Assembly: GCF_900625025.1 (NCBI RefSeq)
Contig: NZ_LR130580.1
Coordinates: 62,001-126,000, forward strand
Reading direction: 5' to 3'
DNA length: 64,000 nt
Source of the DNA: Lachnoclostridium sp. Marseille-P6806
GTDB taxonomy: Bacteria; Bacillota; Clostridia; Lachnospirales; Lachnospiraceae
A program made the translations under genes and the position numbers. A model generated the notes under the pieces. The model saw nothing but the letters and a program-made list of their open reading frames with translations. It ran no database searches and was not told the origin of the DNA. This document shows, one piece after another, positions 1 through 64,000 of the stretch (its first letter is position 1; each line of letters begins with the position of its first letter).

Positions 1-553
1 GACTGATGAGCTGCATGCACTGGCGGAGAACGTTCGGAAGCGACACATCATCCGCATGATCATCATAGGAATACAGCGTGAGAACAGAGCGCGCCAGCAT
101 ATTCATCATATCGCCGCTCGGCGCTTTCATGACGACGTCACGGACAAAGTTTTTCGGCAGACTCCGGTAAAAAACAAGCTGTCTCGAAAAGCTCTCAAGC
201 TCCTCCCTTGATGGCAGCTCCCCGAACAGCAGCAGGTAGCAAACCTCCTCAAAGCCAAAGCGTTTTTCCTCCCGGATCCCCCCGATCAGACTTTCAATGG
301 AATATCCCCGGTAAAACAAATGGCCGTAATCCGGCTCCTCCCTGCCGTCCACCACTTTTTTTGCGCGGACCTCGGAAATATTCGTAAGCCCTGCAAGCAC
401 GCCTTTCCCGTTCAGATCCCGCAGTCCCCGTTTTACATTCAGCGCCGTATACAGCGTGGAATCTATGAGATCAGCCTTAGCGGTCTGCTCCGCCAGTGCG
501 CGGATTTCCGGTGTGATTTCGGAATACACGTTGATTTTCTCACTGGTTGCCAT
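1..553 (-). CDS. gltA: Citrate synthase, N-terminal part (runs off the window)
   Basis: Condenses acetyl-CoA and oxaloacetate to citrate, probably supplying 2-oxoglutarate for glutamate synthesis in an anaerobe. The 184 visible residues begin MATSEKINVYSE and contain the family stretches GLRDLNGKGVLAGLT, YRGYSIESLI and EEVCYLLLFGELPS typical of the large helical domain; the catalytic His/Asp residues lie beyond the left edge. The start at 553 is preceded by AGGAGG with good spacing. An extended -10 (TGC-TACAAT) lies at 605-610 in the gap to the divergent BMP-like gene. Identification is secure at family level; citrate versus 2-methylcitrate synthase cannot be decided from this fragment. Confidence 0.9.
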   Translation of the reverse strand, partial: MATSEKINVYSEITPEIRALAEQTAKADLIDSTLYTALNVKRGLRDLNGKGVLAGLTNISEVRAKKVVDGREEPDYGHLFYRGYSIESLIGGIREEKRFGFEEVCYLLLFGELPSREELESFSRQLVFYRSLPKNFVRDVVMKAPSGDMMNMLARSVLTLYSYDDHADDVSLPNVLRQCMQLIS

Positions 554-604
554 AATTTCGACCTCCTTCTTTCTCGTTTTCCTTTTCAGACACTTCGACG
601 CTTT

Positions 605-613
605 ATTGTAGCA
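605..613 (-). promoter_or_regulatory. Extended -10 promoter for gltA
   Basis: On the minus strand TGCTACAAT (613-605) is an extended -10 (TGn-TACAAT). No good -35 is present 17 bp upstream, where the intergenic repeat places TTCGGC. The predicted start near 598 gives a leader of about 45 nt. Confidence 0.5.
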
Positions 614-624
614 TAATACTTCTC

Positions 625-689
625 CATGCCGAAGCATTTTATGCGAGGCAAGCGGCATAAAATTCCGCAAAATTCCGAAGCATTTTATC
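625..689. repeat. Intergenic repeat copy A (CCGAAGCA family)
   Basis: The left end reads ATGCCGAAGCATTTTATGCG, followed by AGGCAAGCGGCATAAAATTC and a second partial copy (CCGAAGCATTTTATC) at 676-690. The same left end occurs at 5221, 26917 and 49591. On the minus strand the core is AUGC-UUCG-GCAU, a four-bp stem capped by a UUCG tetraloop, next to a GCAU-UUU-AUGC stem. It sits between the divergent gltA and BMP-like genes, just upstream of the gltA -10. Confidence 0.7.
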
Positions 690-718
690 TCAGCAGCATA
701 CGGCAGGTTATGGTTATA

Positions 719-727
719 TGGTATGAT
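719..727 (+). promoter_or_regulatory. Extended -10 promoter for the BMP-like operon
   Basis: TGGTATGAT at 719-727 is an extended -10 about 35 nt upstream of the ATG at 762. It overlaps the alternative upstream start at 723, which argues that translation begins at 762. Confidence 0.5.
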
Positions 728-761
728 AAACATACAGCTTGCTTACCTACGGAGGTTTGCC

Positions 762-2714
762 ATGATCGATGATTATCTCAAAGCCAAAAAACAGGGAGAC
801 AGCGCTGTGCGGCGCGCCATCATCCAGGGGCGGGATCCCTATCTGTTCTCGCTCAGCAGCTTCCTGCCGGACTATGACAGCCTTGCCAAAATCTCTCTCG
901 GCATCCGCGAGATCCCGCTCTACATGATCGCAGGAACCGTGACGGCGGGACGCACGAATTCCTTTGCGTGGAACTTCATGCCCCTCCTGAACGATCACAC
1001 GGAGTTTGCCCTCAAGTGGTCCAATCTCTACGACTCTCAGCTCGAATTCGGCATACGTGATCCGATCAAGGTCTATGAATACATGAATCGCTTCTACGTG
1101 CAGGAGGGGAACAAGAGAGTTTCCGTCACCGCGTTTAACGAGGGCGTTTCCATCGCCGCGGAAGTGATCCGTGTCATGCCGCGGCGCACCGGCGATAAGG
1201 AAGTGAATATTTATTACGAATATGTAGATTTCTTTAACGTGACCGGGCTGTTTGAGATTACGTTCAGCGAAGAGGGATCCTACGATAAGCTGGCGGAAAA
1301 ATACGGGCAAAGTCTCTCCGCGCCATGGCCGGAACGCAGCGTGCAGCAGCTCCGTACGGATTTCCATGCATTTCAGGAGGCGTTCAACGCCAAGGGTGGA
1401 GCCAAGCTCGACACCACGGCCGGCGACGGCTTTCTCAAGTACATCGACGTCTATACAGCCGAAAGTATTGACCGGGACAGCCCGGTGCAGATCGCCAAAA
1501 ACACGTCCGCCATATGGAACGAAATTCTGGCTTTCGGCGAGGACAGCATCGTTCTCATCGACAAGGCCGATCCTTCGAAAAAAAGCACCGGAAGCCTGCT
1601 GAACCGCTTTACCGGCTACTTCGGCTCCGCCTATACAAAGGAGGATCCGCTCCGCATTGCGCTCATCTATGAGAAGAACCCCGCGGACTCCGCATGGACC
1701 TACGGCCATGCCCTCGGCCTCAATGAGATCAACGAGAAATATGAGGGGACCGTCGAGGCGATTGCCTTCGAAAATCGTTCCGACAGCGAAGCCATCGACG
1801 AAGCGTTCGACGCTGCGGCGGCCGATAAGGACGCCGTCGTCTTCACCACCTCTCCCGCCATGATGGAGAACGCGCTGCGGGCGGCGATCCGCTACCCGGA
1901 CATGAAGATTCTGAACTGCTCGATCAACCTCTCCAGCAGCGCCGTCCGAACCTACTACCCTCGCATGTACGAGGTCAAATACATCATGGGCGCGCTGGCC
2001 GCCGGCATCGCCCGGGATCATCGCATCGGCTATCTCGCCGACTATCCGATCTACGGCTCCATCGCCAACATCAACGCCTTTGCCATCGGCGCCGCTATGG
2101 TGGACCCTGCGGTTCAGATTCATTTGAAATGGTCCGGCGTAAAAAACAGCCGCTGGGAAGAGGAAATGAGCGCAGAGGGCATCAGCACCATCTCTGGCCC
2201 CGATCTCATAAAACCCGCGGATCCTTCCCGCAAATACGGCGTATACCAGCTCCGGGAAAACGGCTCCATTGCCAACATCGCTGCGCCGGTGTGGCACTGG
2301 GGGCGCTATTACGAGCTGATCATCGACCAGATTCTGAGCGGAACATGGGATTCGCGAGAATCCGTCAAGAAGAGTCACGCACTGAACTATTGGTACGGCC
2401 TGTCCTCCGGCGTCATTGACCTGTTTCTCTCCGATGCGCTCTCCTACTATTCAAAAAAGCTGGTGGATCAGCTCCGCCGCTCGATCGCCGGCTGGACGCT
2501 TCTGCCTTTTGACGGAGAGATCCGCAGTCAGAGCGGCGTGGTTCACAATATCGGCGATCCCGCCATAAGCTACGAACAGATCATCACCATGAACTGGCTG
2601 AACGACAATGTCATCGGCTCCATCCCTGAAGAGGACGAGCTGATTGACAGCGCCCGCGGTACTGTGGGCATAAGCGGCGTCAAAGCCGACAGGCGAGGCT
2701 CCCTTTCCCGATGA
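762..2714 (+). CDS. BMP/PnrA-like protein with ParB-like N-terminal segment, no signal peptide
   Basis: 650 residues. The start at 762 follows a GGAGG and is preferred over 723. Residues about 100-130 (IKVYEYMNRFYVQEGNKRVS) resemble a ParB/sulfiredoxin-type segment. Residues about 295-500 (IALIYEKNPADSAWTYGHAL onwards, with MGALAAGIARDHRIGYLADY) match the BMP family of periplasmic nucleoside-binding proteins (PnrA/Med-like). There is no signal peptide, lipobox or membrane segment, so the protein should be cytoplasmic, unlike a classical ABC transporter binding protein. No permease genes are adjacent. The stop overlaps the next ATG (ATGA), so it is co-translated with the metallophosphoesterase. 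A role as an intracellular nucleoside sensor is inference only. Confidence 0.75.
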   Translation: MIDDYLKAKKQGDSAVRRAIIQGRDPYLFSLSSFLPDYDSLAKISLGIREIPLYMIAGTVTAGRTNSFAWNFMPLLNDHTEFALKWSNLYDSQLEFGIRDPIKVYEYMNRFYVQEGNKRVSVTAFNEGVSIAAEVIRVMPRRTGDKEVNIYYEYVDFFNVTGLFEITFSEEGSYDKLAEKYGQSLSAPWPERSVQQLRTDFHAFQEAFNAKGGAKLDTTAGDGFLKYIDVYTAESIDRDSPVQIAKNTSAIWNEILAFGEDSIVLIDKADPSKKSTGSLLNRFTGYFGSAYTKEDPLRIALIYEKNPADSAWTYGHALGLNEINEKYEGTVEAIAFENRSDSEAIDEAFDAAAADKDAVVFTTSPAMMENALRAAIRYPDMKILNCSINLSSSAVRTYYPRMYEVKYIMGALAAGIARDHRIGYLADYPIYGSIANINAFAIGAAMVDPAVQIHLKWSGVKNSRWEEEMSAEGISTISGPDLIKPADPSRKYGVYQLRENGSIANIAAPVWHWGRYYELIIDQILSGTWDSRESVKKSHALNYWYGLSSGVIDLFLSDALSYYSKKLVDQLRRSIAGWTLLPFDGEIRSQSGVVHNIGDPAISYEQIITMNWLNDNVIGSIPEEDELIDSARGTVGISGVKADRRGSLSR

Positions 2715-3388
2715 AAATACTTGCCATTGCCGATGAAGAGAGCAAGCCTCTCTGGGACTATTATAATCCGGAACGCGTAAAGGATGTCGATCTGATCATA
2801 TCCTGCGGAGACCTCGATCCCGCCTATCTGGAATTTCTGGTCACGATGACAAACTGCCCGTTGCTCTACGTGCACGGAAATCACGACACCAAATATGACT
2901 ACAAGCCGCCCCTCGGCTGCACCTGCATCGAGGACAGGGTCTACAATTTCCGCGGTCTGCGGATCCTTGGGCTCGGCGGCTCCATACGGTACAACGATTC
3001 CAAATATATGTGTACGGAAAAACAGATGCAGAGCCGCATCAATCGTCTGCGCACGGAGATCACGCTCAAAAACGGCTTCGACATCCTCGTCGCCCACGCT
3101 CCGGTCAAGGGCTACGGCGATATGGACGACATCCCGCATCGCGGCTTCGACTGCTTCAACGACCTGCTGACGAGGTATCGGCCCAAATACATGCTTCACG
3201 GTCATGTACATCAGACTTACTCCCGGAATTTTGTCCGCAGCATCAATCATCCCTCCGGAACAAGCATCATCAACTGCTACGAGAGCTTTATCCTTGATAT
3301 CGGTGCGGACGAATACCCGGCCCCGGGCAAAACCGGCTCCGCCCTGTACGATCTGTACATGAATATGAAGCGCCGCCGGGAGCTGTGA
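2711..3388 (+). CDS. Calcineurin-like metallophosphoesterase
   Basis: 225 residues. Metal-binding motifs of the family are visible: GD at residues 33-34 (SCGDLD), GNHD at 56-59, HAP near 130 and GHVH near 163. The usual first DxH is replaced by ADEES, as in some small bacterial members. A soluble phosphoesterase or cyclic-nucleotide/nucleotide phosphatase is expected; the substrate cannot be read from sequence. The gene overlaps the BMP-like gene by four bases, which links the two functionally. The 3' end faces the carD-like gene with a 6-bp gap and no obvious terminator. Confidence 0.85.
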   Translation: MKILAIADEESKPLWDYYNPERVKDVDLIISCGDLDPAYLEFLVTMTNCPLLYVHGNHDTKYDYKPPLGCTCIEDRVYNFRGLRILGLGGSIRYNDSKYMCTEKQMQSRINRLRTEITLKNGFDILVAHAPVKGYGDMDDIPHRGFDCFNDLLTRYRPKYMLHGHVHQTYSRNFVRSINHPSGTSIINCYESFILDIGADEYPAPGKTGSALYDLYMNMKRRREL

Positions 3389-3394
3389 GCCCTT

Positions 3395-3889
3395 CTATTT
3401 TTCGGCGCGGCGGCGGATATAGTCCGGAACCTCATCCGGCCGGATCCCCAGCGAATAGGCAAAGCTTTGGCTGATGATGCTTTCCGCCGCATCCCGGTCC
3501 CTCTCGTCGGCCGCGCTGAGCTTTCTTCCGATGCTCCGGCGTTCCGCATCCTTTTTATACAGGGTGGAAATAATGGAGAGCAGGTCGGAATATTTGCCCT
3601 CATGGATCCGGGATGCGTTCTGCACCTGGCGCTCTTTCTCGTCGGCGATCCATTCCTGATCACGGATTGACGCAATGAGGCCGTCAATCTCCGCTACAGT
3701 CAGAGGGTGGCGAAAGCTCTCTCCGCCTCGCTTCTCATCGACATAAATCGTCATTCTGGTCCGGTAAAGAGGCGCGAGAATGTAGTACGTCTTCTCCCCG
3801 TCTTCCGTCAGTCTCATCCGCTGAATATCCGTAATTCTGCATATTCCGTTGTTCCCGTAGATGACCGCATCTCCGATTTTCCAGTCCAT
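3395..3889 (-). CDS. CarD/CdnL-family transcriptional regulator
   Basis: 164 residues. The N-terminal 60 residues (MDWKIGDAVIYGNNGICRIT, then YYILAPLYRTRMTIYVDEKR) fit the CarD/CdnL/TRCF RNA polymerase-interacting domain; the rest is helical and would form the DNA-binding part. Such proteins bind the RNA polymerase beta subunit and stabilise open complexes. The start at 3889 is preceded by AAAGGAG. A TATAAT at 4005-4010 lies upstream, and a terminator-like hairpin sits between that promoter and the gene, so expression may be attenuated. Confidence 0.85.
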   Translation of the reverse strand: MDWKIGDAVIYGNNGICRITDIQRMRLTEDGEKTYYILAPLYRTRMTIYVDEKRGGESFRHPLTVAEIDGLIASIRDQEWIADEKERQVQNASRIHEGKYSDLLSIISTLYKKDAERRSIGRKLSAADERDRDAAESIISQSFAYSLGIRPDEVPDYIRRRAEK

Positions 3890-3925
3890 CGCGCACTCTC
3901 CTTTCTCTCCCCGCGGAGTCCATTT

Positions 3926-3969
3926 AAAAAGGGAATCGTTCCGCTGTTAAAGATGGAAAACGATCCCCC
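3926..3969 (-). terminator. Terminator-like hairpin in the carD leader / after glgD
   Basis: On the minus strand GGGGATCGTT (3968-3959) pairs with AACGATTCCC (3940-3931), followed by TTTTTAAAT. It lies 37 nt upstream of the carD-like ATG and downstream of glgD, so it may end glgCD transcripts, attenuate carD, or both. Confidence 0.7.
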
Positions 3970-4004
3970 ACACAAAGCTCTGTGTACAAGCCCGAACTAT
4001 TTTA

Positions 4005-4032
4005 ATTATATCATAATTTTAATAATTGTGCA
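4005..4032 (-). promoter_or_regulatory. Promoter upstream of the carD-like gene
   Basis: The minus strand carries TGCACA, a 16-bp spacer and TATAAT (4010-4005). The predicted start near 3998 gives a leader of about 110 nt that contains the terminator-like hairpin at 3926-3969. The -35 matches TTGACA at four of six positions. Confidence 0.5.
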
Positions 4033-4093
4033 GTATGTTCCTCTCAAAATAATAATTTTATTTCTATTGTCGGAAAATTTTGTTCTTCGGAAA

Positions 4094-5209
4094 TCAGAGC
4101 ACATCGTCGCGGTGAATGTAGCCCGGACGTTCTCCGCTCGCCACAATCTCTTTCATATGCACGATTTTCGCCCACTTATCGATCACCTGATACTCAAGAT
4201 GGACGTCACAGTCAATGATCGTATGTCCGAGAATCATGCAGTTGCGGACCACCGCGCCTTTCCGTATGGTGACGCCGCGCCCGATCACACTGTTTTCCAC
4301 CACTCCCTCGATCGTACAGCCGTTCGCAATCATCGAATTACGCACGGATGCACCCTCGGCATACTTGGTCGGGCAGGAATCCGTAGTCTGCGTATAGATC
4401 TGCCAGTCGGGCCGGAAAAGCTCACGCGCCGTGTCGATGTCAAGCAGCTCCATATTGGCGTCATAGTAGCTCTGAAAATCGCAGATCGCCGCAAAATACC
4501 CCCGGTGCGGCACTCCCCGGATATCCAGATTGGCGTTCTCAATGTTGACGACCTCCGAGAGCGTGTAGACCGACGACAGCTTGTGTCCCTTGCGGATCAG
4601 GCTCACAAACAGCTCTCTCTTCATGATGTAGGTATCCATGAAAATATTCCGTTCGTTCGCAGTCCCGAGATTCGGCCCGATCGCATTGAGCCCTTTCTGC
4701 CGGTTCAGTTCGAGTACATTGCAGTTCTGATAAGCCGTCTTCGCGTTGTCCACGCGGTGATACAGCAGGGTGATATCCGCACCGGACTCTATATGCTGCT
4801 CAAGAAGCGTGTTGAAATCCTGCGTAAACACCATGTAGCCCGGCGTAAGAATGACATATTCCTGCGGCATTCTCTCAATGATTTCAATATTTTCCAGATA
4901 GCTTGAGAGGTCCGTATTGTAGATATCATTGAGACGGCTGTCCTGATTGAACAGAAGCTGGAGCTTACCGCGCTTCGAGTTGATGTTATAGTGCTGTCCC
5001 CCGGCCAGATGCTCCGCCAGCGAGCGCGGGTTCTGACTGACATACACCTGTATCCTGTCGATATTGCTGTTGCTCAGATTCGAGACCGGAAAGTCAATGA
5101 CACGGTAACGTCCCAGAAAAGAAAACGCACCGATCGGGCGATGATCCTGCAGCCCCTCCACTCGGAAGCGGCTCCCGGACGAAGTTACGATTCCAAACGC
5201 TGTTGCCAT
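4094..5209 (-). CDS. glgD: Glucose-1-phosphate adenylyltransferase regulatory subunit
   Basis: 371 residues. Nucleotidyltransferase-like fold followed by a left-handed beta-helix region (NSMIANGCTIEGVVENSVIG and the repeats after it). The N-terminal loop reads GIVTSSGSRF instead of the catalytic GGxGxRL seen in GlgC, which is characteristic of the GlgD partner subunit. It should form a hetero-oligomer with GlgC to make ADP-glucose for glycogen. The ATG at 5209 is preferred to 5215 because GGAGG lies six bases upstream of 5209 but abuts 5215. It follows glgC by 40 bp, and an intergenic repeat copy fills that gap. Confidence 0.93.
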   Translation of the reverse strand: MATAFGIVTSSGSRFRVEGLQDHRPIGAFSFLGRYRVIDFPVSNLSNSNIDRIQVYVSQNPRSLAEHLAGGQHYNINSKRGKLQLLFNQDSRLNDIYNTDLSSYLENIEIIERMPQEYVILTPGYMVFTQDFNTLLEQHIESGADITLLYHRVDNAKTAYQNCNVLELNRQKGLNAIGPNLGTANERNIFMDTYIMKRELFVSLIRKGHKLSSVYTLSEVVNIENANLDIRGVPHRGYFAAICDFQSYYDANMELLDIDTARELFRPDWQIYTQTTDSCPTKYAEGASVRNSMIANGCTIEGVVENSVIGRGVTIRKGAVVRNCMILGHTIIDCDVHLEYQVIDKWAKIVHMKEIVASGERPGYIHRDDVL

Positions 5210-5220
5210 ATCCATCCTCC

Positions 5221-5257
5221 ATGCCGAAGCACTTGTGCAGCGTGATTTTTCACACTA
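5221..5257. repeat. Intergenic repeat copy B (short form) between glgC and glgD
   Basis: Starts ATGCCGAAGCACTTGTGCAG and ends GCGTGATTTTTCACACTA. The same two ends bound a version of about 222 bp at 49591-49812, so this looks like an internally deleted copy. On the minus strand it places the UUCG hairpin directly against the GGAGG of glgD. Confidence 0.75.
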
Positions 5258-6395
5258 TTTCTTTCCCTTTGACATCCTGCGCAACGAGCAGGATATTCTC
5301 GCTGTCTGCGCTTCCTGCAACCGCGCCCTTTCCGATATGCACGCCGTCCGCGACCAGAGCCCGGGTCACAACGGCTCCCTCGCCGATTTCCACCCCGGGC
5401 ATCAGCACCGAGTCGATGACTCTGGCGTGCTTATCCACTCTGGCCCCGGTAAACAGCACGGAGCGCTGTACCTCGCCCTCAATGGCGCAGCCCTGCGTAA
5501 TATAGGCAGTATCGACTTTTGCCTCCGGTCCGATATACTGCGGCAGGGCATTCTGATTCTCCGAATAGATAAGCCAGCTCGAATCATCCAGATTCAGGGC
5601 GTTCCGGCGATCCAGAAGATCCATATTGGCCTCCCAGAGAGAATCGATGGTTCCGACATCTTTCCAGTAGCCCTTGAATTCATAGGCATACAGACCGCAA
5701 CCGTTTCCAAGCATCGTCGGAATGATATCCTTGCCGAAATCATGGTGCGAATCGCAGTTCTTTATATCGGAAAGCAGAAGCTCTCTCAGCAGCTTCCAGT
5801 TGAAAATGTAGATTCCCATCGAGGCCAGATTGCTTCTGGGATGCTCGGGCTTCTCCTCAAACTCGACAATGCGATTATTCTCATCGGTGTTCATGATTCC
5901 GAAGCGGCTCGCCTCCCTCATCGGAACACCGATCACCGCAATGGTCGCATCTGCGCCGTGCGCCTTATGAAAATCGAGCATAAGATCATAGTTCATCTTG
6001 TAAATATGATCTCCCGACAGAATCAGCAGATATTCCGGATCATAATTGTCGATGAAATCAATATTCTGAGAAATGGCATCCGCCGTTCCCCGGTAAACGT
6101 CAAGGTTCGCATCCGCTTTCTCGCGGGGCGGCAGAACAAAAACACCGCTGTCCTTGCTGTCAAGCCCCCAGCGCCGACCGGCCGCCACATAGCTGTTCAG
6201 CAGCACGGATTCGTACTGCGTAAGGACGCCGATGATATCGATGCCGCTGTTGGAGCAGTTGCTGAGAGGAAAGTCGATGATACGGTATTTCCCCCCGAAA
6301 GAGACAGCCGGTTTGGCTACCTTGTTGGTGAGCTCCCTGAGGCGGCTTCCCCGGCCGCCGGCAAGGATCATGGCCAGCATTTCATTCTGCTTCAT
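5250..6395 (-). CDS. glgC: Glucose-1-phosphate adenylyltransferase catalytic subunit
   Basis: 381 residues. Makes ADP-glucose from ATP and glucose-1-phosphate, the committed step of glycogen synthesis. [13 protein letters not shown] near residue 8 is the nucleotide-binding loop, [20 protein letters not shown] follows, and the C-terminal third is a beta-helix with hexapeptide-like repeats ([20 protein letters not shown]). Length is usual for the family. The start at 6395 is preceded by GGGAGGA. Translationally upstream of glgD; the last bases overlap the repeat in the intergenic gap. A possible -10 (TATACT) lies near 6440. Confidence 0.95.
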
Positions 6396-6452
6396 GGATG
6401 GTCCTCCCTGTCCTTGGATTGAATAATCCTACAAAAATAGTATACTGCATTT

Positions 6453-6740
6453 TTGCCGTCTTTTCTTCCTGATTCAGAACTTTCCGCCTGCTTTTTTCTG
6501 GATTTTTGCGCTTGCATTTTCAAAATTTTCGTTTTATCCTGTATTCGTTCGGAGTTTCATACTCCGTCTTATGTCTCGGGCATTTTTCTTATTTCGATTT
6601 TCCGGCTTCCGCTTTCTGTTTTCTCCGCTCCCGCTTTTCACTCCCACCTTTTGCTTCTGTTTTTATTTCCGCTTTTTCTATTTTTGTTTCTATTTTCCGG
6701 GTTTCTGTTTCTTTTTCCATTTTCTGTTTTTATTTCTGTA
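6453..6740 (+). other. Pyrimidine-rich gene-free stretch
   Basis: The plus strand is almost entirely C and T, with degenerate repeats of TTTCTATTTT/TTTCTGTTTT type between 6650 and 6735. Open frames here give only low-complexity Phe/Ser/Leu peptides and are not genes. The stretch separates the glgC promoter area from the tnpB fragment and ends just before its AAGGAGG. No terminator or RNA family is recognised. Confidence 0.6.
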
Positions 6741-6758
6741 TGACAAGGAGGACCCGTC

Positions 6759-7400
6759 ATGTCATCTGTCTACCGCGGTTATAAGTATCGTCTTCATCCC
6801 ACGCCGAAGCAGGCCGGTCAGCTCGATGAAATCCTTTCCGCCGTCCGTCTTGCCTACAATATGCTGCTCGACTTTTCCATTGATCAGTATGGCAGGAACA
6901 GGCAGTTTCCGTCCCTTGGTGAGCTGAATGCCGCCTTTCCGGACATCCTGTCCCGGCAGGACGTCCTGTCTCCCGTTGATCCCGCCATACTGCAAAAAAG
7001 CGTGCAACAGCTCGATCACGCCCTGCGCTCCCGCGAGAGCGGCGGCGCTCGGCAGCTCCCTCGGCATAAGTCCGCAGCGGACTTGCGCTCCTCCTTTACC
7101 GTCCCGTACCGGGGCGAAAACACGCTCTCCATCTCCTGTCTGAATATTGCCGGCATCCATAATATCCGCATTGCTCCCGGCCCGACAGTTCACTCATCTC
7201 TGGTCCGCCTCAGCATGACGCTCACCCGCACAATATCCGGGAAATATCTCGTCTCCCTGCTGTGCCGTCAGTCCGCACCCGCCCCCGCTTGGTTTGATGT
7301 TTCCGGGATCCGCTATCAGCCGCACCGGCCGCTCTCGGTTGTTCCTGCTTCGGCAGACGTCTGCCACGGCAAAACACTCCGCAGCGCCTCCTATCACTGA
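6759..7400 (+). pseudogene. TnpB (IS200/IS605 OrfB) N-terminal fragment without RuvC domain
   Basis: 213 residues. The opening VYRGYKYRLHPTPKQAGQL and LAYNMLLDFSIDQYG match the N-terminal helix-turn-helix region of TnpB. Later IHNIRIAP and SLVRLSMTLTRTISGKYLVS match the beta-barrel segment just before the RuvC domain. The frame then ends; the catalytic Asp/Glu/Asp residues, the zinc finger and any guide-RNA-encoding 3' end are absent, and no tnpA is nearby. Family members are about 370-420 residues, so about half is missing. The reading frame itself is intact and preceded by a strong AAGGAGG seven bases from the ATG. It may be a decaying remnant; a retained DNA- or RNA-binding fragment is the alternative. 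Confidence 0.7.
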
Positions 7401-7495
7401 TTCTTTTCGTTCCGCCGTACTGCCCGGGAAGCACTGCCCGGAAAATGCGGCCTGGAAAGCCGTCCCCGCCGCTGTTCCCGTCCGCATTTTTGCGG

Positions 7496-7524
7496 TTGAC
7501 ACCGCTCTCCGGGCTTGTTATAAT
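7496..7524 (+). promoter_or_regulatory. Consensus sigma-A promoter for tRNA-Thr
   Basis: TTGACA (7496-7501), 17 bp, TATAAT (7519-7524). Both hexamers are perfect. The start is expected near 7531, 31 bp upstream of the tRNA. Confidence 0.9.
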
Positions 7525-7561
7525 CTCTCTTGCGTCCGGAAAACACCGGCGCAGGCAGCAG

Positions 7562-7634
7562 GCTGATGTAGCACAGTCGGTAGTGCGTCGCATTGGTAGT
7601 GCGGAGGTCACGGGTCCGATTCCCGTCATCAGCT
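7562..7634 (+). tRNA. tRNA-Thr (anticodon GGT)
   Basis: Folds as a full cloverleaf: acceptor GCTGATG/CATCAGC, D stem GCAC/GTGC, anticodon stem TCGCA/TGCGG with loop TTGGTAG (anticodon GGT), T stem ACGGG/CCCGT. The D stem uses an A-U pair where most bacterial tRNAs have U-A, with both sides changed together. No CCA is encoded. It is a single-gene unit with its own promoter and terminator. Confidence 0.93.
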
Positions 7635-7643
7635 CTCAAAACG

Positions 7644-7675
7644 AAAACCCCTGAGATTTTTCTCAGGGGTTTTCT
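7644..7675. terminator. Bidirectional terminator between tRNA-Thr and rho
   Basis: AAAACCCCTGAGA (7644-7656) and TCTCAGGGGTTTT (7661-7673) form a perfect stem with a 4-nt loop. U runs exist in both directions, so it can serve the tRNA on the plus strand and rho on the minus strand. Confidence 0.9.
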
Positions 7676-7737
7676 GTTATCCGATTTCCGGGTTTATAGA
7701 GTTAATAGTGATATAGGGCAAAGAGATTTTTATCTTA

Positions 7738-9264
7738 TCAGAACGTCCAGTTTATCCTGCGGACCATATTGACAAACTCTCCGTTGCTTCTCGTCTGCGC
7801 AAACAGGTTCAGAACCTTGTCCACCGCTTCCTCGGACTTCATTCCGTTAAAGGCCCGGCGTATGGTGTTGATGCTGTCCAGTTCATCCGGCGTCAGCAGC
7901 AGATCATCCCGCCGCGTGCCGGACTTCTGAATATCAATCGCCGGGAAGATCCGCCGCTCGGACAGCTTGCGGTCCAGAACCATCTCCATATTTCCGGTTC
8001 CCTTGAACTCCTCATAGACCACATCGTCCATCTTGCTTCCCGTGTCGATCAGCGCTGTCGCAAGAATCGTAAGACTCCCGCCCTCCCGCATGCTTCGCGC
8101 CGCGCCGAAAAAGCGCTTCGGCATATGGAGCGCGGCGGGATCCAGACCGCCGGAGAGCGTTCTTCCGCTCGAGGGCTCCGTCAGGTTGTAGGCTCTGGTG
8201 AGACGGGTAATGGAATCAAGAAGAATCATGACATCCCTGCGGTGCTCCACAAGACGCCTCGCCCGCTCGATCACCATTTCCGAAACGCGCTTATGATGAT
8301 CCGGCATCTCGTCAAAGGTCGAATAAATGACTTCGACATTATCGCCCTGTATGGCCTCGCGGATATCGGTCACCTCCTCCGGGCGCTCATCAATCAGAAG
8401 AATGATGAGATGCACCTCCGGATTATTGATCAGAACCGACTTGGCGACCTCCTTGATGAGCGTCGTTTTCCCCGCTTTCGGAGGAGAGACGATCATGCCG
8501 CGTTGCCCCTTGCCGATGGGATCCATCAGATCCATGATCCGCATCGCAATGCTGCACCCCGGCTTTTCAAGACGGATTCTCTCATTCGGAAATACCGGCG
8601 TCATGTCCTCGAAGTTAAAGCGCTTGTTCGCTTCCTCCGGCCGAAGCCCGTTGATGGAGCGGACAAAGAGCAGCGCGCTGAACTTCTCGCCCTGTGTGCG
8701 GACGCGAATGTTGCCGACAATGATATCTCCTGTTTTCAGATTGAAACGGCGGATCTGGCTCGGGGCGACATAAATGTCATTGTCTCCCGGAAGATAATTC
8801 GCACAGCGAATAAAGCCGTAGCCGTCCGGCATAACCTCCAGAATCCCGTTTGCGAGCTGTCCGCTGTCCAACTCCGTGTTCAGTTCGTCCTTATGCAGAA
8901 TCGGCGTATCCACGCGAATCGGCGCACTGCCGCCGTTTTCCGGCGCGCCGGCCGCCATACGCTTTCCGGGCCCCCGGCTCCCCGACGGTCTGTTGCCGCC
9001 GGAGAAGCAGCCGGAAAAGCGTTCATTTCCATTACCGGAAAAGCGTTCCCGCTCCCGTTCTCCGGTCTGCGGTGTTCTCGGCGCTCTGGAAGCGCGCTGC
9101 TGCTCACGCTCCTCGCGCATACGCAGTGCATCCTGCCGGTCCTGCTCCAGCAGAGCGTCCACCAGCGCCGCTTTGCGCATCGCCGTTGTGCTCTTCATAC
9201 CCCGGCGCTTCGCAAAATCTCTGAGATCCTCCAGCTTCAGAGATTCATATTGTTCTCTTGTCAT
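7738..9264 (-). CDS. rho: Transcription termination factor Rho
   Basis: 508 residues. Hexameric RNA-dependent ATPase that ends transcription. An N-terminal SAP-like segment ([20 protein letters not shown]) is followed by a basic Arg/Gly/Ser-rich insert of about 80 residues (to about 120), then the cold-shock-like RNA-binding domain (DGYGFIR). The ATPase core has Walker [10 protein letters not shown], Walker B VMILLDS and the R-loop GTGNMEM. The start is ATG at 9264 with AAGGAG nine bases upstream; the TTG two codons earlier is too close to the ribosome binding site. Insert regions of this sort occur in high-GC Firmicutes and Actinobacteria Rho. Confidence 0.96.
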
Positions 9265-9390
9265 ACACAAATACTCCTTGTATTCTCATTCCGATCAGGC
9301 TCTGTGGGAAATAGATGCCAGAAATTCAAGATAAAATCGAAAGGATATAGAACTGCATCACATTATCGGCGTCTCTTAAAAGACGCTTTC

Positions 9391-9419
9391 ATTCTAGTAC
9401 AGACAAAGCATAATTTCAA
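9391..9419 (-). promoter_or_regulatory. Sigma-A promoter for rho
   Basis: On the minus strand TTGAAA (9419-9414), 17 bp, TAGAAT (9396-9391). Predicted start near 9384, leader about 120 nt. A hairpin GCGTCT-CTTAAA-AGACGC (9369-9386) lies right at the transcript start. Confidence 0.8.
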
Positions 9420-9446
9420 TATCTGTCGAAACCGCAGACGCATGGC

Positions 9447-11000
9447 CTATTCCTTGCCGTTCCAGCAGTAGGTGCACAGGCGGCAGGGCTCGATTCCGAC
9501 CGACGCGAGCATATCATCCAGCCGATGATAGTGGAGAGATGTGAAATTCAGCTCCTTTCGAATCTCCTCCAGCATAGCCCGGTACTGCTCCGAATCCGGA
9601 TCACAGTACTTGGCCAGAAGCTCTTCCCCAACCTGATCCGTTCCCTCCAGCCGTTCAATCATCCGACGGGTAATCAGCTCTTTTTCAGAGTTCGATCTGG
9701 AAAAGTTAAGATAGCGGCAGCCATAGACGAGAGGCGGACAGGCCGGCCGGATATGCACCTCCTCCGCACCGCTCTTATAGAGATACTCCGTCGTCTCGCG
9801 CAGCTGCGTCCCCCGGACAATAGAATCGTCGATCAGCAGGAGACGGCGTCCCCGAATCAGATCGTGGATCGGAATCAGCTTCATTTTGGCGATCAGATTC
9901 CGCCGGCTCTGCATCGCCGGCATAAAGGAGCGGGGCCATGTCGGGGTATATTTCACAAAAGGCCTGCAGTAGGGAATATGCGACGCATTGGAGTAACCGA
10001 TCGCATGGGCTACTCCCGAATCCGGAACACCCGCAATGAGGTCGGGATAAACGCCTCCTCTCATCCGGTCCCTGTCCGCGAGCTTCGCGCCGCACCGGTA
10101 ACGGACATCCTCCACGTTCTGTCCCTCATAGCAGGCAGCCGGAAAACCGTAATAAATCCAGAGGAAAGAACAGACTTTCATAGCCCGGCCGGGCTCCGCC
10201 ACGACCTCAATGCCGTCCGGCGTGATAAAATCGATCTCTCCGGGACCGAGCTCCCTCTCCGGAATATATCCCAGATTCAGATAGGAAAAGCTGTCAAAGC
10301 AGACGCAGTACCCGCACTGTGCCTGAGCCTCGGAAGCCGCCAACGCAGCGTCCGGAGACGCTCCGGCCTCCGCCGCCCGGCTGATCGGTCTGCCGTTTCT
10401 GTCAAAGGTCGGAATATGCTCCACCGCACCGCTCAGATCCTCACTGACTTTTCTGCCGATCTCCACCGGCGTGCGTCCCATGCAGTCCCTCGCCGCGTAA
10501 ATCCCCTCGCTTGTCATCAAAAGCAGCGTCAGCGAGCCGTCCACCAGTTCCTGCGCGTAGCGGATCCCCTCCACAATGGAGCTTTTCTGATTGATGATGG
10601 CGGCAACCAGCTCCGTGGGGTTGATGTCCCCTCCGCTCATTTCAAGGAAATGCGCATTGCCTTTTCGAAAGATCCGGTCAACGATCTCCTCCAGATTGTT
10701 GATTCTCGAGACGGTAGTAATCGCGTAGGTTCCCAAATGAGAGCGCACCATGAGCGGCTGCGGCTCATAGTCCGAGATACAGCCGATCCCGATATTCCCT
10801 TTCATTGACAGGATATCCTTTTCAAATTTCGGCCGGAAATTTGTGCTCTCGATATTATGAATGGCGCGGTTAAAGCCCTCCTCGCGGTCATAGGTCACAA
10901 GTCCTGCCCGTCTCGTCCCCAGATGGGAGTGATAATCGGTTCCGTAAAACACATCAAAAACACAGTCTCCGTGTAATGCTGCTCCGAAAAATCCTCCCAT
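9447..11000 (-). CDS. PurF-like amidophosphoribosyltransferase family protein lacking the N-terminal cysteine
   Basis: 517 residues. The family transfers ammonia from glutamine to PRPP in purine synthesis. The class II amidotransferase domain begins MGGFFGAALHGD: glycine stands where the catalytic Cys (MCG...) is needed, so glutaminase activity is unlikely. The phosphoribosyltransferase domain keeps the PRPP loop (LLLIDDSIVRGTQL, near residue 385) and the C-terminal Cys-rich LCTYCWNG that binds an Fe-S cluster in Bacillus-type PurF. A Ala/Glu-rich insert interrupts residues about 205-240. It may use free ammonia, be regulatory, or act in another pathway; no other pur genes are adjacent. The start is preceded by GGAGGAG. 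Confidence 0.8.
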   Translation of the reverse strand: MGGFFGAALHGDCVFDVFYGTDYHSHLGTRRAGLVTYDREEGFNRAIHNIESTNFRPKFEKDILSMKGNIGIGCISDYEPQPLMVRSHLGTYAITTVSRINNLEEIVDRIFRKGNAHFLEMSGGDINPTELVAAIINQKSSIVEGIRYAQELVDGSLTLLLMTSEGIYAARDCMGRTPVEIGRKVSEDLSGAVEHIPTFDRNGRPISRAAEAGASPDAALAASEAQAQCGYCVCFDSFSYLNLGYIPERELGPGEIDFITPDGIEVVAEPGRAMKVCSFLWIYYGFPAACYEGQNVEDVRYRCGAKLADRDRMRGGVYPDLIAGVPDSGVAHAIGYSNASHIPYCRPFVKYTPTWPRSFMPAMQSRRNLIAKMKLIPIHDLIRGRRLLLIDDSIVRGTQLRETTEYLYKSGAEEVHIRPACPPLVYGCRYLNFSRSNSEKELITRRMIERLEGTDQVGEELLAKYCDPDSEQYRAMLEEIRKELNFTSLHYHRLDDMLASVGIEPCRLCTYCWNGKE

Positions 11001-11070
11001 GCTGCTCCTCCATATGCGGTGCTCCGCGGCGCGCGGAACAAAAACAGTTTTCTTTCAGCGGCTCCTGTCT

Positions 11071-11895
11071 CTATGACTGCCCCGTCCCCAGATAGCTGTT
11101 TTTCCCCAGAACCAAAATTCCGACCCTGACGCCATGAGAATCGTAGATCTCAAGATAGCTCCAGTATGTATATTCCCCGATCTGTACGGATACAGGACAA
11201 TAGCGCAGACCGCTATGTTCATCAGTATAATCGGCAGGAAGAGAAAAGTCGACGGTAAATATTCTCCGGTAAGGATCATAACTCGCTCCGATCCGCACAG
11301 GAGCCCGCCGGGAATTGACGAAACGGAAGTCTTTATAGCCCCATGCCACGGCGGCATCGAGACCGCCCGGCGCGTACTCCACCAGCATGGAATGAGCCGA
11401 ACGCTCCGTCACGTCCATGCCCGAGATAAGGCAGAGTTGATAGAGCATGGTCGATATCTTGCAGATACCGCCGCCGATATCATGCACCACCCTGCCCTTG
11501 CTGTACGTCGTCCCATAGACATAGCGGCTCTCCTCATCTCTGGGCCCCAGCGTTTCATTATAGGAAAATTCCTCTCCCGGAGCCAGAATCACGCCGTTGA
11601 CGGCCCGGCAGGCCAGCACGCCGTTGACATTGCTCCCGCGGCCGCCCGGATGATTATTATAGGGAAAGCTCAGAGAATGAAACACTTTCCAGTCGATCTG
11701 ATCTTCGCTTTCACTTTCCGCCTGCGCCGAGACAGAAGCCCCCGCCTCTCCTGATACGGGCGCAGCAGGCGGCGAAGCAGCCGAAACGGCCGCAGAAGCA
11801 AAGACACCCGAAAGGAGGCAGAGCAGAACGACACCCGTCAGGAAAAGAAGCACTCTTTCTTTTGATGTCAGAAGCCGGATAAAATAGAAAAACAT
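11071..11895 (-). CDS. VanW family protein, membrane-anchored
   Basis: 274 residues. One N-terminal hydrophobic segment (VLLFLTGVVLLCLLSGVFAS, about residues 15-34) followed by an Ala/Ser/Glu-rich linker. The VanW domain includes VNGVILAPGEEFSYNETLGP, YSKGRVVHDIGGGICKISTM and HSMLVEYAPGGLDAAV. It is named after a vancomycin-cluster protein but VanW itself has no established enzymatic role, and this chromosomal copy has no van genes nearby; a cell-wall function is likely. The start at 11895 follows AGGGA at suitable spacing; the upstream GTG at 11916 has no ribosome binding site. Confidence 0.85.
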   Translation of the reverse strand: MFFYFIRLLTSKERVLLFLTGVVLLCLLSGVFASAAVSAASPPAAPVSGEAGASVSAQAESESEDQIDWKVFHSLSFPYNNHPGGRGSNVNGVLACRAVNGVILAPGEEFSYNETLGPRDEESRYVYGTTYSKGRVVHDIGGGICKISTMLYQLCLISGMDVTERSAHSMLVEYAPGGLDAAVAWGYKDFRFVNSRRAPVRIGASYDPYRRIFTVDFSLPADYTDEHSGLRYCPVSVQIGEYTYWSYLEIYDSHGVRVGILVLGKNSYLGTGQS

Positions 11896-12198
11896 AAATT
11901 TCCCTGTCAATATCACATTTTTTGAGCTAAGATATAGATTGTTTTTATCAGCGTACGAATTAGGTTATAACACAGGTACCCAGCCGAACGCCAGCGCGTT
12001 CGGCTCCGAGACGCTTCGCGTCTCATGGCGTCCCACCGCACAGCTGCTTCAGGATGCTCCCCCGGGGCTGCCGAACGCCAGCGCGTTCGGCTCCGAGACG
12101 CTTCGCGTCTCATGGCGTCCCGCCGCACAGCTGCTTCAGGATACTCCCCCGGGGCTGCCGAACGCCAGCGCACAAAATTCTTTGAAAGGATGACTTTT
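11896..12198. other. Divergent intergenic region with tandem repeats
   Basis: 303 bp between vanW and the UPF0371 gene. It holds an AT-rich part (11917-11980) that must carry the promoters of both genes, though no convincing -35/-10 pair was found, and the 87-bp tandem repeat array. Open frames crossing it only translate the repeats. Confidence 0.6.
11983..12172. repeat. Tandem 87-bp hairpin-rich repeat, 2.2 copies
   Basis: Units start at 11983, 12070 and 12157 (the third is truncated after 16 bp). The two full copies differ at only a few positions. Each unit contains GCCGAACGC-CAGC-GCGTTCGGC (9-bp stem) and GAGACGC-TTC-GCGTCTC (7-bp stem), then a CCCCCGGGG palindrome. The second hairpin with its flanking CATGG and GGAC resembles the GAGCCGC-TCT-GCGGCTC hairpin inside repeat copy D at about 49656. 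Such units fit BIME/REP-like elements. Confidence 0.9.
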
Positions 12199-13680
12199 AT
12201 GAAAATCGGTTTTGATAACGATAAGTATCTCAAGACACAGTCCGCACACATCCGGGAACGCATCAGTCAGTTCGGCGGCAAGCTCTACATGGAGTTCGGC
12301 GGCAAGCTGTTCGACGACTTTCATGCCTCCCGCGTTCTGCCCGGCTTCCACCCGGATTCCAAAATCACCATGCTGGGCGAGCTCCGGGATCAGGCGGAAA
12401 TCATCATCGTCATCAACGCCAACGATATAGAAAAGAATAAAGTCCGCGGTGATCTCGGCATCACCTACGATATGGACCTGCTCCGTCTCGTCGACGCGTT
12501 TACCGCAAAGGGCCTCCTTGTCGGCAGTGTGGTTCTGACGCAGTTCGCCGAGCAGCCCTCCGCCATCGCCTACTCGCGCAAGCTGCAGGCGCTCGGCCTG
12601 CGCGTCTATCGCCACTACCCCATCAGCGGCTATCCGTCCAATATCCCTCTGATCGTCTCGGACGAGGGATACGGGAAAAACGATTATATCGAAACGACCC
12701 GTCCCCTTGTGGTTGTGACCGCACCCGGCCCCGGCAGCGGGAAAATGGCGACCTGTCTCTCCCAGCTTTACCATGAAAACAAGCGCGGCGTGAGGGCGGG
12801 CTATGCCAAATTCGAGACTTTTCCCGTCTGGAACCTGCCGCTCAATCACCCGGTCAACCTCGCCTATGAGGCGGCCACGGCCGATCTTGACGACATCAAC
12901 GAAATTGACCCGTTCCATCTCGAGGCCTATGGGAAAACCGTGATCAACTACAACCGCGATATCGCTGTTTTCCCGGTTCTGAATGCCATTTTTGAAAAAA
13001 TTCAGGGAGTTTCTCCCTACAAGAGTCCCACCGACATGGGCGTCAACATGGTCGGCTTCTGCATCAGCGACGACGATGCCTGCCGGGATGCGGCGGGACA
13101 GGAAATTCTGCGCCGCTATTACGCGGCTCTGTGCGAAAAGCGCAAGGGCAACGCCGGCGACGCCCCGATCATGAAGATCGAGCTTCTGATGAAGAAATGC
13201 TCCCTCACCATCGGCGACCGTCCTGTCGTATACGCCGCCAATGTCAAGGCAGAGGAAACCGGCGCTCCCGCCGCCGCCATGCAGATGGACGACGGAACCA
13301 TTCTTACCGGCAAAACCTCTCCTCTTCTCGGAGCGTCCTCGGCGCTGCTCCTCAATGCGCTGAAATATCTCGCCGGCATCGACGACAAGATCGATCTCCT
13401 GTCTCCCGAAATTATCTCGCCGATACAGGATCTCAAGGTGGATCATCTGGGAGGGCACAGTTCTCTTCTTCATTTGAACGAAATTCTGATTGCGCTGTCC
13501 ATCGCCGCCGTCACCGACCACAATGCGAAGCGCGCGATTGCCGAGCTGAACAGCCTCGCCGGTCTCGAGGCGCACTCCTCGGTGATTCTCTCACAGATCG
13601 ATGAGAGCGTATTCCGCAATCTCGGCGTCAACCTGACCTGTGAACCGCATTACGAAAGCAAAAAGCTCTACCACAACTGA
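12199..13680 (+). CDS. UPF0371/DUF1846 family protein
   Basis: 493 residues, close to the family length. Conserved stretches include MKIGFDNDKYLKTQSAHIRE at the start, VVTAPGPGSGKMATCLSQLY (a phosphate-binding-like loop near residue 180), PTDMGVNMVGFCI and DLKVDHLGGHSSLLHLNEIL. The family is cytosolic, structurally characterised but without an agreed function. The start at 12199 is chosen because AAAGGA lies eight bases upstream and it restores the family N-terminus; the longer frame from 12025 only translates the repeats. Its 3' end faces fakA across a bidirectional terminator. Confidence 0.88.
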   Translation: MKIGFDNDKYLKTQSAHIRERISQFGGKLYMEFGGKLFDDFHASRVLPGFHPDSKITMLGELRDQAEIIIVINANDIEKNKVRGDLGITYDMDLLRLVDAFTAKGLLVGSVVLTQFAEQPSAIAYSRKLQALGLRVYRHYPISGYPSNIPLIVSDEGYGKNDYIETTRPLVVVTAPGPGSGKMATCLSQLYHENKRGVRAGYAKFETFPVWNLPLNHPVNLAYEAATADLDDINEIDPFHLEAYGKTVINYNRDIAVFPVLNAIFEKIQGVSPYKSPTDMGVNMVGFCISDDDACRDAAGQEILRRYYAALCEKRKGNAGDAPIMKIELLMKKCSLTIGDRPVVYAANVKAEETGAPAAAMQMDDGTILTGKTSPLLGASSALLLNALKYLAGIDDKIDLLSPEIISPIQDLKVDHLGGHSSLLHLNEILIALSIAAVTDHNAKRAIAELNSLAGLEAHSSVILSQIDESVFRNLGVNLTCEPHYESKKLYHN

Positions 13681-13767
13681 GCGGATATTCCCGCGGCGGC
13701 AGAACTGCGCCGCACTACGGGCCGCCTCCTGCATTAAATAGGAGTCCTGTAACCCGAATATGAAGAA

Positions 13768-13815
13768 AAAAGCCTTGGAAGACGCATATCATCCGCCTCC
13801 CGAGGCTTTTCTTTA
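13768..13815. terminator. Bidirectional terminator between UPF0371 gene and fakA
   Basis: AAAAGCCTTGG (13768-13778) pairs with CCGAGGCTTTT (13800-13810), 11 bp with one G-U pair. Runs of A upstream and T downstream let it work in both directions for the convergent genes. Confidence 0.85.
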
Positions 13816-13844
13816 TCACGGCATATTTTCCGCCGTACTCTGCG

Positions 13845-15548
13845 TTATGCTTCCGCCGAAAGTATATAGTAGTAGATCGGCTGACCGCCCGCCTGCAGCT
13901 CCACATCGCAGCCGGAGAATCTCTCCGCAGCCCGGACGCGGAACGCCTCGGCAGCCTCTTCCTCCACATCGGAGCCGTAATAGATGCTGATGAGCGTCGT
14001 CTCGTCCGTCACCATGCGAGCCAGCGTCTCCAGCGTCGTCTCATCCCGGTCGCGGCCGACGGCAAGGATTCCGCTGTCCCCGATTCCCATCATGTCGCCC
14101 TCATGAATCGGCACATCGTTCAGCACGGTATCGCGCACTGCGTAGGTCACCTCTGCGCTGCGGACGCGACCGATCTCCTGAAGCATATTGTCGTGGCTGA
14201 CCGCAATATCGACCTCCGGCATATAGTTGATCACCGCCGTAATCCCCTGCGGAACCGTCTTCGTCGGAATGACGATGACGCGCTTGTCCTCCGTCATACC
14301 TGCCGCCTGATTGGCCGCCATGATGATGTTCTTGTTATTCGGGAGCACAAACACCGTGTCGGCATTGACCTTTCCGATCGCCTCCAGAACATCCTCCGTG
14401 CTCGGATTCATGGTCTGTCCGCCGGAAATGACATAATCGACTCCCAGTCCCTTGAAAATCTCCTCAAGCCCCTGTCCGGCGCACACCGCAACAAAGCCGA
14501 CCTCCTTGCGAGGGAGCTTTTCTTCCTTTTTCTCCTCCTGCTTTTCCTTGCTGCCGGTCATGGCAAACAGCGTTTCCTGATGCTCCAGACGCATGTTGTC
14601 GATCTTCATATTCGACAGCTGGCCGTACATCAGCGCGCGCTGAATCGCGAGACCCGGATCATTGGTGTGCACATGGACTTTCACGACCTCATCGTCCGCA
14701 ACGCAGACAATGGAATCGCCGATCGACTCAAGAAACGCCTTGAAGTCCTTTTCCGTCTTCGCATTCCAGCCCGCCCCGGCCTTATTCAGCATGATGATGA
14801 ACTCGGTGCAGTAGCCGAAGCGGATCTCCGCGTTCGCGCGGACCTCGGGGTTCACCAGCGCCTCTTTCTTCTCCGCCGGCTTTGCCTCCTCCGCAAGACT
14901 CTCCGCATCCGGAATCTCCCTGCCGAGCAGCCCGTCATAGGCTCCCTTTAACACCTGCACCAGCCCCTGTCCCCCGGAGTCCACAACCCCGGCTTGCTTC
15001 AAAACGGGGAGGAGCTCCGGCGTGGAGGCCAGCACAGCCTCCGCGTGGCGGATGATTTCCATTCCGAACACCTCAAGATCCGTTTCACCGGCGTCTGCCA
15101 GCTCGCGCGCTTTCTCCGCCGCGCCTCTGGCGACGGTGAGAATGGTTCCCTCTTTCGGCTTCATGACCGCCTTGTACGCCGTGTCGACCGCCTTTTCAAA
15201 GGAATCCGCGACAATGCGGGCATCGATCTCCGAATATTCCCTCGCCCCCTTGCAGAAGCCGCGGAGAAGCTGGGAAAGAATAACGCCCGAGTTTCCTCTC
15301 GCCCCGCGGAGAGAGCCGGATGAAACAGCCTTGCAGAGCGTCATCATGTCGGGATCTTCCCCCAGCCCCATGACCTCTCTCGCCGCGGACATGATCGTCA
15401 TGGTCATGTTCGTCCCCGTATCCCCGTCCGGAACCGGGAATACGTTCAGCTCGTTGATCCACTCCTTATTGTCTTTCAGATTGCGGGCGCCGGCTAAGAA
15501 CATTATGGAAAGCGTCTTAGCGTCGATGGAATTGATGCTCAATGTCAT
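13845..15548 (-). CDS. fakA: DhaL/DegV-type fatty acid kinase catalytic subunit (FakA/YloV)
   Basis: 567 residues. The N-terminal Dak-like ATP-binding domain has PVPDGDTGTNM (residues 39-48, Mg/ATP ligands) and SLRGARGNSGVILSQ; the middle and C-terminal parts match the YloV/FakA family. FakA phosphorylates fatty acids carried by FakB, feeding PlsX/PlsY. It directly follows asp23, an order conserved in Firmicutes (yloU-yloV). The start is ATG at 15548 immediately after AGGAGG; spacing is short (2 nt) but no other ATG is near, and the family N-terminus MTLSINSIDAKTL fits. Confidence 0.88.
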   Translation of the reverse strand: MTLSINSIDAKTLSIMFLAGARNLKDNKEWINELNVFPVPDGDTGTNMTMTIMSAAREVMGLGEDPDMMTLCKAVSSGSLRGARGNSGVILSQLLRGFCKGAREYSEIDARIVADSFEKAVDTAYKAVMKPKEGTILTVARGAAEKARELADAGETDLEVFGMEIIRHAEAVLASTPELLPVLKQAGVVDSGGQGLVQVLKGAYDGLLGREIPDAESLAEEAKPAEKKEALVNPEVRANAEIRFGYCTEFIIMLNKAGAGWNAKTEKDFKAFLESIGDSIVCVADDEVVKVHVHTNDPGLAIQRALMYGQLSNMKIDNMRLEHQETLFAMTGSKEKQEEKKEEKLPRKEVGFVAVCAGQGLEEIFKGLGVDYVISGGQTMNPSTEDVLEAIGKVNADTVFVLPNNKNIIMAANQAAGMTEDKRVIVIPTKTVPQGITAVINYMPEVDIAVSHDNMLQEIGRVRSAEVTYAVRDTVLNDVPIHEGDMMGIGDSGILAVGRDRDETTLETLARMVTDETTLISIYYGSDVEEEAAEAFRVRAAERFSGCDVELQAGGQPIYYYILSAEA

Positions 15549-15573
15549 ATCCTCCTGACCACTTTTTTGGGGT

Positions 15574-15933
15574 TTAATCGATCGCCTTGACGCCGTCGAT
15601 ATAAATATTAATCTTTGCAATTTCCTGTCCGGTGAATTCCTCTACCCGATAGCGGACATTGCTGATGAGATTATCCGTGACCGTGGGGATATTCACCCCA
15701 TAGGAAACGATGACGTGAAAATCAATGGCGAGCTTGTTCTCCGGCGTCAGAGAAACCGTGATCCCCCGGGTCATGGAGTCCTTTTTCAGCAACTCCGCCA
15801 GACCGTTCTTCATCAGCCGCGCCATTCCCACAATGCCGAAGCATTCTGTCGCGACCGTGCCGGCATACTGAGCGATAACCTCATTGTCGATCGATATGTT
15901 ACCCATATGGGTATTCATGGAAGATGACTTCAT
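15574..15933 (-). CDS. Asp23/Gls24 (YloU) envelope stress protein
   Basis: 119 residues with the Asp23 domain: GNISIDNEVIAQYAGTVATE, CFGIVGMARL and the C-terminal YRVEEFTGQEIAKINIYIDG. Members are small cytosolic or membrane-associated proteins linked to envelope stress. ATG 15933 has GAGGT five bases upstream; shorter starts at 15918 or 15906 are possible. A TATAAT at 16054-16059 provides a likely promoter, about 120 nt upstream, separated from rpmB by a terminator. Confidence 0.88.
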   Translation of the reverse strand: MKSSSMNTHMGNISIDNEVIAQYAGTVATECFGIVGMARLMKNGLAELLKKDSMTRGITVSLTPENKLAIDFHVIVSYGVNIPTVTDNLISNVRYRVEEFTGQEIAKINIYIDGVKAID

Positions 15934-16053
15934 AGCAGACCTCATGCTGCGGCTGTTCTGATGAGCAGAGTCTCACCCGGATTCCGGCGCAGCGCAGAAT
16001 CCACGAGCGAAAGGACAGGCCTCTCCCTCTCCGTCGACATTTCATTACTGTAA

Positions 16054-16059
16054 ATTATA
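16054..16059 (-). promoter_or_regulatory. -10 element for asp23-fakA
   Basis: Perfect TATAAT on the minus strand, just downstream of the rpmB terminator. The -35 region (TTTTCT at 17 bp) is weak. Confidence 0.5.
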
Positions 16060-16136
16060 CGACGAAAGCTCCGAAAAGAAAACACCGGCGTATTTACAGA
16101 CACCTCCCCCGTCAGCCCGGAAACAGCGTCCAGACG

Positions 16137-16184
16137 CAAAAGAAGACTGCCGTTTCAGAGAATCAAGGCTCTGAATCGACAGTC
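16137..16184 (-). terminator. rpmB terminator
   Basis: Minus-strand stem GACTGTCGATTCAGAG / CTCTGAAACGGCAGTC (16184-16145, two mismatches) followed by TTCTTTTG. Confidence 0.8.
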
Positions 16185-16225
16185 CCGCTGTTTTTCATCC
16201 ACAGATAGCTATCCGTCCGCAGGAT

Positions 16226-16411
16226 TTATGCGCGCTCGACTTTGCCGGAACGCAGACAGCTCGTGCATACGTGCATCTTGCGCTTGCCGCCGTCAACCTT
16301 TACGCTGACAGACTGAACGTTGGAATTCCAGATTCTGTTGGATCTTCTATGTGAATGGCTGACGTTATTTCCAAAATGAGCGCCTTTTCCACAGATATCA
16401 CACTTCGCCAT
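16226..16411 (-). CDS. rpmB: 50S ribosomal protein L28
   Basis: 61 residues, MAKCDICGKGAHFGNNVSHS onwards with basic SHRRSNRIWNSN. Two Cys pairs (CDIC near the start, CTSC near the end) make this the zinc-binding form of L28. The start at 16411 has AGGAGG eight bases upstream. It is a single-gene unit with a promoter carrying a palindrome in its spacer (16456-16484) and its own terminator. Confidence 0.96.
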   Translation of the reverse strand: MAKCDICGKGAHFGNNVSHSHRRSNRIWNSNVQSVSVKVDGGKRKMHVCTSCLRSGKVERA

Positions 16412-16455
16412 TTCCCACACCTCCTGACCTTACAAGATTGCTGAACAACATTGAT

Positions 16456-16484
16456 ATGATACCAAACGGATATTCCGTTTGCAA
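16456..16484 (-). promoter_or_regulatory. rpmB promoter with palindromic operator-like spacer
   Basis: Minus strand TTGCAA (16484-16479), 17 bp, TATCAT (16461-16456). The spacer contains a perfect palindrome, CAAACGGA-TAT-TCCGTTTG (16463-16481), overlapping the end of the -35. This is where a repressor would block RNA polymerase. Confidence 0.75.
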
Positions 16485-16505
16485 GCGGATTTCAGTTTTT
16501 TCTGC

Positions 16506-16922
16506 TCAGTCCCGGGCCGGTGCGTTTCTCCCGGGGAAAGCGCGCTCCACCGCCTCGTCCTCTCCCATGACATCCGTCTCTCCTCGTCCCGCCGCGAAGC
16601 GGTCCACAACGTCGGGAATCAGGTCTACCAGCTTCGATATCGCGTCCTGTGTTTTAATATTGACGACCCTGACGTTGCCTCCGCGGATAATCAGGACTGC
16701 ATTCGGAGAGAGCTTTGCAGAAAATCCGCCAAGCCCCATATCCTTTTTGTCCGCATTGTCGGCTCCCGCGCCGCATCCGATCGTGATGTCGGAGAGCGGA
16801 ATGATCGTCGTATCGCCGACGATCACCGGCTCCCCCACAACCGTCCGCGAGGCCAGCGCCGTTCCGACGCACTCCATCATGGAATGGACAATGCCCTTTA
16901 CATGATTATTCTGCTCTGCCAT
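16506..16922 (-). CDS. gerW: GerW/YtfJ family sporulation protein
   Basis: 138 residues. The YtfJ signature is clear: VGEPVIVGDTTIIPLSDITI, GCGAGADNADKKDMGLGGFS, then NAVLIIRGGNVRVVNIKTQD. In Bacillus the family member is a spore protein needed for normal germination. The ATG at 16922 lies inside the end of the DUF2953 gene (17-bp overlap), so translation is probably coupled. No strong ribosome binding site is seen directly upstream. The presence of this gene supports a spore-forming lineage. Confidence 0.85.
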   Translation of the reverse strand: MAEQNNHVKGIVHSMMECVGTALASRTVVGEPVIVGDTTIIPLSDITIGCGAGADNADKKDMGLGGFSAKLSPNAVLIIRGGNVRVVNIKTQDAISKLVDLIPDVVDRFAAGRGETDVMGEDEAVERAFPGRNAPARD

Positions 16923-17841
16923 CGTTCTCGCTGTTCTCCTTTCTGAAAAGCTGGAGCGTCTCCCGCACATCCCTGTCAAAATACAGTATAAGCACACAGA
17001 CCGCCGCGGTAAACAGGCGGATTTTTCCTGCGGCCTCTCCCCGCACATCCGCGCGGTATGCCATAAACTCGGGAGCAAGCTCCACATGACCGCGGATAAA
17101 CGGCCAGAGAAGCGCCAGCCCCGAGAGGAGCTGTCCCGTTTTTTCCGGGTCGCCGAGGCCGACTGTCCCGGAAAGCCGCCATTTTACAGGAAGCAGCATA
17201 CGGAGCACTTTTTTTAGCTGTCCGGAGACTCTGTGAAACGCCCTCCGGAAACGGTCGCTTCGGAGAATCTCCGTGTAGTATCGGATATTCTCCGCCATAC
17301 TGCCAAAGCGCACCCGGGCTACGCCGAGAGCAGCGCTGCTCCGGTGCGGCGTCTGCTCCGCCGTCCCCGTTTTCCCGGCGCCGGCTCCCGTCTGCGAACT
17401 CTCCGCCTCGTGCGGCGCATCCGTTTCCCTGACGCTGCCGGCCTCTCCGCGGCGTCCGGGGCCTCTGGCAGGCGCCGCCTCCTTATCCGGCTTTTGCGCT
17501 TTATCCGGCTTTTGTTCTTTATTCAGATTTTGTTCTTTACTCCACCTTGTCCGGGATACCGTAATTCCGAGGACGCGTACACGAAGCTCCGGATCCCCGG
17601 GATAGGAAATGCCGCCGCTCACAAAGCGGAAAAGCCATGAGAAACGAAGCCGAAAGGACAATCTCTCGCGCAGACGCGCCGTCTGCAGCTCCTCATGCGG
17701 CTCCGGATCCTCAACGATCCCCCTGATTTCATAGCGTATCGGCAGAAACAAGGCCAGCAGCAGCAAGGCCATGAGAATGCCCAGAACCCATAGCAGGACA
17801 ATCCCGGCGCCTTTCAAACCGGCAGAAACAGACAACAGCAT
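16906..17841 (-). CDS. DUF2953 membrane protein
   Basis: 311 residues. One strong N-terminal membrane segment (GIVLLWVLGILMALLLLALF, about residues 13-32) is followed by FLPIRYEIRG, typical of DUF2953. The middle (about 100-165) is a Lys/Glu/Pro/Ala-rich linker. The C-terminal half carries LRMLLPVKWRLSGTVGLGDP and a second hydrophobic stretch near AAVCVLILYFD. DUF2953 genes regularly precede ytfJ/gerW in spore formers, so a sporulation or envelope role is plausible. Start at 17841 with GGGAGG. Confidence 0.8.
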   Translation of the reverse strand: MLLSVSAGLKGAGIVLLWVLGILMALLLLALFLPIRYEIRGIVEDPEPHEELQTARLRERLSFRLRFSWLFRFVSGGISYPGDPELRVRVLGITVSRTRWSKEQNLNKEQKPDKAQKPDKEAAPARGPGRRGEAGSVRETDAPHEAESSQTGAGAGKTGTAEQTPHRSSAALGVARVRFGSMAENIRYYTEILRSDRFRRAFHRVSGQLKKVLRMLLPVKWRLSGTVGLGDPEKTGQLLSGLALLWPFIRGHVELAPEFMAYRADVRGEAAGKIRLFTAAVCVLILYFDRDVRETLQLFRKENSENDGRAE

Positions 17842-17864
17842 GCTTTCCTCCCCGCAAAACGCCG

Positions 17865-18176
17865 TCATTCCCGGATTCCGTGCGGAAAAAGATAGCGCAC
17901 GACATCCGGCGATCCCGTGTGCTCCAGCGCTTCTTTCACAATGTCCGCATAGAGACGGACCGCATCCGTCTTCGACGCGGCAAGACCGATGATATACACC
18001 GGCTTCTCCGGGCGTCTCTCAAGAAACAGATTGTGCAGAATCTCCACGCTTCCGCGATCCTCCGTCAGACGAAGCACATAAAGAGAAAGCCGGACGGAGT
18101 GGTGGCGGAGTCTCCACTTCGTCAGAGCCGGATCCGCGACCCCGGCACTCACATAGAGCTTCCGATAAAAGCGCAC
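17865..18176 (-). CDS. Conserved protein of unknown function (103 aa)
   Basis: Small soluble alpha/beta protein starting MRFYRKLYVSAGVADPALTK; no membrane segment, no recognised motif. The part EKPVYIIGLAASKTDAVRLY resembles a small Rossmann-like strand-loop-helix. It lies 23 bp upstream of DUF2953 and 42 bp after the PBP gene on the same strand, so it shares their operon. Comparable small proteins next to DUF2953/gerW are common in Lachnospiraceae, but no function is known to me. Confidence 0.7.
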   Translation of the reverse strand: MRFYRKLYVSAGVADPALTKWRLRHHSVRLSLYVLRLTEDRGSVEILHNLFLERRPEKPVYIIGLAASKTDAVRLYADIVKEALEHTGSPDVVRYLFPHGIRE

Positions 18177-18218
18177 GTTCTCTCCTTCCTCTGTTCAAGC
18201 AGCCGCGGTTCGCCCTTT

Positions 18219-19682
18219 TCACTTCGCAAAATAGCTGTCAAACACGCGTCTGGCGATGGGAACGGCATAATCCCCGCCGCTTCCCATGCCCTCGATGATG
18301 ACCGTCACACAGATCTGCGGGTTCTCCGCCGGGGCAAAGCCGGTGAACCACGCATGCGACCGGCTCTCATCCTCCGGATCGTACTCCGCAGAGCCGGTCT
18401 TTCCCGCTGCCGTATAAGAAAATCCGGACAGCTTGGTTGCCGTTCCTCTCTCCACCACCGCCTGCATCATGCGTCGGAGCTCTGCCGCCGTTTTTTCGCT
18501 CATGAGACGGGCATACGGCTCGGGCATATCCTGCCGCAGCACGGAGCCATCCGCCGTCCGGATGCTCTCCACAAGGCGCGGACGCATCAGTATACCGCCG
18601 TCCGCAGCTGCCTGTGTGATAAGGTGCAGATGAAAAGGAGACATTGAGGTTTCTCCCTGCCCGATCGCCATCTGCATGACCTCTTTCTCCGGCGTCTCGG
18701 CGTCCAGATACACATGGCTCTCTGTATAAGGATAGGAGAACGGGAGTTTCCCGTCAAACATCAGTTTTTCCAGCGTGTTTTCATAGGCGCTCCGGTCCAG
18801 CTCCAGCCCGAGGTTCGCAAAGGAGCAGTTGCAGGACTCCGCAAAGGAATCCACGAGATCCACGGAGCCATGCACCTCATAGTGGAAACAATGCACGGCG
18901 CCTCCCGCCTTTTCCAGCGTGCCAGTGCACTGATAGCGGTAATCCTGCCACGTATCCGGATGTTCCTCCAGATACTCGATGGCATCGATGAGCTTAAAGG
19001 TCGAGCCGGGCGGATACATCCCCTGCGTCGCGCGGTTCAGAAGCCTCCCCTCCGCGCTGTCCCCCGCAAGGTAGGAATTCCAGCGAACGTCGATCTCATT
19101 GGGATCAAAATCCGGCTTGGAGACCATGGCAAGAATCGCTCCGGTTGCGGGATCCGTCGCAATCACGGCGCCCCGGTACATCCCCAGCGCATCGCTTGCC
19201 GCCTGCTGGATCTCAGGACGCAGCGTTGTGAAAACATTGTTCCCGGGGTACTTGCTTCCCCTTTCATCCGCCGCCGCTTTTTCGGAAAGCGGCAGATCCG
19301 AATGAACAAGCGCGTAGTTCTCCTCCTTTTCGATACCGCTTCTCCCCTTGGTGCTGTAACCCACCACATGAGAAAACAGCGATCCGAAAGGATAACGGCG
19401 CCGCTCGCTCCCGTCAGCCTCCGTCACCGTCTCGGCGAGAACCTGTCCGTCGGCCGCAAAAATCTTTCCCCGCGTATTCTCTGCCAGCAGCTTTGCCTCC
19501 CGCCCGTTGTAGCTGTTGTCAAAAAATGTCTTCCTGTTGCGGACAGCATATATGCAGATAAACGCCGCCATCGCCGCGAACAGCGAAATGAACAGCCATT
19601 GAACAAACAGAATCTGTCCGCGTATTCTCTTTTTCTCAGCCTGCCGGTCCTCGGCATATGGCTTCCAGTCCCGCGCTTTCAT
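18219..19682 (-). CDS. Class B penicillin-binding protein (transpeptidase)
   Basis: 487 residues, cross-links peptidoglycan. N-terminal membrane anchor at about 25-46. A short dimerisation domain is followed by the transpeptidase domain with the three active-site motifs: STFK (Ser227-Lys230, in PPGSTFK), SCN (283-285) and KTG (428-430). The gene overlaps the upstream FtsW/RodA-type gene by four bases (ATGA), which fits a cognate SEDS-PBP pair. No PASTA domains. At 487 residues it is shorter than FtsI/PBP2 and like the PbpA type of Actinobacteria and Clostridia. Confidence 0.93.
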   Translation of the reverse strand: MKARDWKPYAEDRQAEKKRIRGQILFVQWLFISLFAAMAAFICIYAVRNRKTFFDNSYNGREAKLLAENTRGKIFAADGQVLAETVTEADGSERRRYPFGSLFSHVVGYSTKGRSGIEKEENYALVHSDLPLSEKAAADERGSKYPGNNVFTTLRPEIQQAASDALGMYRGAVIATDPATGAILAMVSKPDFDPNEIDVRWNSYLAGDSAEGRLLNRATQGMYPPGSTFKLIDAIEYLEEHPDTWQDYRYQCTGTLEKAGGAVHCFHYEVHGSVDLVDSFAESCNCSFANLGLELDRSAYENTLEKLMFDGKLPFSYPYTESHVYLDAETPEKEVMQMAIGQGETSMSPFHLHLITQAAADGGILMRPRLVESIRTADGSVLRQDMPEPYARLMSEKTAAELRRMMQAVVERGTATKLSGFSYTAAGKTGSAEYDPEDESRSHAWFTGFAPAENPQICVTVIIEGMGSGGDYAVPIARRVFDSYFAK

Positions 19683-21076
19683 CCCCCTCGTCCCACGGCT
19701 CTGCGGGCTGCGGCCTCCTCTCTCTCGAAGCGCTGCTCAAAGGAGCGCATTTTTTCCCGCTGAAGAATATAAATTGCCTCCACAACGGCGAACATGAAGA
19801 TCGTCTGGAGCACCGAGCTTCCCCCGTAACTGATAAGCGGCAGCGTCACACCGGTGAGCGGGATGAATTTCACCTCCCCGCCGATTGTGAGAAAAATCTG
19901 AAAAATATAAATAACCGCGAAGCCGAACGCCGTAAAGCGGTAAAAGCGATCCGCGAAATTGAGGGAAACCCAGAGAATATCAAGAAAAACTGCGATGCAG
20001 AGCGCCATCAGACACACGGCGAAAATCAGCCCCAGCTCCTCTGCGACGGCGGCGAAAATGAAATCGGATTCCACATAGGGAATCTTATCCGGCGTCCCAC
20101 GCGTGAGCCCGGTTCCGAAAATCCCTCCGCCAGAAATCGAAAACAGAGACTGTGTGATCTGATATCCCATGGTATCAATGACGCTCCACGGATCGAGCCA
20201 CGCCTGCACCCGGACCCGGACATGGGCAAACAGACGGAAGCCGGCCGCCGCACCCGCGCCTCCCGCCGCCATGCCGAGAAACAGATACCTCCATTTCCCG
20301 GAGGCCAGAAAGGTCATGAACACATACGCGACAAAATAAATTGCCGCCGTGCCCAGATCTCTCGACGCCGCAAGAATCAGAATATGAACCGCCGAGACCG
20401 CCGCCGCAGGAAGAATCTCGCGGAGCCCTGCCGCCTCATAATAGGCGGAGGCCAGATAGAACACAAAAAGAATTTTGACAAACTCCGACGGCTGCACCGA
20501 CACGCCGAACATACTGTACGAGAGCTTCGAGCCCTGCGTCACCTGCCCGAGCACCAGCACCGCAAGCAGGGCCGCTGCACCCGCCCCGGCATAGACAAAC
20601 GTGAGACGCTTCAGAAAACGAAACCTTTTAAGAAGCGCCGGCACTGCAATGGCAAGAGACATCCCGGCCGCGGCAATGAAGAACTGCCGGACCGCCTTTG
20701 CAAAGGACAGCCGGGTCAGCATGACAAGGCCGATGCTGAGCAGCATGCACACATTCAGCCAGAGTGCAGTATTGCCCTCGGGATAAATGGCGCGGTACAG
20801 CACAATAGCCGCAGCAAACGCCAGCAGTTGAAACAGCCAGAAAAAGAGATATTCCGGCTTCTGTCTCGCCGCATAAATCGTGAGAAGTCCGGCCGCATGC
20901 ACAAGAAAAAGGAGAAAAATCATGCAAAAATCAGCCGCCGCGCTCTTCCGGAGAGCGGTTCCAGCCCCCTCACCGCGCCGGCTGCCGTACCCGAGTCGGA
21001 GAAAAGCCAGCAGCGTGTAGACCAGCATACCGGCTGTGATCACATATTTTGACAATGCCAGAATATAAGTCCGCAT
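19679..21076 (-). CDS. SEDS family peptidoglycan glycosyltransferase (FtsW/RodA/SpoVE)
   Basis: 465 residues with about ten to twelve membrane segments. SEDS landmarks are present: VSVQPSEFVKILFVFYLASA, SRDLGTAAIYFVAYVF, and near the end GVTLPLISYGGSS. It polymerises lipid II at the cell membrane with the class B PBP encoded immediately downstream. The extra hydrophobic segments at the N-terminus and the pairing with a short PBP suit the RodA/FtsW relatives of Clostridia; division, elongation and sporulation versions cannot be told apart here. No strong ribosome binding site precedes 21076. Confidence 0.92.
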   Translation of the reverse strand: MRTYILALSKYVITAGMLVYTLLAFLRLGYGSRRGEGAGTALRKSAAADFCMIFLLFLVHAAGLLTIYAARQKPEYLFFWLFQLLAFAAAIVLYRAIYPEGNTALWLNVCMLLSIGLVMLTRLSFAKAVRQFFIAAAGMSLAIAVPALLKRFRFLKRLTFVYAGAGAAALLAVLVLGQVTQGSKLSYSMFGVSVQPSEFVKILFVFYLASAYYEAAGLREILPAAAVSAVHILILAASRDLGTAAIYFVAYVFMTFLASGKWRYLFLGMAAGGAGAAAGFRLFAHVRVRVQAWLDPWSVIDTMGYQITQSLFSISGGGIFGTGLTRGTPDKIPYVESDFIFAAVAEELGLIFAVCLMALCIAVFLDILWVSLNFADRFYRFTAFGFAVIYIFQIFLTIGGEVKFIPLTGVTLPLISYGGSSVLQTIFMFAVVEAIYILQREKMRSFEQRFEREEAAARRAVGRGG

Positions 21077-21112
21077 ATCAGAACCGCATATTTCTTTCCG
21101 ACGCTCCTGCCA

Positions 21113-23359
21113 TCACTCCACGCCTTTCCGAAAATGTCCCCCGGTAAACGCCGCAAATGGAACGGCGACCTCTCTTTCCCCGTCCGCCATACGCCGGAAC
21201 GAGCGCGTGATCCGCTGCGTCTCTCTTCCGTCCTCCGTCGTAAAACTCATGACAAAGCCGCGGCAGCCGGAAAGGAGAGGAGCTCCAAACGCCTTATGGA
21301 GCGAAAGGGGCACGCTGTTGTAAATGATGTTCTGGCAGTGCGTGCACACCGTGCGGACCGGAAAGGTCTGCTTTTTCCGATCTTCCAGAGCCCAAAACCC
21401 GTTCTCCTCAAGACGGCAGCTTTTCTCCGTCTTCCGGACGCAGCCCGCCGTGATCATCATCGGAACTCTCCCGTACACAGCGGCATAATGCCTGCCCTCC
21501 GGAAAGCTTTCCCGCAGCTCCCGTCCGCTGAGCTCCAGCGGCAGAATACAGTGATCCGCGTTCTCCCCAATCACCTCCATGGCCGCACGGTTCCAGCCGC
21601 AGACCGGCGTATCCGCAAAAACCGGACCGTGATATCCGCGGAAACGCAAGAATTCCAGCGCCTCAAGGCTGCGAATCAGCGCGCCCCGGTATTCTCCGGA
21701 CAAAAGACGACGCAGCGCCTCATCCATCCACGCGGCGTCTCTGCGCCGGACAACATAGGGAAAGGCAAGCAGTTCCGCCGTTCCCGAGAGAAGAAAGGAC
21801 TGGGAGTCATCTGCGGTTGCATCGGCGCCTCCTGCTCTTGCCCCCTCCGCCTGCGCGCGGGATATCACAACGGCAAGGAGCCTTACGGATAAATTCTCAG
21901 AAGCGCCTCCCGCACTCTCCTGCTGCGGCCTTTTTGGGGAAACCGTCTTTCCCGCTCCGTCCGCGGCCAGCAGTCTCCGCCGCCCGGCAAGGCGCGCCGC
22001 GCCGTCTCGTTTCCAGCACGCCTCGAGTTCCCCCGAGAGGCGTTCAAACGCCGTCCGGCGGAGCTCATTCAGCGACCGCACCGGAAGAAACACCTCGCCT
22101 GACCGGCGAATTTCAATCCGCTCCGCCGCAAAAACCGTGTCGCCGGTTTTCCCGAGGCTCCTGCGGATATCCTCCTCGGAAAGCGGGCGCTTTTCCGCCA
22201 GCTGCACAAGATCGCCCTCCGCGAGAACATCCCCCGTGAGGGCGCAGGGCGGATTTTCCCCGCCGAGGCGGAGCCGGAGCGCCGCAGGCTTTCCGGCCTC
22301 CAGCGTAATAAGCTCCGCCACTTTCGTCCGGCGGATCGGACGGACGTACTGCTCGCCCAGTCTCCGGATCAGCGCCTCATCCGCGCCGCGGTAGCCCGGT
22401 GCGGAAATGGTCACCATCTCCCGCCCGTTGCTTCGGTGATAGTACCCGCCGCAGAGATCCGTCCGCAGATAGAGAGCTTTCAGCTCCTCCATATCCTCCG
22501 GCGCCACCCTCCACGAGGACGCATCGCCCCGCTCCCGCAGACGGTAATAGAGGTCCATATATTTCCGGTAGAGCGCCGTAACCCCCGCCGCATATTCCGG
22601 GCGCTTCATCCGCCCCTCGATCTTGAACGAGTCAATGCCGGCCTCGATGAGCTCCGGAAGATATTCCAGAATGCACATATCACGCATCGACAGCGGATAG
22701 TATTCCCGTTTTCCCGCGTCCGGTCCCGCCGGAATCCCTTTTTCGTCCAGAATGCGGTAGGGCAGGCGGCAGGTCTGCGCACACCTCCCCCGATTGCCGC
22801 TCCGTCCCCCAAGAAAGCTGGAAAAGAGGCACTTTCCGGAATAACAGTAGCACATGGCTCCGTGAACAAAGGTCTCCGTCTCGACCGGAAGCTCCTCCCT
22901 CAGAGCTCGGACCTCCGAAAGAGAGAGTTCTCTTGCCGGAACCACTCTCGTTACGCCGAGCCGGACAAGGAAGCGCACGGCATCCGCGGTCGTAACAGAC
23001 AGCTGCGTGCTCGCATGGATCGGGAGATCGGGAAATGCCTCATGAAGCACTTTCATCACTCCGATATCCTGAACGATCACACCGTCCAGTCCGTCCTCGC
23101 AAAGAGGCGCGAGAAACGGAATCAGCTCTCCCAGCTCTCTCTCCCGCGTGAGCGTATTGACCGTGAGATGAACACGGACACCGGACAGATGCGCCTCGCG
23201 CAGGCATTGCCGCAGCTCCTCATCGCTGAAATTGTCCGCGTAGGCCCGGGCTCCGAAGCGCCGCCCCGCAAGATATACGGCGTCAGCTCCGGCATTGACC
23301 GCGCCGCGGAATGCGTCATAGTTTCCGGCGGGAGCAAGAAGCTCCGCTCTGTGTTCCAT
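21113..23359 (-). CDS. U32 family peptidase-like protein (RlhA-type)
   Basis: 748 residues. The family core ELLAPAGNYDAFRGAVNAGA is at the N-terminus, and the U32 signature with its cysteines (FVHGAMCYCYSGKCLFSSFL, then GGRSGNRGRCAQTCRLPY) lies near residues 165-205. A C-terminal CTHCQNIIYNSVPLSL adds more Cys. U32 proteins are now mostly tied to Fe-S-dependent hydroxylation of rRNA/tRNA (RlhA, TrhP) or ubiquinone rather than proteolysis; this length fits the RlhA-like group with an inserted PF12392 domain. ATG 23359 is preceded by AAGGAG; the longer frame lacks a ribosome binding site. Confidence 0.87.
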   Translation of the reverse strand: MEHRAELLAPAGNYDAFRGAVNAGADAVYLAGRRFGARAYADNFSDEELRQCLREAHLSGVRVHLTVNTLTRERELGELIPFLAPLCEDGLDGVIVQDIGVMKVLHEAFPDLPIHASTQLSVTTADAVRFLVRLGVTRVVPARELSLSEVRALREELPVETETFVHGAMCYCYSGKCLFSSFLGGRSGNRGRCAQTCRLPYRILDEKGIPAGPDAGKREYYPLSMRDMCILEYLPELIEAGIDSFKIEGRMKRPEYAAGVTALYRKYMDLYYRLRERGDASSWRVAPEDMEELKALYLRTDLCGGYYHRSNGREMVTISAPGYRGADEALIRRLGEQYVRPIRRTKVAELITLEAGKPAALRLRLGGENPPCALTGDVLAEGDLVQLAEKRPLSEEDIRRSLGKTGDTVFAAERIEIRRSGEVFLPVRSLNELRRTAFERLSGELEACWKRDGAARLAGRRRLLAADGAGKTVSPKRPQQESAGGASENLSVRLLAVVISRAQAEGARAGGADATADDSQSFLLSGTAELLAFPYVVRRRDAAWMDEALRRLLSGEYRGALIRSLEALEFLRFRGYHGPVFADTPVCGWNRAAMEVIGENADHCILPLELSGRELRESFPEGRHYAAVYGRVPMMITAGCVRKTEKSCRLEENGFWALEDRKKQTFPVRTVCTHCQNIIYNSVPLSLHKAFGAPLLSGCRGFVMSFTTEDGRETQRITRSFRRMADGEREVAVPFAAFTGGHFRKGVE

Positions 23360-23511
23360 TTTTTTACTCCTTACCGCCTGACACAAAAAGGAGCCGCCTG
23401 CAAAATCCCGGCTTCGCTCCCTGCCCGCCGCTCCCGCGACGGATACGCAGTTTACGAAGCTCCGGTCCTGCCGCACAGCACCCCGCCTGCCCTTATCCCG
23501 TTTTATCTCTG

Positions 23512-23910
23512 TTATTTCTGCCCGGCTTCGAGACGGACAATCTTCTTCGCTTTCTCCTCGTTTTCGGACTGCGCCCTGCGGAGAGCCTTTTCCGTCGTTT
23601 CCAGCTTAAGCTGCGTCGTGACAAGCTCATGCTTTAAGTCGTACAGATCCTTGGCCTTGGCATCCATTTCCTCCCGAAGAGCCTCCATCTGCCGCTTCAT
23701 CTTAAAGCAGTCGTCCGCGATGTTGATCTCCAGCAGGAGACTCCGCAGCTCCTGAGAAATATGACGATATCCCTCTTCCCGCTGCATCTCTTCCAGCTTG
23801 CCGTTCAGATACGAGGCGATCTTCTGAATATACTCCTCGCTCTCATAACCGCTGAGGGTATATACCTTTCCGCCGATCACAACCTTTGTGTCATTTTTCG
23901 GTGTTTCCAT
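23512..23910 (-). CDS. zapA: Cell division protein ZapA
   Basis: 132 residues. TKVVIGGKVYTLSGYESEEY, then KIASYLNGKLEEM, is the ZapA N-terminal domain; the remainder (about 60-125) is a long coiled coil. It bundles FtsZ filaments. ATG 23910 is preceded by a run of eight G and AGT, an unusual Shine-Dalgarno; the longer frame from 23940 adds a non-family peptide. It sits between ruvB and the U32 gene on the same strand, as in other Firmicutes. Confidence 0.88.
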   Translation of the reverse strand: METPKNDTKVVIGGKVYTLSGYESEEYIQKIASYLNGKLEEMQREEGYRHISQELRSLLLEINIADDCFKMKRQMEALREEMDAKAKDLYDLKHELVTTQLKLETTEKALRRAQSENEEKAKKIVRLEAGQK

Positions 23911-23997
23911 ACTCCCCCCCCACAGGCCCGGCCGTCCCATTTTCAGACTCCGCCGTCCGCAGCTTCACTGATTTTCTGCAACGGCTCTCTTATCATT

Positions 23998-25005
23998 CTA
24001 TTCTGTATCTTCCGGCATTTCAAGACCGAGGTGGCGGTAGCAGGCCGCCGACGCGACCCGCCCCCGCGGCGTCCGGCTGATAAAGCCGAGCTGAAGAAGA
24101 TACGGCTCGACTACATCCTCGATGGTCCCCGCATCCTCCCCGATGGAGGCTGCGAGCGTATCCAGTCCTGCCGGGCCGCCGCCGAATCTTCCGATAAGCG
24201 CATCCAGAAACTTCCGGTCCGTATAATCCAGACCGACCCGATCCACATCCATCATGTCCATGGCCGTCTCGGCGACCTTTACCGTCACCTTTCCGTTATG
24301 GCGAACCTCCGCATAGTCGCGCACACGCTTCAGGATCCGGTTGGCAAGACGGGGCGTCCCGCGGCTGCGCCGCGCCATCTCCTCCGCCGCGTCCTCCTCC
24401 ACCTCGACGCCGAGCACCTTTGCCGAGTGAAGAAGAATCACCTGAAGCTGCGCCGGACTGTAAAAATCAAGCCTCTCGATCATGCCGAAGCGATCCCGGA
24501 GCGGTGCGGAGAGAAGCCCGGCCCGCGTCGTCGCCCCGACCAGAGTAAAGCGCGGAAGCTCCAGACGGATAGATTTGGCTGAGGAGCCCTTGCCGATCAT
24601 GATGTCGATGGCATAGTCCTCCATCGCCGGATACAGAACCTCCTCCACCTGCTTGTTCAGACGGTGGATCTCATCGACAAAAAGGACGTCCCCCTCCTGA
24701 AGACCGTTGAGCACCGCCGCCATGTCGCCGGGCTTCTCGATGGCCGGCCCGCTGGTGATCTTGATCCCGACGCCCATCTCGTTGGCAATGATGCAGGAGA
24801 GCGTCGTTTTTCCGAGACCCGGAGGGCCGAAAAAAAGGACGTGGTCGAGAGGCTCCCCCCTCTTTCTTGCCGCCTCAACCGCAATACTGATATGCTGACG
24901 TATTTTATCCTGTCCGATATAATCCGCGAGCCGTCTCGGGCGGAGCGATCCCTCGATCGCTGCATCCTCCTCCGTAAAGCTCGTTTCGATCATACGTTTT
25001 TCCAT
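23998..25005 (-). CDS. ruvB: Holliday junction branch migration ATPase RuvB
   Basis: 335 residues, standard length. Walker [10 protein letters not shown] (60-68), Walker B VDEIHRL, sensor 1 [10 protein letters not shown] and the arginine motif GTPRLANR. C-terminal winged helix [18 protein letters not shown]. RuvB hexamers drive branch migration with RuvA, encoded 47 bp upstream on the same strand. The start at 25005 has GGGAG ten bases upstream. Confidence 0.97.
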
Positions 25006-25052
25006 GAATCTCTGTCTCCCGTTGCAAGCCGAAGCGCCGGCCCCGCGAAAAA

Positions 25053-25664
25053 TCAGCGGATCAGCTTAAGGCCGCTCCGCAGCAGCTCCTCCGTGCCCGA
25101 TGCGCCGCTCTCTTTCGCCTTTCGCACCGCACGGAGCGCCTCTGTCCGGGAATATCCGAGCGCGATGAGCGCCTCGGCCGCCTCCTCCGCGTCCCCGGAC
25201 ATATCTCCGCTTCCGGCCGTTTCCCCGGATGTCAGCGCCCCGGCGGCCTCCGCCGCCTCCTCCGCGCCGATCTTCTCGCGAAGCTCCAGAATGAGGCGTT
25301 CCGCCGTGCGCTTTCCCACACCGGGTGCACGTGAAATCGTCCGGGCATCCCCCGCCATAATGGCAAAGCGGAGGTCGTCCGCGCTCATCGCAGAAAGGAG
25401 AGAAAGACCCGCTTTCGGTCCGATCCCGCTCACCGTAATCAGCCTGCGGAACAGTGAAAGCTCATCCCGTGAGGCAAAGCCGTAGAGCGCAATCTGATCC
25501 TCCCTCACATAAGTATAAGTATACACCGTCGCCTCCGGACCGGAGCGCTGAAGCTTCGACGCTGTCGCGGGGGAAACCTGCACCTCGTAGCCGACGCCGC
25601 CGACCTCCAGCTCAAGAGCGGTATCCGAGATATGGTCAATCGTGCCTTTCAGAAACGAAATCAT
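25053..25664 (-). CDS. ruvA: Holliday junction DNA-binding protein RuvA
   Basis: 203 residues. N-terminal OB fold ([37 protein letters not shown]), helix-hairpin-helix pair ([19 protein letters not shown] and [20 protein letters not shown]), an Ala/Glu/Gly-rich linker and the C-terminal RuvB-binding helices ([20 protein letters not shown]). Its ATG overlaps the stop of the upstream TPR gene (ATGA). Its stop region (CGCTGATTTTTCGC) happens to match the right end of the intergenic repeat family. Confidence 0.96.
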
Positions 25665-26404
25665 AGCCCGCTCTGTCCCTCCATTCCGTCCGTGACGGAT
25701 GCCGCCTCGGCCCGGTATTCCGCCGCGGTTGCCGCATCGCCCATGCCGTCACAGACTGCCGCGCAGTTCCTGCAGATCAGCGCGTAGCTCTTCCCCCTGC
25801 CGTCCTGCTTCTCGATAAAGTCCCTGAGCTGCTCGTACTGCGCAAGTGCTTTTGCCGGACTTCCCTGCCGGTACAGCGCCTCCGCAATGCCGGCCATATT
25901 GGAGGCATAGTAAGGATTCCGGAACAGTTCGCCGCTCTCAAACGCGCGATTTGCCTCCCGGAAACAGGCCTCGGCCTCATAGAATCCGCCCTCAGCCAGA
26001 TGGTTCATTCCCATGTTGGAAAAAAGCGTTCCGACGGACTCCGCGCCGCCCTGAATGCGGTCCAGAATCTGTCCTGCCCTCCGGTAGCAGCGGTCGGCCT
26101 CCTCATATCGCCCTGCGTCCCGATAGCCGTTTGCATGGCGCACCAGCACGGAAGCAAAATATTCGGTGTCGTCCTGCTCCATCTCCTCCAGCAGAAGAAG
26201 CAGATCATTCGATGCCGCCTCCGCCTTATCGAACTGCCCCGTCATCTGGTAGAAACGGACCATCTCCTCCGCCGCCGCGGCATACGCCTCGTAATTTTTT
26301 TCCTTATCCGCACGGAGGAGACTCCGAACCAGAAATTCCTCGATTTCCTCTGCGCTACCGTTCTGCGAAAGCAGATCAAGCGCCTGATAAAACTCTTCCG
26401 TCAT
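25661..26404 (-). CDS. Tetratricopeptide repeat protein
   Basis: 247 residues, soluble, almost entirely helical with TPR-like units such as YRDAGRYEEADRCYRRAGQI, NHLAEGGFYEAEACFREANR and YRQGSPAKALAQYEQLRDF. A scaffold or regulator is expected; no catalytic motif. Placed 12 bp after leuD and overlapping ruvA by four bases, so it links the leu genes and the ruv genes into one transcript. Function unknown. Confidence 0.75.
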   Translation of the reverse strand: MTEEFYQALDLLSQNGSAEEIEEFLVRSLLRADKEKNYEAYAAAAEEMVRFYQMTGQFDKAEAASNDLLLLLEEMEQDDTEYFASVLVRHANGYRDAGRYEEADRCYRRAGQILDRIQGGAESVGTLFSNMGMNHLAEGGFYEAEACFREANRAFESGELFRNPYYASNMAGIAEALYRQGSPAKALAQYEQLRDFIEKQDGRGKSYALICRNCAAVCDGMGDAATAAEYRAEAASVTDGMEGQSGL

Positions 26405-26416
26405 AAAGCCGCCATT

Positions 26417-26905
26417 TCACTTGCTGTTGATATAATTGATCAGTCCCTCGGAGTCGATAATCTTTTGCATGAACGGAGGAAATGCCTGCCCCCGGAACGT
26501 CTCCCCGGTCGTCTCATCCGTAATAATTCCGGTATCAAAGTCCACCCGGACCCGGTCCCCCGCATGAATCCTCTCGGAGGCCTCTTTGCATTCCACAATC
26601 GGCAGACCGATGTTGATCGCGTTGCGGTAAAAAATACGGGCAAAGGTCTCCGCAATCACACAGGAAATGCCCGACGCCTTAATGGCGATCGGTGCATGCT
26701 CTCTGGAGGAGCCGCAGCCGAAATTTTTCCCTGCCACAATCATATCGCCCCTCTGCACTTTTGTCACAAATTCCCGGTCAATATCCTCCATGCAGTGCTT
26801 TGCCAGCTCTGCCGGGTCGCCGGTCGCAAGATATCTTGCCGGAATGATGACATCGGTATCCACATTGTCCCCGTAACGAAGTACGGTTCCGTTCGCTGCC
26901 TGCAT
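26417..26905 (-). CDS. leuD: 3-isopropylmalate dehydratase small subunit
   Basis: 162 residues, the short archaeal/clostridial type. [15 protein letters not shown] near the start, [20 protein letters not shown] and [15 protein letters not shown] are the swivelling aconitase domain. Works with LeuC in leucine synthesis. ATG 26905 has GGAGG five bases upstream; that ribosome binding site is directly joined to an intergenic repeat copy filling the gap to leuC. Confidence 0.95.
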
Positions 26906-26916
26906 AGCAATCCTCC

Positions 26917-27034
26917 ATGCCGAAGCATTTTTAAGTATTTGTACTCCACAAAAGACGGGGTATTTGACCCTCGCGGCATTCGCCAAATGGACATGCAAGC
27001 ATGCCCACTTGGCTCATTGCTCGCGGGAATCAAT
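26917..27034. repeat. Intergenic repeat copy C inside the leuC-leuD operon
   Basis: Starts ATGCCGAAGCATTTTTAAGT and continues to the leuC stop. It contains an imperfect hairpin at about 26989-27018, CCAA(a)TGG(a)CATG-CAAG-CATG(c)CCA(c)TTGG. The left end is shared with copies at 625, 5221 and 49591, but the middle differs, so the family is mosaic. As the gap between co-transcribed genes it should be present in the mRNA just before the leuD ribosome binding site. Confidence 0.7.
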
Positions 27035-28294
27035 TCAGAAACCGGTAGGATCGGTGATCCGTCCCGTCACCGCGCTGGCCGCCGCCGTCGCAGGGCTCGC
27101 AAGATAGATCTCCGAGCTCACATCTCCCATGCGTCCCACAAAGTTCCGGTTTGTCGTCGACACGCAGCGCTCCCCGGCCGCAAGGATTCCCATATAGCCT
27201 CCGAGACACGGGCCGCAGGTGGGTGTGCTGACCACCGCGCCCGCCTCGATAAAGATCCGCAGCAGCCCCTCCTCCATCGCCTCCAGATAAATGCGCTCCG
27301 TGGCCGGAATGACAATGCAGCGGACTCCCTCTGTGACATGCCGTCCCCTGAGAATCTCCGCCGCCGCCCGAAGATCGCTGATGCGGCCGTTCGTACAGGA
27401 TCCGATGACGACCTGATCGATCCGGATATCCGGAATATTTTCAAAGGTTCTCGCGTTCTCCGGCAGATGCGGGAACGAAACCGTGGGCCGCAGCGCGCAG
27501 AGGTCGATGTCGATCACGCGCGTGTACTCCGCGTCCGGATCCGCCGCACAGACCGTCCCGGGAGCCGCGCCGTGCTCTCTCTCATAGCGAAGCGTCTGCT
27601 CATCCACCGGGAAAATACCGTTCTTCGCCCCGGCCTCGATGGCCATATTGGCAATGGTAAAGCGGTCGTCCATGCTGAGCGCGGCGACGCCCTCGCCGGT
27701 GAACTCCATGGACTGATAGAGCGCGCCGTCCACGCCGATCATGCCGATGATATGCAGAATCACGTCCTTGCCCGATACGCGCGGAGGAAGACTTCCCGTC
27801 AGGCGAAACTGTATGGCCGACGGAACCTTGAACCATGCCTTTCCCGTCGTCATGCCCGCCGCCATATCGGTGCTCCCCACGCCGGTTGAAAATGCGCCGA
27901 GTGCCCCGTAGGTACAGGTATGGGAATCCGCGCCGATGACGACGTCTCCCGGCGCGATCAGGCCTTTCTCCGGGAGCAGGGCATGCTCGATGCCCATCTG
28001 CCCCACCTCAAAATAATTGGTGATTTTATTCTTTTTGGCAAACTCCCGGACACACTTGCAGTTTTCTGCCGACCGGATATCCTTTGCCGGGACAAAATGA
28101 TCGGGAACCAGTGCAATCTTATCCCTGTCAAAGACCCCTTCTTTCCGGAATTTTTCCATTTCACGGATCGCGACGGGCGCTGTGATATCATTGCCGAGCA
28201 CCAGATCCAGATCCGCCTCGATCAGCTGCCCCGCCTCCACCTCCGAAAGACCTGCGTGCGCCGCAAGAATCTTCTGTGTCATTGTCATTCCCAT
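27035..28294 (-). CDS. leuC: 3-isopropylmalate dehydratase large subunit
   Basis: 419 residues, aconitase family. [4Fe-4S] ligands are seen in [15 protein letters not shown] and [13 protein letters not shown]; substrate-binding [20 protein letters not shown] is intact. Isomerises 2- to 3-isopropylmalate with LeuD. The start at 28294 has GGAGG five bases upstream; the longer frame is not conserved. A hairpin after ilvC lies 97 bp upstream and no good promoter was found in that gap, so transcription probably reads through from the ilv genes. Confidence 0.95.
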
Positions 28295-28390
28295 GGTTTC
28301 CTCCCCTCCGCGGCCGGTCCGCAGATGCCGCGGGTCAAGCGCCTTTCCCCGTTCTGTAAGGAAGCAGAAGTCTTCGCTCTTTTTACCAAA

Positions 28391-28430
28391 GAGGCCGTCT
28401 GCCGGAGAGCAAGCTCCCGTAGACGGCCTC
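28391..28430 (-). terminator. Hairpin between ilvC and leuC
   Basis: GAGGCCGTCT (28391-28400) and AGACGGCCTC (28421-28430) form a perfect 10-bp stem with further pairing inside. On the minus strand only TTT follows, so termination may be partial, reducing leuCD relative to ilv expression. Confidence 0.6.
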
Positions 28431-28454
28431 TTCTTCATGATATTCCAAGGCAGA

Positions 28455-29480
28455 TCAGTTATTGATCAGCTTGTCCTCTTCCTTATTCCAGCTGTACAGC
28501 TTGCGGATCTGCTCACCCACCTTCTCAAGCTCATGCTCGGCGTGGAGCTTGCGCATAGCCTTGAAGTGAACCTGTCCGCCAGCCTCGCTCATTTCCAGCA
28601 GGAACTCTCTGGCAAAGCTTCCGTCCTGAATATCGGACAGAATCTTCTTCATGGTCTTCTTTGTTTCCTCCGTGACGATCTTGGGGCCGGTGACATAATC
28701 GCCGTACTCCGCCGTATTGGAGATGGAGTAGCGCATGCCGGCAAAACCGGACTGATAGATCAGATCGACGATCAGCTTCATCTCATGGATGCACTCAAAA
28801 TACGCATTGCGCGGATCATAGCCCGCCTCGGTCAACGTCTCGAAGCCCGCCTGCATCAGAGCGCAGACGCCGCCGCACAGCACGGCCTGCTCGCCGAAAA
28901 GATCCGTCTCCGTCTCCGTGCGGAATGTCGTCTCGAGAAGCCCCGCTCTTGCTCCGCCCATCGCCGCACCGTAGGCGAGCGCTTTCTCAAGCGCCTTTCC
29001 TGTGGCATCCTGCTGCACAGCCACCAGCATCGGGGTGCCCTTGCCCGCCTGATACTCGGATCGGACCGTGTGGCCGGGCGCCTTGGGAGCGATCATCGCA
29101 ACGTCGATGTCAGCCGCCGGACGGATAAGGCCGAAGTGAATATTGAAGCCGTGCGCAAACATCAGCATGGATCCGGACCGGAGATTCGGCTCGATGTCTT
29201 TCCGGTAGCAGGCCGCCTGCTTCTCATCCGGGATGAGCACCATGACGACATCCGCCGCCGCGACCGCCTCTCCGACAGGAAGCACCGCCAGCCCCTGCGC
29301 CCTTGCCTTGTCCGCCGAGCGGGAGCCCTCATACAGACCGACGACGACGTCCATGCCGGAATCCTTAAGATTCAGCGCATGCGCATGACCCTGACTGCCG
29401 TAGCCGATGACAGCGATCTTTTTCCCCTCCAAGAGGGACATGTTGCAGTCTTCCTGATAATAGATCCTTGCTTCCGACAT
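28455..29480 (-). CDS. ilvC: Ketol-acid reductoisomerase
   Basis: 341 residues, class I (short) form. NADP-binding [20 protein letters not shown] (about 22-41), the active-site region [11 protein letters not shown] and [12 protein letters not shown], and C-terminal helices [12 protein letters not shown]. Converts acetolactate to dihydroxy-isovalerate in valine/leucine synthesis. GGAGG nine bases before 29480. Downstream of ilvB and the two small-subunit genes on the same strand. Confidence 0.96.
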
Positions 29481-29588
29481 CTTCCTTTTCCTCCTCTGTG
29501 ATCTGTCTTCTGATCCGTGTTCTGTAAAGCTGTCTTCTGTGAACCTGTCTGCCGTCTTTCGTCCTGCCGCGGTCTGCGCTGCCTTCCC

Positions 29589-30122
29589 TCAGACCACGCG
29601 GTCCGTCCCGCTCAGATAGACGACGTTCTCTATCCCGCGCGCAAGACCCGCAATCCCCGTTCTTGCCAGTTCAAGGATCTCATAGCCGTCCAGCAGCCGC
29701 AGAAAAGCGTCGATCTTGGCCTGATTGCCGGTAATCTCGATCATCAGTGATTCGGGAGCCACATCGATGATGCCGGCGCGGAAGATATTCGTCAGGGCAA
29801 TGACACCCTGCCTCTGCTGCGCGTCGCAGCGCACCTTGATCATCGCCAGCTCCCGGTATACGGAATCCTCCGGCCGGAGCTGCCGGATGTCGCGGACATC
29901 GACCAGCTTCGCCACCTGCTTCTCGATCTGGTCCAGAATATCGTCGTCGCCGTGCGTGACAATCGTGATGCGGGTGATCCCGGGATCCGCCGTCACTCCG
30001 GCCGTGATGCTGTCGATATTGTATCCTCTGCGGGAGAACAGGCCCGAGATCCGGCTCAGAATACCGAACGTATTGTCGACAAGAAGCTGCAGAACCACTC
30101 TTTTCACCTGCTGTTCTTCCAT
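29589..30122 (-). CDS. ilvN: Acetolactate synthase regulatory (small) subunit, second copy
   Basis: 177 residues. N-terminal ACT domain (VVLQLLVDNTFGILSRISGL, FSRRGYNIDSITAG) and the typical C-terminal half (AMIKVRCDAQQRQGVIALTN, IFRAGIIDVAPESLMIEITG). Binds branched-chain amino acids and regulates IlvB. It differs clearly from the neighbouring 162-residue copy. ATG 30122 has GAGGGG six bases upstream. Confidence 0.92.
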   Translation of the reverse strand: MEEQQVKRVVLQLLVDNTFGILSRISGLFSRRGYNIDSITAGVTADPGITRITIVTHGDDDILDQIEKQVAKLVDVRDIRQLRPEDSVYRELAMIKVRCDAQQRQGVIALTNIFRAGIIDVAPESLMIEITGNQAKIDAFLRLLDGYEILELARTGIAGLARGIENVVYLSGTDRVV

Positions 30123-30240
30123 TGGCGTCCCCTCCTCTCCGCCCACAATGCGCCGCCTCGTCTCTGTCCGTGCGAGGCGGACGTATGTCGCCTCAGCACG
30201 GGCGGGTTAATCGAGATTATAGCGCCGGGACAGGCCTGTG

Positions 30241-30729
30241 TCAACGAGAAGCGTCGCGGCATTTGGACAGGGCGAGCGTTCCGGTCCGCGTGATCTCCAC
30301 GATGCTGACCGTGCGCAGCGTGTCGAGAAAAATCTGAACCCGCTCCGGCGTGTCGCAGATCTGGATCGTCATCAGATTTTTGGACATATCGATGATCTGC
30401 GCACCCATGATCTGGCTGTTCTCCATGATATCCCTGCGGTTGTCACGATTGTACCGGAGCTTGACCAGCATCAGTTCCCGGGAGACCGCCTCCTCTTCGC
30501 CGTAGGTTTTGACCTTGATGACGTCGAGCTTCTTATTGAGCTGCTTCTCAATCTGCTCCAGCGTCCTGCGGTCTCCGCTGCTGACGATGATCATATTGGA
30601 TATCTCCGGATCGTCCGTGGTTCCGACCGCCAGCGAATCAATATTGAAGCATCTCCTCCAGAAAAGCCCTGCGACCTTGCAGAGCACGCCGGCCTTGTTT
30701 TCCACCAGTACGGAATAAATTCTTTTCAT
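30241..30729 (-). CDS. ilvN: Acetolactate synthase regulatory (small) subunit, first copy
   Basis: 162 residues. ACT domain MKRIYSVLVENKAGVLCKVA, FWRRCFNIDSLAVG, then LMLVKLRYNRDNRRDIMENS and a short C-terminal domain ending TVSIVEITRTGTLALSKC. It is complete but about 10-20 residues shorter than the second copy and diverged from it. Lies 48 bp after ilvB. Having two regulatory subunits for one large subunit suggests response to different effectors. Confidence 0.9.
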   Translation of the reverse strand: MKRIYSVLVENKAGVLCKVAGLFWRRCFNIDSLAVGTTDDPEISNMIIVSSGDRRTLEQIEKQLNKKLDVIKVKTYGEEEAVSRELMLVKLRYNRDNRRDIMENSQIMGAQIIDMSKNLMTIQICDTPERVQIFLDTLRTVSIVEITRTGTLALSKCRDASR

Positions 30730-30777
30730 ATTCTCACCCCTGCGAAGTATCCTGCACAGTCCCTGCCGCCGCTCCCG

Positions 30778-32418
30778 TCAGGCAATCTCGTCGGGATCGA
30801 CGATCACCTCCAGAAGAACGGATTCCTGCGCGTCCAGAAACGCGCGGATACACTCCTCCATGGGAACCTCCATATCCAGACGCTCATAACGCATACCATA
30901 CGCCTCCGCAATGCGGTCAAGTCTGGGACTTCCCGTGAGATCCGTGACGGAATACCGGTCGCGGTAGACAAAATGCTGGTGCTGACGGACCAGTCCCAGC
31001 GTGTCATTCCGAAGCACGACAATCTTTAACGGCACGCCGTACTGACAGGCCGTGCCCAGCTCCATGAACGACATCTGGAACGCGCCGTCACCGGTCACGG
31101 CGACCACCTGCCGCGCAGGAGCCGCGAGCTTCGCGCCGAGCGCCGCGCCGACGGAATACCCCATGGTTCCCATGCCGCCGGAGGTGAGGAAGCGCCCCTC
31201 CCGTATCACGGCCGAAGAGCAGGACCACATCTGATTCTGTCCGACATCTGCGACATAGACGCCGTCTTTCTCCATGGCAAGGGTGAGCCGGCGGATAAAC
31301 GCTCTCGGATCCACCGCTCCGGCAGCCCGCGTCTTTGCCGCGCTCTCCTCCCGAAGCGCCCGGCTCTCCCTCTCCTCCTCCCGGAAGCCGCCGAGCTCCT
31401 CTGCCCACGCCGTATAGTCTGCCGTGAGCTCCTCCTTGCCGAGCGCATCAAAAATCGCCCGGATATCTCCGACGAGGGGAATGTTCGGCCCGACGTTCTT
31501 TCCGATTTCCGCCGGATCCACATCAATATGCACCAGCGTTTTTCCCTCTGTAATGACCGCCGGGCGATTGATCGACCGGTCGGCGACGCGGGCGCCGGCC
31601 ATAATAACCAGATCCGCCGCATTCATCGCCCGGTTTGCGCAGGCTTGTCCGTTGTTCCCGACCATGCCGAAAAACAGAGGATGCTCCGTAGGCATGGCGG
31701 AAAGCCCCATCATCGTGCAGACCACCGGGATTCCGTGGCGTTCTGCAAAATCCCGCACCTGTTCCGCTGCCCCGGCAAGATGTACGCCGCCTCCGATGCA
31801 CATGATCGGCCGCTCCGCCTCTCCGAGCTGCTTTGCCACCTTACGGATCTGCACCATGTTGCCGCTGACCGTGGGCTTATAGGTGCGCATGGAGACCGTT
31901 TCCGGATAGGAAAACCGGCTCAGCGTCTCTTTCTGGATATCCGCCGGAAAGTCAATGAGAACCGGCCCCTTTCGTCCCGAATTCGCGATGTAAAAGGCCT
32001 CGCGGAAGATGCGGGACACGTCCGCAGCCCGCCGGACGATGTAGCTGTATTTTACAAAGGACTCGACCGCGCCCGAAATATCCGCCTCCTGAAACACGTC
32101 CGAGCCCATCTGCCCGGTGTCGACCTGCCCGGTGATGCAGACCATGGGAATGCTGTCGGCAAAGGCCGTGGCAATTCCTGTGATCAGATTCTCCGCACCG
32201 GGGCCGCTTGTGACGGCGACGACGCCGACCTTTCCCGAGATCCGGCTGTATCCGCTGGCTTCATGCGCCGCATTCTGCTCCTGCCGGACCAGAATCGTCC
32301 GTATCTCCGTATTCAGTATGCTGTCATAGAAAGGACAAATCGCTACGCCGGGATAGCCGAAGACATACTCGACCTCCTCCGCCTCAAGACATCTGACTGC
32401 CGCATCCGCACCGTTCAT
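30778..32418 (-). CDS. ilvB: Acetolactate synthase large subunit
   Basis: 546 residues. Thiamine-diphosphate enzyme: catalytic Glu47 in VRQEQNAAHEASGYSR, FAD-related central domain (GARVADRSINRPAVI), and the ThDP/Mg motif GDGAFQMSFMELGTACQYG near the C-terminus. Joins two pyruvates (or pyruvate and 2-oxobutyrate). The start at 32418 is preceded by GGAGGAG. First gene of the ilv-leu set. The upstream region has no T-box; a candidate TTGCGG/TACAAT pair is 19 bp apart and unconvincing. Confidence 0.94.
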   Translation of the reverse strand: MNGADAAVRCLEAEEVEYVFGYPGVAICPFYDSILNTEIRTILVRQEQNAAHEASGYSRISGKVGVVAVTSGPGAENLITGIATAFADSIPMVCITGQVDTGQMGSDVFQEADISGAVESFVKYSYIVRRAADVSRIFREAFYIANSGRKGPVLIDFPADIQKETLSRFSYPETVSMRTYKPTVSGNMVQIRKVAKQLGEAERPIMCIGGGVHLAGAAEQVRDFAERHGIPVVCTMMGLSAMPTEHPLFFGMVGNNGQACANRAMNAADLVIMAGARVADRSINRPAVITEGKTLVHIDVDPAEIGKNVGPNIPLVGDIRAIFDALGKEELTADYTAWAEELGGFREEERESRALREESAAKTRAAGAVDPRAFIRRLTLAMEKDGVYVADVGQNQMWSCSSAVIREGRFLTSGGMGTMGYSVGAALGAKLAAPARQVVAVTGDGAFQMSFMELGTACQYGVPLKIVVLRNDTLGLVRQHQHFVYRDRYSVTDLTGSPRLDRIAEAYGMRYERLDMEVPMEECIRAFLDAQESVLLEVIVDPDEIA

Positions 32419-32663
32419 TATGCTCCTCCTCCGGGCTTTCTCTGCATGAACATACCGGCTCCTTTCGTAATTGTATTTACTCTAGCACAGTTGACCGCAA
32501 ATTGGCATCTGTTTCTTTCCGGTCGCCACAGACAGCGGGACGGCTTCCTCCGCAGGCGGAAAAGATTGCCGTGCGCCCCCGGCTGTGCTAAAGTAAGCCG
32601 GTATAAAGAATATTCTGAGAATCGACGATTTCATACAGAAATTTCATATGGAGATTTCACACC

Positions 32664-33218
32664 TTGAAGCATAACAGATTCTGTTCATTCCGTCCTGCGC
32701 AGCTCCTGTCCGCGCTTTTTACGCTTTTTCTCGCCGTCTCTCTCGCCGCCTGCGGCGGGGAGGAGCCGCCGGAGGACATTGCGGCCTACCGGGAGGCCAT
32801 GACAGGCTTTTTCGACGAGCTCTCGGCATGCCAGACGGAATTTTCCTCCATCGATGTCTCCGCAGACGACGCTGAGACAAGGCTCCTTGCGGTGATCGGC
32901 CGGATGGACGAGTGCTGCCGGAGCGCCGCGGAGGCGGAGCCCCCTGCGGAATTTGAGAATGTGAGGAACATGGCGAAGGAGGCTTCCTCCTGCATGGAGG
33001 AGGCAAAAACGCAGTTCCATGCAGCCTTTGAGGGTGAGGCCTATGACCCGGAGGCCTACGACCGCGCCATGCAGTCCTATGAGGCGGCCGGCGTCCGCAT
33101 CGGCTATATGGCCTCCCTGCTCCACGGAGTCATTCCGGAGGGCGTCACCGTCATCGATTCGGAACCCGTCTCCGAATCGGAGGCCGCTGACCCGGGAACC
33201 GCCCCGGCCCCCGGATAA
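32664..33218 (+). CDS. Small lipoprotein of unknown function
   Basis: 184 residues starting with TTG, ten bases after GGAG. A signal peptide with hydrophobic LLSALFTLFLAVSLA ends in the lipobox LAAC (Cys about residue 30), so it should be lipid-anchored on the outside. The mature part is acidic and helical (Ala/Glu-rich, about 35-150) and ends in a Glu/Ser/Pro tail. No family recognised. It is the only plus-strand gene between 13.7 and 37.8 kb and stands alone, with a terminator-like hairpin shared with tyrS. Confidence 0.75.
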   Translation: MKHNRFCSFRPAQLLSALFTLFLAVSLAACGGEEPPEDIAAYREAMTGFFDELSACQTEFSSIDVSADDAETRLLAVIGRMDECCRSAAEAEPPAEFENVRNMAKEASSCMEEAKTQFHAAFEGEAYDPEAYDRAMQSYEAAGVRIGYMASLLHGVIPEGVTVIDSEPVSESEAADPGTAPAPG

Positions 33219-33223
33219 ACGCA

Positions 33224-33273
33224 GAAAAACAGCCCGGCAGAAGCACCTGTCTGATATGCTCTGCCCGGGCTGT
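33224..33273 (-). terminator. tyrS terminator (convergent with the lipoprotein gene)
   Basis: ACAGCCCGG (33229-33237) pairs with CCGGGCTGT (33265-33273), extended by partial pairing of CAGAAGCA/TGCTCTG. The minus strand gives TTTTTC after the stem, so it is strongest for tyrS; on the plus strand the T run is poor. Confidence 0.8.
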
Positions 33274-33298
33274 CTGTATAACTCTCACAAAAACACAC

Positions 33299-34528
33299 TT
33301 ACAATACGACTTTCTTAAAGCTCTTCTTTCCCCGCTTCACGAGAATTCCCTGCCGAAGCTGCTCTTTCGTATAGGACTCGCGGATGGAACTCACTTTCTC
33401 TCCGTCCACCGTGACGCCGCCCTGCTCCACATTCCGGCGCGCCTCCGACCGGGTTCCGGCAAGTCCGGACTTCACCATAACCGCGAGAATATCAATGGTT
33501 CCGTCCTCCTGAAAATCCTCTTCGGCAAGAGTCTCGGTCGGCAGATGCTCGGAATTCATGTCCACCGCGCCGGAGAACAGTGCCTCCGCGCCGGCTTTCG
33601 CTTTCTTCGCCTCCTCCTCGCCATGCACCAGCGTGGTGAGCTCCGAGGCAAGTATAGTCTTGGCCTCGTTCAGCCGGCTTCCGTCCCAGCGGTCCATCTC
33701 GTCGATTTCCTCAAGGGGCAGGAATGTCAGCATCCGCAGGCATTTCAGCACATCGACATCGTCGATGTTTCTCCAATACTGGTAAAAATCATAGGGGGAG
33801 GTCTTGTCCGGATCGAGCCAGACCGCGCCGCCGCTCGTCTTTCCCATCTTGGTTCCGTCGTGCTTCAGCAGCAGCGTGATGGTCATGGCGTAGGCGTCCC
33901 TGCCCAGCTTTTTGCGGATCAGCTCCGTGCCTCCCAGCATATTACTCCACTGGTCGTCGCCACCGAACTGCATATTGCAGCCGTAGTCCTCATAGAGCTT
34001 CAGGAAGTCATAACTCTGCATCAGCATGTAGCTGAACTCCAGAAAGGACAGCCCCTGCTCGAGGCGGTTCACATAGCAGCGCGCCCGGAGCATGTCGTTC
34101 ACGGAGAAGCACGGTCCGATGTCACGCATGAAATCCATGAAATTCAGATTTCTGAGCCAGTCTGCGTTGTTGACCATCTGCGCCTTGCCGGGGCCGAATT
34201 CGATGAAGCGGCTCATCTGCCGCTGAAAGCACTCCACGTTGTGATCAATCGTCTCCGTCGTCATCATCTGACGCAGATCGGAACGGCCGGACGGATCGCC
34301 GATCATCGCGGTCCCCCCGCCCACAAGGGCGATCGGACGGTTGCCTGCCATCTGCAGGCGCTTCATAAGACAGAGCGCCATGAAATGACCCACATGGAGC
34401 GAGTCGGCCGTGGGATCGAAGCCGATGTAGAACGTGGCCTTTCCCGCATTGATGAGCTCACATATCTCCTCTTCGTCCGTAAGCTGTGCCAGAAGCCCCC
34501 GGCGCTGCAGCTCTTCATAAATTTTCAT
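33299..34528 (-). CDS. tyrS: Tyrosyl-tRNA synthetase
   Basis: 409 residues. Class I motifs HVGH (in DSLHVGHFMALCLM) and KMGKTSGG, tyrosine-binding FGGDDQWSNMLGGTELI, and a C-terminal S4 RNA-binding domain (SGLAGTRSEARRNVEQGGVT). ATG 34528 follows GGGAGG. Only 84 bp separates it from gpsA, too short for a T-box leader; it is probably transcribed from the der promoter through plsY and gpsA. Confidence 0.96.
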   Translation of the reverse strand: MKIYEELQRRGLLAQLTDEEEICELINAGKATFYIGFDPTADSLHVGHFMALCLMKRLQMAGNRPIALVGGGTAMIGDPSGRSDLRQMMTTETIDHNVECFQRQMSRFIEFGPGKAQMVNNADWLRNLNFMDFMRDIGPCFSVNDMLRARCYVNRLEQGLSFLEFSYMLMQSYDFLKLYEDYGCNMQFGGDDQWSNMLGGTELIRKKLGRDAYAMTITLLLKHDGTKMGKTSGGAVWLDPDKTSPYDFYQYWRNIDDVDVLKCLRMLTFLPLEEIDEMDRWDGSRLNEAKTILASELTTLVHGEEEAKKAKAGAEALFSGAVDMNSEHLPTETLAEEDFQEDGTIDILAVMVKSGLAGTRSEARRNVEQGGVTVDGEKVSSIRESYTKEQLRQGILVKRGKKSFKKVVL

Positions 34529-34612
34529 TCAAATCCTCCCTTGCATCTCTGTAATAGCTTGCGAACCCTGTTGTGCGGAGGACGTATCCGCCGCACCCTG
34601 ACACAGACCGCT

Positions 34613-35623
34613 CTAGGCGGTCCACTCCTGTGAAATCTCCGTCTTGCGGTCGCGGAGCATCAGATCCCGCACCGCCTCCGCCGCCGGCTTGTTTTCCATC
34701 AGAATCGCGTAAACCTCATCAATAATCGGCGTCGAAACGCCGTACTTTTCCCCGAGCTGCTTCCCCGCTTTCGCGGAATAGACACCCTCGACGATCTGCT
34801 GTACCTCGCGCATCGCCTCCTGCGGCGTTCTGCCCTGCCCGATGAGGATGCCGGCCCTGCGGTTGCGCGAGTGCATGGAGGCGCAGGTCACGATCAGATC
34901 GCCGATGCCCGTGAGCCCCGCAAAGGTTTCCGGGTGTCCGCCCATTGCCGTGCCAAGCCTTGTGATCTCCGCAATGCCGCGGGTGATGAGCGCCGCCTTG
35001 GTGTTGTCCCCGTAGCTCAGACCGTCGGCAATCCCCGCTCCCAGCGCCACCACATTCTTGAGAGCCGCGCCGATCTCCATCCCCAGAACATCCGGCGAGG
35101 CGTAGACGCGGAACACCTCATTCATGAAAATATCCTGTATATATTTTGCTGTTTTTTCGTCCGCCGCACCGGCGACAATCGCCGTGGGAATCCCTCTTCC
35201 GACCTCCTCGGCGTGCGTCGGCCCGCACAGAACCGCAACGTTCGCCTGCGGGATCTCCTGCCCGATAATGGCGGACAGAGTCATCAGGCTGTCCTCCTCG
35301 ATGCCCTTGGCCACAGAGACAATCAGCTGACCGTACTTGCAGAACTCCGCCATGCGCTTCGCCGTCGCCCGCGTAAAGGGGGACGGCACGGCGAGAACCA
35401 GCATATCCTTGTCCGACATGACGGGGCGGAGCTCCTCCGAGGCCTGCACTGTGTGCGGCAGCAGCGTCCCCGGAAGCTTTACTTTCTGCTCGTGGTCCCG
35501 GTTTATCATTTCGCACTCCGCCGGATCGATCGACCACACGGACACGCGGTGCCCGTTGCCCGCCAGCCGGTATGCGAGAGCCGTTCCCCAGCTTCCCGCG
35601 CCAATTATTCCGATATCAGCCAT
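34613..35623 (-). CDS. gpsA: Glycerol-3-phosphate dehydrogenase [NAD(P)+]
   Basis: 336 residues. GAGSWGTALAYRLAGNG is the dinucleotide-binding loop; CGPTHAEEVGRGIPTAIVAG, the catalytic Lys in GAALKNVVALGAGIADGL and NTKAALITRGIAEI follow. Makes sn-glycerol-3-phosphate, the acceptor for PlsY. It overlaps plsY by one base (TAATG), so the two phospholipid genes are coupled. Confidence 0.95.
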   Translation of the reverse strand: MADIGIIGAGSWGTALAYRLAGNGHRVSVWSIDPAECEMINRDHEQKVKLPGTLLPHTVQASEELRPVMSDKDMLVLAVPSPFTRATAKRMAEFCKYGQLIVSVAKGIEEDSLMTLSAIIGQEIPQANVAVLCGPTHAEEVGRGIPTAIVAGAADEKTAKYIQDIFMNEVFRVYASPDVLGMEIGAALKNVVALGAGIADGLSYGDNTKAALITRGIAEITRLGTAMGGHPETFAGLTGIGDLIVTCASMHSRNRRAGILIGQGRTPQEAMREVQQIVEGVYSAKAGKQLGEKYGVSTPIIDEVYAILMENKPAAEAVRDLMLRDRKTEISQEWTA

Positions 35624-36330
35624 TATTTTCCTTTCTTACCGCGTTCGCTTTTCAGCTTTTCCAGATCCTCTTCGGAAAGGGCCGCATGATTCCGCCGGCC
35701 CAGATAGGTCTTCCGCTCGCTGCCGTTCCGGAGCCGTTTGAGATTGCCCCTGTGCTGAAACCAGCACAGTCCGGTGATCAGCGCGCCGAGAAGATACATC
35801 TCAAGCCGTGTGCCGACAGATGCCGCGCCATAGCCGCCGCACTGTCCCATCACAATCAGCTGGATATAAAACACCGTCACCATGCAGAGCGACCCCAGCG
35901 ACACAAAGTGGGTGGAGAGCCACGGAATCATAAAGCTGAGAAAGCCCACCGGAATATAGGACCAGTGGAAGCCGCAGAGAAAGCCCGCCGTGACGGCGAC
36001 GCCCTTGCCTCCGTGAAACTTCATATAAAACGGATAATTGTGCCCGATGATGCAGCCGATCGCCGCCCACATCTTAAGCAGATAGATCTGATCCGGATAG
36101 CGCTCTCCAAAGATCAGCGCCGTGATCCACAGTGCCAGAACCGTCTTGAGCATATCCCCGGCGAGGACAATGATGCCGGAGCGGGTTCCCAGCGTCCGGA
36201 GCATATTGGTCGTCCCGGCATTGCCGCTCCCATAGTTCCGGATATCGATCCCCAGGAGCCGCCCGTACAGATAGGCCGTCTGAAACAGACCGAACAAGTA
36301 TCCTATAAGAAGACAGTACAATCTGACCAT
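35623..36330 (-). CDS. plsY: Acyl-phosphate:glycerol-3-phosphate acyltransferase PlsY
   Basis: 235 residues, five to six membrane segments. PlsY motifs: DIRNYGSGNAGTTNMLRTLG, HNYPFYMKFHGGKGVAVTAG and the later GFLSFMIPWLST region. Transfers acyl groups from acyl-phosphate (made by PlsX, encoded at 54.4 kb) to glycerol-3-phosphate. The C-terminal 30 residues are unusually long and basic (RKTYLGRRNHAALSEEDLEK). AAAGGA precedes the start. Confidence 0.93.
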   Translation of the reverse strand: MVRLYCLLIGYLFGLFQTAYLYGRLLGIDIRNYGSGNAGTTNMLRTLGTRSGIIVLAGDMLKTVLALWITALIFGERYPDQIYLLKMWAAIGCIIGHNYPFYMKFHGGKGVAVTAGFLCGFHWSYIPVGFLSFMIPWLSTHFVSLGSLCMVTVFYIQLIVMGQCGGYGAASVGTRLEMYLLGALITGLCWFQHRGNLKRLRNGSERKTYLGRRNHAALSEEDLEKLKSERGKKGK

Positions 36331-36347
36331 AACGATCCTTTCCGCGC

Positions 36348-37697
36348 TCAGTCTCTTCCCGCGCCGTTTTCGCCGCGTTCGCGGACAATGATCTTTAACG
36401 GCGTGCCCTTGAAGCCAAAAGTCGCCCGGAGCTGATTCTCCAGATAACGCTGGTACGAAAAATGGAACAGCTCCTTGTCATTGCAGAACATGACAAACGT
36501 CGGCGGCTTGACGCCGACCTGCGTCGCATAATAAATCTTGAGCATCCGCCCCTTGTCCGACGGAGGCTGCTGCATCACAACCGCCTCGGTGATGATCTCG
36601 TTGAGCACGCCCGTCTGAATACGCAGGTTCTGATTCGCCGAGACCGTGTCGATGAGATCATAGAGCCTGCCGAGGCGCTGCCCCGTCTCGGCGGAGATGA
36701 ACAGGATCTCCGCATAGCTCAGAAACGAGAGCGTTCTGCGTATTTTTTCCGTGAATTCCCCGACGGTGTGATTGTCCTTTTCGATCAGATCCCACTTGTT
36801 GACCGCGATGATGACCGCCTTGCCCCTGTCATGCGCAATGCCGGCAATCTTTGCGTCCTGCTCGCTGACGCCCTCTTTCGCGTCAATGACAAGAACCGTG
36901 ATATCCGCCCGCTCCACGGCGCCCACCGTGCGGACGATCATATAGCGCTCCAGCTCCTCCCTGATTTTGTTCTTTCTCCTAAGTCCCGCCGTGTCAATGA
37001 AGATATACTCCTGCCCACCGTGCATCACCGCCGTGTCGATGGCATCCCTTGTCGTCCCGGCAATGTCCGAGACGATCACGCGGTTCTCGCCGATCAGACG
37101 GTTGATGATCGAGGATTTGCCGACATTCGGCTTGCCGACGATTGCAATGCGGACGCGCGTATCCTCTTCCTCCGTCTCTTTCGGCTCGGGGAAGTGCTTC
37201 ACCACCTCGTCAAGCAGATCGCCGATGCCGAGACGGTTCGCCGAGGAAACCGGGAAAGGATCGCCGATGCCGAGATTGTAAAATTCGTAGACATCCGGCG
37301 TCATCACATCGAAGCGATCCACCTTGTTCACGACCAGAATGACCGGCTTGTGCGCGCGGCGCAGCATATCCGCCACCTTGCCGTCCGCGTCCATCATACC
37401 GGTTTTCACATCCGTCATGAACAGAATCACATCCGCCATATCAATCGCAAGCTGCGCCTGTTCTCTCATCTGGGACAGAATGACGTCCTTGGAATCCGGC
37501 TCGATGCCCCCGGTGTCGATCAGTGTGAACTCATGATTCAGCCACGCACAGTCCGCATAGATCCGGTCCCGCGTCACGCCGGGCGTATCCTTGACAATCG
37601 CAATATTTTCCCCTGCCAGCGCATTAAACAGGGTGGACTTGCCCACGTTCGGCCGGCCGACGACGGCGACGATGGGTCTGGATTTCTTTTTGCTCAT
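36348..37697 (-). CDS. der: Ribosome-associated GTPase Der (EngA)
   Basis: 449 residues. Two GTPase domains in tandem: first P-loop GRPNVGKSTLFNALAG (near residue 13), second GKPNVGKSSIINRLIG (near 186), each with DT(A/G)G and NKxD motifs, then a KH-like C-terminal domain. Acts in 50S subunit assembly. The gene starts the der-plsY-gpsA-tyrS run; GAGG lies five bases before the ATG and a promoter is at 37753-37781. Confidence 0.96.
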   Translation of the reverse strand: MSKKKSRPIVAVVGRPNVGKSTLFNALAGENIAIVKDTPGVTRDRIYADCAWLNHEFTLIDTGGIEPDSKDVILSQMREQAQLAIDMADVILFMTDVKTGMMDADGKVADMLRRAHKPVILVVNKVDRFDVMTPDVYEFYNLGIGDPFPVSSANRLGIGDLLDEVVKHFPEPKETEEEDTRVRIAIVGKPNVGKSSIINRLIGENRVIVSDIAGTTRDAIDTAVMHGGQEYIFIDTAGLRRKNKIREELERYMIVRTVGAVERADITVLVIDAKEGVSEQDAKIAGIAHDRGKAVIIAVNKWDLIEKDNHTVGEFTEKIRRTLSFLSYAEILFISAETGQRLGRLYDLIDTVSANQNLRIQTGVLNEIITEAVVMQQPPSDKGRMLKIYYATQVGVKPPTFVMFCNDKELFHFSYQRYLENQLRATFGFKGTPLKIIVRERGENGAGRD

Positions 37698-37752
37698 AAA
37701 AACCTCATACTGTCACAAAACGTTCTGCCTCCCGCAGATATAAAACAGGTTC

Positions 37753-37781
37753 ATTCTATCGAAAAAAAACAGATTCTTCAA
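37753..37781 (-). promoter_or_regulatory. Sigma-A promoter for der-plsY-gpsA-tyrS
   Basis: Minus strand TTGAAG (37781-37776), 17 bp including a run of eight T, TAGAAT (37758-37753). Divergent from the prs promoter 24 bp away. Confidence 0.8.
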
Positions 37782-37804
37782 GCTCTGCGCTCCGGGTTTT
37801 CCCC

Positions 37805-37833
37805 TTGCCCGCGCCGCGTTTTGCACGTATAAT
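37805..37833 (+). promoter_or_regulatory. Sigma-A promoter for prs
   Basis: TTGCCC (37805-37810), 17 bp, TATAAT (37828-37833). The leader of about 50 nt begins with a GC-rich hairpin (GGCCCCATGGGCGGGCCCC). Confidence 0.8.
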
Positions 37834-37890
37834 GGGGAGCGGCCCCATGGGCGGGCCCCTCCGCAAATATTCTTAATTACGAGGTCAGAC

Positions 37891-39093
37891 ATGTCCGACA
37901 AACCGCTTCACGAGCAACTTGAAAGATTACTTCCGGCCGCGCCTCTTGGCCTGATTGTTCTTCCCTCCGCGGCGGAGCTCGGACGCTCCGTCGATCACTG
38001 GATCTGCGATTTCCGCAGGGCGGATCACAGCATCACCAAAAAGGATCCCGCTTTTCGCGATTATGTACGGGAGAGCTATCAGATCAGCGCTCCCACGCCC
38101 CGCTTCGGCTCCGGCGAAGCCAAGGCCGTTCTGCCCGAGTCTGTCCGCGGCAAGGATATCATGATCCTCGCGGATGTCTGCAATTACTCTCTCACCTACC
38201 GGATGCGCGGCTTTACCAACCGCATGTCGCCGGACGATCATTTTCAGGATCTCAAGCGCGTCATTGCCGCGATCAACGGGAAAGCACATCGCATTTCCGT
38301 CATTATGCCTTTCCTCTACGAGGGACGCCAGCACAAGAGGAGCGGCCGAGAGTCTCTCGACGGCGCCATGATGCTGAAAGAGCTCGTCGATATGGGAATC
38401 ACCAACTTCATCACCTTTGACGCACACGATCCCCGGATCCAGAGCGTGGCGCCGCTCACCAATTTCGACAATTTCCTGCCCCCCTATCAGTTCCTGCGCA
38501 CGCTTCTTTCCAGCGAAAAGGATCTCATCATCGACAAGGATCACATCACCGTCATCAGCCCCGACGAGGGGGCCATGGAGCGGGCGATCTACTTCGCCTC
38601 CGTCATCGGGGCGGACACCGGCATGTTTTACAAGCGCCGTGATTACTCTCTCATCGTAAACGGGAAAAATCCGATCGTCGCCCACGAGTTTCTCGGCTCC
38701 GACATCACGGGGCGCGACGTCATCGTGATCGACGACATGATTTCCTCCGGCGGCTCGATGCTCGATACGGCGAGACAGCTCAAGGAGCGCGGCGCTCGGC
38801 GCGTCTTCATCTGCTGCACGTTCGGCCTCTTCACCGATGGTCTCGCGCGCTTTGACGAAGCATATGAAAACCGCTGGTTCGACAGAGTCATCTGCACCAA
38901 CTTAAGCTACCTCAACCCCGCTCTCGCCTCCCGCCGCTGGTTCTCCGCTGCGGATATGAGCAAATACCTTGCGACGATCATCGACTATTTCAACCACGAT
39001 GCCTCGATCAGCAATGTCACCACGCCCACGGACAAGATCCACGAGATTCTCGACGCCTACAACAGCAACCGGAGCCTTGTCGACGAAATATAA
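37891..39093 (+). CDS. prs: Ribose-phosphate pyrophosphokinase (long clostridial type)
   Basis: 400 residues, longer than the usual 310-320. Makes PRPP from ribose-5-phosphate and ATP for purine, pyrimidine, His and Trp synthesis. FEATURES: nucleotide/metal region ITFDAHDPRIQSVAP and the PRPP-binding loop DVIVIDDMISSGGSMLDTAR near residue 287. An N-terminal extension and a C-terminal tail account for the length; this divergent form is typical of Lachnospiraceae. GAGGT lies five bases before the ATG. Confidence 0.9.
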   Translation: MSDKPLHEQLERLLPAAPLGLIVLPSAAELGRSVDHWICDFRRADHSITKKDPAFRDYVRESYQISAPTPRFGSGEAKAVLPESVRGKDIMILADVCNYSLTYRMRGFTNRMSPDDHFQDLKRVIAAINGKAHRISVIMPFLYEGRQHKRSGRESLDGAMMLKELVDMGITNFITFDAHDPRIQSVAPLTNFDNFLPPYQFLRTLLSSEKDLIIDKDHITVISPDEGAMERAIYFASVIGADTGMFYKRRDYSLIVNGKNPIVAHEFLGSDITGRDVIVIDDMISSGGSMLDTARQLKERGARRVFICCTFGLFTDGLARFDEAYENRWFDRVICTNLSYLNPALASRRWFSAADMSKYLATIIDYFNHDASISNVTTPTDKIHEILDAYNSNRSLVDEI

Positions 39094-39154
39094 GGCCTCT
39101 CGGTCGAACCGGAGGCGGCTGCAGCCGCGGCGGCGCTCCGCATGGATCACAGCA

Positions 39155-40318
39155 TCATACTCCTCTGTACGGAAAGGCATTGCGGATCCAGCGGATCCCG
39201 CTGTCGTCGATTGCGATCACATCATAGCGGCAGGACTCGCTCTCCGGCAGTCCGTGTACTGCCCGGTACACATCCGACGCCCTGCTGATTCTTTTCTGCT
39301 TCGTGCCATTCACGGCGTCCTCGCCGCAGCCGAAGCGATCTGATCCGCGGTATTTCACCTCCGCAAATACCAGCGTTCCATCGGCCTCCCGGGCAATCAG
39401 GTCGATCTCGCCCTGTCCGGTCCGGAAGCTGTGCTCCAGAATCGCCAGTCCTCTTCCCTGCAAATACTGCGCCGCGCGTTCCTCCTGTCCGGTTCCGAGC
39501 GCGCGGAGATTCCTGCCCCAAGGGCCTTTCCCCGCATAGGCCGAATCCGGAGCCGTAAAGCTGCGGATGAACGACCGGCGGTGTATGGGACAGGGGCCGT
39601 ATTTTTTCAGCGCTTCGATGTGCCGCGCAGAGCCGTAGCCCTTATTCTCCGCAAAGCCGTATTCCGGAAATTCGAGATCGTACTCCTGCATAATACGGTC
39701 CCTTGCCACCTTTGCCAGAATACTCGCAGCCGCGACCGAAAGACAGAGCGCGTCTCCTTTCACCACCGGGACCTGCGGCAGATAGACGCCGGGAATCCGC
39801 ACCGCATCGTTCACAAGCACCTCCGGCTGCGGATCAAGACGGGAAAGCGCGCTGCGCATGGCCTCATAGCTCGCCTGCAGGATATTGATTTCGTCGATGC
39901 GCCCCGGATCGGCAAAGCCGACGGCCCACGACACTGCTTCCCGGGTGATCACGTCATAGAGCTCCTCCCGCTTCCCCGCGGACAGCTTCTTGGAATCATT
40001 CAGATAGAGCAGCTCATGATCCGGGGGGAGAATCACCGCGCCGGCCGCCACAGGCCCCGCCAGAGGTCCTCGCCCCGCCTCGTCGATGCCGCAGAGAAAG
40101 CCCGTGGTAAGATAGCCCGACGCCGCGCGGAGCTCAAAGGCCCGCATGTCCGCCACTCTTTTTCTCTCCCGCTCCGCCTCCGCAAGGCGTTTTCCGGCGC
40201 GCGCCGCAAGCGCCCGCACTCCGTTCCGTCCGTCTTCGCCGTACTGTTCAATGAGAAGCGGCAGCTCATTCTCCGATGCCGCCTGAAACCGTTCCCGGAT
40301 TTCCCGAATCGTCTCCAT
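39155..40318 (-). CDS. rnhB: RNase HII fused to a YraN (UPF0102) nuclease-like domain
   Basis: 387 residues. An N-terminal helical part (1-70) leads into RNase HII: CGIDEAGRGPLAGPVAAGAV with catalytic Asp79-Glu80, DSKKLS, and KGDALCLSVAAASILAKVAR. From about residue 268 the sequence is UPF0102/YraN: GRNLRALGTGQEERAAQYLQ, QGEIDLIAREADGTLVFAEV, a PD-(D/E)XK-like core. In most genomes these are separate neighbouring genes (rnhB-yraN). No stop or frameshift separates the domains. The fusion ties RNA-DNA hybrid cleavage to a putative endonuclease. It abuts rbgA with no gap. Confidence 0.92.
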   Translation of the reverse strand: METIREIRERFQAASENELPLLIEQYGEDGRNGVRALAARAGKRLAEAERERKRVADMRAFELRAASGYLTTGFLCGIDEAGRGPLAGPVAAGAVILPPDHELLYLNDSKKLSAGKREELYDVITREAVSWAVGFADPGRIDEINILQASYEAMRSALSRLDPQPEVLVNDAVRIPGVYLPQVPVVKGDALCLSVAAASILAKVARDRIMQEYDLEFPEYGFAENKGYGSARHIEALKKYGPCPIHRRSFIRSFTAPDSAYAGKGPWGRNLRALGTGQEERAAQYLQGRGLAILEHSFRTGQGEIDLIAREADGTLVFAEVKYRGSDRFGCGEDAVNGTKQKRISRASDVYRAVHGLPESESCRYDVIAIDDSGIRWIRNAFPYRGV

Positions 40319-41188
40319 CTATATGCTCCCGTCCTCCAGAGAAATGCGTCCCAGACGGCCGCTCCGGAAATCGTCGATAATCAGCGCGGCCGCCCGTGCA
40401 AGATCGGGCTCCTGCCCCTTTTTCCAGAGATTCCTCACCATAGCCACCGCCCTCAGATGCGCCGTCTGATCCTCCCCCTCAATCACGGGAAAACGGACGT
40501 TTTCTCCGGCATACCGTCTTTCCATGATTCCCGGATATTTCGCCGTAAGGTAGCGGATCAGGCGCGACGCCAGCCCGCCGATGTCCAGAATATCGTCCGA
40601 AATCGAGCCGATGAGCGCGAGGCGCACGCCGATATCCGGATCCTCAAAGCGGGGCCAGAGTATCCCGGGCGTGTCGAGGAGCTGCATGGTTCCGCCCAGA
40701 CTGATCCACTGCTTGCCCTTCGTGACCCCGGGCCGGTTTCCGACCTTGGCAGAGCCTCTCCCCGCAAGCGTGTTGATGAGCGTGGATTTTCCCACATTCG
40801 GTATTCCCACCGCCATGGCGCGAAGCGGACGGTTCAGGATGCCCCGCTTCCTGTCCCTTTCGATTTTCGCCCGGCAGGCCTCCTCCATTGCGCGCCTTAC
40901 GCCCCCCGTATCCTTTCGGGTACGCGCATCCATGATCAGCACCAACTGCCCCGTTTCACGGAGCGCAGAGGCATAGCGCTCGGTGCGGACCGGATCCGCC
41001 AGATCCGCCTTATTCAGAACAAGGATGCGCGGCTTGCTGCCGCACAATGCCGCTATATCGGGATTGCGGCTTCCCGCCGGAACACGGGCGTCCGCCAGCT
41101 CGATCAGCAGATCCACCAGAGCGAGCTGCTCCTGCATCATGCGCCTTGCCTTGGTCATATGCCCCGGATACCAGTTCAAATTCTGCAT
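40319..41188 (-). CDS. rbgA: Ribosome biogenesis GTPase RbgA (YlqF)
   Basis: 289 residues. Circularly permuted GTPase: G4 LNKADLAD comes before the P-loop GIPNVGKSTLINTLAG (about 127-142) and G3 DTPG. Starts MQNLNWYPGHMTKARRMMQE as in the family. Late 50S assembly. ATG 41188 is preferred over 41200 because GAGG lies six bases upstream and it matches the family start. Confidence 0.94.
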   Translation of the reverse strand: MQNLNWYPGHMTKARRMMQEQLALVDLLIELADARVPAGSRNPDIAALCGSKPRILVLNKADLADPVRTERYASALRETGQLVLIMDARTRKDTGGVRRAMEEACRAKIERDRKRGILNRPLRAMAVGIPNVGKSTLINTLAGRGSAKVGNRPGVTKGKQWISLGGTMQLLDTPGILWPRFEDPDIGVRLALIGSISDDILDIGGLASRLIRYLTAKYPGIMERRYAGENVRFPVIEGEDQTAHLRAVAMVRNLWKKGQEPDLARAAALIIDDFRSGRLGRISLEDGSI

Positions 41189-41202
41189 AATAATCCTCAT
41201 GC

Positions 41203-41790
41203 TTATCGGATCCGGCCCATGCCAGAATCCCCCTCCGGAAGAGACAGCCACGCCCTCCCCAGAATCGAACTCTCCGTCACCGCGCCGATTCCCGCCGAAC
41301 GGCTGTCCTCGCTGTTGTTGCGGTTGTCGCCGAGCACAAAATATTCCCCGTCCTGCAGATGAATCGCCTCCGCAGCAATGCCGGCGTCTTCCATTTTATC
41401 ATATTTCCCCGAAGAGACGTCCGGAACACCCCCTACCATCAGCTCGCCGTCGATGATCTGAATGACGTCTCCCGGCTCGCCCACGACCCGCTTGACATAA
41501 GGATGCGCTCCGGTGTTTCCCCCGGGATAAAAGGCGATGACATCGCCGCGGTGAATGCCGGTGAGGCGATGCATCACCCTGTCGATCAGAACGTTCTGCT
41601 CATTCACAAGCTGAGGCTCCATGGACTGTCCGATGACCAATATGCGAAATCCGAAGCAGATCACAAAAACGACCCCCAGCAGGACCGCCACGGCCGTATA
41701 GACGATCCAAAGCAGGATCTCCCGGAAAATTCCCGAATTCAGTCTGCGTTTTCTTTCATAAAAGCTGAGCCCCTGATTCTTTCTCCGCAT
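41203..41790 (-). CDS. lepB: Signal peptidase I
   Basis: 195 residues. One N-terminal membrane segment (about 27-48), then catalytic Ser56 in IGQSMEPQL and Lys100 in YVKRVVGEPGD; box E GDNRNNSEDSR follows. Cleaves signal peptides on the outer face of the membrane. ATG 41790 follows GAGGAG; the longer frame overlaps the rplS terminator and is unlikely. Confidence 0.93.
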   Translation of the reverse strand: MRRKNQGLSFYERKRRLNSGIFREILLWIVYTAVAVLLGVVFVICFGFRILVIGQSMEPQLVNEQNVLIDRVMHRLTGIHRGDVIAFYPGGNTGAHPYVKRVVGEPGDVIQIIDGELMVGGVPDVSSGKYDKMEDAGIAAEAIHLQDGEYFVLGDNRNNSEDSRSAGIGAVTESSILGRAWLSLPEGDSGMGRIR

Positions 41791-41825
41791 CGTCTCTCCT
41801 CTCTGCTTCTCCCTCCGGACAACAC

Positions 41826-41870
41826 AAAACCGCCGCACCTTACATTACGATAAAGTGCGGCGGTTTTCAA
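41826..41870 (-). terminator. rplS terminator
   Basis: AAAACCGCCGCACCTT (41826-41841) pairs with AAAGTGCGGCGGTTTT (41852-41867); minus strand continues TTTTGTGTT. It separates rplS from lepB, so lepB-rbgA-rnhB need read-through or an unseen promoter in the 36 bp before the lepB ATG. Confidence 0.9.
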
Positions 41871-41914
41871 TCTTCTTGGTAAAGAACGGCCGGTGCTGTC
41901 GCGAAGCAGACGGA

Positions 41915-42259
41915 TTACCGCAGCTCCTTGACTTTCGCTTTCTTGCCGCTCAGCTCGCGGAGATAATTCAGCTTCGCTCTTCTGACCTTACCCCGGCGAA
42001 TCACATCGATCTGCTCGACGTTCGGGCTGTGAAGAAACCATGTCTTCTCAACGCCGACACCACTGGAGGACTTGCGAACCGTGAACGTGGTTCTGGCTCC
42101 CGCGCCCTGAATCTTCAGAACAGTTCCCTCGAACATCTGCACTCTCTCGCGGTTTCCCTCCTTGATGCGGTTATGCACGCGGACGGTATCGCCCGTGTTG
42201 AACTGGGGAACCTCCTGCTTGAGCTGCGCCTGTTCGATCTCTCTGATAATGTCTGACAT
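41915..42259 (-). CDS. rplS: 50S ribosomal protein L19
   Basis: 114 residues: [60 protein letters not shown]. Standard length. ATG 42259 is preceded by AGGTG. A structured leader (42262-42385) separates it from trmD. Confidence 0.97.
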
Positions 42260-42261
42260 AT

Positions 42262-42385
42262 GCTTCACCTTTCCTTTATGGATGTTCGTACTCCGTGTGA
42301 GTACACCGCCGCAGACCGGCGCGTGCGCAGTTCCCGTGAACCGCCGGACAGTGGAACATCTCCCTGCCTTGAACACAACATTGTA
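42262..42385 (-). promoter_or_regulatory. Candidate structured leader of rplS
   Basis: 124-nt gap between trmD and rplS with hairpins close to the start codon: GTACTC-ACACG-GAGTAC (about 42287-42303 on the minus strand) and a GC-rich fold around GCGCACGCGCCGGTCTGCGG. Firmicutes rplS genes often carry an L19 autoregulatory leader (Rfam L19_leader). Membership was not tested. Confidence 0.45.
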
Positions 42386-42388
42386 AGA

Positions 42389-43099
42389 TTAACACGAATG
42401 CTCCCGCTCCGCAAGCTGATATTTCTCATAGAGATCAGGCCGGCGCTGCTTCGTCCTCTCGAGAGACTGCGCAAGCCGCCACGCATCCACTTTGGCGTGA
42501 TCTCCGCTCAGAAGAATCTCCGGAACCCGGCGCCCCCGCCACTCCTCGGGCCGCGAATACTGGGGATATTCCAGAAGACCATTCTGAAAGGAGTCCGTCT
42601 CTGCCGAGCTCCCGTTATTCAAGACGCCGGGAACCAGCCTTGCAACGGCGTCGACGAGAATCATGGCCGGAAGCTCCCCGCCGGTCAGAACATAATCGCC
42701 GATTGAAATTTCGTCCGTTACGATCTCCTCCAGCACCCGCTCGTCGATGCCCTCGTAATGACCGCACAGAAGAATCAGCTCCTCCTCGCGGGAAAGCTCC
42801 TCAGCCGTCTCCTGCGTGAATACCCGCCCTGCGGGCGTGAGATAGACCACGCGCGCTTTCTGCGGAAGCCTCTCCTGAATCGAGCGCCAGCAGTCGTAGA
42901 CCGGCTGGGCCTGCATCAGCATGCCCGCGCCGCCACCGTAGGTATAATCATCCACCCGACCATGACGGTTCTCCGTGTAGCTGCGGATATCGACCGCCTC
43001 GCAGGAGATCAGCCCCCGATCCATGGCCCGCGCCAGAATACTGGTATTCAGTCCGTTCATGACCATATCGGGGAACAGCGTCATGATATGAAAATTCAT
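42389..43099 (-). CDS. trmD: tRNA (guanine37-N1)-methyltransferase
   Basis: 236 residues. SPOUT knot motifs: [38 protein letters not shown] and [20 protein letters not shown]. Methylates G37 of tRNAs using SAM. Lies 16 bp after rimM, the usual order. Confidence 0.97.
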
Positions 43100-43115
43100 A
43101 GCCCACTCCCCATCC

Positions 43116-43628
43116 TTACAAATCGGTCAGCCCCGGCATGAGAAAGACCCGGATATAGCCCTTTTCCGGGCAGACCTCCCGCACGCAGTCCGGAATCACG
43201 GGGAGAAGAAGCTCTTTTCCCTCTGGCCTCTGCACCACATAGACCTTGTTGGCGCCGGTTTCCAGCACATCTGTCAGCGTGCCGATCGCCTCATCCGCTT
43301 CGCCGATCACGGAGAGTCCGATCAGATCCGGGATGAAATGTTCGCCCTCCGCAAGCGGGACGGCGTCTTTCCGGTCAATTTCCAGATCAAAGCTGCGGAG
43401 ACGCTCCACATCCTCGATCCGGTCAAATTCCTCAAAGCCGAGCACCACAAACTGGCCGACAAATTTCACGGAGCGGATGGTGAGGATCTGCTCCTGCTTT
43501 CTGCCGACCAGATATACGGTCTTCAGCTTCCGGAAGCGCTGCGGATCGTCCGTCGTCGGGAAAACCCGAACCTCGCCTTTCAATCCGTGCATTCCGGCAA
43601 TAATTCCTACGCGAAACCGTTCTGTCAT
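43116..43628 (-). CDS. rimM: Ribosome maturation factor RimM
   Basis: 170 residues. [20 protein letters not shown] is the family start; the PRC-barrel C-terminal half includes [20 protein letters not shown] and [15 protein letters not shown]. Helps 30S assembly. Start at 43628, seven bases after khpA, without a strong ribosome binding site, so coupling to khpA is likely. Confidence 0.93.
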
Positions 43629-43635
43629 ATGCCGC

Positions 43636-43863
43636 TCAGTCGATGTCCACATCCACTCTGGTGTTGTCTCTGGTGGACGCGGCCTTGACCACGGAACGGA
43701 TCGCCCGCGCGATTCGCCCCTGCCTGCCGATCACCTTGCCCATATCGGAGGGGGCGACATGAAGCTGAACCTTGACATTTTTTCCGTCTCTGGTTTCTGT
43801 GACGACGACTTCATCGGGATGATCCACCAGAGATTTTGCGATCACTTCCACTAATTCTTTCAA
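43636..43863 (-). CDS. khpA: KH-domain RNA-binding protein KhpA
   Basis: 75 residues from a TTG start. The canonical KhpA N-terminus (M)KELVEVIAKSLVDHPDEV begins here, and GAGGT lies five bases before TTG. An ATG four codons upstream (43875) overlaps that ribosome binding site. The KH loop GKVIGRQGR is intact. Partner of KhpB in post-transcriptional control. Between rpsP and rimM, as in most Firmicutes. Confidence 0.88.
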   Translation of the reverse strand: MKELVEVIAKSLVDHPDEVVVTETRDGKNVKVQLHVAPSDMGKVIGRQGRIARAIRSVVKAASTRDNTRVDVDID

Positions 43864-43963
43864 TTTCGACCTCATAGCTGCCGCTGTGCGCACGCCTCCG
43901 TATTCGCCCGGCGGGGGCGCGCAGTGCAGATCTCTTCCTCTGACGGAAGCAAACGGACGGGAT

Positions 43964-44206
43964 TTACTTATTGACGCCGGCCTGTCTGAACAGCTTCGCG
44001 ACAACGGTCGTCGGCTGCGCGCCCTTCGACAGCCATTCCTTTGCCAGCTCCGCATCCACTTTCAGGTCATGCGGCTGCACATTCGGGTTGAAGGTGCCGA
44101 TCTGCGCGATAATGCTGCCGTTTCTGGGAGTTCTCGAATCCGCCACGACAATTCTGTACATGGGGACCTTCTTCTCACCGATTCTTGCCAGTCTGATTTT
44201 AACCAT
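43964..44206 (-). CDS. rpsP: 30S ribosomal protein S16
   Basis: 80 residues, MVKIRLARIGEKKVPMYRIV, SRTPRNGSIIAQIGTFNPNV; normal length. GAGGAAAG precedes 44206. Between ffh and khpA. Confidence 0.97.
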   Translation of the reverse strand: MVKIRLARIGEKKVPMYRIVVADSRTPRNGSIIAQIGTFNPNVQPHDLKVDAELAKEWLSKGAQPTTVVAKLFRQAGVNK

Positions 44207-44338
44207 CGTTCTTTCCTCCGCTTGAAAACTGTTTTTTTATTTTGAAAAAGGCTTCCGGTCTGTCCGGATCCTTTATTCACGATTGTTCCGCGCTCTCTGC
44301 ACCGGCAGAGAATACGCCCCCGGGAATGCGCCCGTGAT

Positions 44339-45719
<1,381 letters not shown>

Positions 45720-45730
<11 letters not shown>

Positions 45731-46085
45731 CCGTAAGTTCCTCTCTGATCCTCTGAATCGACGTCAGATACATCTGCCGCGCCGCATCCGGCGCCGCTCC
45801 GTCCTGTGCTGCCGCGCGTTCCGCCTCCCCGCACAGGGCCTCGATCTTCTGAAAGCGCCGTATCATATGCAGGCGCTCCTCATAGCTCTCGAGAATCGCA
45901 GTCGTCCGCCGCAGCAGATCGTGAACCGCCTGCTTGCTCACCTGCTCCGCCTCGGCAATCTCCGAGAGCGAAAAATCATTATAAACGGCAAGCTCGTATA
46001 TCTTCTGCTGATGCGCGGTGAGGAGCGAGCCGTAGAAATCATACAGAAGCCCCTGTGCTACGATTTTCTCAGTTTCATCCGCCAT
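45720..46085 (-). CDS. ylxM: YlxM/p13 family helix-turn-helix protein
   Basis: 121 residues. A sigma-70 region 4-like HTH: LTAHQQKIYELAVYNDFSLS, EIAEAEQVSKQAVHDLLRRT. Nearly always upstream of ffh; a role in SRP function or regulation is assumed. AAAGGA lies ten bases before ATG 46085. First gene of the SRP/ribosome operon, driven by the promoter at 46139-46167. Confidence 0.9.
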
Positions 46086-46106
46086 GGCAGCCGCATCCTT
46101 TGGAAA

Positions 46107-46136
46107 TGAAAAACAGGCATCCTGCCGATGCCTGTT
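46107..46136 (-). terminator. Terminator overlapping the ylxM promoter start
   Basis: Minus strand AACAGGCAT (46136-46128), 7-nt loop, ATGCCTGTT (46120-46112), then TTTC. It ends transcripts from the GH25-like gene. Its upstream arm lies between the ylxM -10 and the predicted start, so it cannot form fully in ylxM mRNA. Confidence 0.8.
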
Positions 46137-46138
46137 AC

Positions 46139-46167
46139 ATCATACGTTCCCGCAAAAGCTCTGTCAA
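46139..46167 (-). promoter_or_regulatory. Sigma-A promoter for ylxM-ffh operon
   Basis: Minus strand TTGACA (46167-46162), 17 bp, TATGAT (46144-46139). Near-consensus; predicted start about 46132. Confidence 0.88.
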
Positions 46168-46226
46168 GTATTTTTTCTTGACCCGCATGGAATCCAGCGA
46201 ATCGGCGAATCAACGGAACCGGAGAA

Positions 46227-47321
46227 TTACCGGTCCGGTTCGGACACCCACAGATCGAGGTTCACTCTGCCGTCGATCCCGTCCACCTCGCCCCGGTCCG
46301 AATACTGCCAGTAACGGAAGCGATACGGAAAATACAGCTCTCCTCCGCGGTCGGAAACCCACTTGGGCTCCTCTGACAGCGCGGCGAGATCCAGCTTCAT
46401 CGTATAGGCCGTAATACCCGCGAAAACCACGGTGTCATAACCGGCGTCCCGCACCGCTCCCGCAAATGTCCGGACACAAGCCGTAAGCTGCGCTCTGCCG
46501 AGCGGAAAGCTGCGATCCTCCTCCCCCGGCATGGGGACGACGACGGCAACGGGCCCCGTGATCTCATCACCGGCCGCGGCAAGCTGCCTTTTTACCCATT
46601 CCGCATCCTCCACGGCTTCCTCCTCCGAAACTACCGTCAGGCGATAGTAGGCCCCGGTTTCCAGACCGGCCCTGGCCGCACCCGACACATTTTTATCAAA
46701 ACGCGCGTCTTTCCGGATGTTTCCGTCCGCGTCTCGGCCTCCGAGGCTCACAAAGGCAAAATCCATGCCGTCGTCATAGACCGCCTCCCAGTCGATCTCT
46801 CCGCTGTTCTCCGAGACATCGATCCCCTGCCGCGTCCGGACAGAGCTGTCCGAACCGATATAGCGCATTCTTCCGGCGGCGTCCTGCTCAAAATCCGCTT
46901 CTGTGAAAGAGCTGATGGGTACATTGCTCTGGATGGAATAAAAATAATAGCGGTCGCCGTTCCTCACCACAAGATCATCCGGGAAGAGCTTCCGGAGCAT
47001 TGTGAGCGTGTTCTCGCCGGATTCCAGCGAGGACTGTATTCTCTGGAGCATCGCATTCCGCTCCGTAAGCCTTGCGTCCCGCTCCGCCTCCGCGACCTCC
47101 CCGTCAACCTCCTCCTGCGTATAGAGCTTGTCCTTTTCCCCCTGCACCGCCTCGATGCGGGCCTCCAGACGCCGCAGCTCCTCGCCGGTGCCGCGCAGAC
47201 GGAACACGAGAAAGACCGCCGCCGCGAGCACAGCCAGCGTAAGTCCGCAGAGGAAAAGGATATTGATGAGATATGCTGTCCGGATCCGGTTCGGATTTGT
47301 CGTTTTTTCCTGTCTGCTCAC
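46227..47321 (-). CDS. Membrane-anchored GH25-like protein, probable pseudoenzyme
   Basis: 364 residues. Cytoplasmic N-terminus, membrane segment about 17-41, coiled coil about 45-105, then a GH25 (Chalaropsis-type lysozyme) fold: QGIDVSENSGEIDWEAVYDD with Asp168, FDKNVSGAARAGLETGAYYR and the C-terminal YRFRYWQYSDRGEVDGIDGR. At the place where GH25 enzymes carry the catalytic DxE after PVY/PVA, this protein reads GPVAVVVPMPGEE (256-268), so both acidic residues appear lost. It may bind rather than cleave peptidoglycan. Located after ilvA on the same strand; ends at the terminator at 46107-46136. Confidence 0.75.
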   Translation of the reverse strand: MSRQEKTTNPNRIRTAYLINILFLCGLTLAVLAAAVFLVFRLRGTGEELRRLEARIEAVQGEKDKLYTQEEVDGEVAEAERDARLTERNAMLQRIQSSLESGENTLTMLRKLFPDDLVVRNGDRYYFYSIQSNVPISSFTEADFEQDAAGRMRYIGSDSSVRTRQGIDVSENSGEIDWEAVYDDGMDFAFVSLGGRDADGNIRKDARFDKNVSGAARAGLETGAYYRLTVVSEEEAVEDAEWVKRQLAAAGDEITGPVAVVVPMPGEEDRSFPLGRAQLTACVRTFAGAVRDAGYDTVVFAGITAYTMKLDLAALSEEPKWVSDRGGELYFPYRFRYWQYSDRGEVDGIDGRVNLDLWVSEPDR

Positions 47322-47348
47322 TCTGCCTCCTCATCTTTTCCTGCCGCA

Positions 47349-48572
47349 TCAAAGCTGCGTCTGAATGATATTCGGCCGATAGCCCTTTTGTTCCAGCGCC
47401 GCCGTGATTTTTTCCTTATGCTCCGGCCCGAACGCCTCCAGCGTAATGCGGAGCTCCACGGCCGCTGTCCGGTTGATGGATACGAACTGATTGTGCTCCA
47501 GACGGATCACGTTTCCGCCCTCTCCCGCAATCACGCCGGACACCCGCGACAGCTCGCCCGGCTTATCGGGAAGCTGGACGGACACCGTGAAGATGCGGCT
47601 CCGGAGCACCAGTCCGTGCTGCACGACCGAGGACATGGTGATCACGTCCATATTGCCGCCGGAGAGCACAGAAACAACCTTTTTCCCGGCGCAGTCCACA
47701 TGCTTGAGCGCAGCCACGCTCAGCAGTCCGGAATTCTCCACAACCATCTTGTGATTCTCCACTATATCAAGGAACGCCGTGACAAGCTCCTCATCCGGAA
47801 CCGTGATCACAGTGTCAAGGTTTTCCCTGAGATAAGGAAAGATCACAGAGCCGGGCGTCTTGACCGCCGTGCCGTCCGCGATCGTACTGACGGAGGGGAG
47901 CGTCGTCACCCTGCCCTCGCGAAAGGATGCCGAAAGACACGCCGCTCCCTCCGGCTCGACGCCGATTACCCGGATCTTGGGATTCAGAAGCTTTGCCAGC
48001 GTGGAGACGCCGGCGGCAAGTCCGCCGCCGCCGACCGGCACCAGTATGATGTCGACGAGAGGCAGCTCCTTGATGATCTCCATGCCGAGGGTTCCCTGCC
48101 CGGTCGCCACCACCGGATCATCAAAGGGATGGATAAAGGTATAGCCCTTTTCTTCCGCGAGCTGCAGCGCCTGCCCGCAGGCCTCGTCGTATACATCGCC
48201 GAAAAGAATCACCTCCGCGCCGAGCGCCTTGGTCCGGTTGACCTTGATCAGCGGGGTCGTTCTCGGCATGACAATGACGGCCTTTGCGCCGTAGGCGCGG
48301 GCGGCATACGCTACCCCCTGCGCGTGATTGCCGGCCGAAGCCGTAATGATGCCGCGGGCGCGCTCCTCCTGCGACATGACGGAGATCCTGTAATACGCGC
48401 CTCTGATTTTATATGCGCCCGTTCTCTGCATGTTTTCGGGCTTCAGATAAACCTTTCCCCCCGTCTGCTCGCTGAAATAATCCGAATACAGAAGATCGGT
48501 GTTCAGCGTCACGCGGTTCACCGCCTCGCAGGCCTCTTCAAACGCTTCCAGTGTCAATGGCTCTCTGCTCAT
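47349..48572 (-). CDS. ilvA: Threonine ammonia-lyase (threonine dehydratase)
   Basis: 407 residues. PLP lysine Lys55 in RTGAYKIRGAYYRI, phosphate loop PVGGGGLAAGVSTLA, ASAGNHAQGVAYAA, and a C-terminal ACT-like domain (FTVSVQLPDKPGELSRVSGV). Yields 2-oxobutyrate for isoleucine, or acts catabolically; the single ACT-type tail fits the form annotated ilvA/tdcB in Clostridia. The start at 48572 follows GGGAG; the frame from 48620 overlaps the ftsY stop (TGATG) and lacks a clear ribosome binding site. Confidence 0.92.
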   Translation of the reverse strand: MSREPLTLEAFEEACEAVNRVTLNTDLLYSDYFSEQTGGKVYLKPENMQRTGAYKIRGAYYRISVMSQEERARGIITASAGNHAQGVAYAARAYGAKAVIVMPRTTPLIKVNRTKALGAEVILFGDVYDEACGQALQLAEEKGYTFIHPFDDPVVATGQGTLGMEIIKELPLVDIILVPVGGGGLAAGVSTLAKLLNPKIRVIGVEPEGAACLSASFREGRVTTLPSVSTIADGTAVKTPGSVIFPYLRENLDTVITVPDEELVTAFLDIVENHKMVVENSGLLSVAALKHVDCAGKKVVSVLSGGNMDVITMSSVVQHGLVLRSRIFTVSVQLPDKPGELSRVSGVIAGEGGNVIRLEHNQFVSINRTAAVELRITLEAFGPEHKEKITAALEQKGYRPNIIQTQL

Positions 48573-48619
48573 ATCTGTTTTCTCCCCGCCTGAGATATCC
48601 GTCTTTCCGGTTCCCGTCA

Positions 48620-49579
48620 TCAGGCCTGCGCCGCCGTTTCCATCCCTGCGTCGAACAGGGCGTCGACAAATTCATCCGGCCGGAATTTCTGCAGGTCGTC
48701 CATTTTCTCCCCGATACCGATGAATTTTACCGGTATGCCGAGCTCCGACTGCACCGCGATCGCAATTCCTCCTTTTGAGGTTCCGTCCATCTTGGTCAGA
48801 ATAATGCCCGTGAGATCGGTGACATCGTTGAATTCCCGGGCCTGCGCCAGCGCATTCTGGCCGGTCGTCCCGTCAAGAACAACCAGATTTTCCCGCTTGG
48901 CGCCGGGGAACTCTCGGGATATGATGCGGTCCATCTTGCGCAGCTCCTCCATCAGATTTTTCTTATTGTGGAGCCGTCCCGCCGTATCGCACAGGAGAAT
49001 GTCCGCCCGCCTTGCTTTCGCCGCCTGCACCGCATCGAACAGGACGCTGCCCGGGTCCGAGCCCTCCGGAGCGCTGATCATATCCACTCCCGCCCGGGAA
49101 GCCCACTCCGCAAGCTGCTCGCCCGCCGCCGCGCGGAATGTATCCGCCGCCGCGATGAGAACCTTTTTCCCCTGTCCGCGGTAAATGCCCGCCAGCTTGC
49201 CGACCGAGGTCGTCTTGCCGACGCCGTTCACTCCGATGACAAGGACGACAGACGGTCCCTCCTCGAAATCATAGGCTCCCTCGGCCACTCGCATCTGCTC
49301 GCGGATATTTCCGATCAGCAGCTCCCGGCACGCCTCGGGCTCATGAATGCGGCGCTCGCGCACCTGCTCCCGCAGTTCCGAGAGAATGCGGTCCGTCGCG
49401 CCGATCCCGATGTCCGCCATGATCATCGTCTCCTCGAGATCCTCATAAAAGTCGTCGTCGATCTTCGCATAGCCGGTGAACACCCGGTCCAGACTGCCCG
49501 CGATATTCTGCCGGGTCTTGGACAGCCCCTCTTTCAGTCTGGCGAAAAAGCCGTGCTTTTTCTCTCTCTCTTCTTCCAT
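48620..49579 (-). CDS. ftsY: SRP receptor FtsY
   Basis: 319 residues. N domain without a long acidic A region, then G domain: VLVIGVNGVGKTTSVGKLAG (about 115-134), LLCDTAGRLHNKKNL, VLDGTTGQNALAQA, LTKMDGTSKGGIA. Docks SRP-ribosome complexes at the membrane. Separated from smc by 243 bp that hold a long intergenic repeat. Confidence 0.97.
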   Translation of the reverse strand: MEEEREKKHGFFARLKEGLSKTRQNIAGSLDRVFTGYAKIDDDFYEDLEETMIMADIGIGATDRILSELREQVRERRIHEPEACRELLIGNIREQMRVAEGAYDFEEGPSVVLVIGVNGVGKTTSVGKLAGIYRGQGKKVLIAAADTFRAAAGEQLAEWASRAGVDMISAPEGSDPGSVLFDAVQAAKARRADILLCDTAGRLHNKKNLMEELRKMDRIISREFPGAKRENLVVLDGTTGQNALAQAREFNDVTDLTGIILTKMDGTSKGGIAIAVQSELGIPVKFIGIGEKMDDLQKFRPDEFVDALFDAGMETAAQA

Positions 49580-49590
49580 CTGACATCACC

Positions 49591-49812
49591 ATGCCGAAGC
49601 ACTTTGTGCGAGGCACGCGCCGTAAAAGCACCCTGCGCCGGCGCGCAGGCTGCCGAGCCGCTCTGCGGCTCATGCCATCCCTCCACCTGACAGCATTTTT
49701 CGCTTGCTGAAAGGTCCGCGCAGGCGGTTTTACGGCTGCGATCAGAGGCTATTTGGGCTTCGGCACAAATAGCCGTGCGAAAAATCAGCGCATCAGCGTG
49801 ATTTTTCACACT
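49591..49812. repeat. Intergenic repeat copy D (long form) between smc and ftsY
   Basis: Left end ATGCCGAAGCACTTTGTGCG, right end GCGTGATTTTTCACACTA. Inside are several hairpins: CTGCGC-CGGC-GCGCAG, GAGCCGC-TCT-GCGGCTC (about 49656-49672), GGCTATTTG...CAAATAGCC (about 49747-49774) and GTGCGAAAAATCA...TGATTTTTCACAC (about 49776-49811). It fills almost the whole gap between two genes expected to be co-transcribed. Ends match copy B at 5221-5257. Confidence 0.8.
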
Positions 49813-49822
49813 ACATCACCTT

Positions 49823-52800
49823 TTAATTTGTAAGATCCTTGTCGATCAGATTGACGCTGACCAGTGCGGAGACGCCTTTCTCCTGCATGGTAATTCCATA
49901 GAGCCGGTCCGCGCGGTCCATCGTTCCCCTGCGATGCGTAATGACAATGAACTGCGTTCCCTTTGTCAGCTTGTGCAGATAGTCTGCAAAGCGTCCCACA
50001 TTGCTCTCGTCGAGCGCCGCCTCGATTTCGTCGAGCAGGCAGAACGGCGACGGCTTGAGGTTCTGTATCGCAAAGAGCAGGGAAATCGCCGTCAGGGACT
50101 TTTCCCCGCCGGACATCTGCATCATATTGACCAGCTTTTTCCCTGGGGGCTGCGCAATCACGCGCACGCCGGCCTCCAGAATGTCCGTGTCCTCCACGAG
50201 CTCCAGCGATCCGTGCCCGCCTCCGAAGAGCTCGCGGAACACAATGTCAAACTGATGATTGATCTTTGCAAACTGTTCACGGAACTGCTTCCGCATGGAA
50301 TCGTCCAGCTCCGCAATGATCTGCCGAAGCGTCTCCGCAGCCCGGATAAGATCGTCATGCTGCGTCTTGAGAAACGTATAGCGCTCGGAGGTTTCCCTAA
50401 ATTCCTCGATTGCCCCCACATTGACATTCCCCAGCTCACGGATCTGCTGCCGTATCGCCGCGATTTCCTTTCTCATCGGGGAGAGCTCCGTCAGCGTCTC
50501 GTCGCGGAGCGCCTCCGCATCCGACGGGGTGATCTGGTATTCATCCCAGAGATAATTGATCTGGGAATCGACAGCCTCCTGCAGACGCTCTCTCTGCGTA
50601 TTCAGCCGGTAGCATTCTTTCTCAAGCGCTGTGATCCGGTCGCTGAAAAGACTTCTCCGGTCAAAGAAATCTTTCTGCCGTCCCGAGAGCTCGCCGCGCC
50701 GCGCCGTGCTGTCGGCGAGAAGCTGCTGCGCCGCCGTCTCCGCGGCATGGGAGGCCGCGATCGTGTCCCGGATATCGGCGATATCCTTTTCCCTGCGGGA
50801 TATCTCCTCCCCGCTCGCCGAAAGGTGCTCCCTCACCTCCCGGAGATCATCGCCGTAACGCCGCGCCTCCTCGTCCAGGCGGTCCAGATTCTGCTGCTGA
50901 AAATCCGCCGTCTGCCGGATCCGGCTGATTTCGAGATCCCGCTCCGCCACATTGCCGCCGAGCGTCTCCTCCTCAGAGCGAAGACCGTCTCTTTCTTTCT
51001 GAATTTCCGTGATGCGGAGGTTGGTTTCCTCCTCGAAGCGCAGAGCCTCTTCCAGACGCTCATCCAGAACCGCCCGCTCCGACTTCAGCTCCTCTGCCTG
51101 TTCCCGGATGCTCCGGTCCTCCTCTTTCATCTGATCGACGCTGCCGGCCGTTTCCTCTCTCCGGTCCTTTTCCCGGATCACGGCAAGCCGGGCCGTATTC
51201 TGCTCGATCTGTCCGGCCGAGAGCGCCGCCGCTGTGCGGGCAAGCTCCTCTCGCAGCGTATTCCGCCGCTCCTTGAGTGCGAGGATCGCATTCTGCGCCT
51301 CCTGTGCTGTCCGCCGTCCCTCCGCAATCTTCTTTTCCAGCTCGGCGATCTCGCGCCGTCTGGACAGGAGAGAGGAATTGTTGCGAAATGAGCCGCCGCT
51401 GATCGAGCCGCCGATATTGAACTGATCGCCCCGCAAAGAAACGACGCGGTAGCTGTGCCGGTATTTGCGCGAAACCGCCGACGCATGGTCGTAGCTGTCA
51501 GCCACCACAATGCGCCCCAGAAGACTCTTTGCCACGACGCGGTAGCGTTCCTCACAATGGATCAGGGAATCGGCAAGCCCAATCACCCCCGGCTCGCGCA
51601 GCACCTCCGTCTGCCGAAATTCCGGCGCGTGTCCGATCTCCGTGAGCGGCAGGAATGTCACGCGCCCCGCTTTCTCGCGATTCAGAAAGTCGATCATGCG
51701 GCGGACGGTGCTCTCATCCTCCGTGACCACGTTCTGAATGCTGCCCCCCAGAGCCACCTCGATGGCCGTCTCGTACTTCTCATCCGTTTTGAGAAGATCC
51801 GCCACTACGCCGAGAAGCCCTCTCTCGCGGCTTTTATTCTCCATCACGCGGCGAACGCTCTGCCCGAAGCCGTCGTAGCGCTCCGTCATATTCTTAAGCG
51901 TCTCGAGCTTCGCCTCATTCTGATGAAAGCCGATCTGCGCACTTCGGAAGCTCTCATCCAACGCCGCAAGGCGCGCTTTCATCCCGCCGAGCTCCTCGTC
52001 GATCGAGCTCCGACGTCTGCCGAGCTCCGCCACCGCGGCGCTGATCTCCTCAAAGTGCTTCTCCGCCTCGGCAATCACCTCATCCTGACGGCTCTCGTCT
52101 GTCCGGGCGCTCACAAGTCTTCCGGTCAGCTCGGCGCGGCGCACGGCAAGCTGCTCCTCCTGCGTCGTGATGCTCGAGAGCCGGGACCGGATGTTCGAGC
52201 GCTCTTCCATGGATTCGAGGATGCGGCTCTTGCTCTCCTCTGTCTCCGTCTCCGCCGCGGCGATCCGTTCCTCGACAAGCTGCAGACGGCTCCTTACCTC
52301 TTCACGGGCCGCCTCAAGACGGGCGATCTGCTCTCCGGTAATGTTTTTCCCTCCGAGAATCGCCTCCCGCTCTGCCCTGATACGCTTAAGATCCTCCTCG
52401 AGCTGCTCCCCGCGGCTTCGGAACTGCTCGAGATTCCTGCGGGCGGAACGGATCTGCTCCTCGTAGACATTGATATTTCCCTGAAGCTGTTCCCGGATAA
52501 TCCCGGCGTGCGCGACCTCATCGCGCTTTTCTCCGATGGTGCGCTCCAGCTCCTCCAGCTCCGTCTGCACGGCATCATATTCCGCCGCGATCTGCGCAAG
52601 CTCCTCCTGCGCTTTCTCGAGGTCTCCCGAGGCGATGCCGAGCGCCTTTTCATTCTCCCCGAAGCGTCTCCGGAAATCGCTGTTTTCCAGCAGAAACACA
52701 TTGATGTCCAGCTGCTTCTGACGCTCTCTCGCTTTCAGATAGACCCTTGCCTTTTCCGCCTGCCTCTCGAGCGGTCCGATCTGATGCTCTATCTCCGAGA

Positions 52801-53383
52801 GAATATCATTCACGCGCACGAGGTTCGACTGCTCGCTCTCGAGCTTTTTCTGTGTGAGCTCCTTGCGGCGCTTGAACTTGACAATGCCGGCCGCCTCGTC
52901 AAAAAGCTCGCGGCGGTCCTCCGGCTTATCCGAGAGGATACGCTCGATCTGCCCCTGCCCGATGATGGAATAACCCTCTTTTCCTATACCGGTGTCATAG
53001 AACAGCTCGGCGATGTCCTTTAAGCGGCACACCGTCCCGTTGATCAGGTATTCGCTCTCACCCGAGCGATACAGCCGTCTTGCGACCGTCACCTCAGCGT
53101 AATCAATATCGAGGCTCCGGTCCGCATTGTCGAGCGTGATCGCCACATAGGCATAGCCCATGGGCCGGCGAGCCTCCGTGCCGGAAAAAATAACGTCCTG
53201 CATGTTGGCGCCGCGAAGCTGCTTGACTCTCTGTTCCCCGAGCACCCAGCGGACCGCATCCGCCACGTTGCTCTTTCCCGAGCCGTTCGGCCCCACGATC
53301 GCCGTGATCCCGTTATGAAACTGAAAGTTGATCTTATTGGCAAATGATTTGAATCCATGGATTTCGATTGATTTCAGATACAT
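49823..53383 (-). CDS. smc: Chromosome segregation protein SMC
   Basis: 1186 residues. Walker [18 protein letters not shown] (about 31-47), long coiled coil, hinge near 510-660 ([20 protein letters not shown]), second coiled coil, then signature [20 protein letters not shown] and Walker [21 protein letters not shown]. ATPase of the condensin-like complex with ScpAB. Overlaps the rnc stop by ten bases. Confidence 0.97.
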
Positions 53384-54090
53384 TGATTTGTTTTCTTATC
53401 CGTCTTTTCTGCTATCCTTTTGAGCGCAGCGGCGGCCGCTCTCTGCTCCGCCTCTTTCTTGGACCGGCCCTCGCCCTGCGCGAGCTCCCGGTCTCCGACA
53501 AAGGCAGCCACGCGGAACGTCATCCGATGATTCGGCCCGCTCTCCTCCTGCAGCTCATAGCGCACGTCTCCGCCGTTTTTCTGCACATATTCCTGCAGCG
53601 CCGATTTGCTGTCCCGGAACATCACCTCTCCCTCCGGATCAGAGAGAATATACTTCATGATATATTTCTGCGGCTCCTCGACGCCTCCGGAATCAAGGTA
53701 CATGGCCCCAATGGTCGCCTCCAGAATGTCGGAGAGGATGGAGTCGTTCTGCCTGCCTCCGTTCCGCTCCTCGCCCCGTCCGAGTCGAATGTATTCCTCA
53801 AGCTGAAGTTCCCGCGCGCAGTGCGCAAGCGCCGGCTCGCATACCAGAGAGGAGCGGAGCTTTGTCATCTCGCCCTCCCTCTTGTCAGGATAGCGCCGGT
53901 AAAGAAAAGCGCTGGAAACCATCTCCAGCACGGCGTCTCCCAGAAATTCGAGTCGCTCATAGCTCTCGAGAGTGTGAATCTTCTGTTCATTGGTAAAGGA
54001 AGTGTGCGTCAGCGCACACTCCAGCAGATAGTGGTTCCGGAAATGGTAGCCCATACGCTCTTCCAGACGCCTGATCGACGGATATTCCAC
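53374..54090 (-). CDS. rnc: Ribonuclease III
   Basis: 238 residues, GTG start. Catalytic motif YERLEFLGDAVLEM (45-58), DILEATIGAMYLDSGG, and a C-terminal dsRNA-binding domain (ALQEYVQKNGGDVRYELQEE ... EGRSKKEAEQRAAAAALKRI). Processes rRNA and double-stranded RNA. AAGG lies about eight bases upstream of GTG. Follows acpP and overlaps smc. Confidence 0.95.
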   Translation of the reverse strand: MEYPSIRRLEERMGYHFRNHYLLECALTHTSFTNEQKIHTLESYERLEFLGDAVLEMVSSAFLYRRYPDKREGEMTKLRSSLVCEPALAHCARELQLEEYIRLGRGEERNGGRQNDSILSDILEATIGAMYLDSGGVEEPQKYIMKYILSDPEGEVMFRDSKSALQEYVQKNGGDVRYELQEESGPNHRMTFRVAAFVGDRELAQGEGRSKKEAEQRAAAAALKRIAEKTDKKTNQCI

Positions 54091-54113
54091 AGCAACAGCC
54101 TTCTTCCCCTGCT

Positions 54114-54347
54114 TCAGTCCGCAGCTTCGGCACGGATCAGATCCAGAACATCCTGAACCGTCTTTACTCCCGCAACCTTTTCATCCTCAATCTGGCGATC
54201 AAACGCATCCTCAATCTCCAGCTTGATCTGATAGAGATCGAGAGAATCCGCCCCGAGATCCTCTGTGAAACGGCTCTCTGCCGTGACCTCCTCCGGATCC
54301 AGATTCAGAACGTCCGCGATGATTCCTCTGAGCTTATTGAATTCCAT
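54114..54347 (-). CDS. acpP: Acyl carrier protein
   Basis: 77 residues. 4'-phosphopantetheine Ser in GADSLDLYQIKLEIEDAF; acidic throughout. ATG 54347 has AAAGGA upstream. Between plsX and rnc, as in many bacteria. The motif reads DSLDLY rather than the commoner DSLDxVE. Confidence 0.94.
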   Translation of the reverse strand: MEFNKLRGIIADVLNLDPEEVTAESRFTEDLGADSLDLYQIKLEIEDAFDRQIEDEKVAGVKTVQDVLDLIRAEAAD

Positions 54348-54429
54348 ATTGTCCTTTCCGCCCGCAGTTCTCCTGCCGGCCTGCCGCAGACAGCGGCTTC
54401 TGTACACCCTTAATGTACGCCTTCTTCCG

Positions 54430-55452
54430 TCAGTTTACCGCCGTCCGGTCGACGAGCTTCATTCTGGTTCGGAACTGATCGTTGACCTTCTTTTCTTTCC
54501 ATTCCGCGCACTGCTCGATCGCATGCTGAATTTCAATCGCTCCGGCGTTGCCGTGCGCCTTGACCACAAGACCGTTCAGGCCGAGCATCGGCGCCCCGCC
54601 GTAGGTGGAAGCCGAGAACTTCTTCATAGTCTTCTTAATCGCCGGTTTGATGAGAAGCCCGCCGAGCTTTGCGCGAGTGCCGGAAAGCAGTGCCTTTTTG
54701 ATCTCGCCCAGCAGCATCGCCGCCGTCCCCTCATAGGTCTTGAGTATCATATTGCCCGTAAACGCGTCGCACACGACCACGTCCGCCGCGCCCGACGGAA
54801 TATCTCTTGCCTCAACGCTTCCGATAAAGTTGATGCCGTCAAGCGCCCGCAGGAGCGGCATGGTCTCCTTGACGAGGGCATTTCCCTTTTCCTCCTCCGC
54901 GCCGATATTCGCGAGCGCCACACGGGGATTCCTGATTCCCACGACGCTCTCCATGTAAATCGAGCCCATCTGCGCGAACTGAACAAGCTGCGACGCCCTT
55001 GCATCCACATTGGCTCCGCAGTCAATAAGAAGAAACGGCCCTCCCGCAGAGGGAAGAACCGGAGCAAAGGGAGGCCGTTCAATCCCCTTAATCCGGCCCA
55101 CCAGTACCTGACCGCCGACCAGCGCCGCACCAGAGCTTCCGGCTGTCACGAACGCATCGCACTCCCCGCTCTTTACAAGCTTCATTCCCTTTACAATCGA
55201 AGAATCCTTTTTTGTTGAAATGGCCCGCACCGGAGGCTCCGCCATCTCAATCACCTCCGACGCATGGAGAATATACAGACGATCCTCCGGATAGCTGCAG
55301 TCTTTCAGGGCCGCCCGGATCTCCTCCTCGCGCCCCACAAGAGTCACCTGCAGCTGCTCGCGGGAGGCCAGCGCCTGCAGCGCGCCGCGAACCACCGCTT
55401 CGGGAGCGTTGTCCCCTCCCATGGCATCCACCGCCACCTTGACATAATCCAT
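54430..55452 (-). CDS. plsX: Phosphate acyltransferase PlsX
   Basis: 340 residues. VAVDAMGGDNAPEAVVRGAL at the start, SGAALVGGQVLVGRIKGIER, CGANVDARASQLVQFAQMG and VVVCDAFTGNMILKTYEGTA. Makes acyl-phosphate from acyl-ACP for PlsY. AGGGGA precedes ATG 55452; promoter at 55556-55584. Heads the plsX-acpP-rnc-smc-ftsY run. Confidence 0.95.
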   Translation of the reverse strand: MDYVKVAVDAMGGDNAPEAVVRGALQALASREQLQVTLVGREEEIRAALKDCSYPEDRLYILHASEVIEMAEPPVRAISTKKDSSIVKGMKLVKSGECDAFVTAGSSGAALVGGQVLVGRIKGIERPPFAPVLPSAGGPFLLIDCGANVDARASQLVQFAQMGSIYMESVVGIRNPRVALANIGAEEEKGNALVKETMPLLRALDGINFIGSVEARDIPSGAADVVVCDAFTGNMILKTYEGTAAMLLGEIKKALLSGTRAKLGGLLIKPAIKKTMKKFSASTYGGAPMLGLNGLVVKAHGNAGAIEIQHAIEQCAEWKEKKVNDQFRTRMKLVDRTAVN

Positions 55453-55555
55453 ATATTTGTCCCCTGTCCTGCCGCATCCTCTGCGGCCAAGGCCTCCTGA
55501 TACACGCTTTCCCTGCGCTTTGCCGCCGAAAGAAAACAACCCGACAGCCTTTTTA

Positions 55556-55584
55556 ACTATATCCGAGACGGGTGCAATTTTCAA
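55556..55584 (-). promoter_or_regulatory. Sigma-A promoter for plsX operon
   Basis: Minus strand TTGAAA (55584-55579), 17 bp, TATAGT (55561-55556), about 100 bp upstream of the plsX ATG. FapR-type operator palindromes were not seen. Confidence 0.78.
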
Positions 55585-55634
55585 GTTCCGCCCTGTGACA
55601 CGCCTCCTGCAATCCCGATCGGCGAATTGACAGC

Positions 55635-55662
55635 AAAAAACCGGCAGAGCTTACTCTGCCGG
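55635..55662 (-). terminator. rpmF terminator
   Basis: CCGGCAGAG (55641-55649) and CTCTGCCGG (55654-55662), perfect 9-bp stem with a 4-nt loop; minus strand continues TTTTTTG. Confidence 0.93.
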
Positions 55663-55704
55663 CCTTTATATCACATATTATACTTTCCGGTGCTGTTATC
55701 GGCA

Positions 55705-55887
55705 TCAGTCCTCAACGCTGACAACAACCTTTTTATTGTACGTGCCGCACTTCTTGCAGGCTCTGTGGGGCATCATAAGCTCGCCGCACTTGCTGCACTT
55801 CACAAGAGTCGGAGCGTTCATTTTCCAGTTCGCTCTTCTCTGATCTCTGTGGCCTTTGGACGATTTATTCTTAGGGCAGATGGACAT
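55705..55887 (-). CDS. rpmF: 50S ribosomal protein L32
   Basis: 60 residues. MSICPKNKSSKGHRDQRRAN, then zinc ligands CSKCGEL and CKKCGTY. GGAGG lies six bases before the ATG. It is a single-gene unit here: the YceD/DUF177 gene that usually precedes it is missing from this locus, replaced by gene remnants further upstream. Confidence 0.96.
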   Translation of the reverse strand: MSICPKNKSSKGHRDQRRANWKMNAPTLVKCSKCGELMMPHRACKKCGTYNKKVVVSVED

Positions 55888-55987
55888 TTTTACACCTCCT
55901 TAGCTGTTCCCTCATAAACGGGTTTTATTGCTGTTCCCAATCGGGAAAGCCTCGGTCATAGGGTCATATTACCACACAACGTAAGTA

Positions 55988-56016
55988 ATTATATCGACGG
56001 CATATCTCTTTGTCAA
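55988..56016 (-). promoter_or_regulatory. Consensus sigma-A promoter for rpmF
   Basis: Minus strand TTGACA (56016-56011), 17 bp, TATAAT (55993-55988). The leader of about 95 nt contains a small TTCCC-GATT-GGGAA hairpin. Confidence 0.9.
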
Positions 56017-56053
56017 CGGCGTTCTTTACGTTTTTCCGCCTGCTTTCAAAAAA

Positions 56054-56213
56054 TTACTCAAAAAATATAACCCGCTCTCCGATCTCCTCCGCCGCCTTGA
56101 CTTCCGGCTCTTTGACAATCCCGCCAAAGGGCATCTGTGCAAGGAGCTTCCAGTGATCAGGGATATCAAAACAGCTTTCGGACCGCCTCGTCTATCACGG
56201 GATGGTGATTCAT
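56054..56213 (-). pseudogene. Nitroreductase C-terminal remnant with frameshift
   Basis: Reading the minus strand from 56213 gives MNHHPVIDEAVRKLF and then TGA; one base shifted, the sequence continues DIPDHWKLLAQMPFGGIV, KEPEVKAAEEIGERV, IFFE, stop. Together this is the C-terminus of the nitroreductase family (the HWKLxAQMPFG motif). The break lies at a TTTT run. The FMN-binding N-terminal two thirds are gone. It directly follows, and overlaps by two bases, the pirin remnant, so a deletion joined the two. Confidence 0.75.
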
Positions 56214-56455
56214 ATAAGATCGGCAAAGGCCTCCGCCAGCTCTTCCCTTGTATTCATGACGATCGGGCCATACCATGCAACCGGCTCGTCCAGCCTCCTC
56301 GAGCTGTACAGATGGATGTCATAAAAATCCAGCGGTAAATAACCGCCCTGCCAGCCCTCTTCATCCTGAAAGCTGCCGGAGACAAGGCGGAGCAGACCGC
56401 CCTCCAAAGGAATTTTCCTGATCTCATCCGCAGAAATTTGGATCCGTATTGTCAA
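56210..56455 (-). pseudogene. Pirin-family remnant
   Basis: 81-residue frame. Its end, RRLDEPVAWYGPIVMNTREE, matches the conserved C-terminal motif of pirins (EPVxxyGPFVMNT). The earlier part IPLEGGLLRLVSGSF and LPLDFYDIHL looks like the start of the pirin C-terminal cupin, but the segment between them is much shorter than in pirins and the whole N-terminal metal-binding cupin is absent. Non-functional remnant most likely. Confidence 0.7.
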
Positions 56456-56642
56456 AAGCGTCCAGCATCTGCAAGCGTGCTTTCCGCTTATTTTCCTGCC
56501 TGTCCTGTGATACTCTTAAAAAGCACGGAAGTTCTTTAAAAAGAATAGCCCCTCTGCCGCGGCAGCCGCCGCAGGGATATCCGGCAGAGCAATATCAAGC
56601 GAAGAGATACCAGACAGGGAATTATCAGACGGAGAAACTATC
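56456..56642. other. Gap between the pirin remnant and tmcAL
   Basis: 187 bp with no gene. The part near 56600 is made of near-repeats of AGAGATACCAGACAGGG/ATTATCAGACGGAG, ending in the tmcAL ribosome binding site. No clear promoter. Confidence 0.4.
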
Positions 56643-57911
56643 ATGACAGTATGCGGAATCATCATGGAATGCTCGCCGCTTCATCGCGGCCATGTCCATC
56701 TTCTGGCCGAGGCCCGGAAACGGACCAGAGCGGATTATATCGTTGTCGCCCTCGGCGGCGACTTTATGCAGCGGGGCATCCCTGCCGTGATCGACCGACA
56801 TGTCAGAACGCGTGCCCTGCTGGAATCCGGAGCCGATCTGGTGCTGGAGCTCCCTGTGTATTATGCCTGCGCCGCCGCCGGATATTTTGCCCGCGGCGCG
56901 GTCGCTCTCCTCTCCGCCGCCGGCGTCGTCACAGACCTCGCTTTCGGCTCAGAGAGCGGAGATGAGGCCGCTCTCATCCGGATCGCCGAAATTCTTTCCC
57001 GCGAGACGCCGGAATTCCGCGCGGCGGTTAAAAAAGCTCTTACCGGAGGCGCTTCATGGCCCGCCGCAAGGAGCCTCGCACTCGCGCAGGTCTTCGGCAT
57101 CGAGGCGCCGTTTCTCCCGAACGATCTTCTGGGCGTGGAATATCTCCGGGAGCTGGACGCACAGGGCAGCGCCATCCGTCCCTGCATCATTCCGCGCATT
57201 TCCGCCGCCTCCGCCTCCGCGCTCCGGGCCGCCATGGCAGACAATGCCGGGACTCTTCCCACTTCTTTGCAGGAGGAACTCCCGCCCGCCATGTCCCGGG
57301 AGCTGCGCCGCGCCGCCGGCCGCTGTGCACCTGTTTTTCCGGATGATTTTTCCGCCGCGCTCGGCTGGCTTCTGCAGTCCCTTGATGGAGACGGACGGAA
57401 CGCATCCGGCCTCCGGCTTCCGGAATATATGGACGTCTCCGAACCGCTTGCCGCACGCATCTTGTCACTTCGCGGGGAATATCGGGGCTTCACCGATTTC
57501 TGCTCACGGCTGAAAACAAAGGATATCACCTATACCCGCATCTCCCGGGCGCTTTTCCACATTCTCCTCGGGATGCAGACCCGTTCCATGGAGCATTACC
57601 TGAATGGGGGCGTCATCGGATATCTCCGCGTTCTCGGCTTCCGGCAGGAAGCACAGCCTTTGCTCACGGCCATCGCCTCCCGCTCCCGCGTTCCTCTTAT
57701 CGGAAAGCTTTCCGATGCGGAGGCGGCGCTCCCTCCCCTCTTTCGTTCCATGCTGAACGAGGAGCTCCGCATTGCCCGCCTCTATCAGGCCGTCTGTGCG
57801 CAGAAGTTTGCGGCCTACCCCCACCCGATCCGAAGTGAGCTCGAGCGGCCGATAATTGTGATTCCAGAATCGAAAAATGAGCAGGCAAATCCCGCTCTTC
57901 GTCATTCCTGA
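56643..57911 (+). CDS. tmcAL: tRNA(Met) cytidine acetate ligase TmcAL (YlbM)
   Basis: 422 residues. HxGH nucleotidyltransferase motif His14-Arg-Gly-His17 in [20 protein letters not shown], then [20 protein letters not shown] and [20 protein letters not shown], the family hallmarks. Forms N4-acetylcytidine at the wobble position of elongator tRNA-Met using acetate and ATP. GGAG lies eight bases before ATG. Family members usually read EYNPFHNGH; here ECSPLHRGH. Its 3' end overlaps the convergent DUF815 gene by ten bases. Confidence 0.9.
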
Positions 57912-59221
57912 AGCGGCGTCCCGGTTTCCGCTCCCAGAAGATAGTCGATAAACTGACGCGCCGTGCGTCCGGAATATCCGCCGTGATTCAGCTCCCAGCG
58001 CCGCGCCTCGGCCTTAAGCTCCTCCTCAGACAGGCCGATCTCCGGATGCTCCGATGCCAGCACACGGACAATCTCATCATATTCCAACGGCTCCGGCCGG
58101 AAATACCCTATGGAAATGCCGAAGCGATCCGCCAGAGAAAGCTTCTCCTGCACCGTGTCAGAGCGGTGCAGCTCATCCTCGCTCCGGTCCGAACGGTCAG
58201 ACCACGTCTCACGGATCAGATGTCTGCGGTTTGACGTCGCATAAATGAGCACATTGTCAGGCCGCGGCTCCAAGCCCCCCTCGATCACCGCTTTCAGATA
58301 TTTGTAGTCCGTCTCAAACTCTTCAAAGGACAGGTCGTCCATATAGATGATAAAACGATAGTTCCGGTTCTTGACCTCCGAGATAATTTTTGAAAGAAAG
58401 CAGAACTGATGCTTGTATATTTCGATCATCCGGAGCCCCTGATTATAATATCGATTCAATATTGCCTTGACGCTGGTCGATTTTCCAGTTCCTGCGTCAC
58501 CGTAGAGGAGCACATTGTTTGCCTTTCGTCCCGCAACAAAGGCCTCGGTATTGCGAATCAGCTTTTCTTTCTGCAGCTCATAGCCTACCAGATCCTCCAG
58601 CCTGACATCACTGGTCGCCGTGATCGGCAGGAGAAGCTCCGGCTCTTCCTCCGAGACGCGAAAGGCCTTGTTAAGCCCCAGTCTGCCTACGCCAAAGTCC
58701 CGGTAAAAACTCGTCACCGCAAGATACATCTCCTCCACGCTATCCGCCTCCTCAATGCGACGGCTGAAATAGCGGACCTTTTCACTCACGCTCCGGTTGA
58801 ACACCCTCTCTTTTTTCAGCACTGCCCGATAATTCTGAATGACTGAGAAGCAGCGGATGCCCAGCTCCTTTTCCATCTGTGAAAAATCATACGAAAAAAG
58901 CTGCTTAAACAGCATCAGATCATTTTCTGCAAAAGCACGCACGGATCCCTCGCCGATCTCCGCCTTTTCGGCAACCAGCGTAAACGGCGTTTCCGTCATC
59001 GCCAGAAGAAAGGCCAGATAATTGTGCCAGAGATTATCGTCGAAGCCGTAGCGGGTGGCAATATCCAGAAGACGGTTGATTTGTTCCAGAATTTCCGCCG
59101 TCAGCGCCTCTCTTTCATATTCTCCGCCTTGAAAGCGGCGGCAGATATCCGCAAGGCAGAACAGCACGCTGTCCTCCGGAATGGAACGGTAAATTACCAG
59201 CTTTGAAGTCAGACGGTACAT
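57902..59221 (-). CDS. DUF815 AAA-type ATPase
   Basis: 439 residues. A helical N-terminal half of about 200 residues is followed by [20 protein letters not shown] and the Walker [15 protein letters not shown] (near 238-251), Walker [12 protein letters not shown], and sensor-like [16 protein letters not shown]815 proteins are widespread AAA ATPases of unknown role. GGAGGGG precedes ATG 59221. The promoter at 59294-59321 is flanked by an inverted repeat. Confidence 0.88.
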
Positions 59222-59278
59222 GGAAGCTTCCCCTCCTCTGTGGATCCCGCGGCCAATGGAAGCAGGGCACGCGCTCTT

Positions 59279-59321
59279 TCAGAAGTAAGTAGGATTATAG
59301 CACTTCTGACGCAGCGTTCAA
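59279..59321 (-). promoter_or_regulatory. DUF815 promoter with inverted repeat around the -10
   Basis: Minus strand TTGAAC (59321-59316), 16 bp, TGC-TATAAT (-10 at 59299-59294). Perfect inverted repeat arms TCAGAAGT (59279-59286) and ACTTCTGA (59302-59309), 15 bp apart, enclose the -10 and the start site, as an operator would. Confidence 0.75.
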
Positions 59322-59331
59322 GACATTCTCC

Positions 59332-59386
59332 GGCTCTGCCGGTCGCTGTTGACGGCCGGTCGCTGTTCCGGCCAGTCCGCAGAGCC
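59332..59386. repeat. Nested inverted and direct repeat upstream of the DUF815 promoter
   Basis: Outer arms GGCTCTGC (59332-59339) / GCAGAGCC (59379-59386), inner arms GGCCGG (59354-59359) / CCGGCC (59368-59373), and a direct repeat GGTCGCTGTT at 59341 and 59358. No T run follows on the minus strand, so it is a weak terminator candidate for the coiled-coil gene or a protein-binding site. Confidence 0.6.
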
Positions 59387-59401
59387 TGCGTTTTGCAAAG
59401 T

Positions 59402-61522
59402 TTATTCCCCTCCGGCAGACGCCGCTTTCCCATCCTCTTCGCACTCTGCTTCTGATTCGCCTTTTGTGAGGCTTTCTTTTTGGCTTTCTTTCAGAGCGTT
59501 TTCTGCAGGTACCTTGGTCTCGGAGCCGTTTTTCTGATCAGGACTGTTTTCTTCCGGAGAGGGACTGTCTTCCGCAAGGCCCGGGATTTCCCCGGCAGAC
59601 AGATCGGCAGATGGACCGGCCGACGGTACAGCCTTTCCCGGATCACTCTCTTCCGAAACGGAGCTGCTGCCCGGTACGGCGCCCGCGGATAAGCCGCTTT
59701 CCGCCGCGGCATCTGCTGCCGGGTTCTCCGCCGCAGCAGCTTTCTCCATCCCGCTCTCTTTCGCCGCCGGGGTCGCCCGCGCCGGTATGGCCTCCCGTTC
59801 TACGGCGCTTCCCGGCTCCGAACCCCAGAATATCTCAGCCTTGATAATCTGACCGTCAAGACAGCCGCAGGCGGGCGCGTATCCCAGCGGCTCCGAGGTT
59901 GAGATCCCGCAGATAATATCGTAGTTCCTCTCAGTATCCATGCCCTGAAAATGCTGAAATAAAGTATGCCGGCAGGTGATGCTCCCCGTCTGCACCGTGC
60001 CGTCATCATAGAGCTTTTTCCATTGTCTCCGACAGACGGAATAGGACGGATTGCCGTTCTCATCATGCACAGTGGTGCTGTTCTCGCAGCCGTACAGATA
60101 CATCGTGTAGTACCGGTAACAGCCTGCGCTGTGCACATGATAATACGGCGACGTAAAGCAGCCGCCCGCCGTCTCGGTATATTCCCTGTCGCCTGTCGGC
60201 CTGCCGCTTTCGTCCACATGATAATGACGTGTATAGTGTATCGAAGAGGCCGGAATATCACCGACGGTTATCGTCTGCGGAAGATCATTCACCGCCTTTG
60301 AAAACTCTGAAAATGTGACCTCCCGACTGGCATCCTTGCCGAATGTTTTCTGAACATCGACCCCCTTGGTGAGCAGCGCGTTTGCCAGTAATTCCTTTCC
60401 GCTACTCACAGATGTAAAAGACCGGTCGATCCTCTCTCCGAGCGCGCCGAGCTGTGTCCGCAGTTCCCCGTAATCGCTCCCGTTCAGCACTGTATAGTCC
60501 GCAAAGAGCTGACGGATGCTGTTCTGCACGTTCTCTGAAATCTGCGCCGCCTGCTCTGTTTCTTTTCCCGCCATTTCCCGAAGCAGCTCTGCAAGAGAAT
60601 CCAGACGCAGTCTCGCAGCCCGGTGATTTTCCTCCTCTGACGCAGAGAGTGCATCCAGCTTTCCTCCCACCGCCTCCTGCGCGTGACTGAGCGTATCGTG
60701 CCGCTCCCTTGCCTCCTCTGCAAGCTCCTGAATCCGCGTATTCAGAACCCCCGTGACCGCCTCCCGGTTCTCATCCATCAGATCGGTAAGCTGCCGGTAA
60801 TCGGTGTCGATCAGCGTATGAAGAGAGCTCTGCGCTTCCCTGAGAAGTCCTGCCATTTCACGATGCCGTTCATCCTCCCGGCTGCCGTATCGCTCAATGA
60901 GACGCGAAAAGCTGTCGTCCAGTTCCCCGATCCGCCTGTCCAGAGAGCTGTGATCTTCCATCAGTGCCTCATAGCGTTTTTCCAGCGTTTCTTTCAGCCG
61001 TTTTGTTTCTTCCCCGATCTGCTCTGTCTGCGTATTCAGCGTATCGGTATGCGTCGCCTCCGACGTCCTGATCTCTTCAAGAAGCTGCAGAGTGTCGCTC
61101 CGGCTCTTCTCGCTTTCCCGCAGAATTTCCTCCATTCTGCTGCGCAGTTCCTCCACGGATTCCCGGAGCTGCTTTCCCTCCTCTGTCCCGGAGATATCCT
61201 TCCTCTCCAGCCGCTCCGCATAACCGCTCAGCTTATCCTGAATATCTCCCAGCGTCTGATCAATCGCACGGTAGTGCTCCTGCGAGGCGCTCGCAAAACT
61301 GTTCGTCCTTTCAAGAATCGCCGCGTTCTCATTGATGGTTTTGTCCAGCGCATCAAGACTCTCCCGGCTTCCTCCCTGCCGGCTCATGACGCGGGCCGTG
61401 AAAAAAATGATAATGGCCAGCATGATGAGCACCGCCGCCATCAGCAGAATATAGGACTTTTTGCCCGCCTCCGCCTCTCCCTCTCCGTCATACGGTTCCC
61501 CGTATCTGTAATCCTCCGCCAT
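59402..61522 (-). CDS. Large membrane-anchored coiled-coil protein with tail-fibre-like and Cys/His-rich segments
   Basis: 706 residues, unknown function. Short cytoplasmic N-terminus, one membrane segment (about 23-43), then about 320 residues of coiled coil (heptads, Glu/Arg/Leu-rich). Near 370-410, SSGKELLANALLTKGVDV and FSEFSKAVNDLPQTI resemble a motif common in phage-tail and surface fibre proteins (SGKxxxAxAxxxKGV). About 430-560 is rich in Cys, His and Tyr (GGCFTSPYYHVHSAGCYRYY; SVCRRQWKKLY; SITCRHTLFQHFQG; ACGCLDG). The last 135 residues are an Ala/Ser/Glu/Pro-rich tail with no sorting signal. GGAGG precedes ATG 61522. An exported surface fibre or sensor is inference. Confidence 0.7.
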   Translation of the reverse strand: MAEDYRYGEPYDGEGEAEAGKKSYILLMAAVLIMLAIIIFFTARVMSRQGGSRESLDALDKTINENAAILERTNSFASASQEHYRAIDQTLGDIQDKLSGYAERLERKDISGTEEGKQLRESVEELRSRMEEILRESEKSRSDTLQLLEEIRTSEATHTDTLNTQTEQIGEETKRLKETLEKRYEALMEDHSSLDRRIGELDDSFSRLIERYGSREDERHREMAGLLREAQSSLHTLIDTDYRQLTDLMDENREAVTGVLNTRIQELAEEARERHDTLSHAQEAVGGKLDALSASEEENHRAARLRLDSLAELLREMAGKETEQAAQISENVQNSIRQLFADYTVLNGSDYGELRTQLGALGERIDRSFTSVSSGKELLANALLTKGVDVQKTFGKDASREVTFSEFSKAVNDLPQTITVGDIPASSIHYTRHYHVDESGRPTGDREYTETAGGCFTSPYYHVHSAGCYRYYTMYLYGCENSTTVHDENGNPSYSVCRRQWKKLYDDGTVQTGSITCRHTLFQHFQGMDTERNYDIICGISTSEPLGYAPACGCLDGQIIKAEIFWGSEPGSAVEREAIPARATPAAKESGMEKAAAAENPAADAAAESGLSAGAVPGSSSVSEESDPGKAVPSAGPSADLSAGEIPGLAEDSPSPEENSPDQKNGSETKVPAENALKESQKESLTKGESEAECEEDGKAASAGGE

Positions 61523-61669
61523 AGTTCCTCCGTTCTGACCTCTGTGCGTCTGTCTGCGCGAAATGCGCGGAAATGTTAAAAGCAGAAATAAAAGATATGA
61601 AGAAATAAAAGAAATCCAGATCTCCGGCAGTGCGGCAGCTTCCGGACGCGCCGCCTGCGGTGTGGTCCT

Positions 61670-61698
61670 ATTATAGGCAGTCAGCCCGCTCTGTTCAA
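61670..61698 (-). promoter_or_regulatory. Sigma-A promoter for the coiled-coil protein
   Basis: Minus strand TTGAAC (61698-61693), 17 bp, TATAAT (61675-61670). The leader of about 140 nt contains a purine/pyrimidine-biased stretch (61570-61610). Confidence 0.8.
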
Positions 61699-61736
61699 GA
61701 CAGCCGCCGGAGCCCTGTTCGTCATTTTTCTGACAC

Positions 61737-61773
61737 AAAAAAAGCACAGAAACGCGTTGTCCCGTTTCTATGC
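61737..61773 (-). terminator. Terminator after the DUF6056-type gene
   Basis: GCACAGAAACG (61744-61754) pairs with CGTTTCTATGC (61763-61773), one mismatch; minus strand continues with seven T. Confidence 0.88.
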
Positions 61774-61855
61774 ACTGACCCGTACTTATATTTTTGTTGA
61801 CTATTTTACAGATTCAAAAATTTTTACAATGCCTTTCTTTCTCTCCATCGCCGCC

Positions 61856-63415
61856 TCAGGAAACCGGCGTCATACCCTCCTCGTAGTATTCGACACTTTC
61901 TTTCTGATAAAAAAGTTTTGTTCCCCTGATCCAGTCCTCCGCTTCCTCCGGGTACAGGAGAGCCGGATCAACATTAAGATGATACACCTGCACATTGGCC
62001 GCGTCAGATTCAAGAATCGCAGTATTCACGGCCATCTGATAGCCATAGTACTGACAAGTCTGATGCTTCAGACCATAAAGCGCGGAATCCGTGAGATAGA
62101 CCGTCGGATTCTGAGAAAGGGCTGCACGGCACATCCAGAAAGAAACTCCCAGTCCCACCGCGAGAACAGTGCCCTGCACGGCCTTTCCGGAAAGCATATC
62201 AAGCCCTCTTCCGGCATGAACCGACAGCCAGCCGATCCCATAGAAAAGATTGCACAGAATGAGCAGCAGATATAAAAAGATCATTACATTGTCAAGCCTT
62301 TTTATATGCACTCCGGCACCGGAGGTATAGATGGCCGGCGCATTATACGCACAGAACAGACAAAAGCTGGTGAACGCCGCCAGCAGAGGCAGCGGGTAGC
62401 GGAATGAGGCGAAAAAATCATCCGGCCTCCTGCGTTTTCTTTCCCTGAACACATGCAGAAGCACCAGCGACGATATCACAATAAACGCCAGTACATACCC
62501 GTTAAACCACAGGCCGAGATTCTTCCATCCCTGAACAAACGAGTAACGAACCGTGTCAAGAACCGTCTCTCCCTCGTTCCGCATGACGTCTTTTCTCACC
62601 GCATTTCCGGGCGCTCCGAAGTTGACGGCAGCTCCGACAAAAAAGGAGAGCGCAGCCGGCGCCATGCGCATAAGCGCGGCAAGCACCTCCCTCCTCCGCT
62701 CTCCCTTTACATAAACTGCGGCATAAAACAGCGCCAGCGCAATAAAGAGAAGCAGCGTCAGCACTCCATTGAATACAGAAAGATTATTACCGCCCGCCGC
62801 AAGAAACCCGAGCAGGCATATCCCGATTTGTTTCAGCCGGGCGGATGCCCCTTTTCTCTGTTTTTCACGCACCGCGTCCACAAATACATCTCTGATCACA
62901 AGGGCCAGATACAGAATCCACAGCGCATGCATGAATGTGTAATGAACGGCGGAATTGTACCATGTATAAGTCTCAGACTGACTCTGCACGGTCTGAAGAG
63001 ACGCGATCGCAGTAATCGCATACAGCGCCAGAGCAGCCGCCCTTTCCGCCCGAAAAAGCCTGACAAAAACACTGTCAAACAGCACATAATACGAAATAAG
63101 AATACTGCCCAGCATAAAGACGCCGGTGAGATGATACAGCCTGATTCCCCACACCGCCGGCTGCAACGCCATCAAAAAACAGGATGTATAGGTTCCCTGC
63201 CACGACCGGTAGGTTTCCGCCATGGTCCGGAATGCCTGTGCGATTGCCGGGAACGGACTGCCGCTTTCCAGAAAGACCGCCCGCACCTCGGCGGAATAGG
63301 AAAAGTCGTCCGCCCAAGGGTACGCAAAGCGGGAAGCGTAAATAACAGGAATAAGCGACACCGCCAGCACGATCAGCAGAATCATGCTAAATACCGAAAG
63401 AAAGCTGCGCTTCAT
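61856..63415 (-). CDS. Polytopic membrane protein, DUF6056/glycosyltransferase-like
   Basis: 519 residues with about ten membrane segments. After the first segment comes ASRFAYPWADDFSYSAEVRA, a large extracytoplasmic-loop motif with paired Asp, seen in GT-C-like and DUF6056 proteins; later TYTWYNSAVHYTFMHALWIL and FFVGAAVNFGAPGNAVRKDV. C-terminal soluble domain about 430-519. Probably transfers or handles a sugar on a lipid carrier in cell-envelope polymer synthesis, but the substrate is unknown. ATG 63415 follows AGGAG; a TATAAT lies at 63529-63534. Confidence 0.7.
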   Translation of the reverse strand: MKRSFLSVFSMILLIVLAVSLIPVIYASRFAYPWADDFSYSAEVRAVFLESGSPFPAIAQAFRTMAETYRSWQGTYTSCFLMALQPAVWGIRLYHLTGVFMLGSILISYYVLFDSVFVRLFRAERAAALALYAITAIASLQTVQSQSETYTWYNSAVHYTFMHALWILYLALVIRDVFVDAVREKQRKGASARLKQIGICLLGFLAAGGNNLSVFNGVLTLLLFIALALFYAAVYVKGERRREVLAALMRMAPAALSFFVGAAVNFGAPGNAVRKDVMRNEGETVLDTVRYSFVQGWKNLGLWFNGYVLAFIVISSLVLLHVFRERKRRRPDDFFASFRYPLPLLAAFTSFCLFCAYNAPAIYTSGAGVHIKRLDNVMIFLYLLLILCNLFYGIGWLSVHAGRGLDMLSGKAVQGTVLAVGLGVSFWMCRAALSQNPTVYLTDSALYGLKHQTCQYYGYQMAVNTAILESDAANVQVYHLNVDPALLYPEEAEDWIRGTKLFYQKESVEYYEEGMTPVS

Positions 63416-63588
63416 ATGAATACTCCTGACAATTTCATGCCACATTCCGTACTGCGGGTTCCGTGCTGTGATAAAAATATTATTCCAACATAAAATAACA
63501 ATCAAGCGGTGCGCTGCTGTTCATGCTTATTATATCGCAAAAACAGGGCACCGGAGCGGCCGGTTCTGCCGCTCTTCCGTTGTCTTAC

Positions 63589-63906
63589 TTACGCAGTCTT
63601 TAAGAAAATGCGGAGAATGGGCGCAGCCCGGACCCGCGCCATACCCTCCCGGTCTTTCCAGAGCCGTTCCTTTGCCTTTTTATCCGCCGTCTCCCGGCCT
63701 GTCTCCTCAAAATAGCGTTCAACGATTTTCAGCGCCGTATCATACGCCGCCTGCTCGTTGTCCGCGCCGTAATCATTCACGACCCGGGGACGCAGCGTCT
63801 CCATCGCGTCCGCCAGAACCACCGGCTGATCGCCCGCATTCACATTCGCATCCATCACGCCATAAGAAAGCTCTGCCAGCTCCGCGAATGCCCGGTCAAG
63901 CGGCAT
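63589..63906 (-). CDS. Unidentified ORF, possibly the frameshifted C-terminus of the upstream gene
   Basis: 105 residues, MPLDRAFAELAELSYGVMDA onward, helical and acidic in the first half, basic at the end (KKAKERLWKDREGMARVRAA). No ribosome binding site precedes ATG 63906. The frame is open for five more codons upstream (DQKNG) before a stop. The adjacent ORF ends 11 bases inside it in another frame. Either two overlapping genes or one gene broken by a one-base indel near 63915-63925. No family recognised. Confidence 0.5.
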   Translation of the reverse strand: MPLDRAFAELAELSYGVMDANVNAGDQPVVLADAMETLRPRVVNDYGADNEQAAYDTALKIVERYFEETGRETADKKAKERLWKDREGMARVRAAPILRIFLKTA

Positions 63907-64000
63907 ACCGTTTTTCTGGTCTATCCTTCAGCGCCTCGGACCCCTCATCGAGAATCGGAACAGAGGTGTCGAACGACGTCTGCATATCCGCGTCCGGGGT
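63896..64000 (-). CDS. C-terminal end of an unidentified gene (runs off the window)
   Basis: 34 residues before the stop: TPDADMQTSFDTSVPILDEG, then SEALKDRPEKRYAA. The reading frame is open to the right edge. Its last residues overlap the start of the next ORF in a different frame. Too short to identify. Confidence 0.45.
   Translation of the reverse strand, partial: TPDADMQTSFDTSVPILDEGSEALKDRPEKRYAA

What the first reader, a model, noticed from the sequence alone, without database searches (positions are those of the whole stretch)
625..49812. Dispersed intergenic repeat family with a conserved UUCG hairpin placed just upstream of genes
Four copies (625, 5221, 26917, 49591) begin ATGCCGAAGCA. 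On the sense strand of the downstream gene this reads AUGC-UUCG-GCAU, a UUCG-capped stem. A second small stem next to it shows compensatory change: GCAU-UUU-AUGC in copy A and GCAC-UUU-GUGC in copy D. In copies B and C the hairpin is joined directly to the GGAGG of glgD and leuD. Covariation plus position suggest selection at RNA level, or a mobile miniature element with a preferred insertion site.
Basis: seen in the sequence. Interest (0 to 1): 0.7.

Follow-up and report, generated by a model that had tools for sequence, protein, structure and literature searches.

The report
Mobile structured repeats that insert at ribosome-binding sites
Many gut bacteria related to Lachnospiraceae carry copies, often dozens, of a small folded DNA element that appears to have jumped into the ribosome-binding sites of ordinary genes, leaving each gene with a new binding site at the element's end, so it can spread where insertion would be expected to do harm.

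Summary
The four window copies belong to a large interspersed family: at least 51 copies in the window's genome, 142 hits among 150 scored candidates in a congener, and some in 45 of 62 genomes of the genus. Full copies are about 138 nt, or about 225 and 310 nt with extra 87-nt modules. They fold into three hairpins, a small fourth stem, and a pairing of the hairpin-2 loop with the 3' tail, supported by compensatory changes. The UUCG hairpin is not conserved (15 of 121). Copies lie in gene sense directly 5' of start codons (143 of 172 within 15 nt), with a Shine-Dalgarno-like sequence also on the 5' side (182 of 229).

Between two sister species, 10 of 16 queried sites are occupied in one and empty in the other; nine were read, and in seven the element sits at the native Shine-Dalgarno with an SD-like sequence at its own 3' end. 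It is best read as a MITE-like mobile element that targets ribosome-binding sites. It has no terminal inverted repeats and no Rfam family above threshold. Y1, IS607 and TnpB do not explain it. The recombinase, and any effect on translation, are unknown.

The parts
49590..49813 (-). Copy D: complete element with the 87-nt module in hairpin 3 (about 225 nt), between smc and ftsY
   Evidence: R1 match 49583-49813, 129.5 bits; sequence; not seen at 11 congener smc-ftsY loci, by reading and by the model (0 of 11)
49584..49590 (-). GGTGATG, Shine-Dalgarno-like 3' end of copy D, in front of ftsY ATG (49577-49579); the same seven bases stand at 49814-49820 on the 5' side
5220..5257 (-). Copy B: internally deleted element with both ends kept, between glgC and glgD; joined to GGAGG (5216-5220) of glgD
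   Evidence: R1 match 5213-5257, 12.4 bits, E 0.009; NTP_transferase in both genes
26916..26943 (-). Copy C: 3' end only, joined to GGAGG in front of leuD (ATG at 26903-26905)
   Evidence: R1 match 26909-26943, 14.7 bits, E 0.0015; Aconitase_C
618..710 (-). Copy A: decayed element, 5' part not recognisable; not directly in front of a long ORF
   Evidence: R1 match 21.4 bits, E 5.7e-6
11983..12156 (-). Two tandem 87-nt units related to the 87-nt module that is inserted in hairpin 1 or 3 of the longer elements; intergenic
   Evidence: the repeat finder D1; local alignment scores 28 and 30.5; 200 shuffles of the first comparison reached at most 21.5

Best explanation
The family is a non-autonomous, MITE-like mobile element whose integration site is the Shine-Dalgarno (SD) sequence of genes. 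SHOWN: it is absent from orthologous sites of a sister species; it sits in gene-sense orientation at the purine-rich SD in most sites read; the ATG behind it is kept; the element's own 3' end (ATGGAGG, ATGGTGAT or ATGAAAGG, depending on subfamily) stands at normal SD spacing; and the element keeps a covarying fold of P1, P2, P3, P4 and a P2-loop-to-tail pairing. INFERRED: a recombinase supplied in trans recognises the folded ends and joins them at the GG of the SD. Because the element carries a replacement SD that lies just outside the folded tail, the gene stays translatable, so insertions are nearly neutral and copies can build up to more than a hundred, tandem copies included. Orientation is fixed because the SD is asymmetric. 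Old copies lose their 5' part by deletion while the 3' end stays, because it is now the gene's SD.
For: Copy number: 51 of 51 scored candidates in G000 and 142 of 150 in G070 match. Empty sites: of 16 sites queried between sister species G021 and G035 (95-99.5% identical over the five loci they share), 10 give one continuous match at 82-99% identity in the other species, and 9 of these were read base by base, for example GGGAGG|AAAAATG empty against GGGAGGG|AAGAGTG...CATGAAAGGG|AAAAATG occupied. Position: start codon of an ORF of 50 or more codons within -8 to +15 nt of the model end in 143 of 172 copies, against 28 of 163 on the antisense side and 27.7% at 3440 random positions. 5' flank: SD-like words in the last 10 nt in 182 of 229 copies, against 26-49 of 229 in the five next windows upstream. 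Tandems: 14 of 31 G070 copies have an element-like tail just upstream by a loose motif rule, clearest in L331, L333, L353 and L357. Fold: 43 pairs, 97.3% of 804 cells paired, 18 pairs with changes on both sides; 0 of 500 shuffles as high for four of five measures. Loop-tail pairing mean 6.93 nt against 5.05 +/- 0.12 with tails swapped, 173 pairs. P4 in 47 of 121 tails, 3.1 expected. SD-to-start stretch more unpaired than with shuffled elements: 0.51 against 0.44, 53 of 70 copies. The genes behind the window copies are unrelated (ftsY, leuD, glgD).
Against: No transposase or recombinase has been tied to the family, and without an outgroup precise loss cannot be excluded at each polymorphic site. 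Target duplication is weak: 5' and 3' SD sequences agree more than by chance over all species (tandem copies included) and in the named-assembly set (p 0.001), but not within G000 (p 0.26; 0.06) or G021/G035 (p 0.50), and in G070 only for runs of 6 nt or more (p 0.014; mean p 0.10). In G000 and G021 subfamilies the 3' SD variant travels with the element. Two of the nine empty sites read are not clean SD targets (L358, L382), and the 3' end of L382 is not SD-like. One covariation measure, further pair types, does not exceed shuffles (225 of 500). The gain in SD accessibility is small, and that model cannot include the pseudoknot. In 29 of 172 copies no qualifying start was found within 15 nt.
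Confidence: 0.8

Rival explanations
1. A cis-regulatory RNA (translational switch). The leader folds, and the P2-loop-to-tail pairing just before the SD turns translation of the gene up or down in response to a signal or protein.
For: Sense orientation, position at the SD, covarying pseudoknot next to the SD; P4 and the loop pairing share nucleotides and could compete.
Against: Presence differs between two species that are 95-99.5% identical over shared loci. The genes behind the window copies are unrelated. At smc-ftsY the element is absent from 11 of 11 congener loci. Ten G000 copies keep only the last 21-48 nt and so lose the fold. No Rfam family reaches its threshold.
Confidence: 0.15
2. 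A derivative of an IS200/IS605 or IS607 transposon (REP or PATE type), with an omega-RNA-like 3' end, moved by Y1 or serine TnpA.
For: No terminal inverted repeats, structured ends, insertion at GG. IS607 inserts at GG without target duplication (PMC6188088, passages). A pseudoknot at the 3' border resembles TnpB guide RNAs (recalled).
Against: Y1_Tnp: 0 matches in G000, the only genome searched. TnpB zinc-ribbon: 0 in seven copy-rich genomes (G000, G070, G014, G072, G021, G035, G031); it is present in six other copy-rich and two copy-free genomes of the 18 searched. IS607 transposase above cut-off in 1 of 16 copy-rich and 1 of 17 copy-free genomes; weaker matches in 17 others look like other serine recombinases. 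The element model finds nothing at 16 of the 20 TnpB loci fetched, the 16 I gave it.
Confidence: 0.1
3. A SINE-like retroelement: the folded RNA is reverse transcribed into SD sites by a reverse transcriptase acting in trans.
For: Structured RNA-like element, no terminal inverted repeats, constant 3' end, many copies lacking the 5' part, repeated SD in a subset.
Against: Copies lacking the 5' part mostly do not abut an SD on the 5' side, as truncation during insertion would predict: 9 of 31 as scripted (8 of 25 after leaving out five copies that do have both ends and the look-alike L005), against 13 of 16 full copies. Later deletion explains them.
Confidence: 0.05
4. A mobile leader-peptide cassette. 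The old SD drives a small ORF starting in P1 (GTG AAA AAT CAC ...) and translation is passed on to the gene by termination at its start.
For: SD plus NTG spacing on the 5' side. The frame is open to the 3' end in 86 of 153 copies, against 5 and 14 in the other two sense frames.
Against: Antisense frames are also often open (31, 25 and 53 of 153). The distance from the GTG to the 3' motif keeps no frame (49/26/25 mod 3 in 100 copies). Several subfamilies stop after 3 to about 28 codons.
Confidence: 0.15

Closest known systems
BOX elements of Streptococcus pneumoniae (PMC3049150: abstract, outline and passages read)
   Same: Short interspersed repeats, modular (constant ends with a variable number of inner modules), strong predicted RNA folds, thought to be parasitic, sometimes encoding ORFs.
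   Different: The paper speaks of terminal inverted repeats of BOX similar to ISSpn2. The family here has none, abuts an SD on both sides and has a fixed orientation relative to the gene. The sequences were not compared.
Bacterial MITEs in general (PMC10969869 and PMC2229807: term searches only)
   Same: Non-autonomous, small, mostly intergenic, no conserved coding capacity.
   Different: No terminal inverted repeats; an RNA-type covarying pseudoknotted fold; insertion at the Shine-Dalgarno. Neither text contains the terms Shine-Dalgarno or ribosome binding.
REP/RAYT and IS605/IS607-derived palindromic elements (recalled, apart from IS607 in PMC6188088)
   Same: Folded ends, no terminal inverted repeats, insertion next to a short target.
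   Different: The matching transposase or TnpB is missing from G000 and TnpB from six further copy-rich genomes.
HEARO/omega-RNA elements (recalled)
   Same: Structured, repeated, mobile RNAs of similar size.
   Different: No such Rfam family among the matches at E <= 1 on six loci; no TnpB-type nuclease found in seven copy-rich genomes.

Membership tests
MITE | Many short, non-coding, dispersed copies that differ in presence between close relatives | tested here: met
MITE | Terminal inverted repeats | tested here: not met
   Longest shared stretch between the ends has mean 3.91, shuffled 3.93; 7 nt or more in 3 of 229, the longest (13) in a 52-nt contig-end fragment where both ends are P1 itself
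MITE | Target site duplication | tested here: inconclusive
   Significant across species and in the named set, not within G000 or G021/35
MITE | Ends shared with an autonomous transposon | not tested
   No transposon with these ends was met, but no systematic search for one was run
BOX elements | Sequence match to boxA/boxC | not tested
   Works like BOX in being modular; sequences were not compared
REP / IS200-IS605 | Y1 transposase in the genome | tested here: not met
   PF01797: 0 matches in G000; found in 5 of 14 control genomes
IS607 or TnpB (omega-RNA) derivative | IS607 TnpA or TnpB in the copy-rich genomes, with an element-like end | tested here: not met
   Absent from G000, G070, G014, G021, G035 and others; present in some copy-rich genomes without element-like ends at the 16 loci tested
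Riboswitch or cis-regulatory RNA | Conserved association with orthologous or functionally related genes | tested here: not met
Riboswitch or cis-regulatory RNA | Covarying structure upstream of start codons | tested here: met
Any Rfam 15 family | Score above gathering threshold | tested here: not met
   Window: only a tRNA. Six element loci at E <= 1: the plasmid antisense RNA family AS-pc01 overlaps two L018 copies at 31.5 and 29.1 bits (gathering 79), and V_AS7 (55.5 of 90) lies outside the element in L134. For the L018 copy alone AS-pc01 has E 0.0003, carried mainly by the P3 hairpin

The most novel reading that the evidence does not exclude
A separate class of mobile element that homes to Shine-Dalgarno sequences. 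The target is recognised through its own folded nucleic acid (a guide- or bridge-like mode, or a yet unknown recombinase), and the element pays its way by rebuilding the ribosome-binding site it interrupts. By spreading, it gives dozens of unrelated genes in one cell the same structured 5' leader, which could bring them under a common translational control.
Probability: 0.25. Interest if true: 0.88.

Novelty: new variant of a known kind. Interest (0 to 1): 0.72.

Why it matters
Small interspersed repeats are usually thought to settle where they do no harm. This family goes to a most sensitive place of a bacterial gene, the ribosome-binding site, and appears to get away with it by carrying a replacement. 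That makes a clear, testable case of a mobile element that is tolerated because it repairs what it breaks. It is widespread in Lachnospiraceae-type genomes, where it can mislead gene-start annotation, and it may alter the translation of many genes at once. The covarying fold and the unknown driver pose an open question about how it moves.

Tried and rejected
UUCG mini-hairpin as the conserved feature: present in 15 of 121 tails. Simple target-site duplication: 5' and 3' SD variants often disagree (for example GGAGGAT against GGTGATT in G000). Leader peptide as the conserved product: frame and length not kept. Retro-type 5' truncation: copies lacking the 5' part mostly lack a 5' SD. Y1, TnpB and IS607 as driver. 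Phage or plasmid origin, tested with one 145-nt copy (L123): no match in plasmids, three weak matches of 56-60% coverage in unannotated faecal 'Bacteriophage sp.' records; two patterns gave nothing in viral contigs. TGCTTCGGCATGG in 61 relatives: 15 matches in 12 genomes other than G000; the 11 that I printed are not the element, four were not printed. Rfam AS-pc01: a sub-threshold likeness of the P3 hairpin, taken as chance.

The GTDB set was chosen by a P1 pattern, so P1 conservation there is by construction. The 172 copies are what was left of 199 after dropping duplicates and copies too near a contig end; one search kept 153 of these and 101; one search used only tails that fit a list of tail motifs (121 distinct).

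Literature: nine searches listed no paper that I recognised as reporting such a family; only open-licence PMC texts are held, so this is weak evidence. Papers: PMC6188088 passages; PMC3049150 abstract, outline and passages; PMC10969869 and PMC2229807 term searches only; all others as search listings.
Full report
CHECK. The motif ATGCCGAAGCA occurs five times in the window (0.06 expected; 0 of 100 shuffles reach five). The fifth (15833) is inside an Asp23-family gene. In the whole genome (G000, 3.13 Mb in 38 contigs; the window is C7:62001-126000) there are 51 exact CATGCCGAAGCA and 33 exact GTGATTTTTCACACTA, with 0 for the reversed patterns. At least one of the 51 (L005) is a look-alike inside a 414-codon open frame. 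The second motif is the other end of the same element: copy D runs for about 225 nt from one to the other, and copy B is 39 nt with both ends and the middle gone.

ANATOMY. In the sense of the gene behind it the element reads TAGTGTGAAAAATCAC...GCAC AAA GTGC TTCGGCATGG(A/T)G(G)ATT...ATG. Lengths in G000 cluster near 138, 224 and 310 nt. The longer forms have an extra module of about 87 nt in hairpin 1 or hairpin 3, or both. An alignment of 19 copies from eight genomes gives P1, P2 and P3, with 16 of 39 predicted pairs changed on both sides in at least one copy. With the pairing of the P2 loop to the tail added (43 pairs in all), 97.3% of 804 cells are paired and 18 pairs have changes on both sides. 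None of 500 shuffles reaches the observed value for four of the five measures; the fifth, the number of further pair types, is not above shuffles (225 of 500). Sliding one side by 1-3 columns drops pairing to 33-52%. The loop-tail pair reads CCGAAGC/GCTTCGG, CCGGAGCGC/GCGCTCCGG, CCGGAGCGTC/GACGCTCCGG, GCCGGGC/GCCCGGC or GTCGAAGCGC/GCGCTTCGAC in different copies. Over 173 distinct loop-tail pairs the mean run of exact complement is 6.93 nt, against 5.05 +/- 0.12 with tails swapped; 98 have 7 nt or more, against 34. The UUCG hairpin is found in 15 of 121. The ends share no inverted repeat (mean longest match 3.91, shuffled 3.93; 7 nt or more in 3 of 229).

DISTRIBUTION. A covariance model built from those 19 copies (R1) finds the family in 45 of 62 genomes of the genus at E <= 0.001. 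Only 51 candidates per genome were scored, so counts such as 51 (G000), 50 (G070, G014, G076) and 48 (G015) are lower bounds; 17 genomes have none at this setting. With 150 scored, G070 gives 142. In a sample of 246 genomes of the order (12 candidates scored each), 12 have a match, G000 included: other genera of the same family, a second family, and one weak partial match in a third. The 80 listed come mostly from MAGs named Lachnospiraceae, Acetatifactor, Roseburia, Clostridium and the like, and from isolates Bacterium C-53, Bacterium D16-51 and Lachnospiraceae bacterium 10-1; a few MAG labels (Bacillus, Bacteroides) may be naming errors. The patchy spread, from none to over a hundred copies inside one genus, is that of a mobile element.

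POSITION. From 199 matches of at least 40 bits, 172 remained after dropping duplicates and copies too near a contig end. In 143 of 172 a start codon of an ORF of at least 50 codons lies within -8 to +15 nt of the model end; 80 lie exactly 2 nt behind it. On the antisense side of the 5' end it is 28 of 163, and at random positions 27.7% of 3440. Of the 29 misses several are tandem copies, or starts whose ORF is shorter than the limit (printed). On the 5' side, 182 of 229 copies have an SD-like word in the last 10 nt (142 with GGAG or GAGG), against 26-49 (9-19) in the five windows further upstream. Tandem copies begin right behind the SD-like end of the copy before (L001, L006, L138). By a loose motif rule this holds for 14 of 31 G070 copies, clearest in L331, L333, L353 and L357.

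EMPTY SITES. Of 15 G021 and 14 G035 loci compared, five pair up, at 95-99.5% identity; 10 and 9 are seen in only one. For 16 of these 19 I searched both genomes with the joined flanks. Ten give one continuous match in the other species at 82-99% identity (L358, L360, L362, L368, L370, L372, L374, L378, L382, L359; L362 is the one at 82%). Three show a remnant or a short form (L367, L379, L380), one is a tandem array (L361) and two have no counterpart (L371, L373). Nine of the ten were read base by base (L362 was not). In seven the insertion point is a purine-rich SD: L360 ATGGAGGC/ATACATGG, L370 GGGAGG/AAAAATG, L374 (behind the tail of an older copy), L378, L359, L372 (AGAGGC) and L368 (TAGGGA, weak). 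L358 lost the old SD stretch, and L382 is an A-rich stretch without a clear SD. In all nine the ATG behind is kept. In eight the element's 3' end stands as an SD-like sequence before it; in L382 it does not. In the G021 subfamily that end is ATGAAAGG at several loci, so it came with the element; only the next bases (GGC, GGG, GGT) agree with the 5' side. Without an outgroup, precise loss is not excluded at single sites. The smc-ftsY site of copy D has no element at 11 of 11 congener loci, by reading and by the model.

TARGET DUPLICATION. Comparing the SD on the two sides, agreement exceeds permuted pairs over all species (101 copies, tandems included; mean shared run 5.13 against 4.37, 0 of 200) and, without tandems, in the named set (p 0.001). 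It does not within G000 (p 0.26; 0.06 in the first version) or G021/35 (p 0.50). In G070 there are 4 runs of 6 nt or more against 1.3 expected, p 0.014, with mean p 0.10. Single cases are striking (GGATAT on both sides in L156, GGTGATG in copy D). I therefore claim short or partial duplication in a subset, not a fixed target duplication.

HOW IT WORKS. Shown: a folded, repeated element that differs in presence between sister species, placed at SDs in gene-sense orientation, with an SD-like 3' end. Inferred: a recombinase acting in trans joins the folded ends at the GG of the SD, and the gene remains translatable because its new SD lies outside the folded tail. Weak support: in 70 copies drawn from those of 125-170 nt, the stretch from SD to start is more unpaired with the real element than with shuffled ones (0.51 against 0.44; 53 of 70; Wilcoxon p 1e-5), by a model without pseudoknots. 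Many G000 copies keep only the 3' part. Of 47 aligned 3' ends, 31 do not align to the 5' end, and 9 of these border an SD-like word, against 13 of 16 complete copies. Five of the 31 (L010, L015, L056, L063, L077) do have both ends, and L005 is the coding look-alike; without these it is 8 of 25. This is as expected from later deletion while the 3' end serves the gene.

WHAT MOVES IT. Y1 transposase is absent from G000, the only genome searched. TnpB is absent from seven copy-rich genomes, G000 and G070 among them, but present in six other copy-rich and two copy-free ones of 18; the element model finds nothing at the 16 of 20 TnpB loci that I gave it. IS607 transposase passes its cut-off in one copy-rich and one copy-free genome of 33, with weaker, below-cut-off matches in 17 more. 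IS607 was considered because it inserts at GG without duplication (PMC6188088, passages). The driver is unknown and may be a family I did not search (IS110, tyrosine recombinases, DDE types, reverse transcriptases).

A SMALL ORF. P1 holds an NTG AAA AAT start behind the old SD. The frame is open to the 3' end in 86 of 153 copies (5 and 14 in the other sense frames; 31, 25 and 53 in antisense frames), but length and frame are not kept. It may be translated in some subfamilies; it is not the conserved product.

KNOWN OR NEW. No Rfam family reaches its threshold. The nearest, the plasmid antisense RNA AS-pc01, scores 31.5 of 79 bits on one copy, mainly through the P3 hairpin, E 0.0003 when that copy is searched alone; I take it as chance likeness. 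Nine literature searches listed nothing that I recognised as this family. The nearest relatives in behaviour are BOX elements and other small interspersed repeats. It fails the inverted-repeat criterion of MITEs, so I call it MITE-like, not a MITE. I rate it a new variant of a known kind, with a real chance that the mode of target choice is new.

Noticed in passing
window 11983-12156: Two tandem 87-nt units, 98% identical, standing alone between genes and related to the 87-nt module found inside hairpin 1 or 3 of the longer elements: the module may move or multiply on its own.
   Followed up: partly
window 5250-5257; L126 433-435: The glgC reading frame ends inside copy B (...GAA ATA GTG TGA), so the element supplies the stop codon of the upstream gene; in L126 a 144-codon upstream frame likewise ends with the element's first bases, TAG.
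   Followed up: partly
L126 (G073), L018, L219, L234, L242, L263 and others: The frame starting in P1 runs in phase into the gene behind it, so gene callers may annotate false N-terminal extensions beginning MKNHADAL... or MKNHTDVL....
   Followed up: partly
G000 subfamily ending GGTGATT: A 3' end reading GGTGAT instead of GGAGG; both should pair with the 16S rRNA tail but in a different register (recalled), giving two SD types carried by one family.
   Followed up: no
L344, L351, L354, L356 (G070), 5' flanks: Several G070 copies stand behind a different short hairpin (CTGCGG followed by an SD-like GGAGG or GGGAG), perhaps the tail of a second, related repeat family.
   Followed up: no
L018 1417-1519: Sub-threshold Rfam likeness to AS-pc01, a plasmid antisense RNA, mainly in the P3 hairpin (31.5 of 79 bits).
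   Followed up: partly
phage records MT836788, MT837007, MT838414: Three short faecal records labelled Bacteriophage sp. match 56-60% of an element at 78-80% identity; they may be bacterial contigs.
   Followed up: no
window 46992-47007 and 5867-5995: Weak look-alikes of the motif or model (3 mismatches; 11.8 bits); not followed further.
   Followed up: no
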